Positions 1 to 64,000 of a DNA stretch of 64,000 bases are shown piece by piece. Within the stretch, counting starts at the first letter, position 1. The number at the start of each line of letters is the position of its first letter. The stretch comes from Trichostrongylus colubriformis (Eukaryota; Nematoda; Chromadorea; Rhabditida; Trichostrongylidae). The stretch spans positions 28,793,426-28,857,425 of the forward strand of contig OZ022256.1 of the NCBI GenBank assembly GCA_963978905.1. The letters run 5' to 3'. Under the pieces are notes generated by a model. That model searched no databases. It was not told the origin of the DNA and saw only the letters and a program-made list of their open reading frames with translations. Both the position numbers and the translations under genes were made by a program.

Positions 1-216
1 AGCTCAGCTTGTCACCATCTTCAGGAACAGACTGAGGAAAGTGGATTCATAGTTGTTCTTGGCATCTAGGACTTCCAAAATTATCATAAAATGTATTTTA
101 CTTCCAGTGGATGCGAGCTGGTGTGCTTTCTTTACAGCTACTTTTCGCTTGATTGGTGGAGGATACGTCGCGATATGTTGTGATAGTTTCTTTAGTGTTT
201 TTCTTAAATCTTTCTC

Positions 217-506
217 TCATTCTTTGATTTCTGATTGGTGAGATTTCCTTTCTGTGTTTGATCCTCTTGGTTTTGCTCTCTGTGTTCGGAGTGTTAGTCT
301 GAAGTGACCAGTTAGGTATTAGGGATCCAGACTACTTTCATGATGTTACTCGAACCATATGACCACTTAATCGAGCAGAAAGAGAAATCTCATCTGACGG
401 GTCTGCAGCTGAATTGTCATGGTAGAGAATACCTGACATAATTCAGTCTCCGATTTCCTACTACACTGTTTTGTCTTGAAATGACGTTTTCCTTAGCGCC
501 ATCCGC
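217..506 (-). CDS. possible 3' end of an unrecognised gene (two exons)
   Basis: Two minus-strand segments look like exons: 433-506, with an acceptor CCATTCAG and a donor AG|GTATTC, and 217-298, with an acceptor ACTTCAG and a TGA stop at 217-219. The first is open in only one frame and ends in phase 2, which the second accepts. Together they give about 50 residues, basic and rich in Arg, Lys, Ser and Gln, with no recognisable domain. Another minus-strand frame is open from about 225 to 4 and overlaps this one, so the reading is uncertain. The gene, if real, would start further right on the minus strand, but no upstream exon was found before the transposon at 960. Confidence 0.25.
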
Positions 507-510
507 CTGA

Positions 511-959
511 ATGGCTTACTCGACCGCTCTATAGTCCTCAAAACACTTGTAACGAGCTTGCTACTTTACAACTACTAAAGTGATACTGACTTCTCCTGAT
601 TACGTCGAGAATTCAACTACACTTTCTCGTGCCCTCTTCGTGGTCGTTACTATAGACTGTGCTTATAGGTTTGTTTTACGTTACGTTTATTATGATTTCG
701 TAGCTAATTGTCAAAGCGCACCCACGCGTGCAATAAATAAATAAACATGTTGTTTTTTTCAAGCTGTAATTGCGCAATGATCCTTAGTTGAGATAAAGAG
801 ACCATGATTGCGCTGAGATCTGACAACATACTACTATTTGAAACTATGCTTTCGTTATTGAATTTATTTGAAGCTAAAAGCTGTTTTCATGAATATATGA
901 GTATCTGTGGGGTAGAGATAGAAAGCCCATGCACTTATTATACTCACTTGGAACCTTTT
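511..959. other. no gene recognised
   Basis: AT-rich non-coding sequence. No ORF, splice pair or repeat could be supported here. Confidence 0.5.
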
Positions 960-1860
960 TTTTTCAGGTTCTCCTCAAAAGATTCCGACGCTGTGCTGAA
1001 ATCGATGCCCATGATAACTTACAATTGAATCTACTGCGAGGAGGTAGTCTTCGTCCAACTCATCTCATGCTTTCTCCAACGCTTTTCTCAAGGGATTGAG
1101 GTCGCGATGGGGTTCTGAGTATGCCTTAGACCCGAGGACGCTTCATACATAGATATCAAGTGGGTTGAGGCTCGGTGAAGTGGGAGGCCATTCATCAAAA
1201 GCGATAAAATCTGGAAAACTTTCTTTGTACCCCTTTCCTGGACAATCCTGGCTCTGTGAGCAGGGGTACCGTCTTGTTGGTAGCACCACTTGTCCTTTCC
1301 AAAGTGCCTCTGGACCCACAATAAGACTCCGTTTTTCAGAAATAGTTATTCGTGTTGACTTCAACTCCCTGTGGCACGAAGACCAGCGGTGTTTTCCCAA
1401 CAGCGGTTGTTGCGGCAAAAACCAGCAACGGTTCTGGATTTGCAGTACGAGTAGCGGTCGCATTCGGCTTCCATCTTGCGTAAATGTGATCATTTTGCTT
1501 GTTCAGTCATTGTTCAAGAGTAAAATCCTTCTTGTCCGTGAGGAGAATGTCTCTGTGCGTGCCACCACGAAATCGTCGAAGAAGCGTCCTACAGCGCTAA
1601 TCTCTCTTTCTTTTAATGTCGGCAGATGTCCTTTTCCTTGCTTGTATGCATTCAGTTTTAAGTGATCTTTCACATACTGCGCATCGATCTCGTGGAGATC
1701 GACATTTCTTCTGCCATCTTAGGAACTGACCGTGCCGGCTTCGAACGCAGATGATCGAGCACTCTACTGATGTTCGCCTTGGTCGTGACAGAAGTCGGTC
1801 CCCCATTGTCCGCGTGGACATACAGACAAACAAAATAACGGACACACTCAACTCCTGGAT
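960..1860 (-). mobile_element. degenerate Tc1/mariner-superfamily transposon (transposase relic)
   Basis: Reading right to left, the minus strand gives a broken Tc1-like transposase in several frames. There is a helix-turn-helix region near 1806-1670 (KPARSVPKMAEEMSIS), then a central part, then the motif CYQQDGTPAHRARIVQE near 1270-1225 that holds the second catalytic Asp, then DEWPPTSPSLNPLDIYV near 1190-1143 with the third acidic residue (NPLD type, so DDxD rather than DDE). The C-terminal part (AYSEPHRDLNPLRKALEKA) runs to about 975. Frameshifts separate the pieces, and the usual SPDLN reads SPSLN. Terminal inverted repeats were not identified. The copy is inactive; homology to Tc1-like transposases is clear by motif. 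Confidence 0.75.
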
Positions 1861-2195
1861 TATATATACTGTATGATAATCGCCACAAACACCCTTGACT
1901 CACTTTGGCCCACCTTATCCCAACGCCTCGGCTCTTTTGGAACGAACTATAGAAATTTGCATCTAAAAACCGAAAATTCAAACGCACGCCCCGCCTACAG
2001 TGAGCGGAGCTCAATTTGGTCCATGTGTGATCTTTACTTCTTGTCTTATGCCCTACCCATACCACACTTGTCCCCATCTTCACAGATCTTTTTTCATATA
2101 ATACCTCATTTCGTGACAGACGGAGGGACGGAGTGGCGTGCGAACGGGCAGACGGATAGACAGACGAAGCGTTTGATATATAGTAGGGATAGAAG
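1806..2195. repeat. dispersed GACAGAC / TATATAG repeat tracts
   Basis: Two tracts share the layout of a run of (G)ACAGAC units followed by a TATATA-rich end: about 1812-1880 (ending ATTATATATACTGTATGAT) and about 2112-2190 (ending GATATATAGTAGGGAT). A closely similar tract is at 59430-59480. They may be fragments of one dispersed repeat; no coding capacity is seen. Confidence 0.45.
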
Positions 2196-2336
2196 TCAAA
2201 AAAGCTTAAAATTACGCCTAAGTGTTATGTATGCGTTGCTAAGTGGTAGAAAATTAACAAGCAAGTAAGGAAAGCCTGAGTCATTGTTGCTTCGGAGGAG
2301 CACGGCGTTAATGGGGCGTCAATTTAAACTCCCCCT

Positions 2337-2351
2337 CCCCCCCCCCCCCCC
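2337..2351. repeat. mono-C run (15 C)
   Basis: Fifteen consecutive C. One of five mono-C/G runs of 11 bases or more in the window (also 17811-17821, 39228-39240, 50024-50037, 51460-51480). Confidence 0.95.
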
Positions 2352-3249
2352 ACCTTCAAAGAGACACAACTATTGCTATCACACGATTTGTTTTGAGAAT
2401 AGTCGTGACAGGTCTTTTTCGTGCTGTTAGATGTGTGTGGTGCAATAGTGCGCAATACGCGAATGTTACATCATACTGCGTCTACCCCCAGCCTACAGTG
2501 ACCTGAAAGCCTTATTGTTACGAGCACAGGGTCAGAAGGGAAATGTGCAACATCTGTACTTCATCCTTTGTAATGAGTTGACTTATGAGGGGCGCAGAAG
2601 CAAAACTGACACACTCCCGGTCTTTCTGCCATCTGCAAAGCACTCAGTCTGATGAGACCCAAATCAACATCTATTTTCTGTGACCAAGAGCATAAAAAAT
2701 TTTAGCGATTACTATAGGGGCGCATCAATGTGTCGTCGAATTTTCACTTTGGTGGCAGTGGGTTTCTTTCTGAGACGACACTGAATTTTCATCTTCCAGC
2801 CAATGGAGAGATCGAAGCAGATCAAAATGGAGAGATCGAAGCAGATCAAAGAATCGAGAGGTCAGTCTTCAAGCGAAACATCTCCTGAGTAGAACCGTTG
2901 CGAAGTACTGTTGACACTACAAAAGGACAGCTATAATCACTGTCGTGGGCTGCATTGTGGCCTTGCAGAAATTCGCAAAACACTATGGTTTGCATTCCAA
3001 AATCGCTTGTGCTTCTGTACCCTTCGGATGGCAGCTTTTGGAACACTACCACAACACCTTTCTTTCACAATTTCAGTTGCCATAAGTTCTCCCATAAGGA
3101 ACCAGGACTTTTTTTGCTCTTCTTGCTTGATGGCCAGTCTTCAAGTTCTCGATTGTGTGTGTGTTGCCCCTGGCACTTGTGAATCAAACAAAAAAAACGA
3201 GTTGCCGTTCTAATATGTCAGCAATACCCCGACCATCTCCTTTTTCTCC
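2352..3249. other. no gene recognised; short tandem repeat at 2802-2849
   Basis: Apart from a perfect 24-bp direct duplication at 2802-2849 (units start AATGGAGAGATCG), no feature could be supported. The ORFs of 68-100 codons at 2846-3213 overlap one another on opposite strands and show no recognisable motif. Confidence 0.5.
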
Positions 3250-4182
3250 CTAGCGTTAGTCCCGCGCCATCGTAGGGTTCGCTGTCCTTGTCAGACGTCG
3301 CCAGTTGTTTCCGTCTGATCGTAAAGCATCCTCCGCCGTTGCTTTCACTTCGGTGAGGTCGCTCTTCATGACGTCCCTCCACTTCTTTCTTGGGACCCCA
3401 CGTGGTCGCTTCCCTTGCAAACTCTAGTGCTTTCCTTGTGGCATGATGCCCTGTCCTTCTCAGTACGTATCCATACTATCGCAGTCACTGCTCCCTCAAT
3501 TCCAGCTGGACAGGAGCCGTCTGCATGATCGCTATCACGTCCCCGTTCGTAAGCTTGTCCAGTCGCGCTCATGCCCATCTCAACAATCTTATTACAGCCG
3601 CGTGCAGAATTTCAAAGGACTCCATCCATTTTATTCGTGCCGCGTGTATTCCGACCACCACCGCCTGGTCCATCACACCAGTACGGAGGTACTGGAATCT
3701 TCTACCGTTTCGATGGTCTCCCTGAAGTTCGCCATCGGTTCTGGGCATTCTTTAGAGCTTATGGATTGAGTCTCCTTGACGTTCAATCAGAGTCCATTAT
3801 CTGCAGGTCTGACATGCCATTTCTGCACTTCTGCCTGAAGTTCTTCACTATGTCCGCTATCTGGACCATGCAATCGGCGTACAGGATGGTATAACGATCC
3901 CTCGACTAGGCCTTTCACCACCACGTCTAGAAAGAGTAGGGACTCAGGGCGGATACATGATGCACCCCCCCCCGTAATATCTACTTCATTCGACAGCCCG
4001 TGCGGAGTACATACAGCTGCCTTAGCTCCATCGTGTATGACCCTTATGAGCCGTTCCAGTACATGGAGTTCTCGGAGCGCGTTCCAGAGTACTGCCCTTG
4101 GGAGACAATCTAAGGCCTTCTCAAGGTAAAGCAACGTCAGGTAACGTGATCGCCGCTTTTCTCGACACTTCTCTATCACTTA
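3250..4182 (-). mobile_element. non-LTR retrotransposon (LINE) reverse transcriptase, 3' fragment
   Basis: The minus strand carries the C-terminal half of a reverse transcriptase broken by frameshifts. Near 4160-3900 it reads EKCREKRRSRYLTLLYLEKALD (fingers/palm region, normally LEKAFD), PRAVLWNALRE, VRTPHG-like and then a degraded catalytic loop; the YADD box is not intact. Near 3890-3790 it reads SEELQAEVQKW. Further left are the post-RT 'thumb/connection' motifs: LRWYGYVLRR-like near 3480-3440 and a final block near 3400-3258 (RGVPRKKWRDVMKSDL) ending in a TAA. This layout is typical of nematode RTE/CR1-like LINE ORFs. The 5' half is absent, as expected of a truncated insertion. It is a pseudogene. 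Confidence 0.8.
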
Positions 4183-4439
4183 CCTGGCAATGCCAGTAGA
4201 CAAGATTACTATAAAACTTCCTGCACTTTTTACTTTATTCAAAGATATACTAGCACCAATTGTCCATATGTGGGCCATCTCTGTCTATAGAGTTAAGGAC
4301 CGAACAAGGAATGGAGGCATTTCCCTTAAAAGGCCGTAATTCGGAATGAAAAATACGTCAGTTCACCTTCGATTTGGAATTTTTCCGAAACCATATTTCT
4401 ACATACGAAACAATCGTTCAGAGGCAAGAATAGGTTGCA
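4183..4439. other. no feature recognised
   Basis: Short AT-rich spacer between the LINE relic and the mariner element. Confidence 0.5.
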
Positions 4440-5718
4440 TTAGGTTGTCGCGAAATTAATTGCGAAAACGGACCGCACACTTCAAACTACTATAGCTCAG
4501 CTTAAACACAAGCTTATCAATCGAAGAAAGCCTTCAGAATCTACACATTTTTGCCAACGAACAGGTAATAATTGTAAGCCTTCACTATAAAATCTGCTAT
4601 CACGAGAATCAACGAACTCAAGGAAGGCGCATTCAACATCGTCCTAAATTAGTGAATTGTTTCTGTTACAGATGAGAATTGAGGGCTCGAAAAGATTGAT
4701 TTTCTGTGGGGGAGAGGTCTGGAGACGCTGGGTAAGGGAGAACTTTTACACCCAAGTGGGTCATTTTTCGCCGAGTGATTTGTGAGGTGTGCGGCCTTGC
4801 GTTGTCCTGCAACAGGATCGGTTCTCTTCTATTCACCATCGCCGGCCACGATTTTTACAACTTCCTATACATTTGCTCCAGATCACAACATTGAGACTCT
4901 GCTGTGACTGGCTGACCAGGTTGCAAGAATTCATAACGGATTACACCTTTACAACACCACCACACAGTAATCATAACCTTTTTAGGGTGAAGGGCGGGTT
5001 TAGGAAAACTTTTTTGATTAGCATCCTTATCTATCCAGACTAATCCCCGTTTCCTGTTATCATAAAGAACCCATTTTTCATCTACAGTTATAATACGGTT
5101 TACAAATGGCTCATTCTTATAGCGAACTAGGAGGTTGGAGCAGGTGTCGAAACGTGCCAGACGCTGCTCATCGGTCAGCTCATGAGGCACCCACTTTAAC
5201 ATCTTCTTCACCTTGCCGATTTCCAGCAAGTGTCTGGCCACTGTAGACTAATGTATGCCTGGGTCTTCTGCTAACGTACGAGCACTCGTCTCCCGATTTG
5301 CTTCGTCGGCTCTCCTCAAATCTTCATCATTAAGCGACGACCTGCGACCGCGACCCGACTTTCCTCAGAGATCAAAATCGCCAGAAGCAAATTTTTGAAA
5401 CCAGAGCTCCACTGTCCGTTTGCAAGGACAATTCCTCCCAAAAACACTGCTGAGATTACGGGCTGCCTCCGCTGCGGATGATCCTAATTTAAATTGGTAA
5501 AGCATGATGACTCGATAGTCGCGTCGGCTCATGATCATACGCAGCCCTGGAAAAGGCCGGTCGGAACAAATAGAGCGACATTCATTGAAGTTTTAGAAAG
5601 AGCAGAAAAAAACCTACCAAATGGAGTGCCTGCTTTCCTTGAAATGGGATAGTTCAGCATAAAAAATCTACTTATTTATAGTTACCTTAAAATCGAAATT
5701 AATTCTGCGACAACCTAA
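4440..5718 (-). mobile_element. near full-length mariner element with inverted termini
   Basis: About 1.28 kb, the normal size of a mariner. The two ends are inverted copies starting TTAGGTTGTCGC (4440 inward on the plus strand, 5718 inward on the minus strand), about 30 bp long and diverged inside. The right end is followed by TA at 5719-5720; the left flank reads CA, so one target TA appears mutated. The minus strand encodes the transposase described separately. By size and transposase type it resembles the Hsmar1-like mariners of hookworms (for example bandit of Ancylostoma, from memory); only an alignment can settle the subfamily. Confidence 0.85.
4666..5538 (-). pseudogene. mariner transposase pseudogene
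   Basis: Starts at a plausible ATG at 5538 or 5532 (SRRDYRVIMLYQFKLG, N-terminal helix-turn-helix). An in-frame TGA follows FASGDFDL and an in-frame TAG follows DPGIH. The longest clean stretch, 5241-4855, covers HLLEIGKVKKM, WVPHELTDEQ, the first catalytic Asp in TVDEKWVLYDN, and KKVMITVWW. A frameshift follows. In another frame the second catalytic Asp is present in LLQDNARPH and the third site reads SPDLSPTEN, where family members have SPTDY, so the last Asp appears replaced by Glu. Two stops, at least one frameshift and a changed catalytic residue mean it cannot be active. Confidence 0.85.
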
Positions 5719-8024
5719 TAGTTGGGAGGGTTACAGGCAATAACTTTAGCTGCCACATGTGATCTAAAGGATTCATTCCCGACGGCTGCATACACCCTAT
5801 GCCCTGTGAGCGTTCAGCTGCTTCGTTCGCACAGCCTGTTCTAATCTTGTTGGTGAATGTAACCAACCAGCCTTCAGAGAAGGTCCAACGAATGGTAGAT
5901 GTTTCCCATATCCAGCGATGATATTGTGCAGTCAATTTGTGCAACAGAAACGAGAAAAAAGGGGAACCAAGAGGAAAGCACTCGACGCGCGCTGCTACAG
6001 AAAATAGGTCACTTCATCAGAGGTTTATTCTCTTCTATTCCATTCCATTTTCGATTCCCGTGGAGAAAGCTGACTCATCCTGTTTTGGTTCGAAGCATCT
6101 GGAAAATCAGTATATTAATTATGCCGAATACGAAAAACGGATTGAAGTCGACCGTGATACAGTGGTGGGCGACCTACGAAGGCTCCTCTCACAGACCCAG
6201 TGAACGGCTCACGATTCAATGAGGAATTTTTCTCGATTCATAAAGAGTTCGAACTTTTTGGGCAACTCATCTGATTTCATTCAGTCGACTCGTTGCGACA
6301 ATCTAATTTGTCTCAACCTGTGGTTTCCGTGTAACTAGTTCCAACTAACGAGTTCGGTCCATTTAATTGATAAATGTAATTTTTGAGAGCCCCTGAACGA
6401 TCTATGAAACTCCAACTTCCAACTACTGCTAGCTTCGCAGAATGGAACCGTCATTGTTATCATACATATGCCTGTAATCACATGAAATTTAGCTGATTGT
6501 GCCTGCAGTTCTGCAGCATGTACTGTTTCCTCGCTGAAATGTCATACTATTAGAAGGATGCACGCAGTTTTTTTCCGGACGCGTGAGAAACCATGAATTC
6601 CATACCCATCGTTGTGCATATATCGGTGCAGTGTAATTTCAACAGTGAATTGGAAGCTCTCAATTAAAGCATTTATCCGACGGGAAAAAAATTGAAATAT
6701 GTGAAATGGATCTAGCACCGTAACGGCATGACAACAATCGTTCCAGGAAGGCTGAATAAGAAGAGCAGCCTGAAGTGCACGTCCACACTCATCGTCGTCC
6801 AAGTCGCAACAGATTGCCTAGACTGCAGTCATCGCATAACTGTTCTGCTCGTATCAGGCCCTTGTCACGCTTTCCCAATCTCATCATGTTGGAGAGACTA
6901 TTCCTCTTCAGGAATCGCGCATCTGGACTCATACTGAAACGAAAATTTAGTTGATTAATCGTTATGCAATTCTACACCAACACTTGGAAACTGCTGTCAT
7001 TCGACTGCATTACTCTTTCAAGAAATTCACATCACAGTGCCGCACCACTATGCGTAGAAATTTGAAAGCGAAACCATTTTATACGTGGTTAAAGGTTCTG
7101 GATGAATCCTAGTACAGCAACCTTGCGCGTCAAGTAAATGCAAGTGCAGGGGAGAAGTGCCAAAATTGCCCTCCATGAGAATGCCGAAGGAAGCAAAGGG
7201 CAAGGTGACAGTCACTTGTGAGCCTCACCGAAAGAGATGGACTGCTGCATCCCGACAAGCAAAGAGAGCATTAAACTTTGGTTGGAAGGGTACTGTGACG
7301 GTTGCGAGAGTGCCGCGGTTACCGTAGTAGAGGGTATAATAGCCGTACCGCATATGATCGTATGAAAGGGAGTAAGTCGTGGATGAGTGATGATATGAAG
7401 CACGCTGCCAGAACAGACTACGGCTACTTTAATTTCACTTGCAAGGGCATATATGTAGGTGACCAGAATATGTTTCGTGAACTATGATCTTCAACTGGTT
7501 TCTATACCTGCAGGTGTCTGGACTAGTGGAGCAAAGACATGTCAACACACTCCCTTTTATTACTGATAATATATAATATGGCCGCTGATACAAAGCTTCC
7601 AGGCAATATTTTTCGTAATCTTCAGAAGGTTGATTCCTTCTAATAAGTAAGCAGTTACTCATGGTTCCAACATGTGGACACGAAAAGATGAATGAGCTGC
7701 GCACCTTGTTCTGGCAGCCAATCATCAAAAGTTCATTACATTAGCCTCACAATTAACAGCCGCATTTTGAATGAATGAGTGCGAAAGGTCATGAGAAGCT
7801 GAACTTTGTTGCATCCGTAATGCTGTAGCGACAGTGACAATCATGATTCCAGCGTTTCTAGCACGAGAAGCTCAAATATGTAGCGGTTTGGTTCGAAGGT
7901 ACTTCTGCCCTTACATGAAAGCAGAGACCTTTGAAACTCCTGGAAGGGATTCGGCTTATTCCAACTTTTAGCTGAAGGAATGTTATAATACTCATGCTTC
8001 ACTTAAAATGATGGGTCGTTGATT
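5719..8024. other. no confident gene
   Basis: Several overlapping ORFs of 60-107 codons lie on both strands. Two minus-strand stretches have coding-like composition: 6542-6802 (begins at a non-ATG codon, LDDDECGRALQAALL) and 7435-7728 (six or more Cys). Neither has clear splice partners or a recognisable domain, so neither is called. No repeat structure was noticed. Confidence 0.4.
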
Positions 8025-8431
8025 TCATTTTGAAATTGTTTCTCTATTCTGCATTTCAATTGAAGAAATCCAAAGCGTTTTTGTCGTTCGCATCAGAGTT
8101 GAGAGATTCAGATGTTTCTCCTTTATGGCTCCCTGCTGAGAATGGAACAGGTAGGATATACACCCAAAAACAGTTGTTCTGGGTAATTCTAGGGACGCTG
8201 CCTGCCAGGGACTACAGACGATGGATTCAAAGCACTGCAAATTTTTGTGAAGACACTGAAGCTCTCATACCCTCAACCCTCCGGTAAGCTATTCAACTGA
8301 AGGTACTGTTGAATTCGAACATTTATAATAATAGAAGTAACGTACAGCTCCTCCCGAGAAACCTCCTCTACCGTTTGCGTAGAAGCTGCTGAGATAGCCC
8401 AGAGAAGAAGAAGCACAACGTACTGTCTCAT
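8025..8431 (-). CDS. possible small secreted protein
   Basis: The ATG at 8431 opens a strong signal peptide, MRQYVVLLLLWAISAAS, with a likely cleavage after the small residues, then TQTVEEVSREE. Just upstream is CTTTACTTTAG|GATTCACAAATG, which fits a nematode spliced-leader acceptor 9 nt before the start. Read without splicing the ORF is 52 codons and stops at 8273. Alternatively exon 1 is spliced to 8234-8025, which follows a good acceptor (AATTTTTGTGAAG.. read as TTTTTGCAG on the minus strand at 8235-8236) and is open for 69 codons with three Cys (CFESIVC...GC). The donor of exon 1 is not settled; phase-0 choices exist after ACG or TAC. No domain is recognised. A secreted peptide fits the biology of a parasitic worm, but this is an inference. 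Confidence 0.4.
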
Positions 8432-8720
8432 TTGTGAATCCTAAAGTAAAGAAGAATTTTCCTAAAGAGGTAGAGCGTCTTGTGTGAGACGTAGACTTGC
8501 GACTGATCGCAAATGCCACAGCACGAACGAAGTGTGAAGTGTTCTCAATGAAAATGAAATGTGAAAAGCTATAATGAGCCCTTGATGCTCACGTCAATTG
8601 TCTTTTATACTGACGGCAACGGTAATTGAAACTGCGATAATGACTCCAAAGCGCTGAGTGCATATCCTTCACGGAAGCGTGGAACCTGCTGAAGACAAAG
8701 GCTATGTAGAATGGTCAATA
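8432..8720. other. upstream region of the small secreted gene; no motif recognised
   Basis: Would hold the promoter of the minus-strand gene at 8431. No TATA-like or other element could be singled out. Confidence 0.3.
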
Positions 8721-9575
8721 TTAGGTTGTAAGGAATGTATTGGCCGTTTTCGCAAATTCAAGAGATCATAACTCGGCTCAGAGAGCATCTTTTCTAAGAA
8801 AATGAATACCATTTGATTCGCCACACTTTTGGCAAAGACATGAATATTTCCATCTCATTTCGATGATGGGCTGATAATTTATATAGCGCGAAATCAAAAA
8901 AAAAGTCGACCTCGAATCCTCATTATTTCTTGACACAGGAGCTGAAGGAGCTGTCGAGATGTTTATGAGAGTGTGGCATAGTGAGCGCTAGATATGGTGA
9001 ATATGATGCACGAGTAAGGACTTCAGCTTGCAACTGCTTCAATCACTGGGAGAGGATTTGTGGAAAATGCGCTAGCGCATAGCTGCTCAGGGGTCCCGCG
9101 GCACCCTTTTTCTTTGGGTTTTCCCGAATCAAGGCTACTTCAGGTGGGTAACGAAGTTTGTGTATTGAGTGCCAATACTTTTTAACATCCCTGAAAGTAT
9201 GGGCGCCCGTCGCTTTCTGCCATTTTAGTTAAAGCGATTTGATCAACTAGAAATCCGAGCCACTCATTCTCATTCCTGCACTTTTGAAACCAGAAACAAA
9301 GTGTTCTGTTCAATGCGTCACCCCCTCCCCCAACAGTGTTCGCATTTGTGGCCGCCTTCACTGCGACTCGATTATACAAGAACTCGTGAAGTAACGTCAG
9401 CGAAAAAGTGCATTTTTGCAGTGCTTTCAAATTTCCCTAATAATTCGAAAAACTTTTGGCATTCCTGGTAAAGCATATATCCAGAAAGAGCAGCTTTTTG
9501 TCTATCTAGGAAACACAGTGTATTGAGTTTATCTGTGAACGCGAAAAACTGGCTGGAACTTTTCTTACAACCTAT
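8721..9575. mobile_element. mariner-derived non-autonomous element (family A), complete
   Basis: 855 bp with inverted ends starting TTAGGTTGTAAGGAA on the left and the complement of ...CTTACAACCTAT on the right. Both flanks are TA (8719-8720 and 9576-9577), a Tc1/mariner target duplication. Two other copies are at 13025-13398 (truncated) and 41273-42158. The minus strand of the family retains a mariner transposase C-terminus, clearest in the 13-kb copy (YSPDLAPTKPHFPKHL), so the family seems to be a decayed mariner and not an unrelated MITE. Confidence 0.8.
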
Positions 9576-9749
9576 TATGTTCACCTATGTAATGACAGAG
9601 CAGAAGCGGCTACTTCGATTTCTGTATTTTAGCGAGGCGTCAGGCATAGAATCCTAAGGCTCGAGTCGATGATCATTGTCAAATATTAGATATTAAAGCT
9701 TATTTTAGTCGTTTTCCCGCTATGAAAAAGCATTTAAACTTAAAATGTA

Positions 9750-10013
9750 TTACAAGCTATTCTGACGAAAAGGAATTTTCTGCAGCCTTTCCGCGTCTTT
9801 CCGAACTTTGATGCTGTTGTCGTGATAAAACTGCGACACTACCGAAAAGTTGGAATCGCCACCTATTTCGCACCCCTCCATTTTCAGAACGGCGCGGCAA
9901 CTAGTTTGTGCTACAGCAATTTGTGCAGAAAGTTTCTGAAAAGCCTTACGTTTGTCGAGAAAGGAATCCTCATCCCAGCTGCAACGATGCCTTGTTGACA
10001 ATTTTTGCATCAT
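9750..10013 (-). CDS. possible exon of an unrecognised gene
   Basis: An 87-codon minus-strand ORF with protein-like composition (DEDSFLDKRKAFQKLSAQIA, VVSQFYHDNSIKVRKDAERL), predicted largely helical. The other two frames of this strand contain stops. An internal CTTTTCAG could be an acceptor. No partner exon, start context or domain was recognised, so it may be a chance ORF or a relic. Confidence 0.22.
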   Translation of the reverse strand: MMQKLSTRHRCSWDEDSFLDKRKAFQKLSAQIAVAQTSCRAVLKMEGCEIGGDSNFSVVSQFYHDNSIKVRKDAERLQKIPFRQNSL

Positions 10014-13000
10014 ACTGCCAAACGCCTATAAGCTAATGAGTACATAGATTCGCGCCTGTTACCTACTGCCGTTGCTTTTTCGCGCTGATTTTCCGTTAAA
10101 TTATTCAATTGGTCACTGTTATATGTGTATATCATCAGAACCTCCTCCTCCCTGAACCCTCAAATCCCGGGGAGTAATTTGAGACTATGACTAGTCCATT
10201 TTGACTGTGATTATGAGCTTGCACAGAAAATAAATCTTCTATCGCGTGGAACTGTTACAAGAGCTTAAATCCAAAACTTCCTGCAGTTTACAGACTCACG
10301 AAGTTTCCAATCCTGCTTTGGCATCAGTCGTCACTTACATCATCACCATCACTTTTGAGTCAACATTGAAAGCTGAGATATGGCGAAGCTAACCTATCTC
10401 CTATGACAAGATAGACTTAAGCATATTTCACCTACAAGTCCAATAGCAAAAAAGTTAAATGATTTAGTTGGGGAAGGAATCCTCAACCCAGCTGCAATGA
10501 TGCGTACTGATGAACACGAATAAATCGCTAACCATAGGCGAAAAGTGGGGGATGATACAGGCAAATGTCATAATTGTCATGCGTAACGGTATTCACTAAA
10601 GCAGACACTTGTTAACCCAGGTTTTTACGTAAATGTCATTCAGTTAATATGAATGTCAAAACTAATTTTATCACTTGATAGTAAGTGAAAAGGTGAAATG
10701 AGCAGTGAAAGAACAGTACACATCTGAGTAACAATTTGGCAACGCGCTTCCAGTCAATCCCTTCAAACCCATAAAATTGACAAATGGGAGAGAAAAGAGG
10801 AGGAAACCAGTGATAATGTCTGGCTAGGGCCAAACCAACATTTGAAGACGGCATGCTGCCTCAGAATAACAGAGTAGTAGACGCGAGTCTTGACACTAGG
10901 GGCGATGGAACGAGCAATGTGCACAATGCCGATGGTACCATTAGGTTCAATATCGAAGGCGAACCCGTGTCAGAGGCATCATCCAGGTCATCTATGATTA
11001 CGATGGGCCACACGTAACTCATAGGGGATAACCGCTGGACGTCCCGCGTGATCGTTCGGTGCACTGGTGAAGTAAAGGATCTGCTGAGAAAACACCAATC
11101 AGGTGAAGCGAATCTCTGAAAAATCTTTCTGGTCACAGATGGGGGAAATTTTCGGGGGATCGTGACATTATTTACTGGGTTGTAATGAAAGTTTTTGTAT
11201 CAGTTTTTAATTTTTCTCCTACGGTCTTATTTTGCCTTTTACACCAAATTAGAGCTTAATTTAGAAAATAATGGATTCATACCGATATTTCCAGAAACTT
11301 TTACATAAGAAAAATTAAAAGATTTGAAAGAGTGAGTTCTCAGTTGAGAAAAATGAAATGAAATGTGTATATTAAAGAGAACTCATCGTGATATGACTTT
11401 CATGGACTCATCGTTCGCGATCAAGTACAGGCTACACTCGTGGAGAGGAACGATAGAAGTCCTCTCGAAAAATTATCATTTTCATCGTAGGCGTAGAGAT
11501 AGGAATAATCAAATGAAATGTTCAACTGTTTTGGGTTCCCCCTTTATGATCGTATTCACAGACGTTTTTGAGAGCTTCCAGGTGATTATGGTAAAATGTC
11601 GCAAAAATTATCCTACAACCCAAATGGGTCCTGCAAGAATGACCACCACCACCACAAGGGGAACGAGGTTTTTAAAACGGTGTTTCTCAAAAGGGGCTCA
11701 AGAGAAGGAGGGAAACTAGAGCAGAATCCATATCGAAGGAAACTACGCAATAGGTTTTAACTGACTTGAAAAGTACTTTCCATGGACATCAGTGTAGGAG
11801 GACACTGCTTTAAAACGTGCCATGACGCTCGTCCTAGAACAACTGACACTCAAATAGGCATTGAGAATTCGCACTTCATTAACAAGCGAATGGCCATATA
11901 TTGTTTGAATAAATATATGCAAACGTTCCAGCTGCAGCCGTCAGTCACATCCTCGCAGACATGTGAGAATGCCGTCAGGAGAAGAGTTGGCGAAGTGGCT
12001 CTACTCTTACAACTGAACACGAACTTCAAGTGGTTAACTTACGGTCAACTTTCAAGGCAGTTGGATGTGAAAGTGGTTTTGCTCAATCGACTTCAATACA
12101 GCAGATAGGGGACGAACAAGACTGCCTTCATTGTCGTTCTTGGTTCTGTTAGATCGTCGTCCTTGGACTTTCAATAGAATTATAAATCCCGATCGGAAGC
12201 AAATGCTACCTTACTTCAGCTTCAAACACTTAACTCACCGTCTCTTCACAGCGAATGGAATTTCTTTGCGCAACACCTCCTCTTTGTGATTTAGGATGAA
12301 GCATGAACTAGGGAGAAATGGTGACAGAGCCTCTGCTCGAACGATTCCGGAATTCTGACGGCCGCAACCTATAGAAAAAATGTTTTTTGAACTAAAGACA
12401 GAAAAGGAAAAGAGCTGAGCACCTACAGTCCTTCTGCCTTCCAATAAGTACTACGGTTCAAGCAGAATTCTGTGGTGAACAGCCCTCATGGTGCCATACA
12501 GTTGACGGAGAAGCGAGATGAATTAGCTTTTTCCATGTTTTCCATACTTTTTTCTGCGAACAAAAGCCGAGAAAACCGAAATTTTTAATAGACGTGTTTT
12601 TCTCGTCCACCCCATGGCTCCAACACCGCTTTCACAATTCTACATCCGCTTTATCCCCTAAGTCATTTTATCGATGAGAAATCACACGCCCACCATGATG
12701 ATCTCAGTACCGACATTCTACTTTTCTTTGATCAGAAGTCGTGAGTTTGCAGGAGGGTTCGAACAGCCGCTGACACATTGTGGATAACTATGGTGAATAT
12801 TGCTTTGAATAAATATACCCAGGGGGCACATCAATGTGAAAGCACATAACGTTCAGAATACCTCAAGTTGGCATCAGTATGAGTAGGAACTCTGGACTAT
12901 CATTTCGGCTTCTCACTTTAAGCTCAGTTCTAGCAAGCATATTCTACTTAGAACAGATAACCGAGCAGCCGGCCATACCTGTAGAGTAAGTAGTCAGTGA

Positions 13001-13024
13001 TTCGGAGTATCAAGCGGAAGATTA
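10014..13024. other. no confident gene
   Basis: ORFs of 108-118 codons (11363-11719 and 11782-12108, plus strand) and 91 codons (10861-11136, minus strand) show no recognisable motif and no clear splice sites. Base composition is mostly AT-rich. No inverted repeat was noticed. The region may hold old unrecognised repeats. Confidence 0.35.
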
Positions 13025-13398
13025 TTAGGTCGTAAGGAAAGTTTTGGCCGGTTTTTGAAATTTCAACTTTGGGGGTTCATAACTCGGCTCAGAGTGCATC
13101 TTTTCTCACAGAATGAGCACCATTCGATTCATTACACTCATGGCAACACTATGCATACCTACTTATCTCAATTTGATCAAGGGTTGATGATTTATATTGC
13201 CCGAAATGAAAAAAGTCGACTCCAAATTGCCACTTTTTCTGAACACACTGCTACTGAAGGAGCTCTCCAGATGTTTGGGAAAGTGGGGCTTAGTTGGCGC
13301 TAGATCTGGTGAATATGAGGGACAAGTGAGGGCTTCAGCCTGCAACTGCTTCAATTACTGGAAGGGGATTTGTGAAAAATGCGCTTGCGCATAAAACG
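13025..13398 (-). mobile_element. mariner-derived element (family A), truncated copy
   Basis: Begins with TTAGGTCGTAAGGAAAG preceded by TA at 13023-13024 and matches the left part of the copies at 8721 and 41273. It stops abruptly at about 13398, where Tc1-like sequence begins. The minus strand at 13354-13163 reads CPSYSPDLAPTKPHFPKHLE, the C-terminal signature of mariner transposases (SPDLAPTDYHLF type) with the catalytic Asp lost. Confidence 0.75.
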
Positions 13399-14208
13399 CA
13401 ACGAGAACTTTTGAAGTCGAGGATCTTTCACCGTGGAGATCCTATCAAGACTCTAATCAAAGGCAGCAGCAAGAAGAATAGAGCACCAGTACGAGTGGCA
13501 CGGAAATCATCTACCATTACCAAAAAAAGGGCCGATCAAGAACGAGCAATGTCTACGGCTTTGGCAGACGGCAAGAAGAGGATCTACTGAAACGATGACG
13601 TCTATTTCAACAGCATCGCCTCAGAGCTCCATATTTCAGTGCTCAAAATATCGCGAAATTTGTATTGGATATACACAGCTACCGCTTCCTTCGGGGACAG
13701 GTGCTCAGCCCAGCTGTCAAAATTAGACTGGAAAAATGTAAAAAGCGTCTCTCAGCAGTTTGTGCGGTGCACCTCTCCGACATTGTCTGAACTGACGAGA
13801 AAACTTCACTGGCGTAGTCGCGCAAAACAAAACTAGCGGCAACTGCTTTCTCCGCCAGAGGAAAACTTCAGGAAACATCGGGTGAGAACAGGAGCACTCT
13901 CCAAAGTCAGTGAGGTCTGGTCCGGGATACCACGAGAAGGCAAGATGCCCCTGGTTATGTTGATAAAAGTATTAAAATCAACTCGGGAATTCACCAAAAT
14001 CCTGTCGCAACATTGGGCGCATGAGGAAGTCAACGATTTCTATCTTCCAACGTCATTTAGGGATGTGGCCATTGGCTCTCCAGATTTTAATCTAGCGTAC
14101 TACTCTCGAGCTATCGCAGCAAAAAGTCCCTTCTCCTCATCAGCGCAGTTTGGGAAGTATGCAGACGGCGATCCAGAAGAAATGAAAGTGATTGATGTGC
14201 ACTTTTGA
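13399..14208 (+). mobile_element. degenerate Tc1-like transposase
   Basis: Three plus-strand pieces in different frames form a Tc1-like transposase: a helix-turn-helix at 13400-13588 (ILHRGDPIK-like: SRIFHRGDPIKTLIKG, then KKRADQERAMSTAL), a second helix-turn-helix at 13600-13680 (FNSIASELHISVLKISRN), and a catalytic-core remnant at 13880-14208 (VWSGIPREGKMPLVMLIKVLKSTREF; then SPDFNLAYYS, which corresponds to SPDLNPxDYS). The QQD catalytic motif is degraded. Similarity is by motif order and is moderate. It may have truncated the family A element directly to its left. Confidence 0.55.
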
Positions 14209-14380
14209 TACGAGATTGGAGGCTCGCATTCGAGCTTAAGGCACCTACTTCGAACAGTACCCTGGAAAATATTCCTGTGCCCATTGCTTACTGTTTGAAT
14301 GAATTTCATCGAAAAGAACGTCTTAATTATGCTTTCATGCGGGAATAGATGCCGGACCTTACTTTGGAAGAAACCCTGGG

Positions 14381-14533
14381 CAGTCCGTATACAGCGTTAG
14401 GCAAGGCGTGGCTTACGGACTTGGATGAGTGTGTGGAAGAGGTGGGGGAAGGGGAAGTCAGAGAGTCATGAGTTTAATGCATTCTCATTCAAGTTCGTAG
14501 GCCACGCCCTGTCTAACGCTGCGATATGGACTG
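14381..14533. mobile_element. MITE family B (CAGTCC termini)
   Basis: 153 bp with terminal inverted repeats of about 45 bp: CAGTCCGTATACAGCGTTAG on the left and its diverged inverted copy ending GATATGGACTG on the right. The inner parts contain CGTGGC.TACGGACTTGGATGAG. The right flank is TA; the left flank GG is probably a mutated TA. Other copies: 32735-32899, 40516-40689 and one end at about 59325-59405. Confidence 0.8.
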
Positions 14534-14622
14534 TATATTTATTTCAGGTTTACTGGAGACACTTGCTTTTCAGATCTTTATTGTTATCTGCCTTCTTTCC
14601 AAATCTCTAACGCTTAATGTCC

Positions 14623-14693
14623 AGCGCTCACTGAGGTAGTGATGACTTAAGCCTTCGGCTAAGGCTTAAGTCATCAGGACGAGGTGGAGCGCT
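14623..14693. repeat. stem-loop with 15-bp perfect stem
   Basis: A perfect 15-bp inverted repeat (14641-14655 with 14661-14675, arm GATGACTTAAGCCTT) closes on a 5-base loop. Outside it, AGCGCTC (14623-14629) pairs with GAGCGCT (14687-14693), leaving an 11-by-11 internal loop. The sequence TGAGGTAGT at 14632-14640 matches the 5' seed of let-7 but lies in the unpaired part, so a microRNA is not supported. It may be a MITE relic. Confidence 0.6.
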
Positions 14694-16849
14694 TCAAAAC
14701 TGCCAACAAGATTGATGGGTAATGGTAGCATAAATGGGTACCTCCTCCAACAACTACAAGGGTTTATTCTGGCCTACAATTGGTCAGCCTTGTCTAATAA
14801 AAGAGGTATTAGAGGTGTTTCATCAGCTCAACGTAAACGTTCAGCTGGAGACCAGAGTGATGCTCAGCTCGGCTGTAAGCCACACCCTTCAACAGCTCCT
14901 CTCCCACTACTGGAGTTCTGGCGCAATGCTACTGGAGTTCTGGCGCAGTGAGTGGTGTGGATCCATGAAATGGAAAGCGACCTTATTTCAATGTAAACAG
15001 TACACAGTAGCACATCATCTACGGTATGACAAGTCATCACGAAGAGATGATAGTGAGTTTCACGTCAACGAAACCTTATCGAACTTTATCATGGAGTATC
15101 CGGTTACGCTATCTCACCTTACAATGCTTATTGTTAGTATGAAACTAACCAACAGTCGATCTCAAAGGAGAACTTCCCAGTATAACGATTTCCTACCACA
15201 ATCTAATACGAGACTACATAGTAAAACCCAGTTTCCTCTATTTCAGCTATTACATTTTCTCTAAATTTATTTTTCCTCCGGAAGTCCTATGTTACTACTG
15301 AATCAAAATAATATAAGTTTTCTCTGCGGTTTCTGTTGAAATAAGATGGGCAAATTATTTAGCCAATTCTCGTAGTTCCCATCATTACACACACGAAGTA
15401 TTCTAGGTGTAGTCAAAAACCGCAGTATGTACCATCACGATATCAGGTGAGTTTGCAAGACCTCTAGTACACCATATTTGGATAATCACTGCGCTTGACA
15501 ACTCGTTCGTAGCTAATTGTGACCATTGACAACGATCACCAAAGTGCAAGAGAAACAGTCGCTTATGTAACATGGGGGTCGCACTCAAAAACGCATTCCA
15601 AACTACTTCCGTTAAAGATCCTTGAAACATGTAATATTGACGTGTCCGTTTGTCCCATGACGTTTTGTTTTGAAATGTCTGCGATTACTGATGGCCGTCC
15701 GTGAAGTGTCTCCTCACTCTAAGCTTAGGCTGAATCCCACATCTCAGTTTGTATGCATTTCTTCTTACCGCCAAATGTCTTCCCGCATGCAACATTACAA
15801 AAAAATGAAAGTGTGAGGTTGGAGCGAAAATGTTCTTGGAGGATCTGCATACATAGGATCTGTCAAATGAGAGTTAGTATGGAATGAATCGCTCGTACCT
15901 TCTACTAACATCGATAGGATGACACCTCCTTAAATGCGTGTCTGTTCTAGTACTATACTTCATGTGCTGGAAGGTACTAAGATATCAATGCAAACCTGAA
16001 TGTGATTTTTGCCGAAGCCTTGCAGGGAGGAAGCCCCGAAATCGGTGAATCAATCGGTGATTCAAATTTTGAATGTGGTAATTTTTTGTATCCTTTTTGT
16101 GATGGAAGACACTTCTCCGAGCTCCTTCTCCGTTGCCTAGAAAGAAATAATTTTGACCAGTTCGTTGCAATGCTTTACAGCTGCGGCGTTCAGTATATGC
16201 ATATCTGAAAGCCGCCTTCAAACCTACGCCAAAATCACTGCGAGCTGCCCCAAAAATGTAGTATCACTTAAGGTAATTGCTGAACAAAGCAAAGAAATCT
16301 CATAGGGGATGCAGAGGTCAGCGTTCCAAAAGTGGTTGAAGGGCCGACTGTATGTACTGGCACTGGAACAATGGAGGAGGGTTTGTAGTTCAACTCCACT
16401 CAGCGCTCATGCTCTTGCATTTTCTTGATTCTCTTTGTCCAGCGCTAAACTTTGCGCACATGCAGAATAACTGCAATTTTTGTTGCTGGTGCACCAAAGG
16501 GACCTCATTTAGATATAACATGCATCCGCCCTACATGCTGCGGCCTCGGGCTCGATTATCTCAGCTGGCAGTTAACCCTGTTATGATTAATATTTTTGTA
16601 CTATGACTGTTTTTTTCTGGATGTCTCGCGAGCAAAAAAAATACAACTGTGAATGTGCCTAATGGTGACCTTATTTCTGCTATATCAGTCTTTGCCACCT
16701 CATATAGAAGAGCACAACACATCCAGTACGGGTGCTATTTGATTTTTTTGTACAATGGTGAGCCCAAGTGCTGCCAGCTTTTCACACCTTTGGTCTTCTG
16801 TTCTATTGTGCGCACCTTTGAGTGTGTTTGGACCCTTTGGCGCCCCTAG
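14694..16849. other. no gene recognised; 22-bp duplication at 14907-14950
   Basis: A 176-codon plus-strand ORF (14734-15264) has no recognisable domain, no signal peptide and is crossed by a 22-bp direct duplication (unit CTACTGGAGTTCTGGCGCAATG). It is treated as chance. Nothing else is supported. Confidence 0.35.
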
Positions 16850-17320
16850 AACGCGTGCCAGGCGTTTCCGTGCAAAACTAGTGTGATATTCGTGCTCAGG
16901 ATACTCAATTAACCCTAGAAACAGAATAGTACCCAAATTGAGATTTTGACCCAAACTCGAGACAGTGGGATGGACAATAGGCACTTGTCACTGCTCCACT
17001 TGTACAAACGAACAACTAGCAGCCTCGACTAAATTCGATGGGGCATGGCCAGAATCAATGCATTCCAAGTGACTGCACCTAACTACACCATGCGATGGCA
17101 AAAAAAATAGCAAATATTTCCATATTTCCATATATCGGCTAGCGACCTCCTTTCGTTGAGTGTTCTTTTCCATGGTAGTAGTAGTAGTAGTGGTACTAGT
17201 GATCGCCCAATTTTTCGAGTTTGGGTCATGATCGCGATTAGCCTGAAAACTTGCTTCCCAGGGTAGTTCGACCCCCTAAGCATGAATATCACACGTGCTT
17301 TGCGGGAAAACGCCTAATTT
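16850..17320. repeat. foldback repeat
   Basis: Sequence from about 16850 to 16966 is repeated in inverted, diverged form at about 17205-17320 (shared cores: TCGAGTTTGGGTCA, GAATATCACAC, AAACGCCT). The loop is about 240 bp. Related single segments with AGTGTGATATTCGTG occur near 47619 and AGCACGAATATCA near 45145, suggesting a dispersed family. Type unknown; termini not resolved. Confidence 0.5.
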
Positions 17321-18133
17321 CCTTGTTATCAGCATTGGCCGGCCCGAACATCGCCTAGTACGCAAAATACTGAATCTAGCGGTTCCCTGGCAGAATAAAA
17401 ATTGATTTTGTACACATTTTGCACGTGCGGTCATGCATGAGCACAGATGGATGAAAACTAGAAAAATGCAAAAGTTGGTCCTTTGTGGGGACCGAACCAT
17501 CCACCATTTCCTAGGCCCACCAAAACCACTGAACCGAATTTGAGACCGGTTTTCTGTTTCATGTTTGTGACCCTAAGATGCAAAAAACCGTTTTGAAAAA
17601 GCTCACCATGAGCTGATGGACCTTCCTTGTAAGTGTTCACGCAGACCGTTTTAAGCAGTCCACAGATTTGGCACATTGTGGAAAATTGTGGATTATGAAA
17701 GTCAATGCATTCGGTGGTGCAACAACAAAGAATGAAATGAAGTGCTAAAAAATGAATGCCCGATGAATAGAAACCCGGAAAGCTTCGCTTCGTCCTCCTA
17801 ACTTTAGCCTCCCCCCCCCCCTCCTCTTCCGAGCGGCATCTAAAGCGCCCCGCCTCGCAGCAACCTGAAAATTGGCAACCGCGCAACCCAAAACGTAGAC
17901 AAATGAGGTCGTCACAAGGGGTTAACGACCCAATAGCCGTGTGTGAATCAGGACGCAAACCGTCGACGCTGTATATCGCGCTACAACCGACTGAGCACTG
18001 AAGATGAAAATGGAAGCATTTCGAACACATTCATTCACGAACACTACAACGCTACAGCGGTTTGAAACTGTAAATGGAAATCGGAAAAAAGTTTGTAAAC
18101 AAAGATTCTGAAAAAAGTTCTTCGAAAAAGAAG
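17321..18133. other. no gene recognised; mono-C run
   Basis: Contains a run of 11 C at 17811-17821. A 190-codon minus-strand ORF (17458-18030) spans it, but its translation of the C run is a glycine/glutamate stretch, it has no domain or splice context, and it is considered chance. This stretch also holds the 3' flank of the gene ending at 18134; no canonical AATAAA was found close by. Confidence 0.4.
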
Positions 18134-21100
18134 TTAATCACATATTGTATCGAGATATGCATCGACCTGGTCATAGACCTGTTTTTCAAGATCTTCCATA
18201 TTTTCAATCAAAGCTATACGAATTTGTTGTTCCAGTGAAGAATCCTTCTCGATCAATTTTTTGGCGACAAATGCGTATGTTTGACAATCACCACGGAAAC
18301 TCTGCAAAGTCACACTTAAGTACAGTAAAAAAAAAAACACCAGTAAGTTCCGTTTGCTCATCCCACCCCTATAAATTCCACTGTCTGGATAGATTGAAAC
18401 AACCAGCTTTTGTAAGGCATCACTTTCAGAGCAACTACGACCTCAGGATGTGATTCCCGCTGCCTGTTCAAATGCGCCGTCTGAGAATAGCACGTGATTC
18501 CGTAACTTTTCCAAGACTTTTTCCAGTATAAAACACAGGGAAGTAGGATCAACCAGGAGCACTGCGTAGAATCTTCAGCCGGAATCGCGAAAAATCTACG
18601 TTGAGAGCTTCGACAGAACCTGATGGTGGCGGGCAGTCAGAAACAACAGAAGTGCGCAAATGTTTTATACCATGAGAAATTGGAAGAACTGACGTTCCTC
18701 ACACAGCATTTTCACAACAGACTTGATTGAGTAGCTCGCTATACAGAACCATTACTGGAAGTACGAGGGGTTACGTGAGAATCAGCCATGTGAGGAAACA
18801 AATGCTAGAAAGAGATTGCGCATGTCACCTTCACAGCTGAATCTCTCAGATCATGCGCCGCAAGAGAGAAGGTTCACTGAGGCGCTATGACACTTTGCTG
18901 GTGTGTACCGTTACGTCAGGATTTCTTGTCGGGTTGTGTGACACGCGACATTTGCGCACAAAATGGCTGGACTTGGTGGGGATTGCAATTGCGTAAGAGC
19001 ACGTTCATGCTTTGCGCAACGACACCGCCACCGGCCGCGACAGCGTCAAAATCATGTGCCCGCCGCCCACTGCGGCACAACAGCTACCATCAATCAGTGG
19101 TGAACTGAAAACGTGATTTCTGTTCTATGAAGTGAAACCAGGTTAAAAGCAGATTCAATTCAGCGGCGAAATGAATGAAGAGAATGGAAGAATGAAATCC
19201 CGCGAAATCCCGTGACACGATGAAGATGCGTATGACGCAGTCCTCGCTCTTCTAATGCAATTGACGCAGATCCAACGAGTCCAGCTGTCTCGTGTACGAA
19301 CATCATGCGCCGTAGTCGCGACGCGAAGTCCTGACGTGAGGATATGCACCTGCAATTTGCGGCACCGACACCAACCTTGTCTTTGCCTGCCCCGCCTGCC
19401 GGCACCATGGTTGACGGGTGCCGACCCGGCAAAGTACGACGGCGGCCGAAAAGATTACTTCCGACAATCCTATAGTTGCTTGCGAGGTTCTTGTCTCTAT
19501 GGAGCAGAGATGTCCCCCTACGACATGAGTGATTTTCCAAAAACTAGCGAATCTGTTAATAATGCGACACATCACCAGGCGATTATCAGATCCAACGAAT
19601 TTCCTGCAACTTTCATCTCAAATATGAAACTGAGACGCAGGCGTAGAACGAACAGATGATTATGTTGCAACCTTGCATGTACAATGACTTATATCAGACA
19701 TCACAATAAGAACAATGGCGTTAACGTAGGGAGGTGAGAGGCGACCAGGAATTTGGAAAAAATGTGAAATGGCACTGTTCTGTACCTTCTTCAGAGCATG
19801 CATGGATACTTGTTCTTTCACGACCAGCAAGAGGAGGTGCGTCTAAGAGAGGCGTTTGGATGCGCTGCGAACGGTCACAACGTTCACACTTGTGCCCATC
19901 GTTTGCAGCGCAATTCTATGCAATTTTCCTAACTATTCAGACAACTAAAAAAAGTTGGGAGAGGATTGCATGAACAAGCCCGAGGCAGCGGGCGATAACT
20001 TGGACGACCGCTGAAAAAAAGTAAAAGAGCTCATAGCGCGGAAGTGAAAATGAACCAATAGGAATGCTCAAAAACCCAGAGAACGGCCCCCGATTTGGCC
20101 GAAAAAAAAAAACTCGTAGTGGGTCCCGCTCTGACAGCAAAGTGCCGATTGGCCACGCCCATCTGTGAGGTGGTCAAGCAGCTCGCTTATCGCTGGCAGT
20201 ACCACAGAGTCTGGCGGCTTGCGCATGGGTCGAAGAGCTCGAAGCGCGCCTCTCAGCGCGGAACGCGTCACACTTCGCAAACACCCATTTTTCTTCAAAT
20301 AATCCAAAATATCGCACACGCTCCATTTGAACAAGTACATAGCGCAGTTTATATCGTTAGATTATGACTTCACCCCTATAGTAGAATGCCTGTTTATCTA
20401 GCAGCGCGCCTTTTTTCTTGAGCCGAAAAAAAGGAATATCAAAATAAATAACCTCTTCTAGCTTCTTCTTCCTCACTAAAAACCTTTCCAGATTTATCTC
20501 GCTCAGCTTAGAAAGCCGCTCTTCTCTAATTGTACGCTTTTCTTCGTCACTATCTTGTTGCTGCATTGCTAAACTACTTAGCCGCAGTCCACCTGTACCT
20601 TAAAAATGATATATCGACATAATACTGGACTCAAATCCGTACAATTAAGTATTGGGAAGAAACTTACTTTCATCGGACTTCGGCTCCGCCTTGACAGTTT
20701 TTATTAAATTTGCTTGAATTTCTTTGATCTGTGAAAAGTACCGAGAAGTTGTCGGGAAACGTGATGTCATAGTTTTAGCAGATGAGACCTCACTCTGGAA
20801 TCAAACTTCTTCAAAAAAAGGAATATGAGTTGCATCAAGCTGACAAGACAAATCAAAAGCGGATGACAATGACGCTGACAAAAAAAAAAAACAAAAACTA
20901 AAAAAACATTTTGAGACATGAAGGCTTAGCATTAGGTTTACAACAGACTAACTATAAGAACGATTCGTGCTTAGGGAGACAAACTATACAGAGAAGAACA
21001 ATAATGGACCACAATGATGATTGGAAATAGGGTGACCAAGGAAAGTAGTGCTGCCTATAACGGATGCTAACATGGAAAGATACCTCATGGATACAACACA

Positions 21101-24100
21101 CAGAAGCCATCGAGTAAGTAGGCGAAAAGTGCCTCAAGAATTAATTATCATCAAGCACTAACATTTATTTCCTAACCTCGACAAAACTTTACCAACATTC
21201 TATCAAGCCTTAGTACTACTTGAAATCTATTTTACTTAATACTCATAAGAAAGAGAGCCACCGTGCCCGAAAAAGTAGAACCATCAGATCATAGAAAATT
21301 GTAAATAAGGCCATCCCAATACCATGACCAAGAATATCCAGTTAAAATCCAAATATTCGTGTGCGTTGAAACCGCGCAAATGATCCTGCAGAGTTTTGAA
21401 TTGTATGACTACTTCAATGTCGCCTCACTTGTAGTTCTTCTGCTACTCGTTCTACCTATTTGCATTGGTTTGAAATTATAAGAGATCATTTGGTGAAAAT
21501 ATTCCAAACGAACGCTATGACCACTCGAATGTCAAGACTCAACCAACTTTAGGTTATCCTACTACTACCCTTTTTAACATCACTGCTATCGAAACAGCAA
21601 CATCTGTACCTTCACAACTTCGATCACCTTGCAACTGCAGAGCGAATAGCAACACCCAAGCATCATTTTATTATCAGCTCTCTTACCTGAGATGGTCTAG
21701 GTGGTGCAGGTTCTGCACTATACTGCGCTGCAATGGTTTTTGCTGGAGTTTCATCTACATGACTGCGACCGTTTTCGTTCTGCACGACCAGCTTGCCAGC
21801 AGCGGGCTCATTCGATCTTGAAATGGGTTAATGACATCGAACGCTTCTTTTTCATCTCAAAAAGACAATCTGTCTGCTAGATTCCTACTTCTTTACAGCT
21901 GCAATGGTGCCGTTCATAGTTGCGAAATTAGCGGAATTAACGGAACCAGAGAAACTGCTGAAATCGGTGCCAAAAATTAGATAGGCATCAAACGGGAGAA
22001 TGTTGAAATTACTAAAATATGCCGGTAGCATTGTGAACATATAGGAATAGATACGAAATTAATAAAACACCGCAAAAATACTGAAATTTACATGAACTGG
22101 CAGTACTGCCAACAAAGCGATTGGAAATTATCGACTTTCCATCGAAACTATGATTCTCCCGATATGATCCATATCTCTTTCCACCAACTCCCATAACTAC
22201 GCTGGTTATACAAATTCCACGACTACGAACATTATTAAAGACACCGTCTGGGTTAAGGAGAAACCTTGCATCGTACCCCGTGTGCGAAGGGCCAATTACT
22301 TCCTCGCACCTTATAAGCGAAAAAGCAATTATTTAGGAGCCATAAGCAAAGATCGGCTATACACCGCTTAACTTCATCCGAGCGTATGTCCACAAAGAAA
22401 AATTCGGATAGTTTAGGTGAACTTCTGATCGAAGAGCTAATTTTTCTCGAAAGGAAGTGTTCGGTTTAATGGTCCTATTACTTTGAGAAAAAAATTCAAC
22501 TAAGTGGGTTTATTCCATTTATTTATTCCACTCATTCACTTTTGTTCATTATTCCAACAATTTTTGAACCACAGAACTGTAACTGTTGAGTCTCAAATTT
22601 TGGAAGTGTTACGATCATCCCCTTCACCAGTATCCAACTGGTAACCAAGGACCATTAAACCGAACTATTTTTTTTTCGAAAAAAACCTTAATCATAAGTT
22701 CACCTAAACTGCCTTAATTTTTCTTCCTGTGGATATTACACTCAGTTAATGGGGTTGAGCGGCGTATAGCTGACTTCTGCTTCTCGCACCTAGTCATTTA
22801 CTTTCTCCACATAAGGTGCGTGGAAGAGTATTAACTCCCCGCACTGGAGTGCGAAGCAGATACGATACCAATGTGTACGCACCGGAGAAGACATGATCTC
22901 TGAGATCAAACCTTCCAGTCCAGATGAAGTGATGTATGGCGAAAATCGCACTGGGAAAGCGCGGTTTGTGGTCCTATCACGATTCCGCAGCACTACGCGT
23001 GGCACACCAACGCAGCCGCCGGGTGTTAGCGCAAGGGTGTGACAACGTTAGCGAACGGCTGGCAAAGTCCCTCGCCCATCGGCATCTACCCCCCGGGCTA
23101 TTGAGCAGAGGGGCGCGAAAGGCAGGGAGTAAGAGGGAGGTTCCCGGACACCTATTCCACGGATTTTTCACCGTTTTATTCCAACATCCCTACGATCATA
23201 TTCTCCAGTTATTTCACAATCTGCCAAATTTACACATTCCGGTTCCTATGAAGCAAAAAGCTGTGAACGATAGTAACCACCACAGCGCTACAAATGAGGT
23301 GAGCCCGGATATTAAGGAGATTAATCGCGCCACGTTTAGCTAATCAATAGACATGTGGAGATGTCACCAACTTCTTTTCAGAGCTGAACAACGGTGGGCA
23401 GGGAGGTGGCGGTAAACCGATTGACGCCATTACGCTCGGTTTCGTATCCTGCTGCGATTCTGAAATATACGAGGATGAAAAGCTCTCCATCGGCTACAAA
23501 CTCTCACATGGACAATCAAGAAAATTTCCGTAATGATCAACAGCATGCGAACAATGGACGGATTCTATGAAGAAAAATCAGTCATTCCAATCATAAAACA
23601 TTCATCACTTAAACTACTTGATTTCCACAGCAGAGGAAAGCATGCATAAGTATAATAACGTCAACCTTGAAGCAGTCGCTGCTCTTCTTCCTGAGCTGCA
23701 ATTGAAGGAGGAGTCACCACGGCGCCTGATGGGGACATGCGGAGCACTCGACGGGGTAGTTCATCCTGTAGTGAAGTAAGCTTATACCACTGCGTAAAAA
23801 AATTACTATTAGTAATAGCAGCGTAAGGATAGAGTCCACGGCAACCAACTTCTTATTATGCAATTCCGGATAGCATTACAAATAAACCACCCAAAGTGGG
23901 CAGCATCAATGATCAAAATGTTCGCGTGCGCATTGCTTAACTTCTACACCGTCGTTTTCGATAACAGGCATGATTAAATTTCGGTTCGACATATTGAACG
24001 ACACTTTTCTTATGAAAACGGTACTTCCCTCAACAGTACTAGTCCCTCACAACCCCACATTACTTTCCGTTATCCCTTTCCCAGTGAAATCTAGATACAA

Positions 24101-27100
24101 GCCCGTGGATGTGTACCTTAATGTCAGGATGCCGCACTGCGGAATGACGCAAGCGAAGCAATGCGGACGAGCTTAATTGTTGGGTCCCGAAGCGATTAGA
24201 AGTCAACTGCGTATCGCACTCCTAGCATTACGTTGTAATCGTTTTGAGACCCAACTACCGTGACGCGCATAGCTCGCACACACTGTGTCGCACGCCGCTC
24301 GCCATCGTGCGGCATCCTGACATTAGGGTACATATCCCAAGCCCGTAGTCATCTGCAACCCTCTAGAACAATGACGATAGTCAGATTGCAAGGAATTGTT
24401 AACTCAGCATCAATGTACTTAACTATTTATAAGAATAGCTTCTGTAATGGATTGCACCAAATTTCTTATACTTTAAACTCAGACATTTCAAGTATCAAGA
24501 GCACGAGTATTGATTTTGTCCGCCTATATCCGACCACTCAAACCATGTACAAAGGAACAAAGAACCTTGACAGGTTGTTCGCGGCTACCGAATATCTGCG
24601 TGATAATCCCACAAAACGGAATAGCGATTACCACGAGGATCATCGTATCCTCCGTGGCAATGTTACCATCCAAGTAACATGAAGAAGCTAACATGTTGCG
24701 CAACAAGACCATTCTGCAACTTTTTTTGCATTCCAGATAGCTGTTTTCGGACTCAACTAAAGATTACACAAACGTCAAGGTATTGTGGCATTTGGCATGG
24801 TTGTGGAGAAGTTTATTCCTTGTCAAAATACCAGAATTTCCCGGATTTAGAAAACTGCCTTCTGACATTAATCCATATGTGATACACGGAATATTCATTC
24901 TACTATAAATAATTCGCTTAGTATGTCTGTGTGTGTGTGTGTGTTTGTCCGTCTGTCACGAAATTCATATCTCGCGTCGCAGCAAAGCTGAGACGCTGAA
25001 TTTTACAAGATATATAGGGGGTGCCAAGGGAACCCCAGCGGTGGTGGACCGGAAGTGATAGCAGCTGATACGCGCTGATAAGGAGCCTCAAAAGGCGAAT
25101 GTCACCAAAGTCGTTTCGCCTTTCGGGTTGATCCTAGAACGCTGACACACATAGGTGTTTTGTGGAATGGGACGGGAACATTATTAGCGGGGGATCCAAC
25201 TCGAGAAAGGTTGATAAGATACGATAAGGAGCGTGAAATGGCTAGAGTCGTCGAATCCGTTTCGCCTTTCGGGTTGATCCAAGAGCGCTGACACTCATGG
25301 GTGTTTTGCGTTATGGGGCGGGAACATTATTAGCGGGTGATCCAACTTGAGATAGGTTGATAAGATACGATAAGGAGCGTGAAATGGCTAGAGTCGTCGA
25401 ATCTGTTTCACCTTTCGGGTTGATCCCAGAGCGCTGATACTCATAGGTGTTTTGCGGGATGGGGCGCGAACATTATTAGCGGGTGATCTAACTTGATAAC
25501 GGTTGATAAGATTCGATAAGGGGCGTGAAATGGCTAGAGTCGTCAAATTCGTTTCGCTTTTCGCATTGGTTCTAAAGCGCTGACACTCATAGAGGTGTTC
25601 AACACTGTTGGCCAGGGACATTAATGGTGGGTGATCCAAAGTGATAATGGTTGATAAGCTTCGACTAGGAGCGTGAAATGGCTGGAGTCGTTGAATCCGT
25701 TTCGCTTTTCGCATTGGTCGCGGAGCGTTAATACTTACAGGTGTTTGGCAGAGCGGGACGGGGACATCGATAGTGGGTGATCCAAACTGATAATGGTCGA
25801 TAAGATTCGATTAGGAGCGTGAGAAGGAAAATGTCACCAAGGCCAGTACGCTTTTGCGGCTCACAATGGTATGTTCATATTCGGAGGTATTGTAGGGTAC
25901 GGGGATCTAAGTGATAACGGCTTACGGTGGCTGATAATAACCGTTAGGGATCGGATGGGATGAAATCCTTCACATCGCCTGCTACTACTACACGACCGCT
26001 TTAGCAAGATCGTCTGATGCACAGTGCCATCAGGTGAACATATTTTGTTGTTCTGATATTACTGGCAGATGTATCGACCGCTGAATTGCCTAGCGTTCCA
26101 TAAATGGTGCATTTCTCTTGATACTGCGATCTACACTGATAACCATGATACAACCTATATTTGTGATAGCAAAGCAAACGTTTCACTCGGAATCATTTTC
26201 TAATGCGGTACTGGCAGCAACAATGGGTATCGTCCGCTAGACTATGTAAAATTCCAAATAGTGAAGCATGTTTACGAAAACGATATACGTCGATAATCGG
26301 GATCTACTATCATTGTGTAGGAATTAGATGCTCAGCAAATGAACAAACTGTTACCAATCGATGCAATTGGATACAAAACTATCGATGCCTAAACTATCCA
26401 AACTCCCAATGATGACCTAAACCAGTTGACACACTACTGTGCGCGATACATGTCGATGACGTGCAAAATGGGTTCGATGCAAAGCAACTGAAGCATGTTG
26501 TACAACAACGTCATGAATCGCGCGCAGTGGTGTGCGCCCGCCAGCTGATTGTTGCATAATTGGTTCGGTAAGGAATTCAATTTACTACATTTTTCTCCTT
26601 TTTTATCAATGCCAAAAAATACGGACTATGCAGGGAAGAAACCACGGGAAGAAAACCACGTACTCACCGATTCAATGCCAATACTAAAACTGGTGTTGCT
26701 TATGACATTAGCAGGGGTATTGATGCGAATAGGAAAGCGAACAGGAGCAGTTGTGACCGGAGCCATGGGTGGAGGAAATGGCGCATCTGCTTCTGTAGGT
26801 TCTGGAATGGCGCCACGGGGAGTTGTTGCTGCTTCCTCCTGATTCGGCGAGACTGGGGATCCAGCAGGAGCGTGTCGCCCAACTGAAGAGGTGATTCAAT
26901 TAATGAATGAAAAGTAGAATAGAGCTTCCAAGTAAAGGCAAAAACGAAAAATATGTACATATTGCACGTTCTGGAGTTGATGAGTGTCCTCCCGAAGAGC
27001 TACGAGACCCACTTCTGCTGCGCTTCTTCTTTCTGAAATAGTAACTTGTATTAGGTCTATGCAGAATAAATGGCCAAAACGGAACACTTTTTTCAAAACG

Positions 27101-29275
27101 CCATAACTTCGCTCAGACACAACTTTATTTGTCGAAATAAAAACCATTCGAATCTACACAACCTTGCCAACGATCTGGTAAAGAAAATATGCCATCATGA
27201 TCAAATTCTGGATTGCGAAAATTAATGAAGTCAACGATGGCATTTTCAACATGCATCGTTTCGGCGAACTCCTTCTGACGCAGGTTTGCATCGAGAACCG
27301 GGAAAAAGTGGTAATTCGTCAGAGATAGGTCTGAGGAATAAGGGGGGTGAGGGAGAGTCTCGATCAGTTTCTGCCGGGTGACTTGCGAACTGTGGGGTTT
27401 TGCGTTGTTTTGCGCACCCAGTAAAAAATGATGCAGTTAGGCATCGAGTCTCTCCCTTATCCCGCTTATTCCCCAGACCTATCCCTGACGGACTACCACT
27501 TTTTCCGGGTTCTCGATGCAAACCTGCGGCAGAAAAATTATGCACGGTAAAAATGCCATTCTTGACTTTATTGATTCTCGCAATCCAGAATTTGATCGTG
27601 ATGGCACATTTTCTTTACCAGATCGTTGGCAAGATTCTGTAGATTCGAATGGCTTTTATTTCAACAAGTAAACTTGTGTCTGAGCGAAGTTATGGCCAGT
27701 TATGTTTTGGCCATTTATTCTGCACAGACCTAATAGAACGGAACTGGAACACTAGTGAATAAAGGAATAGCCCACGATTTTTTGTGCTTCTTGTCTTTCT
27801 TAGCACGCTTTTTATCAGGATCGCCATCATTATCCTTATCCTTCTCACGATCGGAATTTGAGTCGACGGATGCAGATCGTCGATCACGTTCATCATTTGC
27901 TCCACGACCACTACTATGCGAATGACTTCGGGAAGAGTTCGCCGACCTACCATGCGACGGATCATTTATTCTAGAGCTTCGAAGGGTACAGCTACTTGAT
28001 CAGCTCAAAGTGATTCTACACGTGAAATGGACAAATTCATCAGAGGCAAGTACTAACCTCGCACTCGGAGATCGACTGTCACTAGATGAGCGACCTCTCT
28101 CTCTAGACCGTGATCTACTCCTGTCATCATCACGTTCTGAGTGTCTCCTTTTGTACCTGAATTCGTTATGAGGGCAGCTTACTACTTATGCATCTCCGGC
28201 TCTTCTCAAATGCATAATTCTGTGCTTCATCATTATCACAGGAGCACCAGCCACCTTTAGATTTATAATACAAAATTGAAAGACAGCGTTATAAAATGGT
28301 TTTTATTAGTACACTCACGAGTCTCGTCCACTTCCTCTAGAACTCTGCTGATATGATCTATTGCGATAGGCAGTCCGTCCTCTCACTCATGGAATTCGAA
28401 AGTTAAATGCAGATTTGTGTTCAAAAATAATGGCTTACTTACTGTTTTGGTTCATACTTTGATACTGCGCATATCGACGGATGTCTTTAAACCAAGTTAA
28501 TTCGCATCGATGACCCATCAAATCACTGTCACTATACCTGAACGATAAACATCGTTCAATGCTGAGCGAAAGTAAGGCAATAAACACGCTTACTTGCTCA
28601 TCGCTTCCTTCGCATCATCTCTTGTTTCGAAACGAACAGCGACGAACAGGCGCTGTTGATCCGCACTAGTCTTAACAAAATCGAACGACACCGGTCCAAT
28701 TCTGTCCTCGAAATATTCCCTAAAACATGCAACCTTAACATACGCACATTAGCGGATCGAATCTTTGTGTAAATGTAGATGTGCTATTTCCCATGCTTCA
28801 CCATCACTCACCTTATAGAAGAAACCTTGTCAAATCAACGAAAATTATTAACGCGATGCTCATTGCACCTTTCTAGTCAACAATGGCAAAAGTCTATCCA
28901 AAGGTCAAACAACGAGATAGAGTAACAGGATAGGGGAGTAACGTCCAACGGCAACCGTGAAAATCTCCTCCAATTAATTGACGCTCATTAAATATCGATT
29001 ATCATCAAATCAAGAGCTTTTATTGCTGGAAATATTATTCGTTACTGTCTTTGCTAATCATAACACATTGAGGATTCCATGACGATCAGTCGAAATGCGA
29101 GTACGAATCAAGACATAAAATGATAGCTGCACCTGATCTCATCAGTGGACATGTCTCCAGGCAAACCACGAATGAATATGGTATGCTTGGATTCAGGAAC
29201 TTCATCTTCATTAATGCGGTCTCTTCTCTGATGATAGTCGTAGCCACGATTTCCGTAACCACCACCGTAGCTCAT
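18134..29275 (-). CDS. RRM/RS-domain protein with periphilin-like C-terminus
   Basis: Exons (minus strand, 5' to 3'): 29275-29133, 28719-28594, 28537-28443, 28379-28319, 28156-28058, 27976-27776, 27032-26968, 26882-26668, 23765-23666, 23459-23372, 21816-21687, 20728-20668, 20598-20453, 18301-18134. All introns are GT-AG and every junction keeps phase; the sum is 1698 nt, 565 residues plus TAA. Residues about 31-110 form an RRM (RNP2 TIFIRGLP; degenerate RNP1 RLFVAVRF), then an RS-rich, basic stretch (about 130-260), a proline-rich stretch (about 265-440), and a charged helical C-terminus (DCQTYAFVAKKLIEKDSSLE) which resembles periphilin's Lge1-type domain. The last two exons join inside that match (KKKLEE|SFRGDCQ). 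Likely a nuclear RNA-binding protein. The exon 4 acceptor is ambiguous by 6 nt. Alternative: 18361-18134 read alone begins like a signal peptide, but that part is better explained as an intron end. Structure is firm; the periphilin link is a family-level inference. Confidence 0.8.
18985..19105. repeat. Harbinger-like MITE arm (single end)
   Basis: Matches one arm of the elements at 49413 and 52087 (cores GCGCAACGACACCGCCACC and AAAATCATGTGCCCGCCGC). The opposite arm was not recognised. It lies in the last intron of the RRM/RS gene. Confidence 0.5.
22335..22795. repeat. intronic foldback repeat
   Basis: Arms about 22340-22475 and 22650-22790 are inverted copies (shared AGTTTAGGTGAACTT, TTCGGTTTAATGGTCC, GGCTATAC.CCGCT). 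The loop is about 175 bp. It lies in the intron between coding exons 10 and 11 of the RRM/RS gene. Confidence 0.65.
22925..23330. repeat. dispersed repeat family D
   Basis: Shares a colinear series of blocks with 49850-50215: AAGCGCG...TCCTATCACG.T.C.GCAGCAC, then GGGTG.GACAACGTT.GC.A, then GCGAGA/GCGAAA G-rich blocks and CTGTCAAATTTAC.C.TTCCGGT. A partial third copy is near 61080-61215. Small ORFs inside (to 135 codons) differ between copies, so they are not genes. It ends about 40 bp from coding exon 10 of the RRM/RS gene. Confidence 0.6.
24108..24340. repeat. intronic foldback MITE
   Basis: Arms of about 80 bp in inverted orientation: GTACCTTAATGTCAGGATGCC (24113 on) and the inverted GGCATCCTGACATTAGGGTAC (to about 24332), with GTTGGGTC blocks inside. 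Termini and target duplication are not resolved. It lies in the largest intron of the RRM/RS gene. Confidence 0.65.
24918..24948. repeat. GT microsatellite
   Basis: TATGTCTGTGTGTGTGTGTG-type run directly before the lead-in to the 146-bp tandem array. Confidence 0.9.
25021..25935. repeat. 146-bp tandem repeat array, about six units
   Basis: The marker block GC(C/T)TTTCGGGTTGATCC and its variants starts at 25118, 25264, 25410, 25556, 25704 and 25850, giving spacings of 146, 146, 146, 148 and 146. Each unit also holds GGTTGATAAGAT.CGAT, GGAGCGTGAAATGGC, GCGCTGACACTCAT and GAACATTATTAGCGGGTGAT. The first and last units are the most diverged. The array is in the intron between coding exons 8 and 9 of the RRM/RS gene. 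A 108-codon minus-strand ORF across it is a by-product of the repeat. Confidence 0.9.
27051..27733. mobile_element. foldback element made from two mariner 3' ends
   Basis: 683 bp. The left half and the inverted right half are near copies (about 290-340 bp each). Ends are TTAGGTCTATGCAGAATAAA and its inverted match, and both flanks are TA (27049-27050 and 27734-27735). The right half on the plus strand reads SPDLSLTDYHFFRVLDANLRQ, the C-terminus of a mariner transposase. So it is a head-to-head duplication of a mariner end. It sits inside the intron between coding exons 6 and 7 of the RRM/RS gene. Confidence 0.85.
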
Positions 29276-29333
29276 CGTTGAATTCGCAGAAATGATTCAA
29301 ATCAACTCAGGTAATCCACAGTTGAAATAAAAG

Positions 29334-29335
29334 CT
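29334..29335 (-). promoter_or_regulatory. candidate spliced-leader (trans-splice) acceptor
   Basis: CTCATTTCAG on the minus strand, 58 nt upstream of the ATG at 29275, with no in-frame upstream coding continuation. This is the usual position for a nematode spliced-leader site. Confidence 0.45.
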
Positions 29336-29473
29336 GAAATGAGCACGTATCGCATGTTTGCCACAATCATCTCCCTTATATCCACATGTCTCTTATCGCT
29401 CAAGTGATTAGCACTATGAAGTTTTCGTGTTAAAACACAGTTCATACCCACACAGCGTTCGGGAGTGACTCAC

Positions 29474-30262
29474 CGACGTCGTTTTCCACAACAACCAGTC
29501 TTCCAACAGTATAACCCACTCAAAGACAAAAATGTTTTCATCACATGCAACTTCTAATATTTCAGTTCTATCATCGAACCGAACCATTACGAGGGACAAG
29601 AGCTTGTGTTTTTGTGAGGACATTGCAATCTGCACAAAGAAACTTAACTGAGACCTACTGCCAAATCCGATTCGTTCCTTCCTTAACGTAGGGGTGGGAG
29701 TGGTTCACCGAACTTAAACCTTCTCCCTCTCTTTGAGCCACGTGAAACATATGCTCGCTGAATCACAATCATCTCCCGGTATCGTGCTCCAACCTTGAAG
29801 TGTTGTCTGACAGTGCCGGGATGCACATTTAGATGCATGTCCTGAACCCCTATCCACCACATAACACACCCCGAAAGCAATTTCAAGATGGATAAAAAAG
29901 AAATGAACTAAATCCTGTTCAGGAAGAGAACCCGTTCCTTTCATATCGCTGTTGACTAAGTTTGGACAGGAGCAAAGTGAATATAACCCAACTTTTCACC
30001 GACGTCCAAGTACCTTCCATCCTTGGGCTGAGGCTAAAATTCATATCCCCTCCTCCTACATGGAAAGCATCTGTCTCATCTGCTTTAGCCTGAGCCTAGG
30101 GAGGGAAAGGAGCACCAAAGTCGGTGGGACGACCCTGCACTATTCACATGAATTCGCTTCCTATTAATCACATGCATATCTGCAGCAGCTGACTAAATTT
30201 TGTCAATAGTAAAAAAGTAAATCACCACAGAACTTACCTTCCTAGAGATTTCAGCCGTTTGC
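29474..30262 (-). CDS. possible upstream exons of a small gene or untranslated leader exons
   Basis: 29629-29474 is flanked by a strong acceptor (TTTCTTTGTGCAG) and donor (TCG|GTGAGT) and opens with ATG at 29623 for 50 codons (MSSQKHKLLSLVMVRF). About 600 bp upstream, AGGAAG|GTAAGTTCTG at 30238 is a strong donor preceded by an acceptor-like TTTTGACTAG. Joining to the acceptor at 29335 gives a stop after nine codons, so the reading frame does not enter the RRM/RS protein. It could be a separate short gene, an alternative leader with an upstream ORF, or chance. Confidence 0.3.
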
Positions 30263-32734
30263 TAGTCAAAATAGAAAAAAATCCAAACAGTCGAGGAATC
30301 TCCAACGACAATAACCAAATGTAGTCAATCTTAACAACACGTTGATGGGAGTTAGTATCATACGCGGAACGAGGAGGAGTACTGCTCCGCAGATAACCGC
30401 TGTTTACCGTATCCTCGCAACCTGCATACCACGACTCCCCTTGAATTATGCCTGGGACACACGCCCACAAACATGTTTAATATGGGACTCGCTCCGTAGA
30501 TCTTCGGAGTAATGGGGTTGTGGGCAGAGTTAGTTAGGCATAATTGGCTTCATCGCAAAATTTGTGAAAGGTGTACTGAATACACTAGATGCGCAGTTTT
30601 GCAAATTCCAGAGTTACGACCACCAGCAGAGAACGGATCCATTCAAATTCACGAATTCCTCGTTGCTTCGCTGCGGGATGGACAATGACATGTTAGGTTC
30701 TCCTCGGTTTTTTTCATTCTGAGCTTGAGCTGCAAAGAGGAACGTGAAGAATTCGGAAAAGCTGGAATAATAGTTCAGCCAAGAGATTGAGATGAGGAAT
30801 CAGGGTTGTAGTCATGACTGAGAAAGACGAGATATATAGAGACAGCAAGAAATTAATGCAGAAAAAGGTCAGAATTTCTACTGATGTAAGACTTTCCCAA
30901 ATGAAGTCTTTAAAAACTTTTTTCTCGAGCTAATTTGGAACTCACTCTCTGCCCACTTAGGTGAAGTTAGATAGTTTGGACATAAAGATTAATAGATAGT
31001 GACCGGTTGCTCGAACTCGTTCGCAGCAGAATTGTGTTGATCTGAGATGCGAGCATGTGGTATTCGAGGGACCTTCATATGACGCAAATCTGTACAATTC
31101 CTTCACGAGAAAGGGCCCGCTTTCTATGAAGGGTTTTCGGGGTACGATGCTACGAGAAAGTCGTGGTTGCGGCGCGTCTGCACAAGTTTTCGATCGGCAA
31201 AGGCATCACATGTGCTGGCGGTCATTCGATGCTCATCTCACGTTTCTTATTACAGGCTCGACATCTCACAATCAGTTCGTCAGGTCCTCTGCGTGGTGGG
31301 TTCGTTGCGATGAGCCAAAAAGGCTGTTTGTCTTTTCATAAACGCGGAGAGGCTGTCCGGCAGGTCGCGTGCACCTTATTTCGCTTCGAAAAGTGCAAAT
31401 TCTGAAAGGGGATTTGTGTATAAATGTAACGATTCCGACTGTTGGTCATTTACTGCAGATTGTGCTAAGTACTGTGCTGTGCTAAGTAGATGCCTAGTTG
31501 AAATGACAGCTCAATTTCCTTTTATTGTGCCTTTCTCAGGCACCTCACCATTTGACAGTATTTGAGGACAGAGGTAAGCTAATCCATTCATGTTTGTCAG
31601 CACCGTTCAAGTGTCATTTCCTAATACACAATCCTCTGCAGTCCGGCTTGGAAATGACAGAGGACCTCCTTGTTGTGCAACGAAGTGCCACTATACAGTT
31701 TTGTTACAAAGCGTACTGCCTGCGAATGAGTTCATTTGACCACATCAAAGGTGCTATTGTCGGTTGACGTCTGATCCTACATATTAGTGCAGTCTTACCA
31801 TTGAGCATTCTTATTCGGTGTATGATTTCCGTAGAGAAGGCACGAGTGAACAGTGAGCCATTAATTTTCAGTGATCAAATGCAACTCAGTATTTATGTTT
31901 ATAACACACATGCGGCAGTTCTTTAATTTATCGTAGAATTTATGGACTGCTGCATAATTACGTAGTGATGGTCGTAAGCCTCCTATGTTGGGGTTTGTGT
32001 TTTATTTTTTTTGGGTTAGCTTTGTTTCCCAGGTTAGCCCTGTTTAAAAGTCAATGTTTTTCGGCTCAAAAGCTAGACAAAAAGACAGTAGTATTCCTTT
32101 TTGGTTCAAATACTGTGCCTAAATATAGATTATGAAGGGATTTTGTAGTCTGCAGCAGTCAGCTGATGATCAAAGCAAAAAGGTAAGCGTAGTAGTCGGA
32201 GTATGTTCTGTTTGTTCTGACATTAGTGCGGGGTGCTTACTATTCTCATTGGTCACCTATTAGGTAGGAATGTTCCTCTTAATCCTTTGGAAGTTGAATT
32301 TTGTTCATCACACAGAGTGGTAGATAAATACTGGACGCTGCAATAAGTGGGTATCTACGCTTCAATGCGAGAATTATGATGTGAGCTTGTGGTATTTCAA
32401 AGGGGCTTTTTCTGGCGCAAATCTGTACGATTCCTCCACGAAAAAGGACGAAGATACCGCATTTCTATGTTTTTCGAGGTACCCGAATTTGTAGGGCCAA
32501 ATCAGTCCCTACAAAATATTTACTTTCTCTTCGAACTTGGTTTTTCTCAGTGTGTACGGAGAGAAGAGCCAGGGCTGAAAGAATATAAGAGCCTAGAGAT
32601 CATGTGTAACCATTAACGGATGGTAAGTAGATTGTGTACCGTTATACTTTGGCTGTAAGTTGCAGAGCTGAATGTGATATTCCTGGAATGAAGGGTTGGT
32701 AGGTTTAATGTTCAGGTGGGATCGGTGGGAGGTA
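30263..32734. other. no gene recognised; diverged duplicate segments
   Basis: About 31030-31150 and 32365-32480 are similar (both hold GAG(C)..TGTGGTATT, GACGCAAATCTGTAC, TTCCT.CACGA.AAAGG), indicating an unidentified repeat present twice in direct orientation. ORFs to 94 codons here show no motif. Confidence 0.4.
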
Positions 32735-32899
32735 TGGCTCCATTTCGGAGCGCCTGAAAGGGCGTTGCTCAAGGACATGGGTGAGTGGCGAGAGTGAGAG
32801 TGCGTGGCAAGAGTGAGAGTGCAAAGCGGAGTGAGAAAGTTTGATACGCTCTCCCCAAGTCCGTAGGCCACGCCCTATCAGGCTTTCCGAAATGGACTG
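32735..32899. mobile_element. MITE family B copy
   Basis: 165 bp with diverged inverted ends (GGCTCCATTTCGGAGCGCC on the left; inverted match ending GAAATGGACTG) and TA on both flanks (32733-32734 and 32900-32901). The interior has CTCTCACTCTCGCCAC-type repeats on the minus strand, as in the copies at 40516 and 59325. Confidence 0.8.
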
Positions 32900-34044
32900 T
32901 ACGAGTGTTCAGTGTGTAGCTCTAACGAGTACAGCACCACTCCCCAGGCCGACACGCCATTCGATGAAATATGTAAGAGGCACCTTAACACCTCGCACGC
33001 AAGGAACTGGTTTGTGGGTTGTGCCCAGAAGTGGAAGGTTTTTTCAGCATCGCTAAAGTGTTGCATTCCATCTTTTCTACTCATGGGTTTTTTTTTTTTG
33101 GCGTGAAGGTGTCTGAACGTTCGATAGCCATGTTTCTGGGGTTGAGGCGATCGGTCGGATTTTCGCGCAGCTGCCTGCGGCGAGCGACGCGTCGAGTGCG
33201 GGTCGTTTGCAGCTTCATCTGTTCAAACAGCTGCAACAACAACATAGGCGAACTCCCAAAGCTCCAAACTGCAATCTTTGAAAATGCTTCACGGTACCAT
33301 CCCATTGCGCTTTGGGAGGAATTCCAAACGACTGCGGCAAGACTGACGGCGCCGCGAGTACAATGCCGTGAAACAAAAGTTTGACCAATGGATCCGCACC
33401 CTGTTTGTGGTTCAGATTTCGCATCACTACCGAACTGGTAGTGATGCGAAATCTGATGAAAAAATGTGATCCTCTATTTATGGTAGTTGGGAGTTGGCTG
33501 TCGATCTTGGCCTCTGACCAAACCCTACTCACTGTACCAAGCCGCGCCTCTAAAAAACGTATAAATAGGAAGTTGAAAGCTTTCTAGTAGTTCTTCGACA
33601 GCTCCTCACGTCCAGTCCTCATTTATCCTCTTATTACTCTTTTTCTATTTTGTTGTTGTTGCACATGAATCTTATAAAACCTTATCTTCTCACAGTTCTG
33701 AAAATCAAGTCTCGTCCAATCAGAAACTGATTGAAACCAAAGCTAAAATACCACTAGACTACCTAATCTCCTCGCGAGAATTTTACAGTAATGTGGGTGT
33801 GGGGAGGGGGGCACTTCTTATCTCGCTCAAATAGGGCTTATGTGAAAATATACGCTTGAATGTACAAATTGGTGATTGTGGAACGGTCTTGGATGAAGGA
33901 CGAAGGCGCATCAGTGAGTGGCTCCCTCTCCCCAATTATGTAGCACCCCGAACTTCTAGTATTCTCTGGTTGAGGATGTGAGGAAAATTGGTTGTGACTG
34001 AACTAATTCCTTCTAAAACACCATTACTCAAATTTTGGTGGCTT
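32900..34044. other. no gene recognised around the 33.4-kb stem-loop
   Basis: ORFs to 121 codons on both strands mirror each other around the stem-loop and have no recognised domain. Confidence 0.4.
33413..33455. repeat. perfect 19-bp stem-loop
   Basis: CAGATTTCGCATCACTACC and its perfect inverted copy separated by five bases. The similarity continues weakly outward, so it may be the centre of a larger decayed foldback of about 33370-33530. Confidence 0.85.
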
Positions 34045-34052
34045 CAGATTTT

Positions 34053-34823
34053 GGCACTATTCAACTATCCCCACCCCTTATGCCGCGAGTTGGTCAAAAA
34101 ACTAGTTTTCTCTGAAACTTTGCCTAGGGGGGGGAGGGGTAATTTGGTTTGCTGATTACGAATATGACATCCGTTTTTGCCGTTTGCGCCAAATTGGTGC
34201 AATTGACCATGTTGGTGCAACAACTCGTTTTCACCAAATTCGCTGAAACTTTGCCCAGGACGCTTATTTGGGGTGCTGATCACGAATATGACATCCGTTT
34301 GAGGCGCTAGCGTCGTTTAGTTCCATTGCAGTGCAAATATAGTAGGGGCACCACACTGTTCCCGCAAGTTTTGCCTAAGCCTTGAGGAGGAAGAAAACCT
34401 TTGGTTTCCTTTCAAGGCTTAGGCGAAAATATACACTTGAGTGTGCAATGATGACTGTAGGATAGTATCAAATGAAAGATGATAACGGAAATATGACGCT
34501 CTCCAGCTATATAAGCACCGTAGCAGAAATGAACATGACTGGCGCAATCTTGAAAGGCGCTGAAGACGGCGCTAGCCCTGAAAACCAATGTCATATACGT
34601 GATCAGCACCCCAAATAACCCCCCTAGGCAAAGTTTCAGCGAATTTGGTGAAAACGAGTTGCTGCACCAACATGGTGCAAATGCCCCAATTTGGCGCAAA
34701 CGGCAGAAACGGATGTCATATTCGTGATCAGCACCTCAAATAACCCTCCTGGGTGAAGTTCCAGCGAAATTTATTTTTTTGACCAACTTGCGTTATTTGG
34801 GGTGGGAATTGTTGAATAGTGCC
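34053..34823. mobile_element. foldback element (family E) with 8-bp target duplication
   Basis: 771 bp. Ends are GGCACTATTCAAC and its perfect inverse. Both are flanked by the same 8 bp, CAGATTTT (34045-34052 and 34824-34831). Arms of roughly 280 bp are inverted copies (GAATATGACATCCGTTT, AACTCGTTTTCACCAAATTCG). An 8-bp duplication fits hAT, P or Merlin-type elements; no transposase is present. Confidence 0.85.
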
Positions 34824-34831
34824 CAGATTTT

Positions 34832-35787
34832 TATTGATGCTTGAGCTAGGAATTAAAGGTGAAATCGTGAACGTGAGCAGTTGAATATGCATCCACTTGA
34901 TAATATCCTTCAGACTTCGGCTACATGACCTGTTTACCTATGTTAAAATTGTTTTTAGAATTTGTGCCTCATCGTTACCGCTGTCAGTAATCACACGGAT
35001 ACAATCGAGCAAATTAACCCAGTTCGAATGTTTTGCCGCACATCCGCTGCAGGGTGGGCGGGCCAACTTTGAGGGTGTGTAGGTGAGGCACTCGAATTGG
35101 TCTAGCGTGTCTTTCGAATGAGGTCATCGCGTCAACAAACTGGTCCACTGCGCGCGACAATCGCCTCTGCTTCGAACGTGCGTTAGTCGCACGTAGGCGC
35201 GTGGCTGTCGCCCATTCGCTGGACATGGTTCCAAAGAGTGTATCGTTGCACCTTTTTATGTGGCACTGAAACGCTGGTGTCGAATGAAGCACCTTCGCCT
35301 GAAAGCAGCTAGTATTGCGCTTCGTTGAACCTTTCGCTGTTATTGCGCTAGTTAGCGTGTCTTTATATCTCTACCTTTCTTTCACAGCTGGCAATCCGCT
35401 ATCGTGTGCATCCAAGCTGTCGCTTCTTCTGCGTCTGATATACGTGGGGAAAGGGTGGTTTCCCTGCTGTGCCTCACTTTTGGAGTTCATGACATCATAA
35501 TAAGACGGGCTGTATGGTCTTCCTACATCTTTGTTGGAGGTTGTATAAGTTTTTTCTTTTTCTTTCAGAATCAAAGTTTGAAGTTGCTATTTTGTGAAGG
35601 GGTCAATGTTTTTGCCACCATTGAGACTGATAATTGAAATATATTAATTTGAGTATTGTGCTGTTCCGGAGTCTCATGGATATCTGAATGTATGTTTCAC
35701 AATCCTGAATGAACAATTGTTGTGAAACATTCATATATTAATTTGTTTAAACTGACCTCATAGTGGGCAATGATCACAACTATTGCC
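34832..35787. other. no gene recognised
   Basis: Spacer between the two family E elements. ORFs to 92 codons, none recognisable. Confidence 0.4.
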
Positions 35788-37302
35788 TGCACCATTCAAC
35801 TATCAGACCCCAGATATTGCGAGTTGGTCAGAAAAGTAATCTTCGCTGGAACTTTGCCTATAGGGTTATTTGGGGTGCTGATCTCGAATGTAACGTCCGT
35901 TTTTAACATTGGCGTCACTTGGTGCAGTTGAACTAATTTGGTACAGCAATTTTTTCCATAAAGTTCATGTAATTTTCATTGGCTATATGTCGTAAGGACA
36001 GAAAAATCGCTCGACCGCGTGCGGCGTGTGACGATCGCGCACGAGTTGTCCAATTCCGATTTTAGCGAGTGTCAGTTGGTGTAGATCACTACACTCTCGA
36101 CCTGCACTCTTTTAGCGAGTATCAGTTGGTATAGATCACTGCACTTTCGACCTGCGCATCGGCCTTGATAAGTACGCAGTCGGCAAGCGATGACGACTTT
36201 GTTCCCGTTCAGAAGCCATGAAAATCATTATTTTCAGGCCACATAACGTTTTTGGTGTGCAAAAACAGTTCTGCAGCGATCTTCTGCCCCAAAAATGTCG
36301 TCATTCGTCATCAACAAAAGTCTCATCAAAATTGCGTGACTTCAATATCCACTGCAACCAACCTCGTCATTATAGTGGTGTTGCATTTAGGCACACTTCA
36401 GGCTGGACTTCTTCAAAACCACAAAATACTCTTCATTGGTACAATCGATTTATACCCTCAAATGTATATTTATCCTAAGCCTTACTTTCGGAAGGTAAGA
36501 GCCTCCACCAAACTGAAACATAAGCCAAAAACCTAGGTAAAAATAGCGCCGAACGCCGAGCTTAGTCTAGTGGCTCTGCGCCTTACTACATTAGCACATA
36601 AAAGTGTTAGGATAGAAAAAATAATAGAAAGATCATGATAGGTATAAACGGCTGATTCTACACAGAAGCAGAAGGCAGAAACGGGCGACTCTTGCGCGAA
36701 CGTCGAGGGCGCGACGCCGCATTGCGACTTTTCTGTCTTAACGACACCCCTTTTGTCATTTAGGGGCTATTCCGAGTCACGAATAAGACAAATCTTATTG
36801 TTGGCGCTATGTGGTTGAAGATGACGTTAGTCTTGTTCATTTGCGCTGTAATACTGCTGATGCAGGGGAGCGTCATCAGGTCGCTGTCTCCTATTACCTG
36901 AAACTATTCTACAATCACAAATTTGCTTACTCTAGGCGTAAATTTTCACCTAAGACTTAATGAGTAAGGAAAGGTTCTTCTTCTCCTCGAGGCTTGGGCA
37001 AAAACACTGAACACACAGAATCATTGCGTGAGCAGTGCGGTGACGCCATCGCCTCAAACAGATGCATTATTTGGGATAAGCATTCCAAATGATCATTGTT
37101 GACCTAGTTTCAGAAATTTTGGTTGAAACAAGCTGTATCATTAATCTCGTGCATGTGCACCAAACTGGTGAAGCAGCTTGTTTAAAAACGGATGTCATGT
37201 TTGTGATCAGCACTCCATAAAGCCCTTGTGGGCGAAATTTCACCGAAAATTATTTTTCTGACCCAATCGCAGATTATGGGCTAAAGATAGTTGGATAGTG
37301 CC
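35788..37302. mobile_element. longer family E element with decayed ends
   Basis: About 1.5 kb. The left end (TGCACCATTCAACTATC, then TTGCGAGTTGGTCAGAAAA) and the right end (inverted GGGCACTATCCAACTATC, then TTGGGTCAGAAAAATAA) match the termini of the element at 34053. The 8-bp flanks no longer agree. The interior is not simply foldback and contains a 50-bp direct duplication at 36061-36160. Two overlapping plus-strand ORFs of 86-94 codons at 36218-36536 have no recognised domain. Confidence 0.65.
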
Positions 37303-39428
37303 CTAATTATCAGCTCTTCTCCATCCATTAGTGATCGTTTGTTCCAAATCGTCCTCATCGCTAGAATGGTCGGGGCGTTCACAAAATCTCTAGCACCGGC
37401 TGCCGTATTTACGTACCATTGGCAGGTAGCGTAACCTAAAGCCTAGTTATAATCGTCTTGGAGCTGATGGGGTGGCTGTTCACTTCATCACTGCTTAACG
37501 TGTGATATTCCCCGCCTTAATCATTATCACGTGGAAAATTTTATGGTGCTCATGTAGTATTTAGGGGAAGCACTTCAGTCCTCTTGCTATGGCCTTGCTG
37601 GGTGCTCTATAATTGAGCTTGAAGCAACAAGCAATGAAGTGATTGAAAACAGTGCCATTTTGTAGAGCTGAAGAGACCATATGCAACATGTATATATGTA
37701 TATGCCTTGAACTCGATGGTAGACAAAGCAGAGGAAATAGCGAAAGTGAAAAATTTGACTTCATATTACTCCATCAAGACCTTATAACTACTAAACAATC
37801 ACAGACTCAAAAAAAGTAATACCATCTGTGGAGCGGAAGAAGCTCCATCGAATGCATCCATGACTTTCAGCAAAAGATGGAGAGATTTTGTAAAACACAC
37901 GGAGTCAAACGGCTCGAATTTTCTGCACAACCTAATATTTGCTCTTGTAGGTTGCTGTACGGTGTCATAAAAAAACAGGGAAGACTTTCCCGCCAAACTG
38001 ATACAGATGTATGCTTAGGTAGGCACATCTACTCGTCACTCGCCTACACCTACGATCGCTTGCATCGTCCTAAGATGTGCTGTTGCAGTACATCTGGATT
38101 CATATTCGTCAGCATCTAACTTATGAGTGTAATCTATGACACTCAGCGAACGAACATTGTCAAAATGTTTGCGCATCGACAGACGTATCAGAAAAGCCTT
38201 CAAGCTCCGTTCCCTAAGCCTCATGAAGACAACCACAGCCGCAAAACACAGATTTGAAGTGATTGTCGGTTTTTGGGAACTATCCCTATGCCAGTACTCG
38301 ACGTGCATTACGTATGTACTGCTCTGAGGGTGTCGTAAGTCGCACTCTCGAATTTGTGGTTGAGTCAAACAGCTAGAAGGAACATTCCCACAAAAAGCAC
38401 GGCGTTGGTATGACACGGCATGTGTGGATCAGCCAAAAAACAAGAAAGCGTCAATGCTCACGTACTGGGAAGTAACAAAATGTAGTGATGCTGTGCCGAA
38501 AAAGGCTGTGGCCTCTTTCTAGTACGCTCACATGTGGCGGAGTTCATGAAGGAAATGACAGTGAGTCGTGAACTGACAGCCGTGAACACTCCAAACAAAG
38601 CTTGGTCATCCACTGCATCGACGGCAGTACAGTTTCGGGAGGGAGGGATTCATCTGCAAGTCGATGGATGACGGCTGAAGACGATGTGGTAATAATTTGG
38701 TGGCTGAAGGTCATATAGCAACAAGTGGCGCCATTTCCAACGACATCATCCAGGACCACGGAATAATTTCGCTGAGGTCAAGCAGGCCTAGCATTTTCGG
38801 AGCCATCGGATTCACTATCCTTCCCTAGGAAAATAAAGTGAAAAGTCTGATTTTATATAGTTGCCCTACGGACGTTATCGTATTATATAAGTCTATGTAT
38901 AAGTCTATCGATGGAAATGCAACCACGTGGAGTGCGTAGCTGTTCTCGGAATTGGATACATGCTTTATCCACCATCCTTCGATCACAGATTATGACTGTG
39001 AAGGAGCTCAGCATGTTCAACTCAGTCGACATCATGCATATGTGCGCTTTGGCGGCCGCGTGGGACTATTCAGCCCCCATGTACGCTGCGACCATTTAAT
39101 GGCTACTTTCTTTTTCTTTGTGCCTACTGCATAAGATTTGTTGGTCACCCTATGCGAAGGGCTTATATGAATCAGCAAGCGCCTGGAGTCAATAAAAAAG
39201 TTTACACTCACAATAGTATGGGGGAGTGGGGGGGGGGGGGAGCAGGTAGCATATGAACCTTTCTCAGAGTAACCAACAATAGACTGCGAAGATAGAAAAA
39301 AAGAATATTATCTTTATTCGTAGAAGTAAAAAAGTAAATTAGGATGCAAGCTGCAGAGAAAAGAGTAAAAAGCAAGGTCAACAACCTCATTCCAATTTTA
39401 GGTGAATGACAAATGATAAGGCAAAATA
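37303..39428. other. no gene recognised; mono-G run at 39228-39240
   Basis: ORFs to 126 codons on both strands, none with a recognisable domain or splice context. A run of 13 G is at 39228-39240. Confidence 0.4.
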
Positions 39429-40255
39429 TCAGGTTGTACCAAAAGTCTTGTAGGATTTTTCCAAAAACATCAGTAACTCGTGTTCACTCCGAGACAGATC
39501 TAGGCGGTTCAGAAATATGGTAACTTTCTCTAAGCTTTTTACCAAAATATATATTGACCAGCCAGACTCCGTGAAGAAACATGCAATGCGCGTAGTCGAT
39601 ACCCACCAAACACGCGGTGTCTTTTATTATGAGTAGTCTCGCGGTACCAACGCGACGGAAGCGTATGTGTGAGCTACGAGACCGTGCGCTGCTGGTTCAT
39701 CAGCTTCAGCAACGGCGATATTGATATAGAGGACAAATCACGCTCAGGACTGTTTACTTCTTGGACGTGAAAGGTATGCCTCTCCACAAGGAGCTGATAC
39801 AAGGCGGGACAGTCGCCGGTGCCGTATACACCCGCCAGCCTCAGCATCTCACCATCGCTGTCGGAGAAAAGCGCCGGATAAGGTCTGCGGTCACCTTCCC
39901 TCATGGCGACCCTCGCTGCCACGTCGCGGAAAGTAGCCAGGCTAAGTTACAGGAGCGGCTGGAATGTTCTGCTCCACCCGCCTACTCTCCAGACATTGCA
40001 CTTTCTGACCATCACCTTATCAATCCTCTGAAATTCTTCCTGGCTAAAAGGAAATCCCCTGCTTATGACTTGTCGGCAGAGGCGATCGCTAACTTCTTCG
40101 ACTCTCAGAAGCCAGAGTTTTGGGAGAATCACGATCTACCTATGTGGTGGCACGATAACAATGGTGAATACGTCGTTGCCTATTTGTCGTTTGTTGAAAG
40201 AAGTAATAATGAGAAAATCATCGAAAAATCCTACAAGACTTTTGGTACAACCTAA
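39429..40255 (+). mobile_element. internally deleted mariner (827 bp)
   Basis: Ends are near-perfect inverted repeats of about 30 bp (TCAGGTTGTACCAAAAGTCT on the left; inverse of AGACTTTTGGTACAACCTAA on the right), each flanked by TA (39427-39428, 40256-40257). The plus strand gives a helix-turn-helix remnant near 39665-39745 (CWFISFSNGDIDIEDKSRSG) and then the transposase C-terminus at 39761-40255 (AKLQERLECSAPPAYSPDIA, LSDHH), ending at TAA inside the right terminus. The central catalytic region is missing, so it is non-autonomous. Confidence 0.85.
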
Positions 40256-40515
40256 TATTTCTCGTTTACCGTTTTTTATGAAAGTTGTCATAACCTTGAG
40301 GTTACTATTTCCCGTGATTGTATAAGTGAAGAGCATCATCATATAAGTTTCCAAATCAAGTACGTTGAAAATCGAGTTCAATTCACCTGGAGGTATTATT
40401 GGCGCACATATTCTACCCCGAAGTTCCTAAGCTTATGAGCTATGACAATGCTTTCCATTCCGCCTTCATACCCTTATCGGATGAATGCTTTGAGCGTCAG
40501 ACCCACTACCAGGTA

Positions 40516-40689
40516 CAGTCCATTTCCCAAAAACTGAGTAGGCGTGTCCTACGGACTTGTATAAACGTGTATCAAACTCTCTCAATTCTCTCACCCCGCC
40601 ACACACCCTCACTCTCGCCACGTACTCTCACTCTCGCCATTCACCCAAGTTCGAAGGACACGCCCAATCAATTTTCGGGAGATGGACTA
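40516..40689. mobile_element. MITE family B copy
   Basis: 174 bp, ends CAGTCCATTTCCCAAAAACT and the inverse of ...TTTTCGGGAGATGGACTA, TA on both sides (40514-40515, 40690-40691). The interior holds CACTCTCGCCA repeats. Confidence 0.85.
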
Positions 40690-40739
40690 TAGCCATGAGG
40701 TCGCTGTTAAAATTCTTCGGTTTTCGACCTCCAATTTCA

Positions 40740-41100
40740 AATACATATCTCGGCTCATTCAAAATTTTATCAGCTCAGCTCAGAACCAGGGAAGTCAATA
40801 ATTTTTTTGGGACAAGATAGAGATATTCTTATTGCGGCTGCCCAAGACCGGAGATCTCGAAGCATGAATTGGTTGAAGATCGCTTGAGCGCGTTGGGTTT
40901 GGAGCGTTCTTCCTATAGAAGGTGTTCAGACGCTTGAAGAAGTGGTGATCGATGAGGCCAGGTCAGATGAGTATGGATTCCGCAAAGTTTCGCATCCCGC
41001 TCACTCAACTTTTCGGGGTTTTTGTGCAACATGGGGCCATGCATTATCGCGAATCGTATTAGCCAGTACCAAGCTTATAAACTGCAGTTGGGATGCATCT
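40740..41100 (-). mobile_element. mariner transposase C-terminal relic
   Basis: The minus strand in shifting frames reads CGIHTHL/PYSSDLAS, then DHHFFKRLNTFYRKN, then FNQFMLRDLRSWAA...PKKIIDFPGS. The order corresponds to SPDLxPTDYHFFKxL and the KCIDxxGSYF end of mariner transposases. Ends not found. Weak but ordered similarity. Confidence 0.45.
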
Positions 41101-41272
41101 GGCGAGCTCCTCACAGTACTATTAAGTACCCTAAAATCCCATAGATAAGAGCGGTTCAGTTTACCGGTAAAAAATTTCTTAAAAATTCTTTAAATCCTTC
41201 AAAAAATTCCTGAAAATTGGCATTGGTTTAAGTTTCTCTCCAGCAGCAGTCACTCCCAATGCAACAGTGAAA

Positions 41273-42158
41273 TTAGATTTCCCATTGCCGGTTTTCGCAA
41301 TTTCAACTTTGGGAGATCATAACTAACCTCAGACTGCATCTTTTCTCACAGAATAGGCACCATTTGATTCGCTACGCTTCTCGCAACATTACGCATGCCT
41401 CATTCTCATTTTGCTAAAGGGCTGAAGATTTATATTGCGCGAAATAAAAAAAAGTCGACTTCAAATCACCATTCTTTCCGAACACACTGCTGCTGAAGAA
41501 GCTGTCCAGATGTTCGGGAAAGTGGGGCCTAGTTCGCTAGATCTAGTGAATATGACATACGATTAATGGCTTCAGCCTTCAACTGCTTTAACTACTGGAA
41601 AAGGATTTGTGGAAAATGCGCTTGCGCATAGCTGCTTTGAGGGGTCCCTCAGCACCCGTTTTTTTGGGTTTTTTCAAATCGAGGCCAATTGAGGTGGTCA
41701 ACTATGTTCGTTTGTTGAGGGCCAATACTTGTTAATATCACCTGCAAGTATGAACGCTCATCGCTTTCTGACGTTTCAGTTAAAGCTATTTGATCAATTG
41801 AAAATACAAGCAACTCGTTCTCATTTCTGCACTCCTGAAACCAGGGACAAAGTGGTCATTGCAATGCTTCACCCCCTCCTTTTGCAGCACCCCATTTGTG
41901 GTCACTTTCGCTGGGACTCAGCTAAACAAGAACTCGTAAAGTGAAGTCATCAAAAAAGTGCCGTTTTCGCAGAACTTCAAAATCTCTCTAATGATTCGAA
42001 AACCTTGTGGCATTCCAAATAAAACATATATTTAGAAAGAGCAATTTTTTGTCTATCTAAGGTGCACAATAGGTAAGCTGATTAACGTTGACGCGCTCTG
42101 AGACTCAAATTTATCTTGTGAATGCGAAAAACCGGCCAGAACTTTCCTTACAACCTAA
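41273..42158. mobile_element. mariner-derived element (family A), complete but diverged
   Basis: 886 bp. The right end is the inverse of TTAGGTTGTAAGGAAAGTTC with TA at 42159-42160; the left end is decayed (TTAGATTTCCCATTGCCGG). Colinear with 8721-9575 along its whole length (AAAAAAGTCGAC, GATGTTCGGGAAAGTGGGG, GGAAAATGCGCTTGCGCATAGCTGC). The minus strand keeps fragments of a mariner C-terminus. A 71-codon plus-strand ORF is not conserved between copies. Confidence 0.75.
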
Positions 42159-42738
42159 TAAAAAATAGCAGTAGAAAAAGTATAGAAAACAGTTAGAATA
42201 AAGGTGTGATTGTAAGCTATTATTGCGATAATATGAGCACACAGTGCCAAAAAAACGTATACGAACGTCTGTTTCCATCTTCTAGCACAAACCGCTCTTA
42301 CCTAAGGGATTTTAAGGTAGTTTTGTCGAATACAAGGCTATGGTGGATTAAAAGCCGTAGACCACCATACCGCCGCCGTGCTGACGAAGCTGACCACTAC
42401 GAGCTTCATCTTTGTACTACTTGTGCGAATGGTCGTCTACTATTTACACAGTCCTATCCGGTTTGAAATGGCTCATCTGTGAGCCGAAAAAGAATTCACT
42501 GGAATGCAAGAACTTTGAGAATGGCCTGACACCAACAGTGGCGGTTTAATACCGAGATGCTTTGCATTCTTCATTCTATTCAAGTAGCTACCAACTAAGA
42601 ACCTTGATTTGCTTGCATGCGGGCTATTTATTGGGTGGCAACACATTTGAACCAAATAAAAGTCATGTGTCCATTCCGTAAATATGCTCTCATTTGGTGC
42701 TTGTTGCATACATCTCGTTATGGGCATCTTTAATAGAT
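42159..42738. other. no gene recognised
   Basis: ORFs of 86-89 codons on opposite strands, no motif. Confidence 0.4.
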
Positions 42739-44757
42739 GCAACCCGCTATTAATTCATAGTTAATCGGCATCAGAAAACGGAAACCCCATGGTTTTTCCG
42801 TCTTTTTGCTAAAACTTTCTCCAGAGTTTACCAAATAATTGAGAAGAGTACCACTAGAAAGCTCTGCTCAAGACTAATGTAACAGTCTGTGGAACTTTTA
42901 CTTTTTCCCCTCTCCTTCGGCATAATTTTCGATTTTTTTTTTTGCAAATTTTGCCTCAGTGTACCACGAGCGATTCTCATCGATGCTGCGGAGCCGCAAA
43001 CCCTTCATTTTGATTATTACTTTCAAAACAAAAGCTTTACATCCGAAGATACCCTTGTATTCGAGGAGTACATGAACCCTTGATCATTTTGGTATTTCCT
43101 GTTAGGATTCAGTAGCGTTGAACTGCGAAATTATATTTGAGAAATTTTTCCAAGTTCGGAATGTGTTCATAGCTTCGCATTTAAGAGGAACACGTTACCA
43201 CAAATGCATAAAGCCGCATTCATACTTTTCGGTGCCGACGGTAGGGTGTGGGCGCGTGTCTCGACACCTCCGCCTGTGCCATCCTGTCTCGTTGTCTGTG
43301 TCATCACTGCGTCTCCCTCGTGCAACTCTGCCTCGCTGCTTGTGAACCCTGCCGGTGCAAAGTATAAATGTAGCCTAAGGAAGTAGTGATGGCTCATTCT
43401 GCTAGTTACGAAATACCTTTTCATGGTGAGTAGTACAGTTGTTTTCGAATCAAATAATCGACGACGGTATTAAAACATAATCTCGTCAAAGTCCAGCTTC
43501 GACCACTTGTGTCTACCAGGATAGACACGCTTTACGAAGAGAAAGTCTCGTTAATGCTTCATGCGCTATGGATATTATTCAGACTTTGTCGTGTCGAAGT
43601 AAGAAATGTGTGTTCTTTTGAAAATGCATGTTGTTGAATCGAAATTTTATAGACCATTTCCAACAGCGCACCATCAAATATTGTGGAGTGGCCAACCAAG
43701 TGTGTGGCTCTCCACATTGTTTCGACTCGATTTCCGCGCTATTTGACTGCCGACCTAAGTCGGCCCCTGCTATCGATCTCATTAGCCCAGCACGGGACTG
43801 GCTGCGAACCTCACACAAGAGGTATACTAAAGATATGTTGCCTGCATAAGGAAAGACGCAGCGCGTTTTAGAGCAAGGGGGAGAGATTTGTTCAACTCTG
43901 GAATCTTTTGATGAAGCTAACGTGTCCCTTCGATAGGATGTTATCTGTGAATCAGCAATCAGAGTCACACACGTAGTTGGCAACTCCACGATATTCGATG
44001 GTGCGCTGCTGGGAATGATTCACAAAATTTTGATTCAACAGCAACGTCCATTTTCATTGTGAACACACTTTTTTACTTTGAAACGACAAAATCTGAATAA
44101 TATCCATAGCGCATGAAGCATTAACGAGGCTTTTCCTTTCAAAGAGTGTGTCTATCCTGGTAGTCACAAGTGGTCGAAGCTGGACTTTGACGAGATTGTA
44201 TTTCTAATACTGTCCGTGGTCGATTCAAAAAATCAACTGTACTACTCACCATGAAAAAGCATTTCGTAAACTAGCAGAATATGCCATCTCTACTTCCTTA
44301 TGCATTTGTAGTTCCTTTTGAAATGCAAAGCTATGAACACATTCCAAACTTGGAAAAAAATTCTCAAATATAATTTTCGCTTCAGTGCTGCTGAATGCTA
44401 ACGAGGGATACCAATATGATCAAGGGTTCATGTCTTACGGATACAAGAGTATTTCCGGATGTGAAGCTTCTGTTTTGAAAGTAATAATCAGAGTGTAGGG
44501 TTTACGACTCCGCAGCATGAACGATAATTGCCCGTTGTACATGAGGGAGAAGTTGCAAAAAAAACTAGGAAATTATGCCGAAGGAGAGGAGAAAAGCGAC
44601 CATTCCTTAGACTCTCACATTCGTCTCGATCAGGGCTTTCTAGTAGTACTCTTTTCAAATTATTTGGAAAGCTCTGAAGAAAGTTATTGCAAAAAGACGA
44701 GAAATCATGAGGTTTTCAATTTTTGGTGTTGATTAGCCATGAATCAGCAGCGGTATT
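42739..44757. mobile_element. 2-kb foldback element (family F)
   Basis: Left arm about 42739-43710 and right arm about 43955-44757 are inverted copies along their whole length (matching blocks include CTCCTCTCCTTCGGCATAATTT, ATGCTGCGGAG, TGAACCCTTGATCAT, TCCAGCTTCGACCACTTGTG, GCGCACCATC.AATAT). The loop is about 245 bp. The left arm is longer because it contains the MITE at 43212-43375. No transposase is recognised; small ORFs in both arms are not conserved. Target duplication not determined. Confidence 0.8.
43212..43375. mobile_element. Harbinger-like MITE nested in the family F foldback
   Basis: 164 bp with inverted ends (AGCCGCATTCATACTTTTCG; inverse of CAAAGTATAAATGTAGCC), flanked by TAA on both sides (43209-43211 and 43376-43378). 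The right arm of the foldback has the same site uninterrupted (single TTA at 44298-44300 on the plus strand), proving insertion with a 3-bp duplication as in PIF/Harbinger elements. Confidence 0.9.
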
Positions 44758-44760
44758 GTA

Positions 44761-44976
44761 TGGGTGACGGTTGGGACACACGAATCTAGGCCGCCACCCT
44801 GTGACAGCCTGTGGCCTTTGCCCTGTGGCATAAATAATTCAGACAATTTGACTATACAGCGGAACAGACTTGCAAGGAGGACACGATTTACATGAACAAA
44901 TTGTGTGAATTATCCATGTCACAGGGCAAAGGTCACAGGGTCACGGCCTAGATTCGTGTGTCCCAACCTACACCCG
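44761..44976. mobile_element. foldback MITE (family G)
   Basis: 216 bp, arms about 80 bp in inverted orientation (GGTTGGGACACACGAATCTAG; CCCTGTGAC, CTTTGCCCTGTG), TA on both flanks (44759-44760, 44977-44978). It directly abuts the right end of the 2-kb foldback. Confidence 0.85.
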
Positions 44977-44978
44977 TA

Positions 44979-47900
44979 TTGGGTGAATTGTATGTGTAGC
45001 TTATCTTGTCATGGATGATGGCTTTTTCAATAGAAAACTCTAAGAAATGATTGCTTATTCCATGACCGGTCATAATTTGACGAAGTTCGACCAAAAACTA
45101 GATTTGGCCAGAAAATCGCATGGAGGGGCAATCCGACCTCCTTAGCACGAATATCATTATAGCATCAACGCCCCATCCATGCCCTATGGGAGTCTGCTCA
45201 TATAAGCAAGCCAGATCACGGGGTTTACCGCGATTCTGAAGATAGGGACAGTGAGGTACGCGTAAAACGGATATAGCAGTCATTGTACATATTAATACCC
45301 TTGGGAATGTTTCTCAGACATTAAAGGAAAAAGCCTTGTAAACAGCAAAAAAGTGCCCTCTCCCAATGTCTGACCGAAGCGAATGGTCTCGAATTGGAAG
45401 TGGCCACATCGACTTGGTATTCATTTTATTTCCCTTGATAGTACAAAGTATCCCTTGATAGTAAAATGGGGTAAGACACACATGCTGGGTTTGTAAGTTG
45501 ACAGTGAACAGTTTGATTATAGCAAGTAATGCGCACACCATATGATGGAATTGTGTCATGTCTACCTGCTCAGCTAGTCGATAGCAGTCGATATTGACTA
45601 GTAAATCAAGCAGACATTATCGATATCAGATTAAATCGACTTTAATTGTAGGTGCTCAACCGGGAACTCGCCTGTGTTCGAACTGATATTCAGAGATAAA
45701 GACGATATTTCGAAAATTCGATCCAGCATTGTGTATGTGGTGTTCGAACTGTCTTCTCTGTGAACCCAACCCAATGCAGATTGTTGGAGAGCCCACAACT
45801 GCGCTCAGACAATTCGGCTTTCGTTGCTGCTGATAGTGAAGTGGGATATTGCACAAATTGGAGAGCATCTAATAATCAAACTACAAGGTTCCCAAGAACT
45901 ACGGAGGCTGATGTTGCAACATTGTAAGCTTGAAGGGAAAAAATGAAAAACAAACTTATTTAGAACATTACTCACATCTTGTGTAAAAATATGCAACAAC
46001 CATACTGAGTTGTTCTCCCACGGCACGAATACAGGCTCGAGGTCCTTCATGACTTTAGGAGCATGTCTCGCGTCGGTTCATCATCGGTTCGATTCCAGTT
46101 CTTTTCTATGGTTCTGTACAGTTGCTTTAAAATAAGGTGATGGTCAGACAAGCCTTGTCTTCAATCGGAAACCGCGCTGCGAAGTCTCACGTATACCTAC
46201 AGGGCGATGAACACGGGCTCATGGCGTCGGCACCACTTTTAAGCTACTCTGACCTTGCATGCTAGATGGGCTCTCCATAAGGCTTTCGAAATTTAAAGAG
46301 ATTGTGAGCTTCACTTCAGTACCATGCACTTATGTAGGAAATAGAACAAAATGAATAGGTACAGTAGTATAGCGGAACATTAAAGGCAGTGTTTGGGGAA
46401 ATTAGGCAGAGAAGTAAAAGAAGTAGTGAATGTGAAAGTCGAGATGCCTAGTAACAGGATAGTGAAGAAAAACGGATGGAAATGGCCAAAAACCCGAGAA
46501 ATAGGACCCCTCCCCTTCGTTAATCCTCGATGTGAAACATTACCGTGAAGAGGCGGGTAGTCCGGACGAGTGTTCCAATGGCGTGTTGCCATGTTGTAAA
46601 CACAAAGAAATGTTCGAGAATGAGTAAGCATCCCTTTTCTGGAGTGCGCTTCAAGCCAAAACTGAGAAAGCGGGCCGCGATACCTTCTATTCCCACCCCA
46701 GCCAATCAGTCGCTAGGAGGCGGACCGAGCACAGTAAGGCGGCTCGAGCGGAAAAGGCCGCCTGCCACAGCTCGGGGGCGCGCCCTTCGTGGGAGATTTC
46801 GCCGCAAATAGGCTTTCCAAACCCGTAGTTTTCGAGTGAATGACTCCTCTTAGGGATTCTCATCACCCACATTACCCCTAACACTGTCTTTAACTCAGGT
46901 GGCCCTAATTTTCAGTTACCCTGCCTATCACCACACCTGAAACGGGGCGACCACTGGCGAAATCCGTCAACGTCGCCGGATTCGGTATCGAAAAAGGTAA
47001 CGATTAAAATATTGCCCGGCAGGAACATAGAGTGCGCCATTCACAGCGGACTGCGCCGTACATAGTCCATTTACAAGGAATGACTTCAATTTTCATAACT
47101 CCGAAATAAGACCTTGGTAGATTGATAGGATGTCGAATGCTGATCACAAGTATGGAAACCAAAATAGTATAATGCCCTTCCGAATCGAGTTGTGAGGGAG
47201 AAAGTTTGCTTGAGGTGACCCATCGACGGGGCCATTTGCGTCGAGGGGGTTTACCCTGTGCGCAACATTACTCGAAATGGCTCAGTGATAGAGATCGCGC
47301 TCTCCAGGAGGTAGGTAGTCAGTTTGCTCTCAGCTGCAGTTTTTACATATTGTGTTTAATTCTCAACTTTTGCGTCAGTTCCAATATTTGATCATCCTTT
47401 TTGCATTGACTCCTGATCACAACCATAATGTATACCAATGACCTTATATGAAACTGAGCAGACTCAAAATTGTCACTGACAAAATCTCACATCCATCAGC
47501 ATCACATGCATCTTTGAGACCTTTTCTTCGTTTACAGCATGTCAGATTACCTCTGGCTAACAGTGCTCAGCGTACTTGGGTGCCGGTGATTGTGGCGCCT
47601 GTGGCAGACTTCATACCCAAAAGTAGTGTGATATTCGTGTTTGGGAGTTCGAATACCTTAGAAGACAAAAGTTGCTGTTTAATGACAAGGCTTTCCCAAC
47701 TAATGTAGCAAAATCCCGAAGTCATACGTAGCAAAGAAATCTGCCATACCAACTGCGTGACAAGCCCTAAAATGAAGCAGTAAATGTTTTACTGGCTCGG
47801 GATCCGGCTGCAAATTCCCAAATGCATCTCCGGAGAGGTTCAAAAATTGATTTGGCTGGATCATTGTCCGTGGTGGGTAAAACCCTGAAGCCAATTCCAC

Positions 47901-47984
47901 ATCCATTTCGCAGGAGAACATCTGGTATACGCACTACTGGCACCGTTCGTCATCCGCTTCGCCATGTTTAGGGCAAGTCGCGAG
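44979..47984. other. no confident gene
   Basis: ORFs to 88 codons on both strands. A GC-rich island at about 46660-46800 gives chance Arg-rich ORFs. Segments near 45095-45160 and 47600-47650 resemble the 17-kb foldback family. No splice-consistent exons were found. Confidence 0.35.
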
Positions 47985-48690
47985 ATCGCTTCTAGGATAG
48001 CCTTGCCCAACCTTTCTGTATGGCATCCTTCAACTCTAGAACTCTTGCAGCAGATCTTAATCCCTTGAACGAGGAAACTTCAGAGGTTCTGGATTGGAAT
48101 CATGTCTGGTGACTTGGTCGCCCCTTCCCCTGACATTTCTTTCTCTGAACACGCCTTTGTGGAGGCACACACATGGACAGGAACAATATCTTGCTGAAAT
48201 TCATAAAAGTCGCTGCTCATGTGTTAACCAGTCATTTTAGCGAAGGTCTCGAGAGGGAATGGAGCCCATGAGACGCATAATGTTTATTATCCGGCCCCCA
48301 CAGAAGCGAGATAAAACGGCCCAAGCCATAACACTACCAACAGCAAATCAAATCTGGCATTAGACTAGCGTGGCTCCTCAACCGAATCCCTCCAATGGCT
48401 TGCCAAGCCATATGGTTCCAATTCCGAATTGATCTCGTGAGATACGGCGTGGACGAAAACCACCTTCGCTTGATGTGAGGAGACCATTTCAGCAGAGGGT
48501 ACACAAAACTTTCCATACACTAGGTTCTAGTTCCCTGCACAGCCCTCAAACATCCTTTGAGCGATTGAAGACAGCATTTAGGATTTGACTATTTTGTCTC
48601 TCAGAAAGATGTCGCGAACTTCCTTTTCTCTTTTCCTTGTCGTACAGGTCCATGCTGCTGCAGAAAACATTGATCATGTAGAGGGACCGA
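47985..48690 (-). mobile_element. Tc1-like transposase relic
   Basis: Minus strand, several frames. The catalytic remnant near 48225-48040 reads YEFQQDIVPVHVCASTKA and then KSPDMIPIQNL, corresponding to QQDNAPxH and SPDxNPIEN with the last Glu changed to Gln. It is followed by SFLVQGIKICCKS. Upstream (48500-48330) is KVVFVHAVSHEIN and WLGPF. This is a DDE-type Tc1-like transposase broken by stops and frameshifts. Inverted ends were not found. Confidence 0.65.
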
Positions 48691-49412
48691 CTCATTTTTC
48701 TCAAATTTCCGATTGCTGAGTTCCAAAAACCTGTAATCCCTGTCCCCTTTTATGCTCGGATAAGTGTGTTCCGCGTTGCATGGCCTTAAAGAACAAACCT
48801 CAGAAGAAAAGCACCGACATATTGACTTTGCAGTTCACCCTTGATGGAAGCAAGGCAGAAAAGCTCAGCGATTTCATACTTTGAGAACATCGTGATTTTT
48901 GACAAAAAGCAAATGAAATCATGCGAGTATTTGTTTTCAGTTTCACTCATGCGTTCGATCGCAGCAGCCATCAAGTACCATGGTTAAAAATTTGGAAGGG
49001 AACTGTTGGTCTATTTCAGAGATACAAGTGAAAGATGGGGTGAGCCTTTGCTTGTGGGACACACTTCACCACTGAGCCATAACGACCGCCGCAGTGTGCA
49101 CGACAAACCTTGCTGACTGGGCGTCCGTTGATGAGTCATCCCACGCAAACTCCGACCCCTTACTACTCGCCTCGGAACGGGTTTACAGTTTGGTTTTCAT
49201 ACTTGTTATCAGTTGTTTCGCAAGCGTAAAGAGCAATTTGGAATTTACAGTCTCAAGACGCATACAGCGATGAGTATCCCTCTCTGAAACTGGCCACGCT
49301 GACCTATCAGCTTTAATTTGCAAGCGAAATCTGTGAGAAAAACTGTCGCGCAACGACCGAGAACCGAATTCATGATCAACGCTTCCAAAAAAAGTGGCGT
49401 TTAACAATCATA
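48691..49412. other. no gene recognised; one tRNA-like A-box
   Basis: On the minus strand at 49080-49030 the sequence TGGCTCAGTGGTGAAGTGTG followed by CCCACAAGC resembles the D arm and anticodon arm of a tRNA, but there is no T arm, so it is at most a relic. No ORF with support. Confidence 0.35.
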
Positions 49413-49765
49413 GGCCGCGCTCATACTTTGCGCATCAGCGCCGACACCTGCGGCGATGACGGCAGTTTGCCGCCGCCAAAATAATGTGCCGGCCGCCGAC
49501 CACGGTGTTTGTAATCTCACACTACAGTGTGATGATTGTGGTGAGAGCCCACGAATTCGAATGCAAAATTCGAATAGTTTGGCACTATGCCAAGGTTCCA
49601 ATCCAAAATGGTGGGCTCTCGCCTCAATCATCATACTGCAGTGTGGTTGGGTCGAGTGTTTTATAAACGGAGCGCGTCACTGGAATGTCGCCGTGGTAGG
49701 CGGCAGACACATGATTTTGTAGCCGCCGGTGCCGGCGTCAAATTTTTGTCGGTGTGAACGCAGCC
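49413..49765. mobile_element. Harbinger-like MITE
   Basis: About 353 bp with inverted ends (GGCCGCGCTCATACTTTGCG; inverse of GTGTGAACGCAGCC) and inverted inner blocks (GCCGGCGTCAAA, GAGAGCCCACGAATTCGAA / ...CCAAAATGGTGGGCTCTCG). The right flank is TTA. Same family as 43212, 51517 and 52087. Confidence 0.7.
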
Positions 49766-49849
49766 TTAAAGGCATCGAGAGGGGTAAGGAGAAAGTGAGA
49801 ACTAGGAATAGAAGTTTCATGAAAAAAAAAACCCTCCACTTCAAAAGAG

Positions 49850-50215
49850 GTGATGTGTAGCGAAACTCGTACAGAAAAAGCGCGTCTTGAGATCCTATCA
49901 CGGTCCAGCAGCACGGCCTGTTGTATTGCCGTTCATTAGCCGTGCGAATTGCCGGCAAGGGTGGGACAACGTTCGCAACGGGCTGATTTAGCCTCTCCGC
50001 CCCTCTGCACCACTCTACCTCCTCCCCCCCCCCCCCCGCCGCCAATGACGCAGAGAGGCGCGAGAGAAAAAAGGGTTTTGGGTTCCTATTTCTCAGTTTT
50101 CCCGCCGTTTTATTTTGTTCTTTCTCTACTCTTACCTTAGTCAAGCACCCCCTACTTTCTTATTCCACAAACTGTCAAATTTACCCCTTCCGGTGTCTTC
50201 AAACCATACATTGCT
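49850..50215. repeat. dispersed repeat family D, second copy
   Basis: Colinear with 22925-23330. Contains a run of 14 C at 50024-50037, and its ORF on the minus strand (to 155 codons, with a Gly run from the C tract) is not conserved in the other copy. Confidence 0.6.
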
Positions 50216-50811
50216 GAAGAGACGCCGATTAGCCTTATGAAATATGCTGGTGAAAAAGCCACGTAACAGGCAGCCGCTGACCGCTGGATAAAGTTCGCAT
50301 TATTTCATTGGAGACCAGTATCTAAGCTCCTTCGATGCTGGCGAATGTTCACAGTCTTAGGAACTGATACAACTGGTACATAGATGTGACGGAAACTAAA
50401 GGTCAGTGGTTAATATTCTGTTGTCTCATAAGGGAGTGAACGTTTGTATGTTCAGACAGATGAAGTTGTGAAGGATCTGGGATTCTCACAACCTTTGGTA
50501 GCTGTCGTGTGAAAGGGAAGAAGTCAGCGGAAAACTCTACAAACACGACATATCCGTAGCACAAACCATCCACATGAATTTGCTGACCGAGCTAGCGCTT
50601 CAGCCCTCCCTGACAGATCTGAGAGCGCCACGAGGAGTGACAAAGGGACCTTTGTTCAGCTGTCATTACGTTCTATCTGTGCGCACCAGTAGCGGGGAGA
50701 TTTTTTGGCTGTACGAGATACGAGTTCTTTCATGGGAGTTGGCTTTACTAAGAATCCTCCAATCTGCATCATTTTATCGCAGAGAATGAAGGCTTCATGA
50801 CTTATACTTAA
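50216..50811. other. no gene recognised
   Basis: Spacer between repeat D and the TTAA-flanked MITE; no supported feature. Confidence 0.4.
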
Positions 50812-51232
50812 AGGAATCGTCCACGAAAAATGAGTTTTTATGTCACCCATATGTTAAAGTTGTATGTTGCCTAATGTGGACCTCATGCAATTTCACGCGG
50901 AAAAAAGTGAATCTGGCTGTGATACAGCACCACAAAGTGCGTCCGGGTAGGCGGGGCCTCCGAGTAAAAGCCTCGTCCCGTCGTCCGACGCTGTCGGAGA
51001 CGCATTGTAGGAAGAGAAAATTACTTGAACAATCCTACTCTCCGTTCCCAACGGCGGAGCACGATGGGACGAACCTTTTACTCTGAAGCCCCGCCCACCC
51101 GGACGTACTCTGCGATGCTGTATCTCAGCCAGATTCACATTTTTCCGCGTGAAATTGCATGAGGTCCACATTAGGCAAATACAACATAAACATATGGGTA
51201 ACACAAAAACTCATTTTCCGTGGACGATTCCT
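50812..51232. mobile_element. MITE flanked by TTAA, about 190-bp inverted ends
   Basis: 421 bp. Ends AGGAATCGTCCACG and its exact inverse, with long arms that align for about 190 bp at roughly 90 percent by eye (ATGTGGACCTCATGCAATTT, GCGTCCGGGTAGGCGGGGC). Both flanks read TTAA (50808-50811, 51233-51236), as for piggyBac-type insertion; because TTAA is itself palindromic a TA duplication cannot be excluded. A one-armed diverged relative is at 58935-59020. Confidence 0.85.
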
Positions 51233-51459
51233 TTAACTTTTTTCGTAACACCCGGGTGATGGTTACAGTGTGAACTGAGTTGTACGGCTGGTGAAGTGGT
51301 ACAGATGATTCAAACCCCACAACGTTGCCCGTCGCCTATTAGATGGTGGTCATCTCAGCGGAAGCCGTCGGTACCGTCGAAATGTTGTGATACCCTTACA
51401 AGAGGAGACTGCTGCGGTGCAATAGGAGACTGCTCCAGTGGCCATCATAAAGCAAGCTC

Positions 51460-51480
51460 GGGGGGGGGGGGGGGGGGGGG
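51460..51480. repeat. mono-G run (21 G)
   Basis: Twenty-one consecutive G, the longest mono-G/C run in the window and a likely G-quadruplex former. Confidence 0.95.
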
Positions 51481-51516
51481 TTGGCCACGCTGTGGCTCGG
51501 TCGGAAAAGGACAGTA

Positions 51517-51592
51517 AGGCCGCTTCCATACTTTGCGCACCGACGCCGTCACGCGCGTGACGGCGTCGGTGCGCAAAGTATGGAAGCGGCCT
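51517..51592. mobile_element. perfect 76-bp palindrome, Harbinger-like MITE termini fused
   Basis: The left 38 bp (AGGCCGCTTCCATACTTTGC...) and right 38 bp are exact inverted copies with no spacer. The arm matches the ends of the MITEs at 43212, 49413 and 52087. TAA is present on both sides (51515-51517 and 51592-51594), consistent with a 3-bp target duplication around a GGCCGC...GCGGCC element. Confidence 0.95.
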
Positions 51593-52086
51593 AACGCGGT
51601 GAGTGAGGTTTTCTGTCTGACCACATCATGAGGGAAAAGTGCTCCAACACTGGGGTGATTTCATAGCAAGTGTGATTATGAAGCGCTTTTCATAGTCCAT
51701 TGGGTTCCATGATATATGCCCCTTAGCCCTAGTTGGTTGGATCTCCAAAATTATTTAAGGGGGTTTAGACACTGGATGGAAAGGATGTATACTTATTTGT
51801 CTTGACGACTTATCACTATGAGATGTGAGTAATCAATCACTTTGCATTTAATCGTCCAACAGAAATTTCGGAAGATGCAAGAATAGTGGTAAATATCTAT
51901 TGTGGGCAACAGGGCTTATAAAGTGTTCTGACCTTTTTTACCTAGCCTAGGTAATTCAGTAGTTTTGAGAAGCGACGAAGAGTAGAGCAGAAGGAGAGTA
52001 AAGTAACAATAAGATATTTTATCCTCAGAATAAGAGAACCAATGACGCCTCGACTGCGTATTTGCCTAACGTCGGACGCAAGATTT
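51593..52086. other. no gene recognised
   Basis: Spacer between two Harbinger-like elements; no supported feature. Confidence 0.4.
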
Positions 52087-52498
52087 GGGCGCGTCACACT
52101 TCGCGCACCGATGCCGGCGCCGGCAGCGACGGCGTCAAAACCAGTGACGTCAGCACCAGCGATGACGGCAGCAAATCATGTGCCCGCCGCTGACCTCGGC
52201 GGCACTCTGGTGACCCGCTCCGTTTGCAAAACGCTCAACCCAACCACATAGAAGCATGGTAATCGTGGCGAGAACCACAAATTCGAATTCGAATTACGGC
52301 GCAGTACCAAACTGTGCATGATGAGCGTAGCGAGAGCCCACGAATTCGGATTCGAGCGCTTCACAAAGGGAGCGCGTCACCAGAGTGCCGCCCTAAACGA
52401 CCGTCACGTGGTTTTGGCGCGTCACCAGAGTGCCGCCCTAAACGACCGTCACGTGGTCCGCCGGTGCCGGCGACGGTGCGCGAAGTATGAACGCGGCC
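52087..52498. mobile_element. Harbinger-like MITE with internal 45-bp duplication
   Basis: Inverted ends (GGGCGCGTCACACTTCGCGC on the left; inverse of GTGCGCGAAGTATGAACGCGGCC on the right, shortened here), the shared AGAGCCCACGAATTCG block, and TTA after the right end. A 45-bp block is tandemly duplicated at 52372-52461 (GCGCGTCACCAGAGTGCCGC). The left flank is unclear. Confidence 0.65.
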
Positions 52499-54235
52499 TT
52501 ACGAAGGATCACTCCACCGCCATCAGCGAGCTGTTGGTGCTGACTGTGATATGGGCATGTGCAACAGATGTCCACTAGAAAAGCTCTGTTCACATGGGAG
52601 AGTAAGTGGTTCATGAATATCAGCGATATCTTTTGCGCAATATCCTCTTTCGCCAGCAACTCACTTCGCTCACATGCGTGCAGATAAATTCAGAAGAGAG
52701 GTTACTCTCTCGCGATATTGCAGATGCACTCGTCCAATAAAGGAACAGGCTTTCCCCTCACCTAATGACGAATTCGAAAGCCTTAGGTACCTCTAACAAT
52801 TGACTGTGTTTTTATCCCTGTAGTTTAACGCCAAAATTTTATCATTTTTTAAATAATGAGTTCATCCAGTACATTCATAAGGGAAACGCATCGTGTCTGC
52901 TTCCTGGACATCGCATTTGCTAGCTTTTTAATTGCCCCATATTTTATCGACTTTTTACGATCAGGATAGTTGTCTAGAAAACCTCTAAAGCATGCCAAAA
53001 TAACCATCTGAAAACCTCTAAATCATGTCAAAATCCAAAGCGTGTAAACAATCTCGATATCCCACCACAAACCACTACAGAATAGAATCAATTGATGGAG
53101 TGTACACTATGTGCCTGGATTAAGTAAGAGAAACGAATGGAAAAACTCCTACCTCCTTTGTGCTGCTAGTCAGCAAACGCGCTCTCATGATAATCCGTTA
53201 CATTAGAGAAACCGGAGCCTGCGCTGAGTTTCGACGCAGTTGTAAGCGTGTATTTTGGGCGAATTCACGAAAGTGATGCAGATGTTAGTAGCTGCGCTTT
53301 GGATGCCTTCGCTGATTTCTCTCGGAGTAAAACTCAAGAAGATTTCGATGTCTAATCAATGCATTGCAGTTCAGCAAAGTGGGAAGTTACCGTTGGACCC
53401 ATTTTCTCGTCGAATGGCCGGTGGATGAAGTTCTGTCACGGCATTAGTAAGTTCTTGAAAGTGAATGCCTTGCAACATCTTCAGGACGGACGAAGAACTC
53501 CTGCTCCGTAGCGGAACGATGTGGTGTTGCTAGCGCAGCGCTGTGTGCACAACACTCAGCTGTTCAAAGGATACAAAACTTTTGATTATAGCCTTCATAA
53601 ACTAACCTGTGAGATGCATTAGGACTCCAACTGATTCATGAGGACTAAGGAGTGCTATGGAGATACGTTAAGTGGTCCATGAGTATGTGGCTTGTATTTT
53701 TTCATGAGATTCCCTCTGCTCCTCCTCCCCTATCCAGGTAGCGCATTATTTCACTTTAGGAGCTTTGATTCACGCCATGGATTCAGTGCTTTGACTTTCA
53801 TCCATTATGCTGTCCCATGCTGCTAAGTGTCTTTAGTTCAGTGTCACTTCAGTTTGACTTCATACTCTCTATTTCCTACATTTGTTTACTATTTTACTAT
53901 TGTTTTATAATTCGATTTTGGGCAAAGCAATTATTGTTCCGGTGCGGTTATTATTCCAAAACTACTGCGATACGGAAAGCGAGGCTTTTGAAAACTCTAT
54001 GCAGTGACCGCAAATATTTCCAAATTTTTACTGGTACTCTCTAGCTGTGAAAATTTGATCAATCTAGACTTTCTAACTTTAGAACATGTACATCATGTTT
54101 CCAATTGCGGTGCTATTGTAAAGCACGGCCATTACTTAACCGCTTTAACTGGTTCCATACGATTTCCATGCTGAAGCCGCGCTGCTCCTTAACGATCCAT
54201 TATTTCTTCCTGCATCACGAATTCAAAGGCGTTTG
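52499..54235. other. no confident gene
   Basis: Mostly AT-rich. A plus-strand stretch near 53380-53510 (SKFLKVNALQHLQDGRRTPAP) faintly recalls the helix-turn-helix of a Tc1-like transposase but is too degraded to call. Confidence 0.35.
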
Positions 54236-54404
54236 TTAGGCCGATATCAGACATCGCGATTTTGCGATTCCGCCATTCTGCGATTTTGCGGCGTCACACT
54301 TTCGCAAGCCATACTGCGACCTTAAAATCATGCATTGCTGCAACTTCGCGTGCGGAGCCGCGACACCGCAAAATCGGAAAATCGCGAAGTGTGGCGGGGT
54401 TTTT
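54236..54404. repeat. foldback repeat with TTAGGCC end
   Basis: Inverted blocks CATCGCGATTTTGCGATTCC and the inverse of CAAAATCGGAAAATCGCGAAG enclose a GC-rich centre. The end TTAGGCCG suggests a relative of the Harbinger-like MITEs. Termini not fully resolved. Confidence 0.5.
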
Positions 54405-54829
54405 AGTGACGGGAATGTTTTAGTGGATGTTCATTAGCTAGGAACATGCTGTTACAACAACGCGTTGTAGCATGCGCTGAAACCCGGAGCAAGTTCTACC
54501 ATCGTGAAAAAAGAGTGGAAGTCAGGATCGTCACGGGCAACAAGTGTCCTTAAACTTGTTAGGCAATGGATCCTATTACTTTATTATTCGAACTATTAGG
54601 AGTATCTTGGGAAATTTTACGTTGAATCTAACCGCAGTGATCTGTGACCCACACGCTGATCTGTCGGTCTTCGCCAAGATTGTTCTACAATTTTCAAATT
54701 CGCGGGTTGTCTCCGATTTTGCCTCCTTTCGTGCTGTTGGTGATAACCACATAATATTTGTTATTTATTCGATTGGTGTTACAGATTGTGGTGTAGCTCG
54801 TAGATTCATGAAATACTGAATAAGCTGGC

Positions 54830-57800
54830 ATGAATTTCGTTATACCAAAAAAGAAACGTGTGGTTGAGAAACCCACAGTAGGTACGTTTCTCAGTGATGT
54901 GTTCGCTTTTAGTACATAATTTTTTTGTTCCTAACGTAGTTCCAGTATTCCCGAAAAATTCACTTCCTCTATCTGATATCACTATTTGAAACATTAAGCG
55001 GATTTGATTTGATCATCGAGGGTTAGATTGTTATCTTTATTTCTCAGATGTGTCGTCACTTGAGCCTAAGGCTACTATCGAAGATGCTGCTAAGGATTCA
55101 CCAAAGTTCAATACCGTGAAACATATAGTATTAGAAAGCGTGTCCGATCGTCAGGTGACCCAGTTCATGCATGTGGAGAAGGTCCAGCTGATCAAGAACC
55201 CACTCCTTGAATTTAGGGTATGCACCTCAATGTCTTTGTTTGTTCGCCAATATCTAATCGTATGAGTAATTTCAGTATAACCAGTTCAAATCACCTCAAT
55301 GTCTTTGTTTGTTCGCCAATATCTAATCGTATGAGTAATTTCAGTATAACCAGTTCAAATCTGCTTTACGCTCGTCCGGTCAAAGTGATGCAGAAGGGTA
55401 CGGATTTCTCCTCATTGGATTTGACGACGAAGATGTAGGTTGTCTTTCTTGAGTCTTCCGTTTCTACGATACGTATCACCACTTGAAATTTTAGTGGATG
55501 CACATATGTAATAATGGTTATTCTGTCGGTACCGACTTCTATGGTGACCTAGGTCTCATAACACGCGGTAATTACTTTCAAGGCAAATTTTTAGCACTTC
55601 ATTCCTTTTCAATCGCCCGGTTTTTAGGTGTGTACGTTTACCGTCATGTGGATTTAGTGACTCCTTCGCTTTTTTATAAAGGCGAAATCATGCGGGTTAT
55701 GGTTTTTCGCACATTGAGGCATGTAAACAATTTAGTTTCACATAGAAAAACGATCTGTTTGGCTTTTTTCTTAATAAAATACATTTCCAGAGGGAAGAGT
55801 AATGCAGTTGGGCTGGGTTCAACCGAACTTGAACCTACTATGGATTGTTCAAGTCATGTAGCAGCTTCAGATCATATTCCGGCAGCCAAAAAAAGCCGAC
55901 AACAACTGCATCGACAGTCAGCAGTTCGTTTGTATTACCTATTGAAGATTGGCATTCCATTGCTAATAATACTTACTATTTCTTCATTTATGAGGGTTTC
56001 CTGTACAGGTCTATCATTACGAGTACAAAAAAGACATGACAGTAGCCGATGTCCCTTCCGGCGTTTTGCCTTATGCTGTGGTAGATTTGCGATTCGATAT
56101 TTCTGAGAGAAATCAGCACTCCAGTATTCTCCCTACGTTAGGGTCAGTTTTGTTCCGAATATTTTTTCCAATGATTCCCTAGTTTATTGCTTATTTCTGT
56201 TTCTGCATTTCGTATTTCGAGTTTGCTTCTATGGGTGTTTTTGTCCGATGTTTTAATCAGCGTTTCAGTTACGTGAACGATCTACTATATTTTTATCCTG
56301 TATACGAAGGACATCTTTCCATTTGCTCAGCAGTTTTTGGAAAGGCAACTTTGAACACCGTTTTTGAGGATTCGTGCAAACCCCATGGATTGTGCGTATA
56401 ACAATGACGTAAAAAGTTCTTTTTACATTTCATGAAATCGCATTTCAAGAGATGAGTCGCTGGCATTCACAAAGCTACTCAAATGGGCTGACGCTTATGA
56501 CGTGAGAGGGCTTCCGCAGCTTATGGCACCGGAAACATGGGGTTTGATAGCGAAGCAGCGCGAAGTTTGCGTTAAGGTAAGTTTATCTAACCAGATAATT
56601 ACTGCACAGCTACCTTCTACATGAACACATTTCAGAATCACAATGAACGGTCTGAGAAGTGGAAAGTTCGTTATGTTTCTCACTTTGTGTGGATGTGTAA
56701 CGATCCACTTTTTGCTACCACTGTCAACGCCATGCGTGTGGAACAATGCGTATGTGAAATCTATTTCTTGTCTTATTTGGCTCCGCATAGATGCTTCACA
56801 AAAAATAGTGTAAAAGTTTGTATTCTCTGGGAAAGAAGGTCATCTGTTCGCATAGTCGACGGGTGTTGCATCTTATAAGTTGAATTTGGTTGACGAGAAG
56901 AATAGTTTTTTCTGTGCATATCATGTTGGGTGGCAGTTAATATGTTGTGGAAGTATTTTCACTTCTATTAGTGAGAAAGAATAAAAAAAATTACGTAATC
57001 CTCAGACTTGCTACCGGATATCGGTAGTTGCGCGGATTAGAGGCGCTTCGCTCCCACAAAGTCTCCTCGAACGTGAACTCAAAAGAGCATGAGATAAGAT
57101 TTGTCCTGGGGCTTCCTCCTGTCCCCGTATCGTTTTGCCTGATGTGAAACTGTGGTGGAAGTGGAATTGGTCTGCAAGATAATGTGACGGATGACTTGAG
57201 TTTTAGGCTGCAATTGCTTACTCAATAGATGCAACTACGTACGTGGCATTTCCTTCTAGCCAGTTTTCGAATATATTCGGTCTACCATGGCTACAATCTC
57301 CATCCCTTCATGTTTTGGTGATTCATGCCAATCCGCTCTTCTATGCTGACTCAAATGACGTTAACTGCTTCTCCGAAGAAACGTAAAGCTCTTAAGTATT
57401 ATAGTTCACAAAATGTCTCGCACTGTAAGTGCGCAATTGATGCTGTTTTAGAGAGATTACAAGCAAAATTCCTCTTGGCACTGCAATTTTGGATGGCGAT
57501 GACGTAGCAATCTGTAACTCATTCGACTCCCAAGGTACGTTATCATTTTGTACATATCTTGAGGGGAGTTTGGGAAGTTCGCACATGGTTAAGGTTGCTC
57601 AGCGCTTTCGTTATGTTATCATGTTTTCCACTGTTCGTTTTCATATTTCAAAATTTTAGAAATAGGTGTAGATGTGTCAGTTTTGATCGCGAATCGTTAA
57701 CTTTCCTGAGGCGCTCTAGGGTTTATAGGCACCAACACCGTTTAGCTATTTGCTTCACACCTAAGCGCGAAACAGCTTTGTCAGGTGCGAGTACTGGCCA

Positions 57801-60800
57801 TCGTATCGATATTTCCTAATTAAGTGAAATTTTCGTGTGTTGTACAGTGGCTGAAGTCGGGTAGTTTCCAGTTTTCCAGTGGAGAGAGCAGTTCTGCTTG
57901 TAGTTACAGAGGTTACTGAAGCCTCTGCCTTTTTGCATATAACTTTACTTGTTTTTCTCAGATCGCATGAAGATTTCCCAGTTCACTCAACCGGAATCGC
58001 GTGCATCTGCTGTTGGTTTGCCTTTCACTGAGTCACCATCGCCATGCAATGAAAGTACGGTTTGCTTTACTTCGACGGGAATTCTTTAAATTATAATTTT
58101 TACTGAAGTTTCAATAGCTTGTGTGCAGATTCTACGAAAGCTGTTGAAGCGTCTCAAAGTGCGTGTCTGGACACGAACGATGAAGAGTTTACTCCACTCC
58201 CTCCAGTTCCTTTGCCAGAATTTGCCGGCAAAAGTGAGCATCTTGTTTGGCAGCGTATCAACGACGATCTTATGCAACTGCTTCAGGTTGCCTACGCAAT
58301 AAGCCTCCACAAGTCTTCGTAGAACAACCCCCACTAATTGGAAAAAGCGTGCCTCCTCCTGCTCCCGGTGCTGCCCGAAATGCGGTTAGTGGATATAAAC
58401 GGGTTTTCATTTTCTAAATAAATAACTTCTGACGCTGATTTTTCGATTTTTGATTGGTGTTGGGTTTTTTTTTGATTCTTGAATGGTGTTGGGATGGGAT
58501 GTTGCTCTCTTAAACTTAGAAGTTACCATGTATTCGAGATAATCAAGGATAACGTTCATCTATATAAAAGGCTATTTTCAAGGTTGTCGGTGGAGCTCTT
58601 CCAGTTAGAAAAACGCGTATACGATGGTCAGACAGTGTCGTGGACGTGAGTCATTTTTTGTTTGAGAAAATGCTCCTGCATTGGAGAGATCCTACTAGAA
58701 ACACATTCTACGAAACTAATAGCGCGCAGTAGTAGAGCATGCCTGTCATTATTAGTGCTGAAGATGCCAGTGAGTAATGAATACTGCTTCAGGTCAGCAG
58801 TGGCTGTATTTCTTACAGTTAGGTAAGAGGTTCCTTCGGCAGTCATAGATTGTCACCGAGTTTCGGTGGCTTTGTTCAGTTAGAGCAGTCGTCTATGGGA
58901 GGCTGTGATCTTCTGTTATCCATAAATCTATGTTTGTTTACTGCGAGCCTTATGCAAAGTTTCACGCGAGAAAAACAAGAATATTGCTGATACACATTTC
59001 TCAGAGTAACATTAGACGGGGTGCGGTTGACGCTAGAGGGCTTTAGAGAACAGGGCGACGACCAGTGATCGGCGACACGGGGTGGGGGGCACATCAACGT
59101 AAGGTGGAAAACTGTGGATAGAACTCCTTTCTGCCCACAGCTATTGAAAAGTGGTTTGCCTAAAATTCAAACGAGTTGTTGATCTTCCAGTTTTTTGGTT
59201 ATTGCGGTAGAACAGAGAAGGTTTCAATTCCTCCTGTGTTTTTGTTTAAACCAGTTGAGCTGGCGCACACTACTGCGCGACACACATAGAAGCATGCAAA
59301 ATGAGCGCGTGTATCGAACTCTTTCACCCCGCCACACACTCTCACTCTCGCCACTCACCCAAGTCCGTAGGCCACGCCTTGCCAGGCGTTGGGGAACGGA
59401 CTTTACCTTAAACTTGGGTAGACCACAGGGTGGACAGACAGACACACAGACATACCAAACTCCTGGTTTATATATAGGGTATGATACTGATTCATTGGGT
59501 AAGTTCCATAAGCTTTGGACCCATTTGGCCAGTTCCCGTCTACTACTTCGTTTTTCTTATTCCTCTTCACAATCGGTCAGTGTGATATGCCCGGTAAATA
59601 TCTGCTACACATCGTCATCGCATCGAAGACTTTTCGATTTCCTTGATGTGGAACTTCGTAGACTCTTGGTATGAAAGGTGAATGTTGGTTCTTGTAGTTC
59701 ACCTTGGTGAATAAGAAAGCAGATTGTGCGTTGATTTATTAGCGCGAGAGTAGCGCTATGCTTTGGGTGAAAAAAAAAATGCCCATCGAAAGTGTTTGAT
59801 TTTCATTGACTAATCTGAATGAGGTAGGGCACCATCATAAGAGAAGCACATTCTGACTAATTTCACCTTCAACTGAATCACTATACGAGCAGCCTATTCA
59901 CCGGAGGATTCCGCTTGGACATCGTCTTCGAAAATAAAAGGCACTGGCAAGCAGCTTTCCTCTTCCATGAAAAACTCTAGAAACCCTGTTATTCCATGGA
60001 CTTCACTTTTAGCAGAGCCTCTGCCACCTGTGGATTGGCTGCGCTGTCCTATCTTAATTGCTGGTGCTGTTATGGATAGCCATGGTTGGTGCAATCAAAA
60101 GTGTGCAGGATTTTTGCGAGGCTCTTTAACGTGCTCGGCACAACTTTTTTTTATATACCTACTTGATTTCGTGAGAAGGGCCCAGTATTGTCACCTCAAA
60201 GCATGGGGTTGCGCTGTCTCGTGACGGTTGGACTTCGTACAGGTCTTCTCATGAGCTTGGCCTAGGACATCAATTGTGAATTTTATAGGATTGTCAATGT
60301 GCCCCTTCATAAAAAACACTCCAGACTAAGGGGTGTCAGGGCTGCATTTTTAGGTTAGTGGCCGCACCCTCTTCCATTGCGTGGCTAGTTCTGCTCACAA
60401 CCTGGCCACTGAAAGATCCTATGCAATGCATCTGAAAAATTAGGTCTCGAAGAGCTAGCTAAAGCGGTATGTCAGCCAAAAGAAGCGAACAAGTGAGGTG
60501 GTTATTCAGTCGGAATGGTGAAGGTGATAGATTATTATCAGATGAGTAGCGGAAGTTTGGGTTTCCTTTATAAATTTACAGAAATATGTAAATCTAAAGT
60601 GGTCCAGAACTTATCGGCCTACCTTAAAGTATGGTGATAGTGTATTGTTTTTGAGAAAATTGGAATTAAAGGATTTCTGAGTACGGCTCCTTCAATACTG
60701 TAAGGCTTGTAAGCAAATGTAGATCGAAATAGTCTGAGCTAAAAACAAGATCAAGCACGTGCTATCGTGCCCTTTGCATCACTGGAAAAGTGATGCCGAC

Positions 60801-63800
60801 GGTGACACCGGCATTGACGTCGTTACCCCACCCCCACGGCTACTCCAATGTGCACCTATAGCACCAAAACGCAACCAGAGGAGGCGTCGATAACGGGCCC
60901 TGGCCCTAGGCGCACTTTTCAATGCTTTTGTCGCCAATGCTAATCTTTTCGAAAGTCGCTTCACAACTAAGGGAAGGCATATCACCTTTGGGGTCTTTCG
61001 AGTCTCATTGCGCTTCACTTTGAGCTCTCGCTCCACAAGCTGAGAACTGCGATATCGGAGCAACATCCACGGTTGACAGGCACAGCCTATCGCCGTTTGC
61101 ATCTACCCCTCAGCTGCTTGTGACGGCAAGGGGCGAGAAGAGGGAAGAGTATTATATTTTAATAGTCCATTATCGGCCAAAATTACCCCTCCGGCACCCT
61201 AAGTTTTGATGCTGAGAAGTTCATGCGTCCTAAAAGAATGAATCGTTATCTAGGAAGCATTTACAGCTTCACTATAAACACATTCCGAGAATTACATTTC
61301 TTTTACTATTTCAAATGTTCATATAATGTTTGTAGAAGCCATTGAGTTTTTGGCAAACTATGTTGCAGAATGAGAACAAATGCGGTAAAAAACTTTCGAA
61401 TGACCGAGACGAAGCGGTTAAAGCAGGGTTGCATGGACGGCTTCCACCTAAAGACTTGTTAACGAGAAAGCAACCATTAACCACAGCTGAACAGACGGTC
61501 GGTTTTTTCTCTTTTCTGAGCTTATCAGATCATTCGTAATGGTTGTGGCTGGTCACTTCATTCCTTATTTCTTTGTGATTTGAGGGACCACAACTGACAC
61601 TGAACGCACCGATCCTTGCTTCGAATCCTACTCCTTCCACCGCTGTGAATAAACACAAGGATTTATTCCAAGGTGTTTTCAACACAATTGCGAAAGGTAT
61701 TACCTCCTTTTGAATTAGTCGCATCTGGAGTTACGTATCACATCATTTGAGGAGGCAGTGCGGATGTCGACACGGCGGACAAGGGTGTGGAGTCAGTACC
61801 ATTAGTTGAGCAAGCTCCTGAAAGCACTAAGGTTTGTATTGATTGTTTTTCACAATGATCCATTGAGTCTTCTTCGTACCTGATAAAAAACAAAGCTCAT
61901 ATGATTCTTCAACGACCGACGACATTTAGAGCCTTGAGCCCTTCCATTGATCTGTAAACGTTGTCTCGCTCCAGCAGCTAAGAGCCGAACATCATCACGC
62001 ATACTAATTGAAATTCGAAGGTCAGCAACCAGTAAATGGCTAGTGGGACCTGAAGAAGAGCTAGAGGCTTGAAACTGTGTTGATCAATTGAGAATCATAC
62101 CAGCTTAGTTTTTTAATCACTCACGATGAAAGTCTGTGCAATGAATCTCAGGAATTACGGTCGATATGATACATTAAGTGTTCGTACCCCTTCTAGAGTA
62201 CTTCAATACCACGACGCCTTGGAGCAACGAAAAACTGCATAATAACATCATTGCCACTACCACTTCTTAGCCGGAATACGGACAATGCAAGTTTCCTCCT
62301 TAGAGTTCATTTGTGTTATTTTCATGTGTATGAAAAAAGTCTGTTACAGTGCTCCCGAGATCCTGGCGTCTCCTCATCTGCGTCGACTGGAAACTCACAA
62401 TCGTCTGAGGTGCAGTGTGTAGTTAAAAAGCCAACCTTTCGAGTGTTACAACTACTCTATCCTTTAGGACGAGCTCACAGTGTGTGACATGGAGATCGAA
62501 TCGGGCTCTGAAGGGACGCCTACGCCCCCAACCATAAAAGCGTCCCCAGAAAGAACAGATGAGGTTAGGATATCAATTGTATACGCGAAGACGGTTTCTA
62601 GGGTTGCCGTTATTATTACTAATACTATATAATAATATTAATTACTAATACTACACTTGCCATTTTACCAGTTTTCGTCGTAAAAAAGTCTCTCCTTACT
62701 CTATCTGCTGCCACTTCTAGCCATCCTTGCTGCTTAATCATATGTATCCTTAATGGTAAAGATCACCCATAATTGAGGTGGTTTATTTACTAAACATGAT
62801 GTGCCAAGCGCGAGTAGCCGTACTATCGATCGCGACGGTTTAATTAATCCGACTTAGATAATAGCTAATTTTCGTCGCAGTTCACCATTAAAGTTTGTCA
62901 AAAGCTGTGTTCATGTGGGAAGCACAGGTAGATGTGTGAGCTCGTCTAAGGCCGAGTGTTTTGCAGATGATATAAACAAACGTTTGTTCGATGAAAGACG
63001 GTTCAGTGAATGAGTATACAGGGGGTGCTAAAAAAAGTAATTTTTGTCCTCCACTTTCAACCACACATTAGTCGAACTTCGGCAAATTCCGACCAGGTAT
63101 CTCCATCCCCAAAGTAAAGAGCAGACCTCACTCTATCACTGTTCTCCGTTACAGCCTTCTGCACGCGCAGTAACGGTTGCTTGTTCCGAGTGAAGAAATG
63201 TGTCACCTCAGCTGGGCGAATCCGAAACTTCTTCGCCCTCGTTCACAACCTTGCTAAGGTCCGTTCACTATGGGTACCTGAAAGGACTCATACTGGGTGG
63301 TGTTCTTAAATATTCCGTTTTTTCTGGGTTCCTAACGCCCTTCCTTTCCAAGAGCCAGAACGTGCCATTACCATTGAAACCCCTCCGGGGACCGGTTCGA
63401 GGCATGGAAATAGATACTTCGGATCATAGCAGCCTTGTCTAAGCAGCAAGGGCTCTCTGACTTCCATGATCCGAAGGGCCAATCCTTAGGAAGCTTCCCA
63501 CAAAAGGCTTACCACGGAACCCGGCTCCTCTGTTTTAAGGGGACCTTGATACGTGGGTGCTCTGAATCCTGACTGCGCCGCTTGAAGGCTCCATATTTTT
63601 ATGAAAGTGAAAGTGATGAGTCTCAGCTTGTTCCTGTTTTTAGAGGAACGCTAAGGGAATATTCTGCCTCAATACTTTTATTTCTTTCGTTTCCCTATGT
63701 TTTGTACAACAGGCGGATGTGGGCCGTGAGCAAAATTACTTTTTTTGGAAGCCCCTGCATATTCTATTCATGCTTTCTTTTCTCATGTTTTCACTTGTTT

Positions 63801-64000
63801 GCTCTAATAATGATCATCCACGCATAGGCCAGTCTGATAACAGCGATATTATTGGCTTTTTTCAAGGCTGTGGACTTCATTGATGATCATGACGCAGATT
63901 ACGATGCTCAGTTCATGTGCGATACGACGACGTCCATGGATTCACAAACCAGTTCATGCCCTTCAACAGCTTCTACCACATTTGGTAATATTTAAACTTA
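54830..64000 (+). CDS. TASOR-like protein (DUF3715 pseudo-PARP), partial at right edge
   Basis: Phase-consistent exons: 54830-54881, 55048-55217, 55345-55434, 55495-55552, 55628-55718, 55791-55923, 56009-56142, 56269-56391, 56450-56576, 56636-56749, 57405-57424, 57452-57534, 57660-57695, 57962-58054, 58129-58233, 58287-58384, 58583-58645 (1590 nt, 530 codons). Later exons: 59893-60084, 61336-61497, 61660-61696, 61752-61831, 62350-62409, 62468-62563, 63212-63258, 63355-63436, 63867-63984; links around 59893-60084 are not closed. MNFVIPKKKRVVEKP holds an SV40-like NLS. Residues about 30-230 show TASOR-type motifs: VEKVQLIKNPLLEFRYNQF, GYGFLLI, ICNNGYSVG, GVYVYRHVDL, ELEPTMDCSSHVA, LPYAVVDL. Residues about 250-400 (VYEGHLSI onward) may be a SPOC-like domain. 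The tail is acidic and Ser/Pro-rich. Intron 55719-55790 appears GC-AG. Likely a chromatin silencing scaffold; function inferred from family. Confidence 0.75.
55223..55360 (+). repeat. 69-bp tandem duplication spanning a splice acceptor
   Basis: Two identical 69-bp units (55223-55291 and 55292-55360, starting CACCTCAATG) each carry the intron 3' end, ATTTCAG, and the first 16 nt of the following exon. Both acceptors are thus present (after 55275 and after 55344). Use of the first acceptor would add sequence with an in-frame TAA. Confidence 0.95.
58646..59892. repeat. repeat-filled intron region of the TASOR-like gene
   Basis: Contains a diverged arm of the TTAA-type MITE (about 58935-59020, TTTCACGCGAGAAAAAC), one end of MITE family B (about 59325-59405, CTCTCACTCTCGCCACTCAC then CCGTAGGCCACGCC, ending GGGGAACGGAC), and a GACAGAC/TATATAGGGTATGAT tract (59430-59480). 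A short exon of length 3n+1 should lie here or nearby to link coding exons, but was not identified. Confidence 0.55.
60085..61335. repeat. intron region with partial family D repeat
   Basis: 61080-61215 shares blocks with repeat family D (GCATCTACCCCTC, GGCAAGGGGCGAGAAGAGGGA, AAATTACCCCTCCGGCACC). A 107-codon minus-strand ORF at 60779-61102 has no recognised domain. No further coding exon of the TASOR-like gene was found here, although one of length 3n+2 is expected. Confidence 0.45.

Follow-up and report, generated by a model that had tools for sequence, protein, structure and literature searches.

Our analysis identifies, in the nematode Trichostrongylus colubriformis, a gene for a TASOR relative and a gene for a periphilin relative arranged head to head, whose products probably assemble into a HUSH-like complex. 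This complex would bind the nascent RNA of transposons and so silence them. In vertebrates, HUSH (TASOR, MPP8 and periphilin) silences retroelements and intronless DNA, and roundworms are likely to possess a genome-defence system of this kind themselves. The window analysed here is a stretch of 64,000 nucleotides of contig OZ022256.1, for which a preliminary description had put forward a candidate HUSH-like pair. Both subunit assignments hold, as judged from Pfam and PDB matches, and on sequence grounds the homology of the two genes to HUSH subunits is firm; that the pair acts as a HUSH-like, RNA-guided silencing complex is what we infer. The surroundings had also been portrayed as packed with transposons; among six open frames examined for transposon domains, one matches Transposase_1.

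The periphilin-like gene lies on the minus strand and comprises 14 placeable exons, with its start codon (ATG) at 29275 and its stop codon at 18134. Over this span the order of its exons follows that of the sequence in full-length database relatives.

29133..29275, minus strand: exon 1, start of the RRM, ATG at 29275 (splice sites and alignment to P0001)
28594..28719, minus strand: exon 2, RRM (exon alignment to relatives)
28443..28537, minus strand: exon 3, end of the RRM (exon alignment to relatives)
28319..28385, minus strand: exon 4, Arg/Tyr/Gly-rich
28058..28156, minus strand: exon 5, RS-rich
27776..27946, minus strand: exon 6, RS- and KD-rich (exon alignment to relatives)
26959..27032, minus strand: exon 7, KR/S-rich (exon alignment to relatives)
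26670..26882, ends approximate, minus strand: exon 8, Pro-rich linker
23667..23765, ends approximate, minus strand: exon 9, linker
23371..23466, ends approximate, minus strand: exon 10, linker
21687..21816, minus strand: exon 11, linker
20668..20794, minus strand: exon 12
20453..20598, minus strand: exon 13, helix leading into Periphilin_C
18134..18301, minus strand: exon 14, core of Periphilin_C and stop codon (Pfam and 6swg matches)

The periphilin-like end of this gene, already recognised in the preliminary description, is well supported. A periphilin-type motif located at 18289-18137 on the minus strand scores far above chance, and the frame of the last exon alone matches the Pfam family Periphilin_C with an E-value of 5.6e-12, which becomes 5.1e-13 (49.6 bits, against a cut-off of 27) when the last three exons are joined. 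These three exons also match the structure of human periphilin-1 (6swg, E 6.6e-9). The other Pfam matches of the three-exon piece, DUF4559, FeoB_Cyto and IL3, are weak and all under their cut-offs.

In human periphilin, Leu326, Leu333 and Ile337 are reported to make up the dimer interface and Leu356 to face TASOR. The mutants L326A, L333A/I337A and L356R all lose TASOR binding; silencing is abolished in L356R, and about half of it is retained in L326A and L333A/I337A (PMC7544229). At these four positions, taken in the above order, the 6swg alignment gives L, L, I and V for the window gene, so that, judged by alignment, three of the four interface residues are identical to those of human periphilin and the last is a conservative replacement. 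The same positions are kept among the relatives: L at each of the Leu326 and Leu333 positions in 29 of the 33 proteins aligned, I or L at the Ile337 position in 29 of 33, and V, L, I, F or M at the Leu356 position, again in 29 of 33. That alignment holds 33 of 43 database matches, to the exclusion of P0008, P0010, P0017, P0020, P0022, P0028, P0036, P0038, P0042 and P0043. The matches were obtained with an earlier model of the gene, which lacked exons 4 and 8-10 and had small joining errors. Both the RRM and the Periphilin_C ends match in 33 of the 43, the RRM only in nine and the C-terminus only in one. One of the nine RRM-only matches is a plant SR factor, likely a chance match. The set includes the C. 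elegans proteins P0015 and P0017, as well as 12 flatworm proteins, identified as such by species name, eight of which match at both ends.

The other end of the protein was overlooked in the preliminary description. The first exons encode an RRM and, after it, an RS-rich stretch, and the full-length relatives are laid out in the same way. RRM_1 is found in 32 of the 33 aligned relatives, and so is Periphilin_C (32 of 33, at E 0.01 or better). In the structure model of the periphilin-like protein, the RRM has pLDDT values above 90, and values fall below 50 across most of the central part. The modelled RRM matches RRM structures in fold searches, and the matches listed (the best 50 of 1594 in one search and 50 entries in a second) are mostly or all RNA-binding domains or complexes holding them; 6swg is not among these listed matches, the hairpin being barely probed by those searches. 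The gene thus has the layout of an SR protein, i.e. an RRM and then an RS-rich region, the latter judged by composition. In published descriptions the N-terminus of human periphilin is long and disordered (PMC11754731; PMC7544229), whereas the nematode relative has an RRM instead. The periphilin relative is therefore a variant architecture, with an N-terminal fold that differs from the human one. The presence of this layout in two protostome phyla, nematodes and flatworms, suggests an ancient origin with subsequent loss or replacement in vertebrates, a direction that we infer.

The TASOR-like gene lies on the plus strand.

54830..54881, plus strand: exon 1, ATG at 54830
55048..55217, plus strand: exon 2
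55345..55434, plus strand: exon 3, DUF3715
55495..55567, plus strand: exon 4, DUF3715
55628..55718, plus strand: exon 5, DUF3715, with a GC donor
55791..55923, plus strand: exon 6, DUF3715
56009..56142, plus strand: exon 7, end of DUF3715
56269..58645, plus strand: further exons, residues ~248-575 of P0044, a conserved region where SPOC-DomI is expected
61369..63986, plus strand: further exons, residues ~576-804 of P0044

The exons joined by hand equal the start of P0044, a database protein of 1604 residues from T. colubriformis, with 100% identity over the aligned 51% of the query. Two multi-exon genes had been proposed in the window, and both are substantiated, on the minus strand by collinearity with relatives and on the plus strand by this identity. 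The second was taken to be contained in the window; instead it extends about 22 kb beyond it, and its PIN exons reach to about 86.2 kb on the scale of the window (loci L001-L003). As automatic exon chains contain doubtful small exons, P0044 and its relatives served as the source for all residues that the hand-checked exons do not cover; the last two PIN exons were placed by such a chain, and their residues equal those of P0044. A search of the worm's own genome located the TASOR-like piece at a single site; one further match, on contig C3, is weak (E 0.32).

As originally suggested, this protein starts with DUF3715. Over the seven exons from 54830 to 56142, the Pfam match has an E-value of 2.8e-11 (44.1 bits, against a cut-off of 28.5), and the DUF3715 exons match the TASOR structure 6tl1 with an E-value of 1.2e-13, or 5.7e-21 as a profile. 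DUF3715 is found in 13 of 14 TASOR relatives. The C-terminus of P0044 is a TASOR-type PIN domain (PIN_TASOR, E 2.3e-20, 73.2 bits against a cut-off of 27), which is present in half of the relatives (7 of 14), the remaining seven being shorter gene models. Two TASOR-type domains are thus found at opposite ends of one protein. A significant DUF3715 match and the lack of any family that fits the minus-strand C-terminus better than periphilin, on which the two assignments had been set to depend, are both in their favour. An exon-by-exon Pfam scan for DUF3715 yielded no match in the genome, nor in 14 control genomes; as the domain is split over small exons and the control genomes are blank as well, this null result does not indicate absence.

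The position of Leu184 in TASOR is that of a key NAD-binding residue in active PARPs (PMC7532188). It is occupied by L in 13 and by V in one of the 14 relatives, which agrees with a predicted inactive PARP fold in the TASOR relative. When human numbering is applied to the chain in 6tl1, Leu184 and Tyr217 agree and Tyr295 is off by one; for this reason only Leu184 was used. SPOC and DomI are reported to be required for human HUSH (PMC7532188). No Pfam match to SPOC-DomI was obtained after DUF3715 among the 14 relatives, and the region is strongly conserved among strongylids. The structure model of a 740-residue TASOR relative, with a mean pLDDT of 41, was too poor for a fold search. The central segment of human TASOR, residues 1014-1095, wraps the periphilin dimer; the PDB profile search gave no match to this segment. 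The lack of matches to SPOC-DomI and to the central segment counts against a HUSH-like complex.

The start codons of the two genes are 25.6 kb apart, in agreement with the distance of about 25 kb first estimated, and the genes are oriented head to head. Other strongylids were examined for a linked arrangement, as had been advised. The comparison covers five other species in which both genes could be placed, with contigs of equal length serving as a proxy for the same contig. By this measure the genes are together in four of the five, with consecutive locus tags in two.

Dictyocaulus viviparus: DICVIV_08197 and DICVIV_08198, contigs of equal length
Ancylostoma caninum: ANCCAN_23410 and ANCCAN_23411, contigs of equal length
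Necator americanus: RB195_000672 and RB195_000667, contigs of equal length, tags five apart
Angiostrongylus costaricensis: both genes on contigs of equal length
Cooperia oncophora: the two genes on contigs of different length (the one species of five)

In A. caninum the periphilin entry is a short fragment whose match is confined to the RRM. Necator has a further TASOR entry, NECAME_07297, and its contig differs in length. Because the linkage recurs in other strongylids, it is unlikely to be due to chance, contrary to the reservation first attached to it. Whether it has a functional meaning is a separate matter. The two genes might be true relatives of HUSH subunits that have simply inherited their neighbourhood, a reading that is compatible with a HUSH-like complex and to which we give somewhat less than an even chance. 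In its favour, 25.6 kb separate the start codons, and the Necator locus tags are five apart; the recurrence of the linkage across several strongylid genera speaks against it.

The C. elegans proteins P0015 and P0017 share with the window gene the succession of RRM, RS-rich stretch and Periphilin_C, and they probably correspond to Y57G11C.9, by the name given to P0023. Y57G11C.9 is listed together with rsp and other genes having NMD isoforms (PMC5777819), which fits an SR-type splicing role. A TASOR relative was not found in C. elegans by single-sequence or alignment-based searches of the protein database, the latter of which scores only candidates sharing most words and is therefore no proof of absence; it added one strongylid protein. 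With a clear periphilin relative and no TASOR relative found, the C. elegans protein may act without TASOR. A 2020 review treats the conservation of HUSH-like complexes in C. elegans as an open question, and describes a high similarity of several CEC chromodomains to the chromodomains of Pc/CBX proteins or MPP8 (PMC7649781). One could argue from the RRM and RS-rich stretch of the minus-strand gene, from this NMD-isoform listing and from the occurrence of a relative in C. elegans that the gene codes for an SR-type splicing regulator, which shares only the dimerising hairpin with periphilin and has no silencing role in nematodes. We consider this unlikely, as the TASOR-binding interface residues are kept and a TASOR relative is close by in several strongylids.

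Doubts could also be raised about the plus-strand gene, which might encode a germline factor that resembles TEX15 and acts in small-RNA silencing, rather than a HUSH subunit. DUF3715 is common to TASOR and TEX15, and that of TEX15 can reportedly replace that of TASOR, but the same study describes TEX15 as vertebrate-specific (PMC10578480). The TASOR-type PIN domain is present in P0044, and no TEX15 domain was found in the 14 relatives (Pfam, at E 1 or better). A TEX15 identity is thus very improbable and was rejected. Finally, although the periphilin motif is short and helical, the chance that either assignment reflects convergent helices or a gene-modelling artefact is negligible, given scores well above the family cut-offs and independent database models of both genes with the same domains and exons.

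If the two products do form a HUSH-like complex, it might operate as follows. The periphilin relative would bind nascent transposon RNA through its RRM and RS-rich stretch, in place of the disordered N-terminus of human periphilin, and its C-terminal helical hairpin would dimerise. The TASOR relative would wrap this dimer with helices from its central part and would bring in heterochromatin factors. An H3K9 methyltransferase would presumably be recruited via an MPP8-like chromodomain partner, and the end result would be the silencing of transposons. MPP8 itself is described as comprising a chromodomain, ankyrin repeats and a PINIT-like domain (PMC7618375).

Our findings might also have a bearing on how HUSH senses its targets. 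That periphilins with an RRM and an RS-rich stretch exist in C. elegans and flatworms suggests that the sensor descended from SR-type proteins. The targets that HUSH binds and represses are long intronless transcripts, and introns confer protection even when no splicing takes place; how the lack of introns is sensed is unsettled. An SR-type periphilin fits the repression of intronless transcripts, and it is tempting to speculate that periphilin began as an SR-type RNA-binding protein, of which the HUSH RNA sensor of worms and flatworms keeps the RRM and RS-rich tail. HUSH would then distinguish intronless invaders from the spliced genes of the host either by competition with the SR proteins that label exons and introns or by mimicking them, and strongylids would have kept sensor and TASOR scaffold as a linked genome-defence locus. 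We regard this scenario as possible rather than probable. The RRM of the periphilin relative is a folded RNA-binding domain to examine for intron sensing, and the locus names genes with which to ask the HUSH question in nematodes. A HUSH-like complex, if confirmed, would be an extra layer of nematode transposon control beside small-RNA systems.

Invertebrate TASOR-like proteins are already in print (PMC10578480). In the literature searched, which consists of published papers with few from subscription journals, we found no description of nematode HUSH, of an RRM-bearing periphilin or of the linkage, in line with the preliminary description as regards nematode HUSH. Database entries already carry the automatic names 'TASOR pseudo-PARP domain-containing' and 'Periphilin-1 C-terminal domain-containing', and a TASOR gene is mentioned in work on a snail as well (PMC12294990). 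The DUF3715-bearing nematode protein resembles the TASOR relatives outside vertebrates described by Schopp et al. 2023. However, those were defined by DUF3715-SPOC-DomI, whereas DUF3715 and PIN were found here; by word search, the main text of that study names no nematode, and periphilin occurs once, in the reference list (PMC10578480).

The closest known counterparts of the pair each resemble it in part. The C. elegans proteins share the RRM, RS-rich stretch and Periphilin_C, and differ in that no TASOR relative was found in that species by our searches. The RITS complex of fission yeast works with Argonaute and siRNA. In RITS (Chp1-Tas3-Ago1), Chp1 is described as having SPOC and DomII/PIN domains and Tas3 as resembling periphilin (PMC7532188), a likeness to the nematode pair that is drawn from this published description. 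As for human HUSH, the likeness extends to the DUF3715 and PIN domains of TASOR and to the Periphilin_C hairpin, with its dimer and TASOR-binding residues kept. Unlike in the human system, the nematode genes are linked, and the periphilin relative carries an RRM and an RS-rich stretch where human periphilin has a disordered N-terminus.

Two features of the plus-strand TASOR-like gene concern its splice sites, and a third is a short stretch of its coding DNA:

55223-55361, perfect tandem duplication of 69 bp that covers the splice acceptor of exon 3
55628-55718, plus strand, exon 5, whose donor is GC, not GT
near 58583-58645, then from 61369, plus strand, coding DNA of a Ypi1-like stretch

As read from the sequence, use of the acceptor in the first copy of the duplication leads to a premature stop, and it is the acceptor of the second copy that is used in the gene model.

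Repeats are also found inside the minus-strand periphilin-like gene, and the window holds a transposase remnant:

25112-25822, tandem array of about five copies of a 146-bp unit, between exons of the periphilin-like gene
27200-27700, minus strand, inverted-repeat element in an intron of that gene, spotted by eye
4858-5247, minus strand, partial transposase that matches Transposase_1 at E 1.8e-18

Database protein matches include two periphilin relatives in Mesorhabditis belari, P0012 and P0028, encoded on contigs of equal size, which we used as a proxy for the same contig. This pair perhaps arose by local duplication.

As for the TASOR-like protein, residues ~563-585 of its database match P0044 resemble PP1 inhibitors of the Ypi1 family (PPI_Ypi1). 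In a Pfam domain search, PPI_Ypi1 matched eight of the 14 TASOR relatives at E <=1, the best at E 2.2e-4; the match in P0044 (E 0.0077) was under the cut-off. A link between nematode TASOR and a phosphatase is possible.
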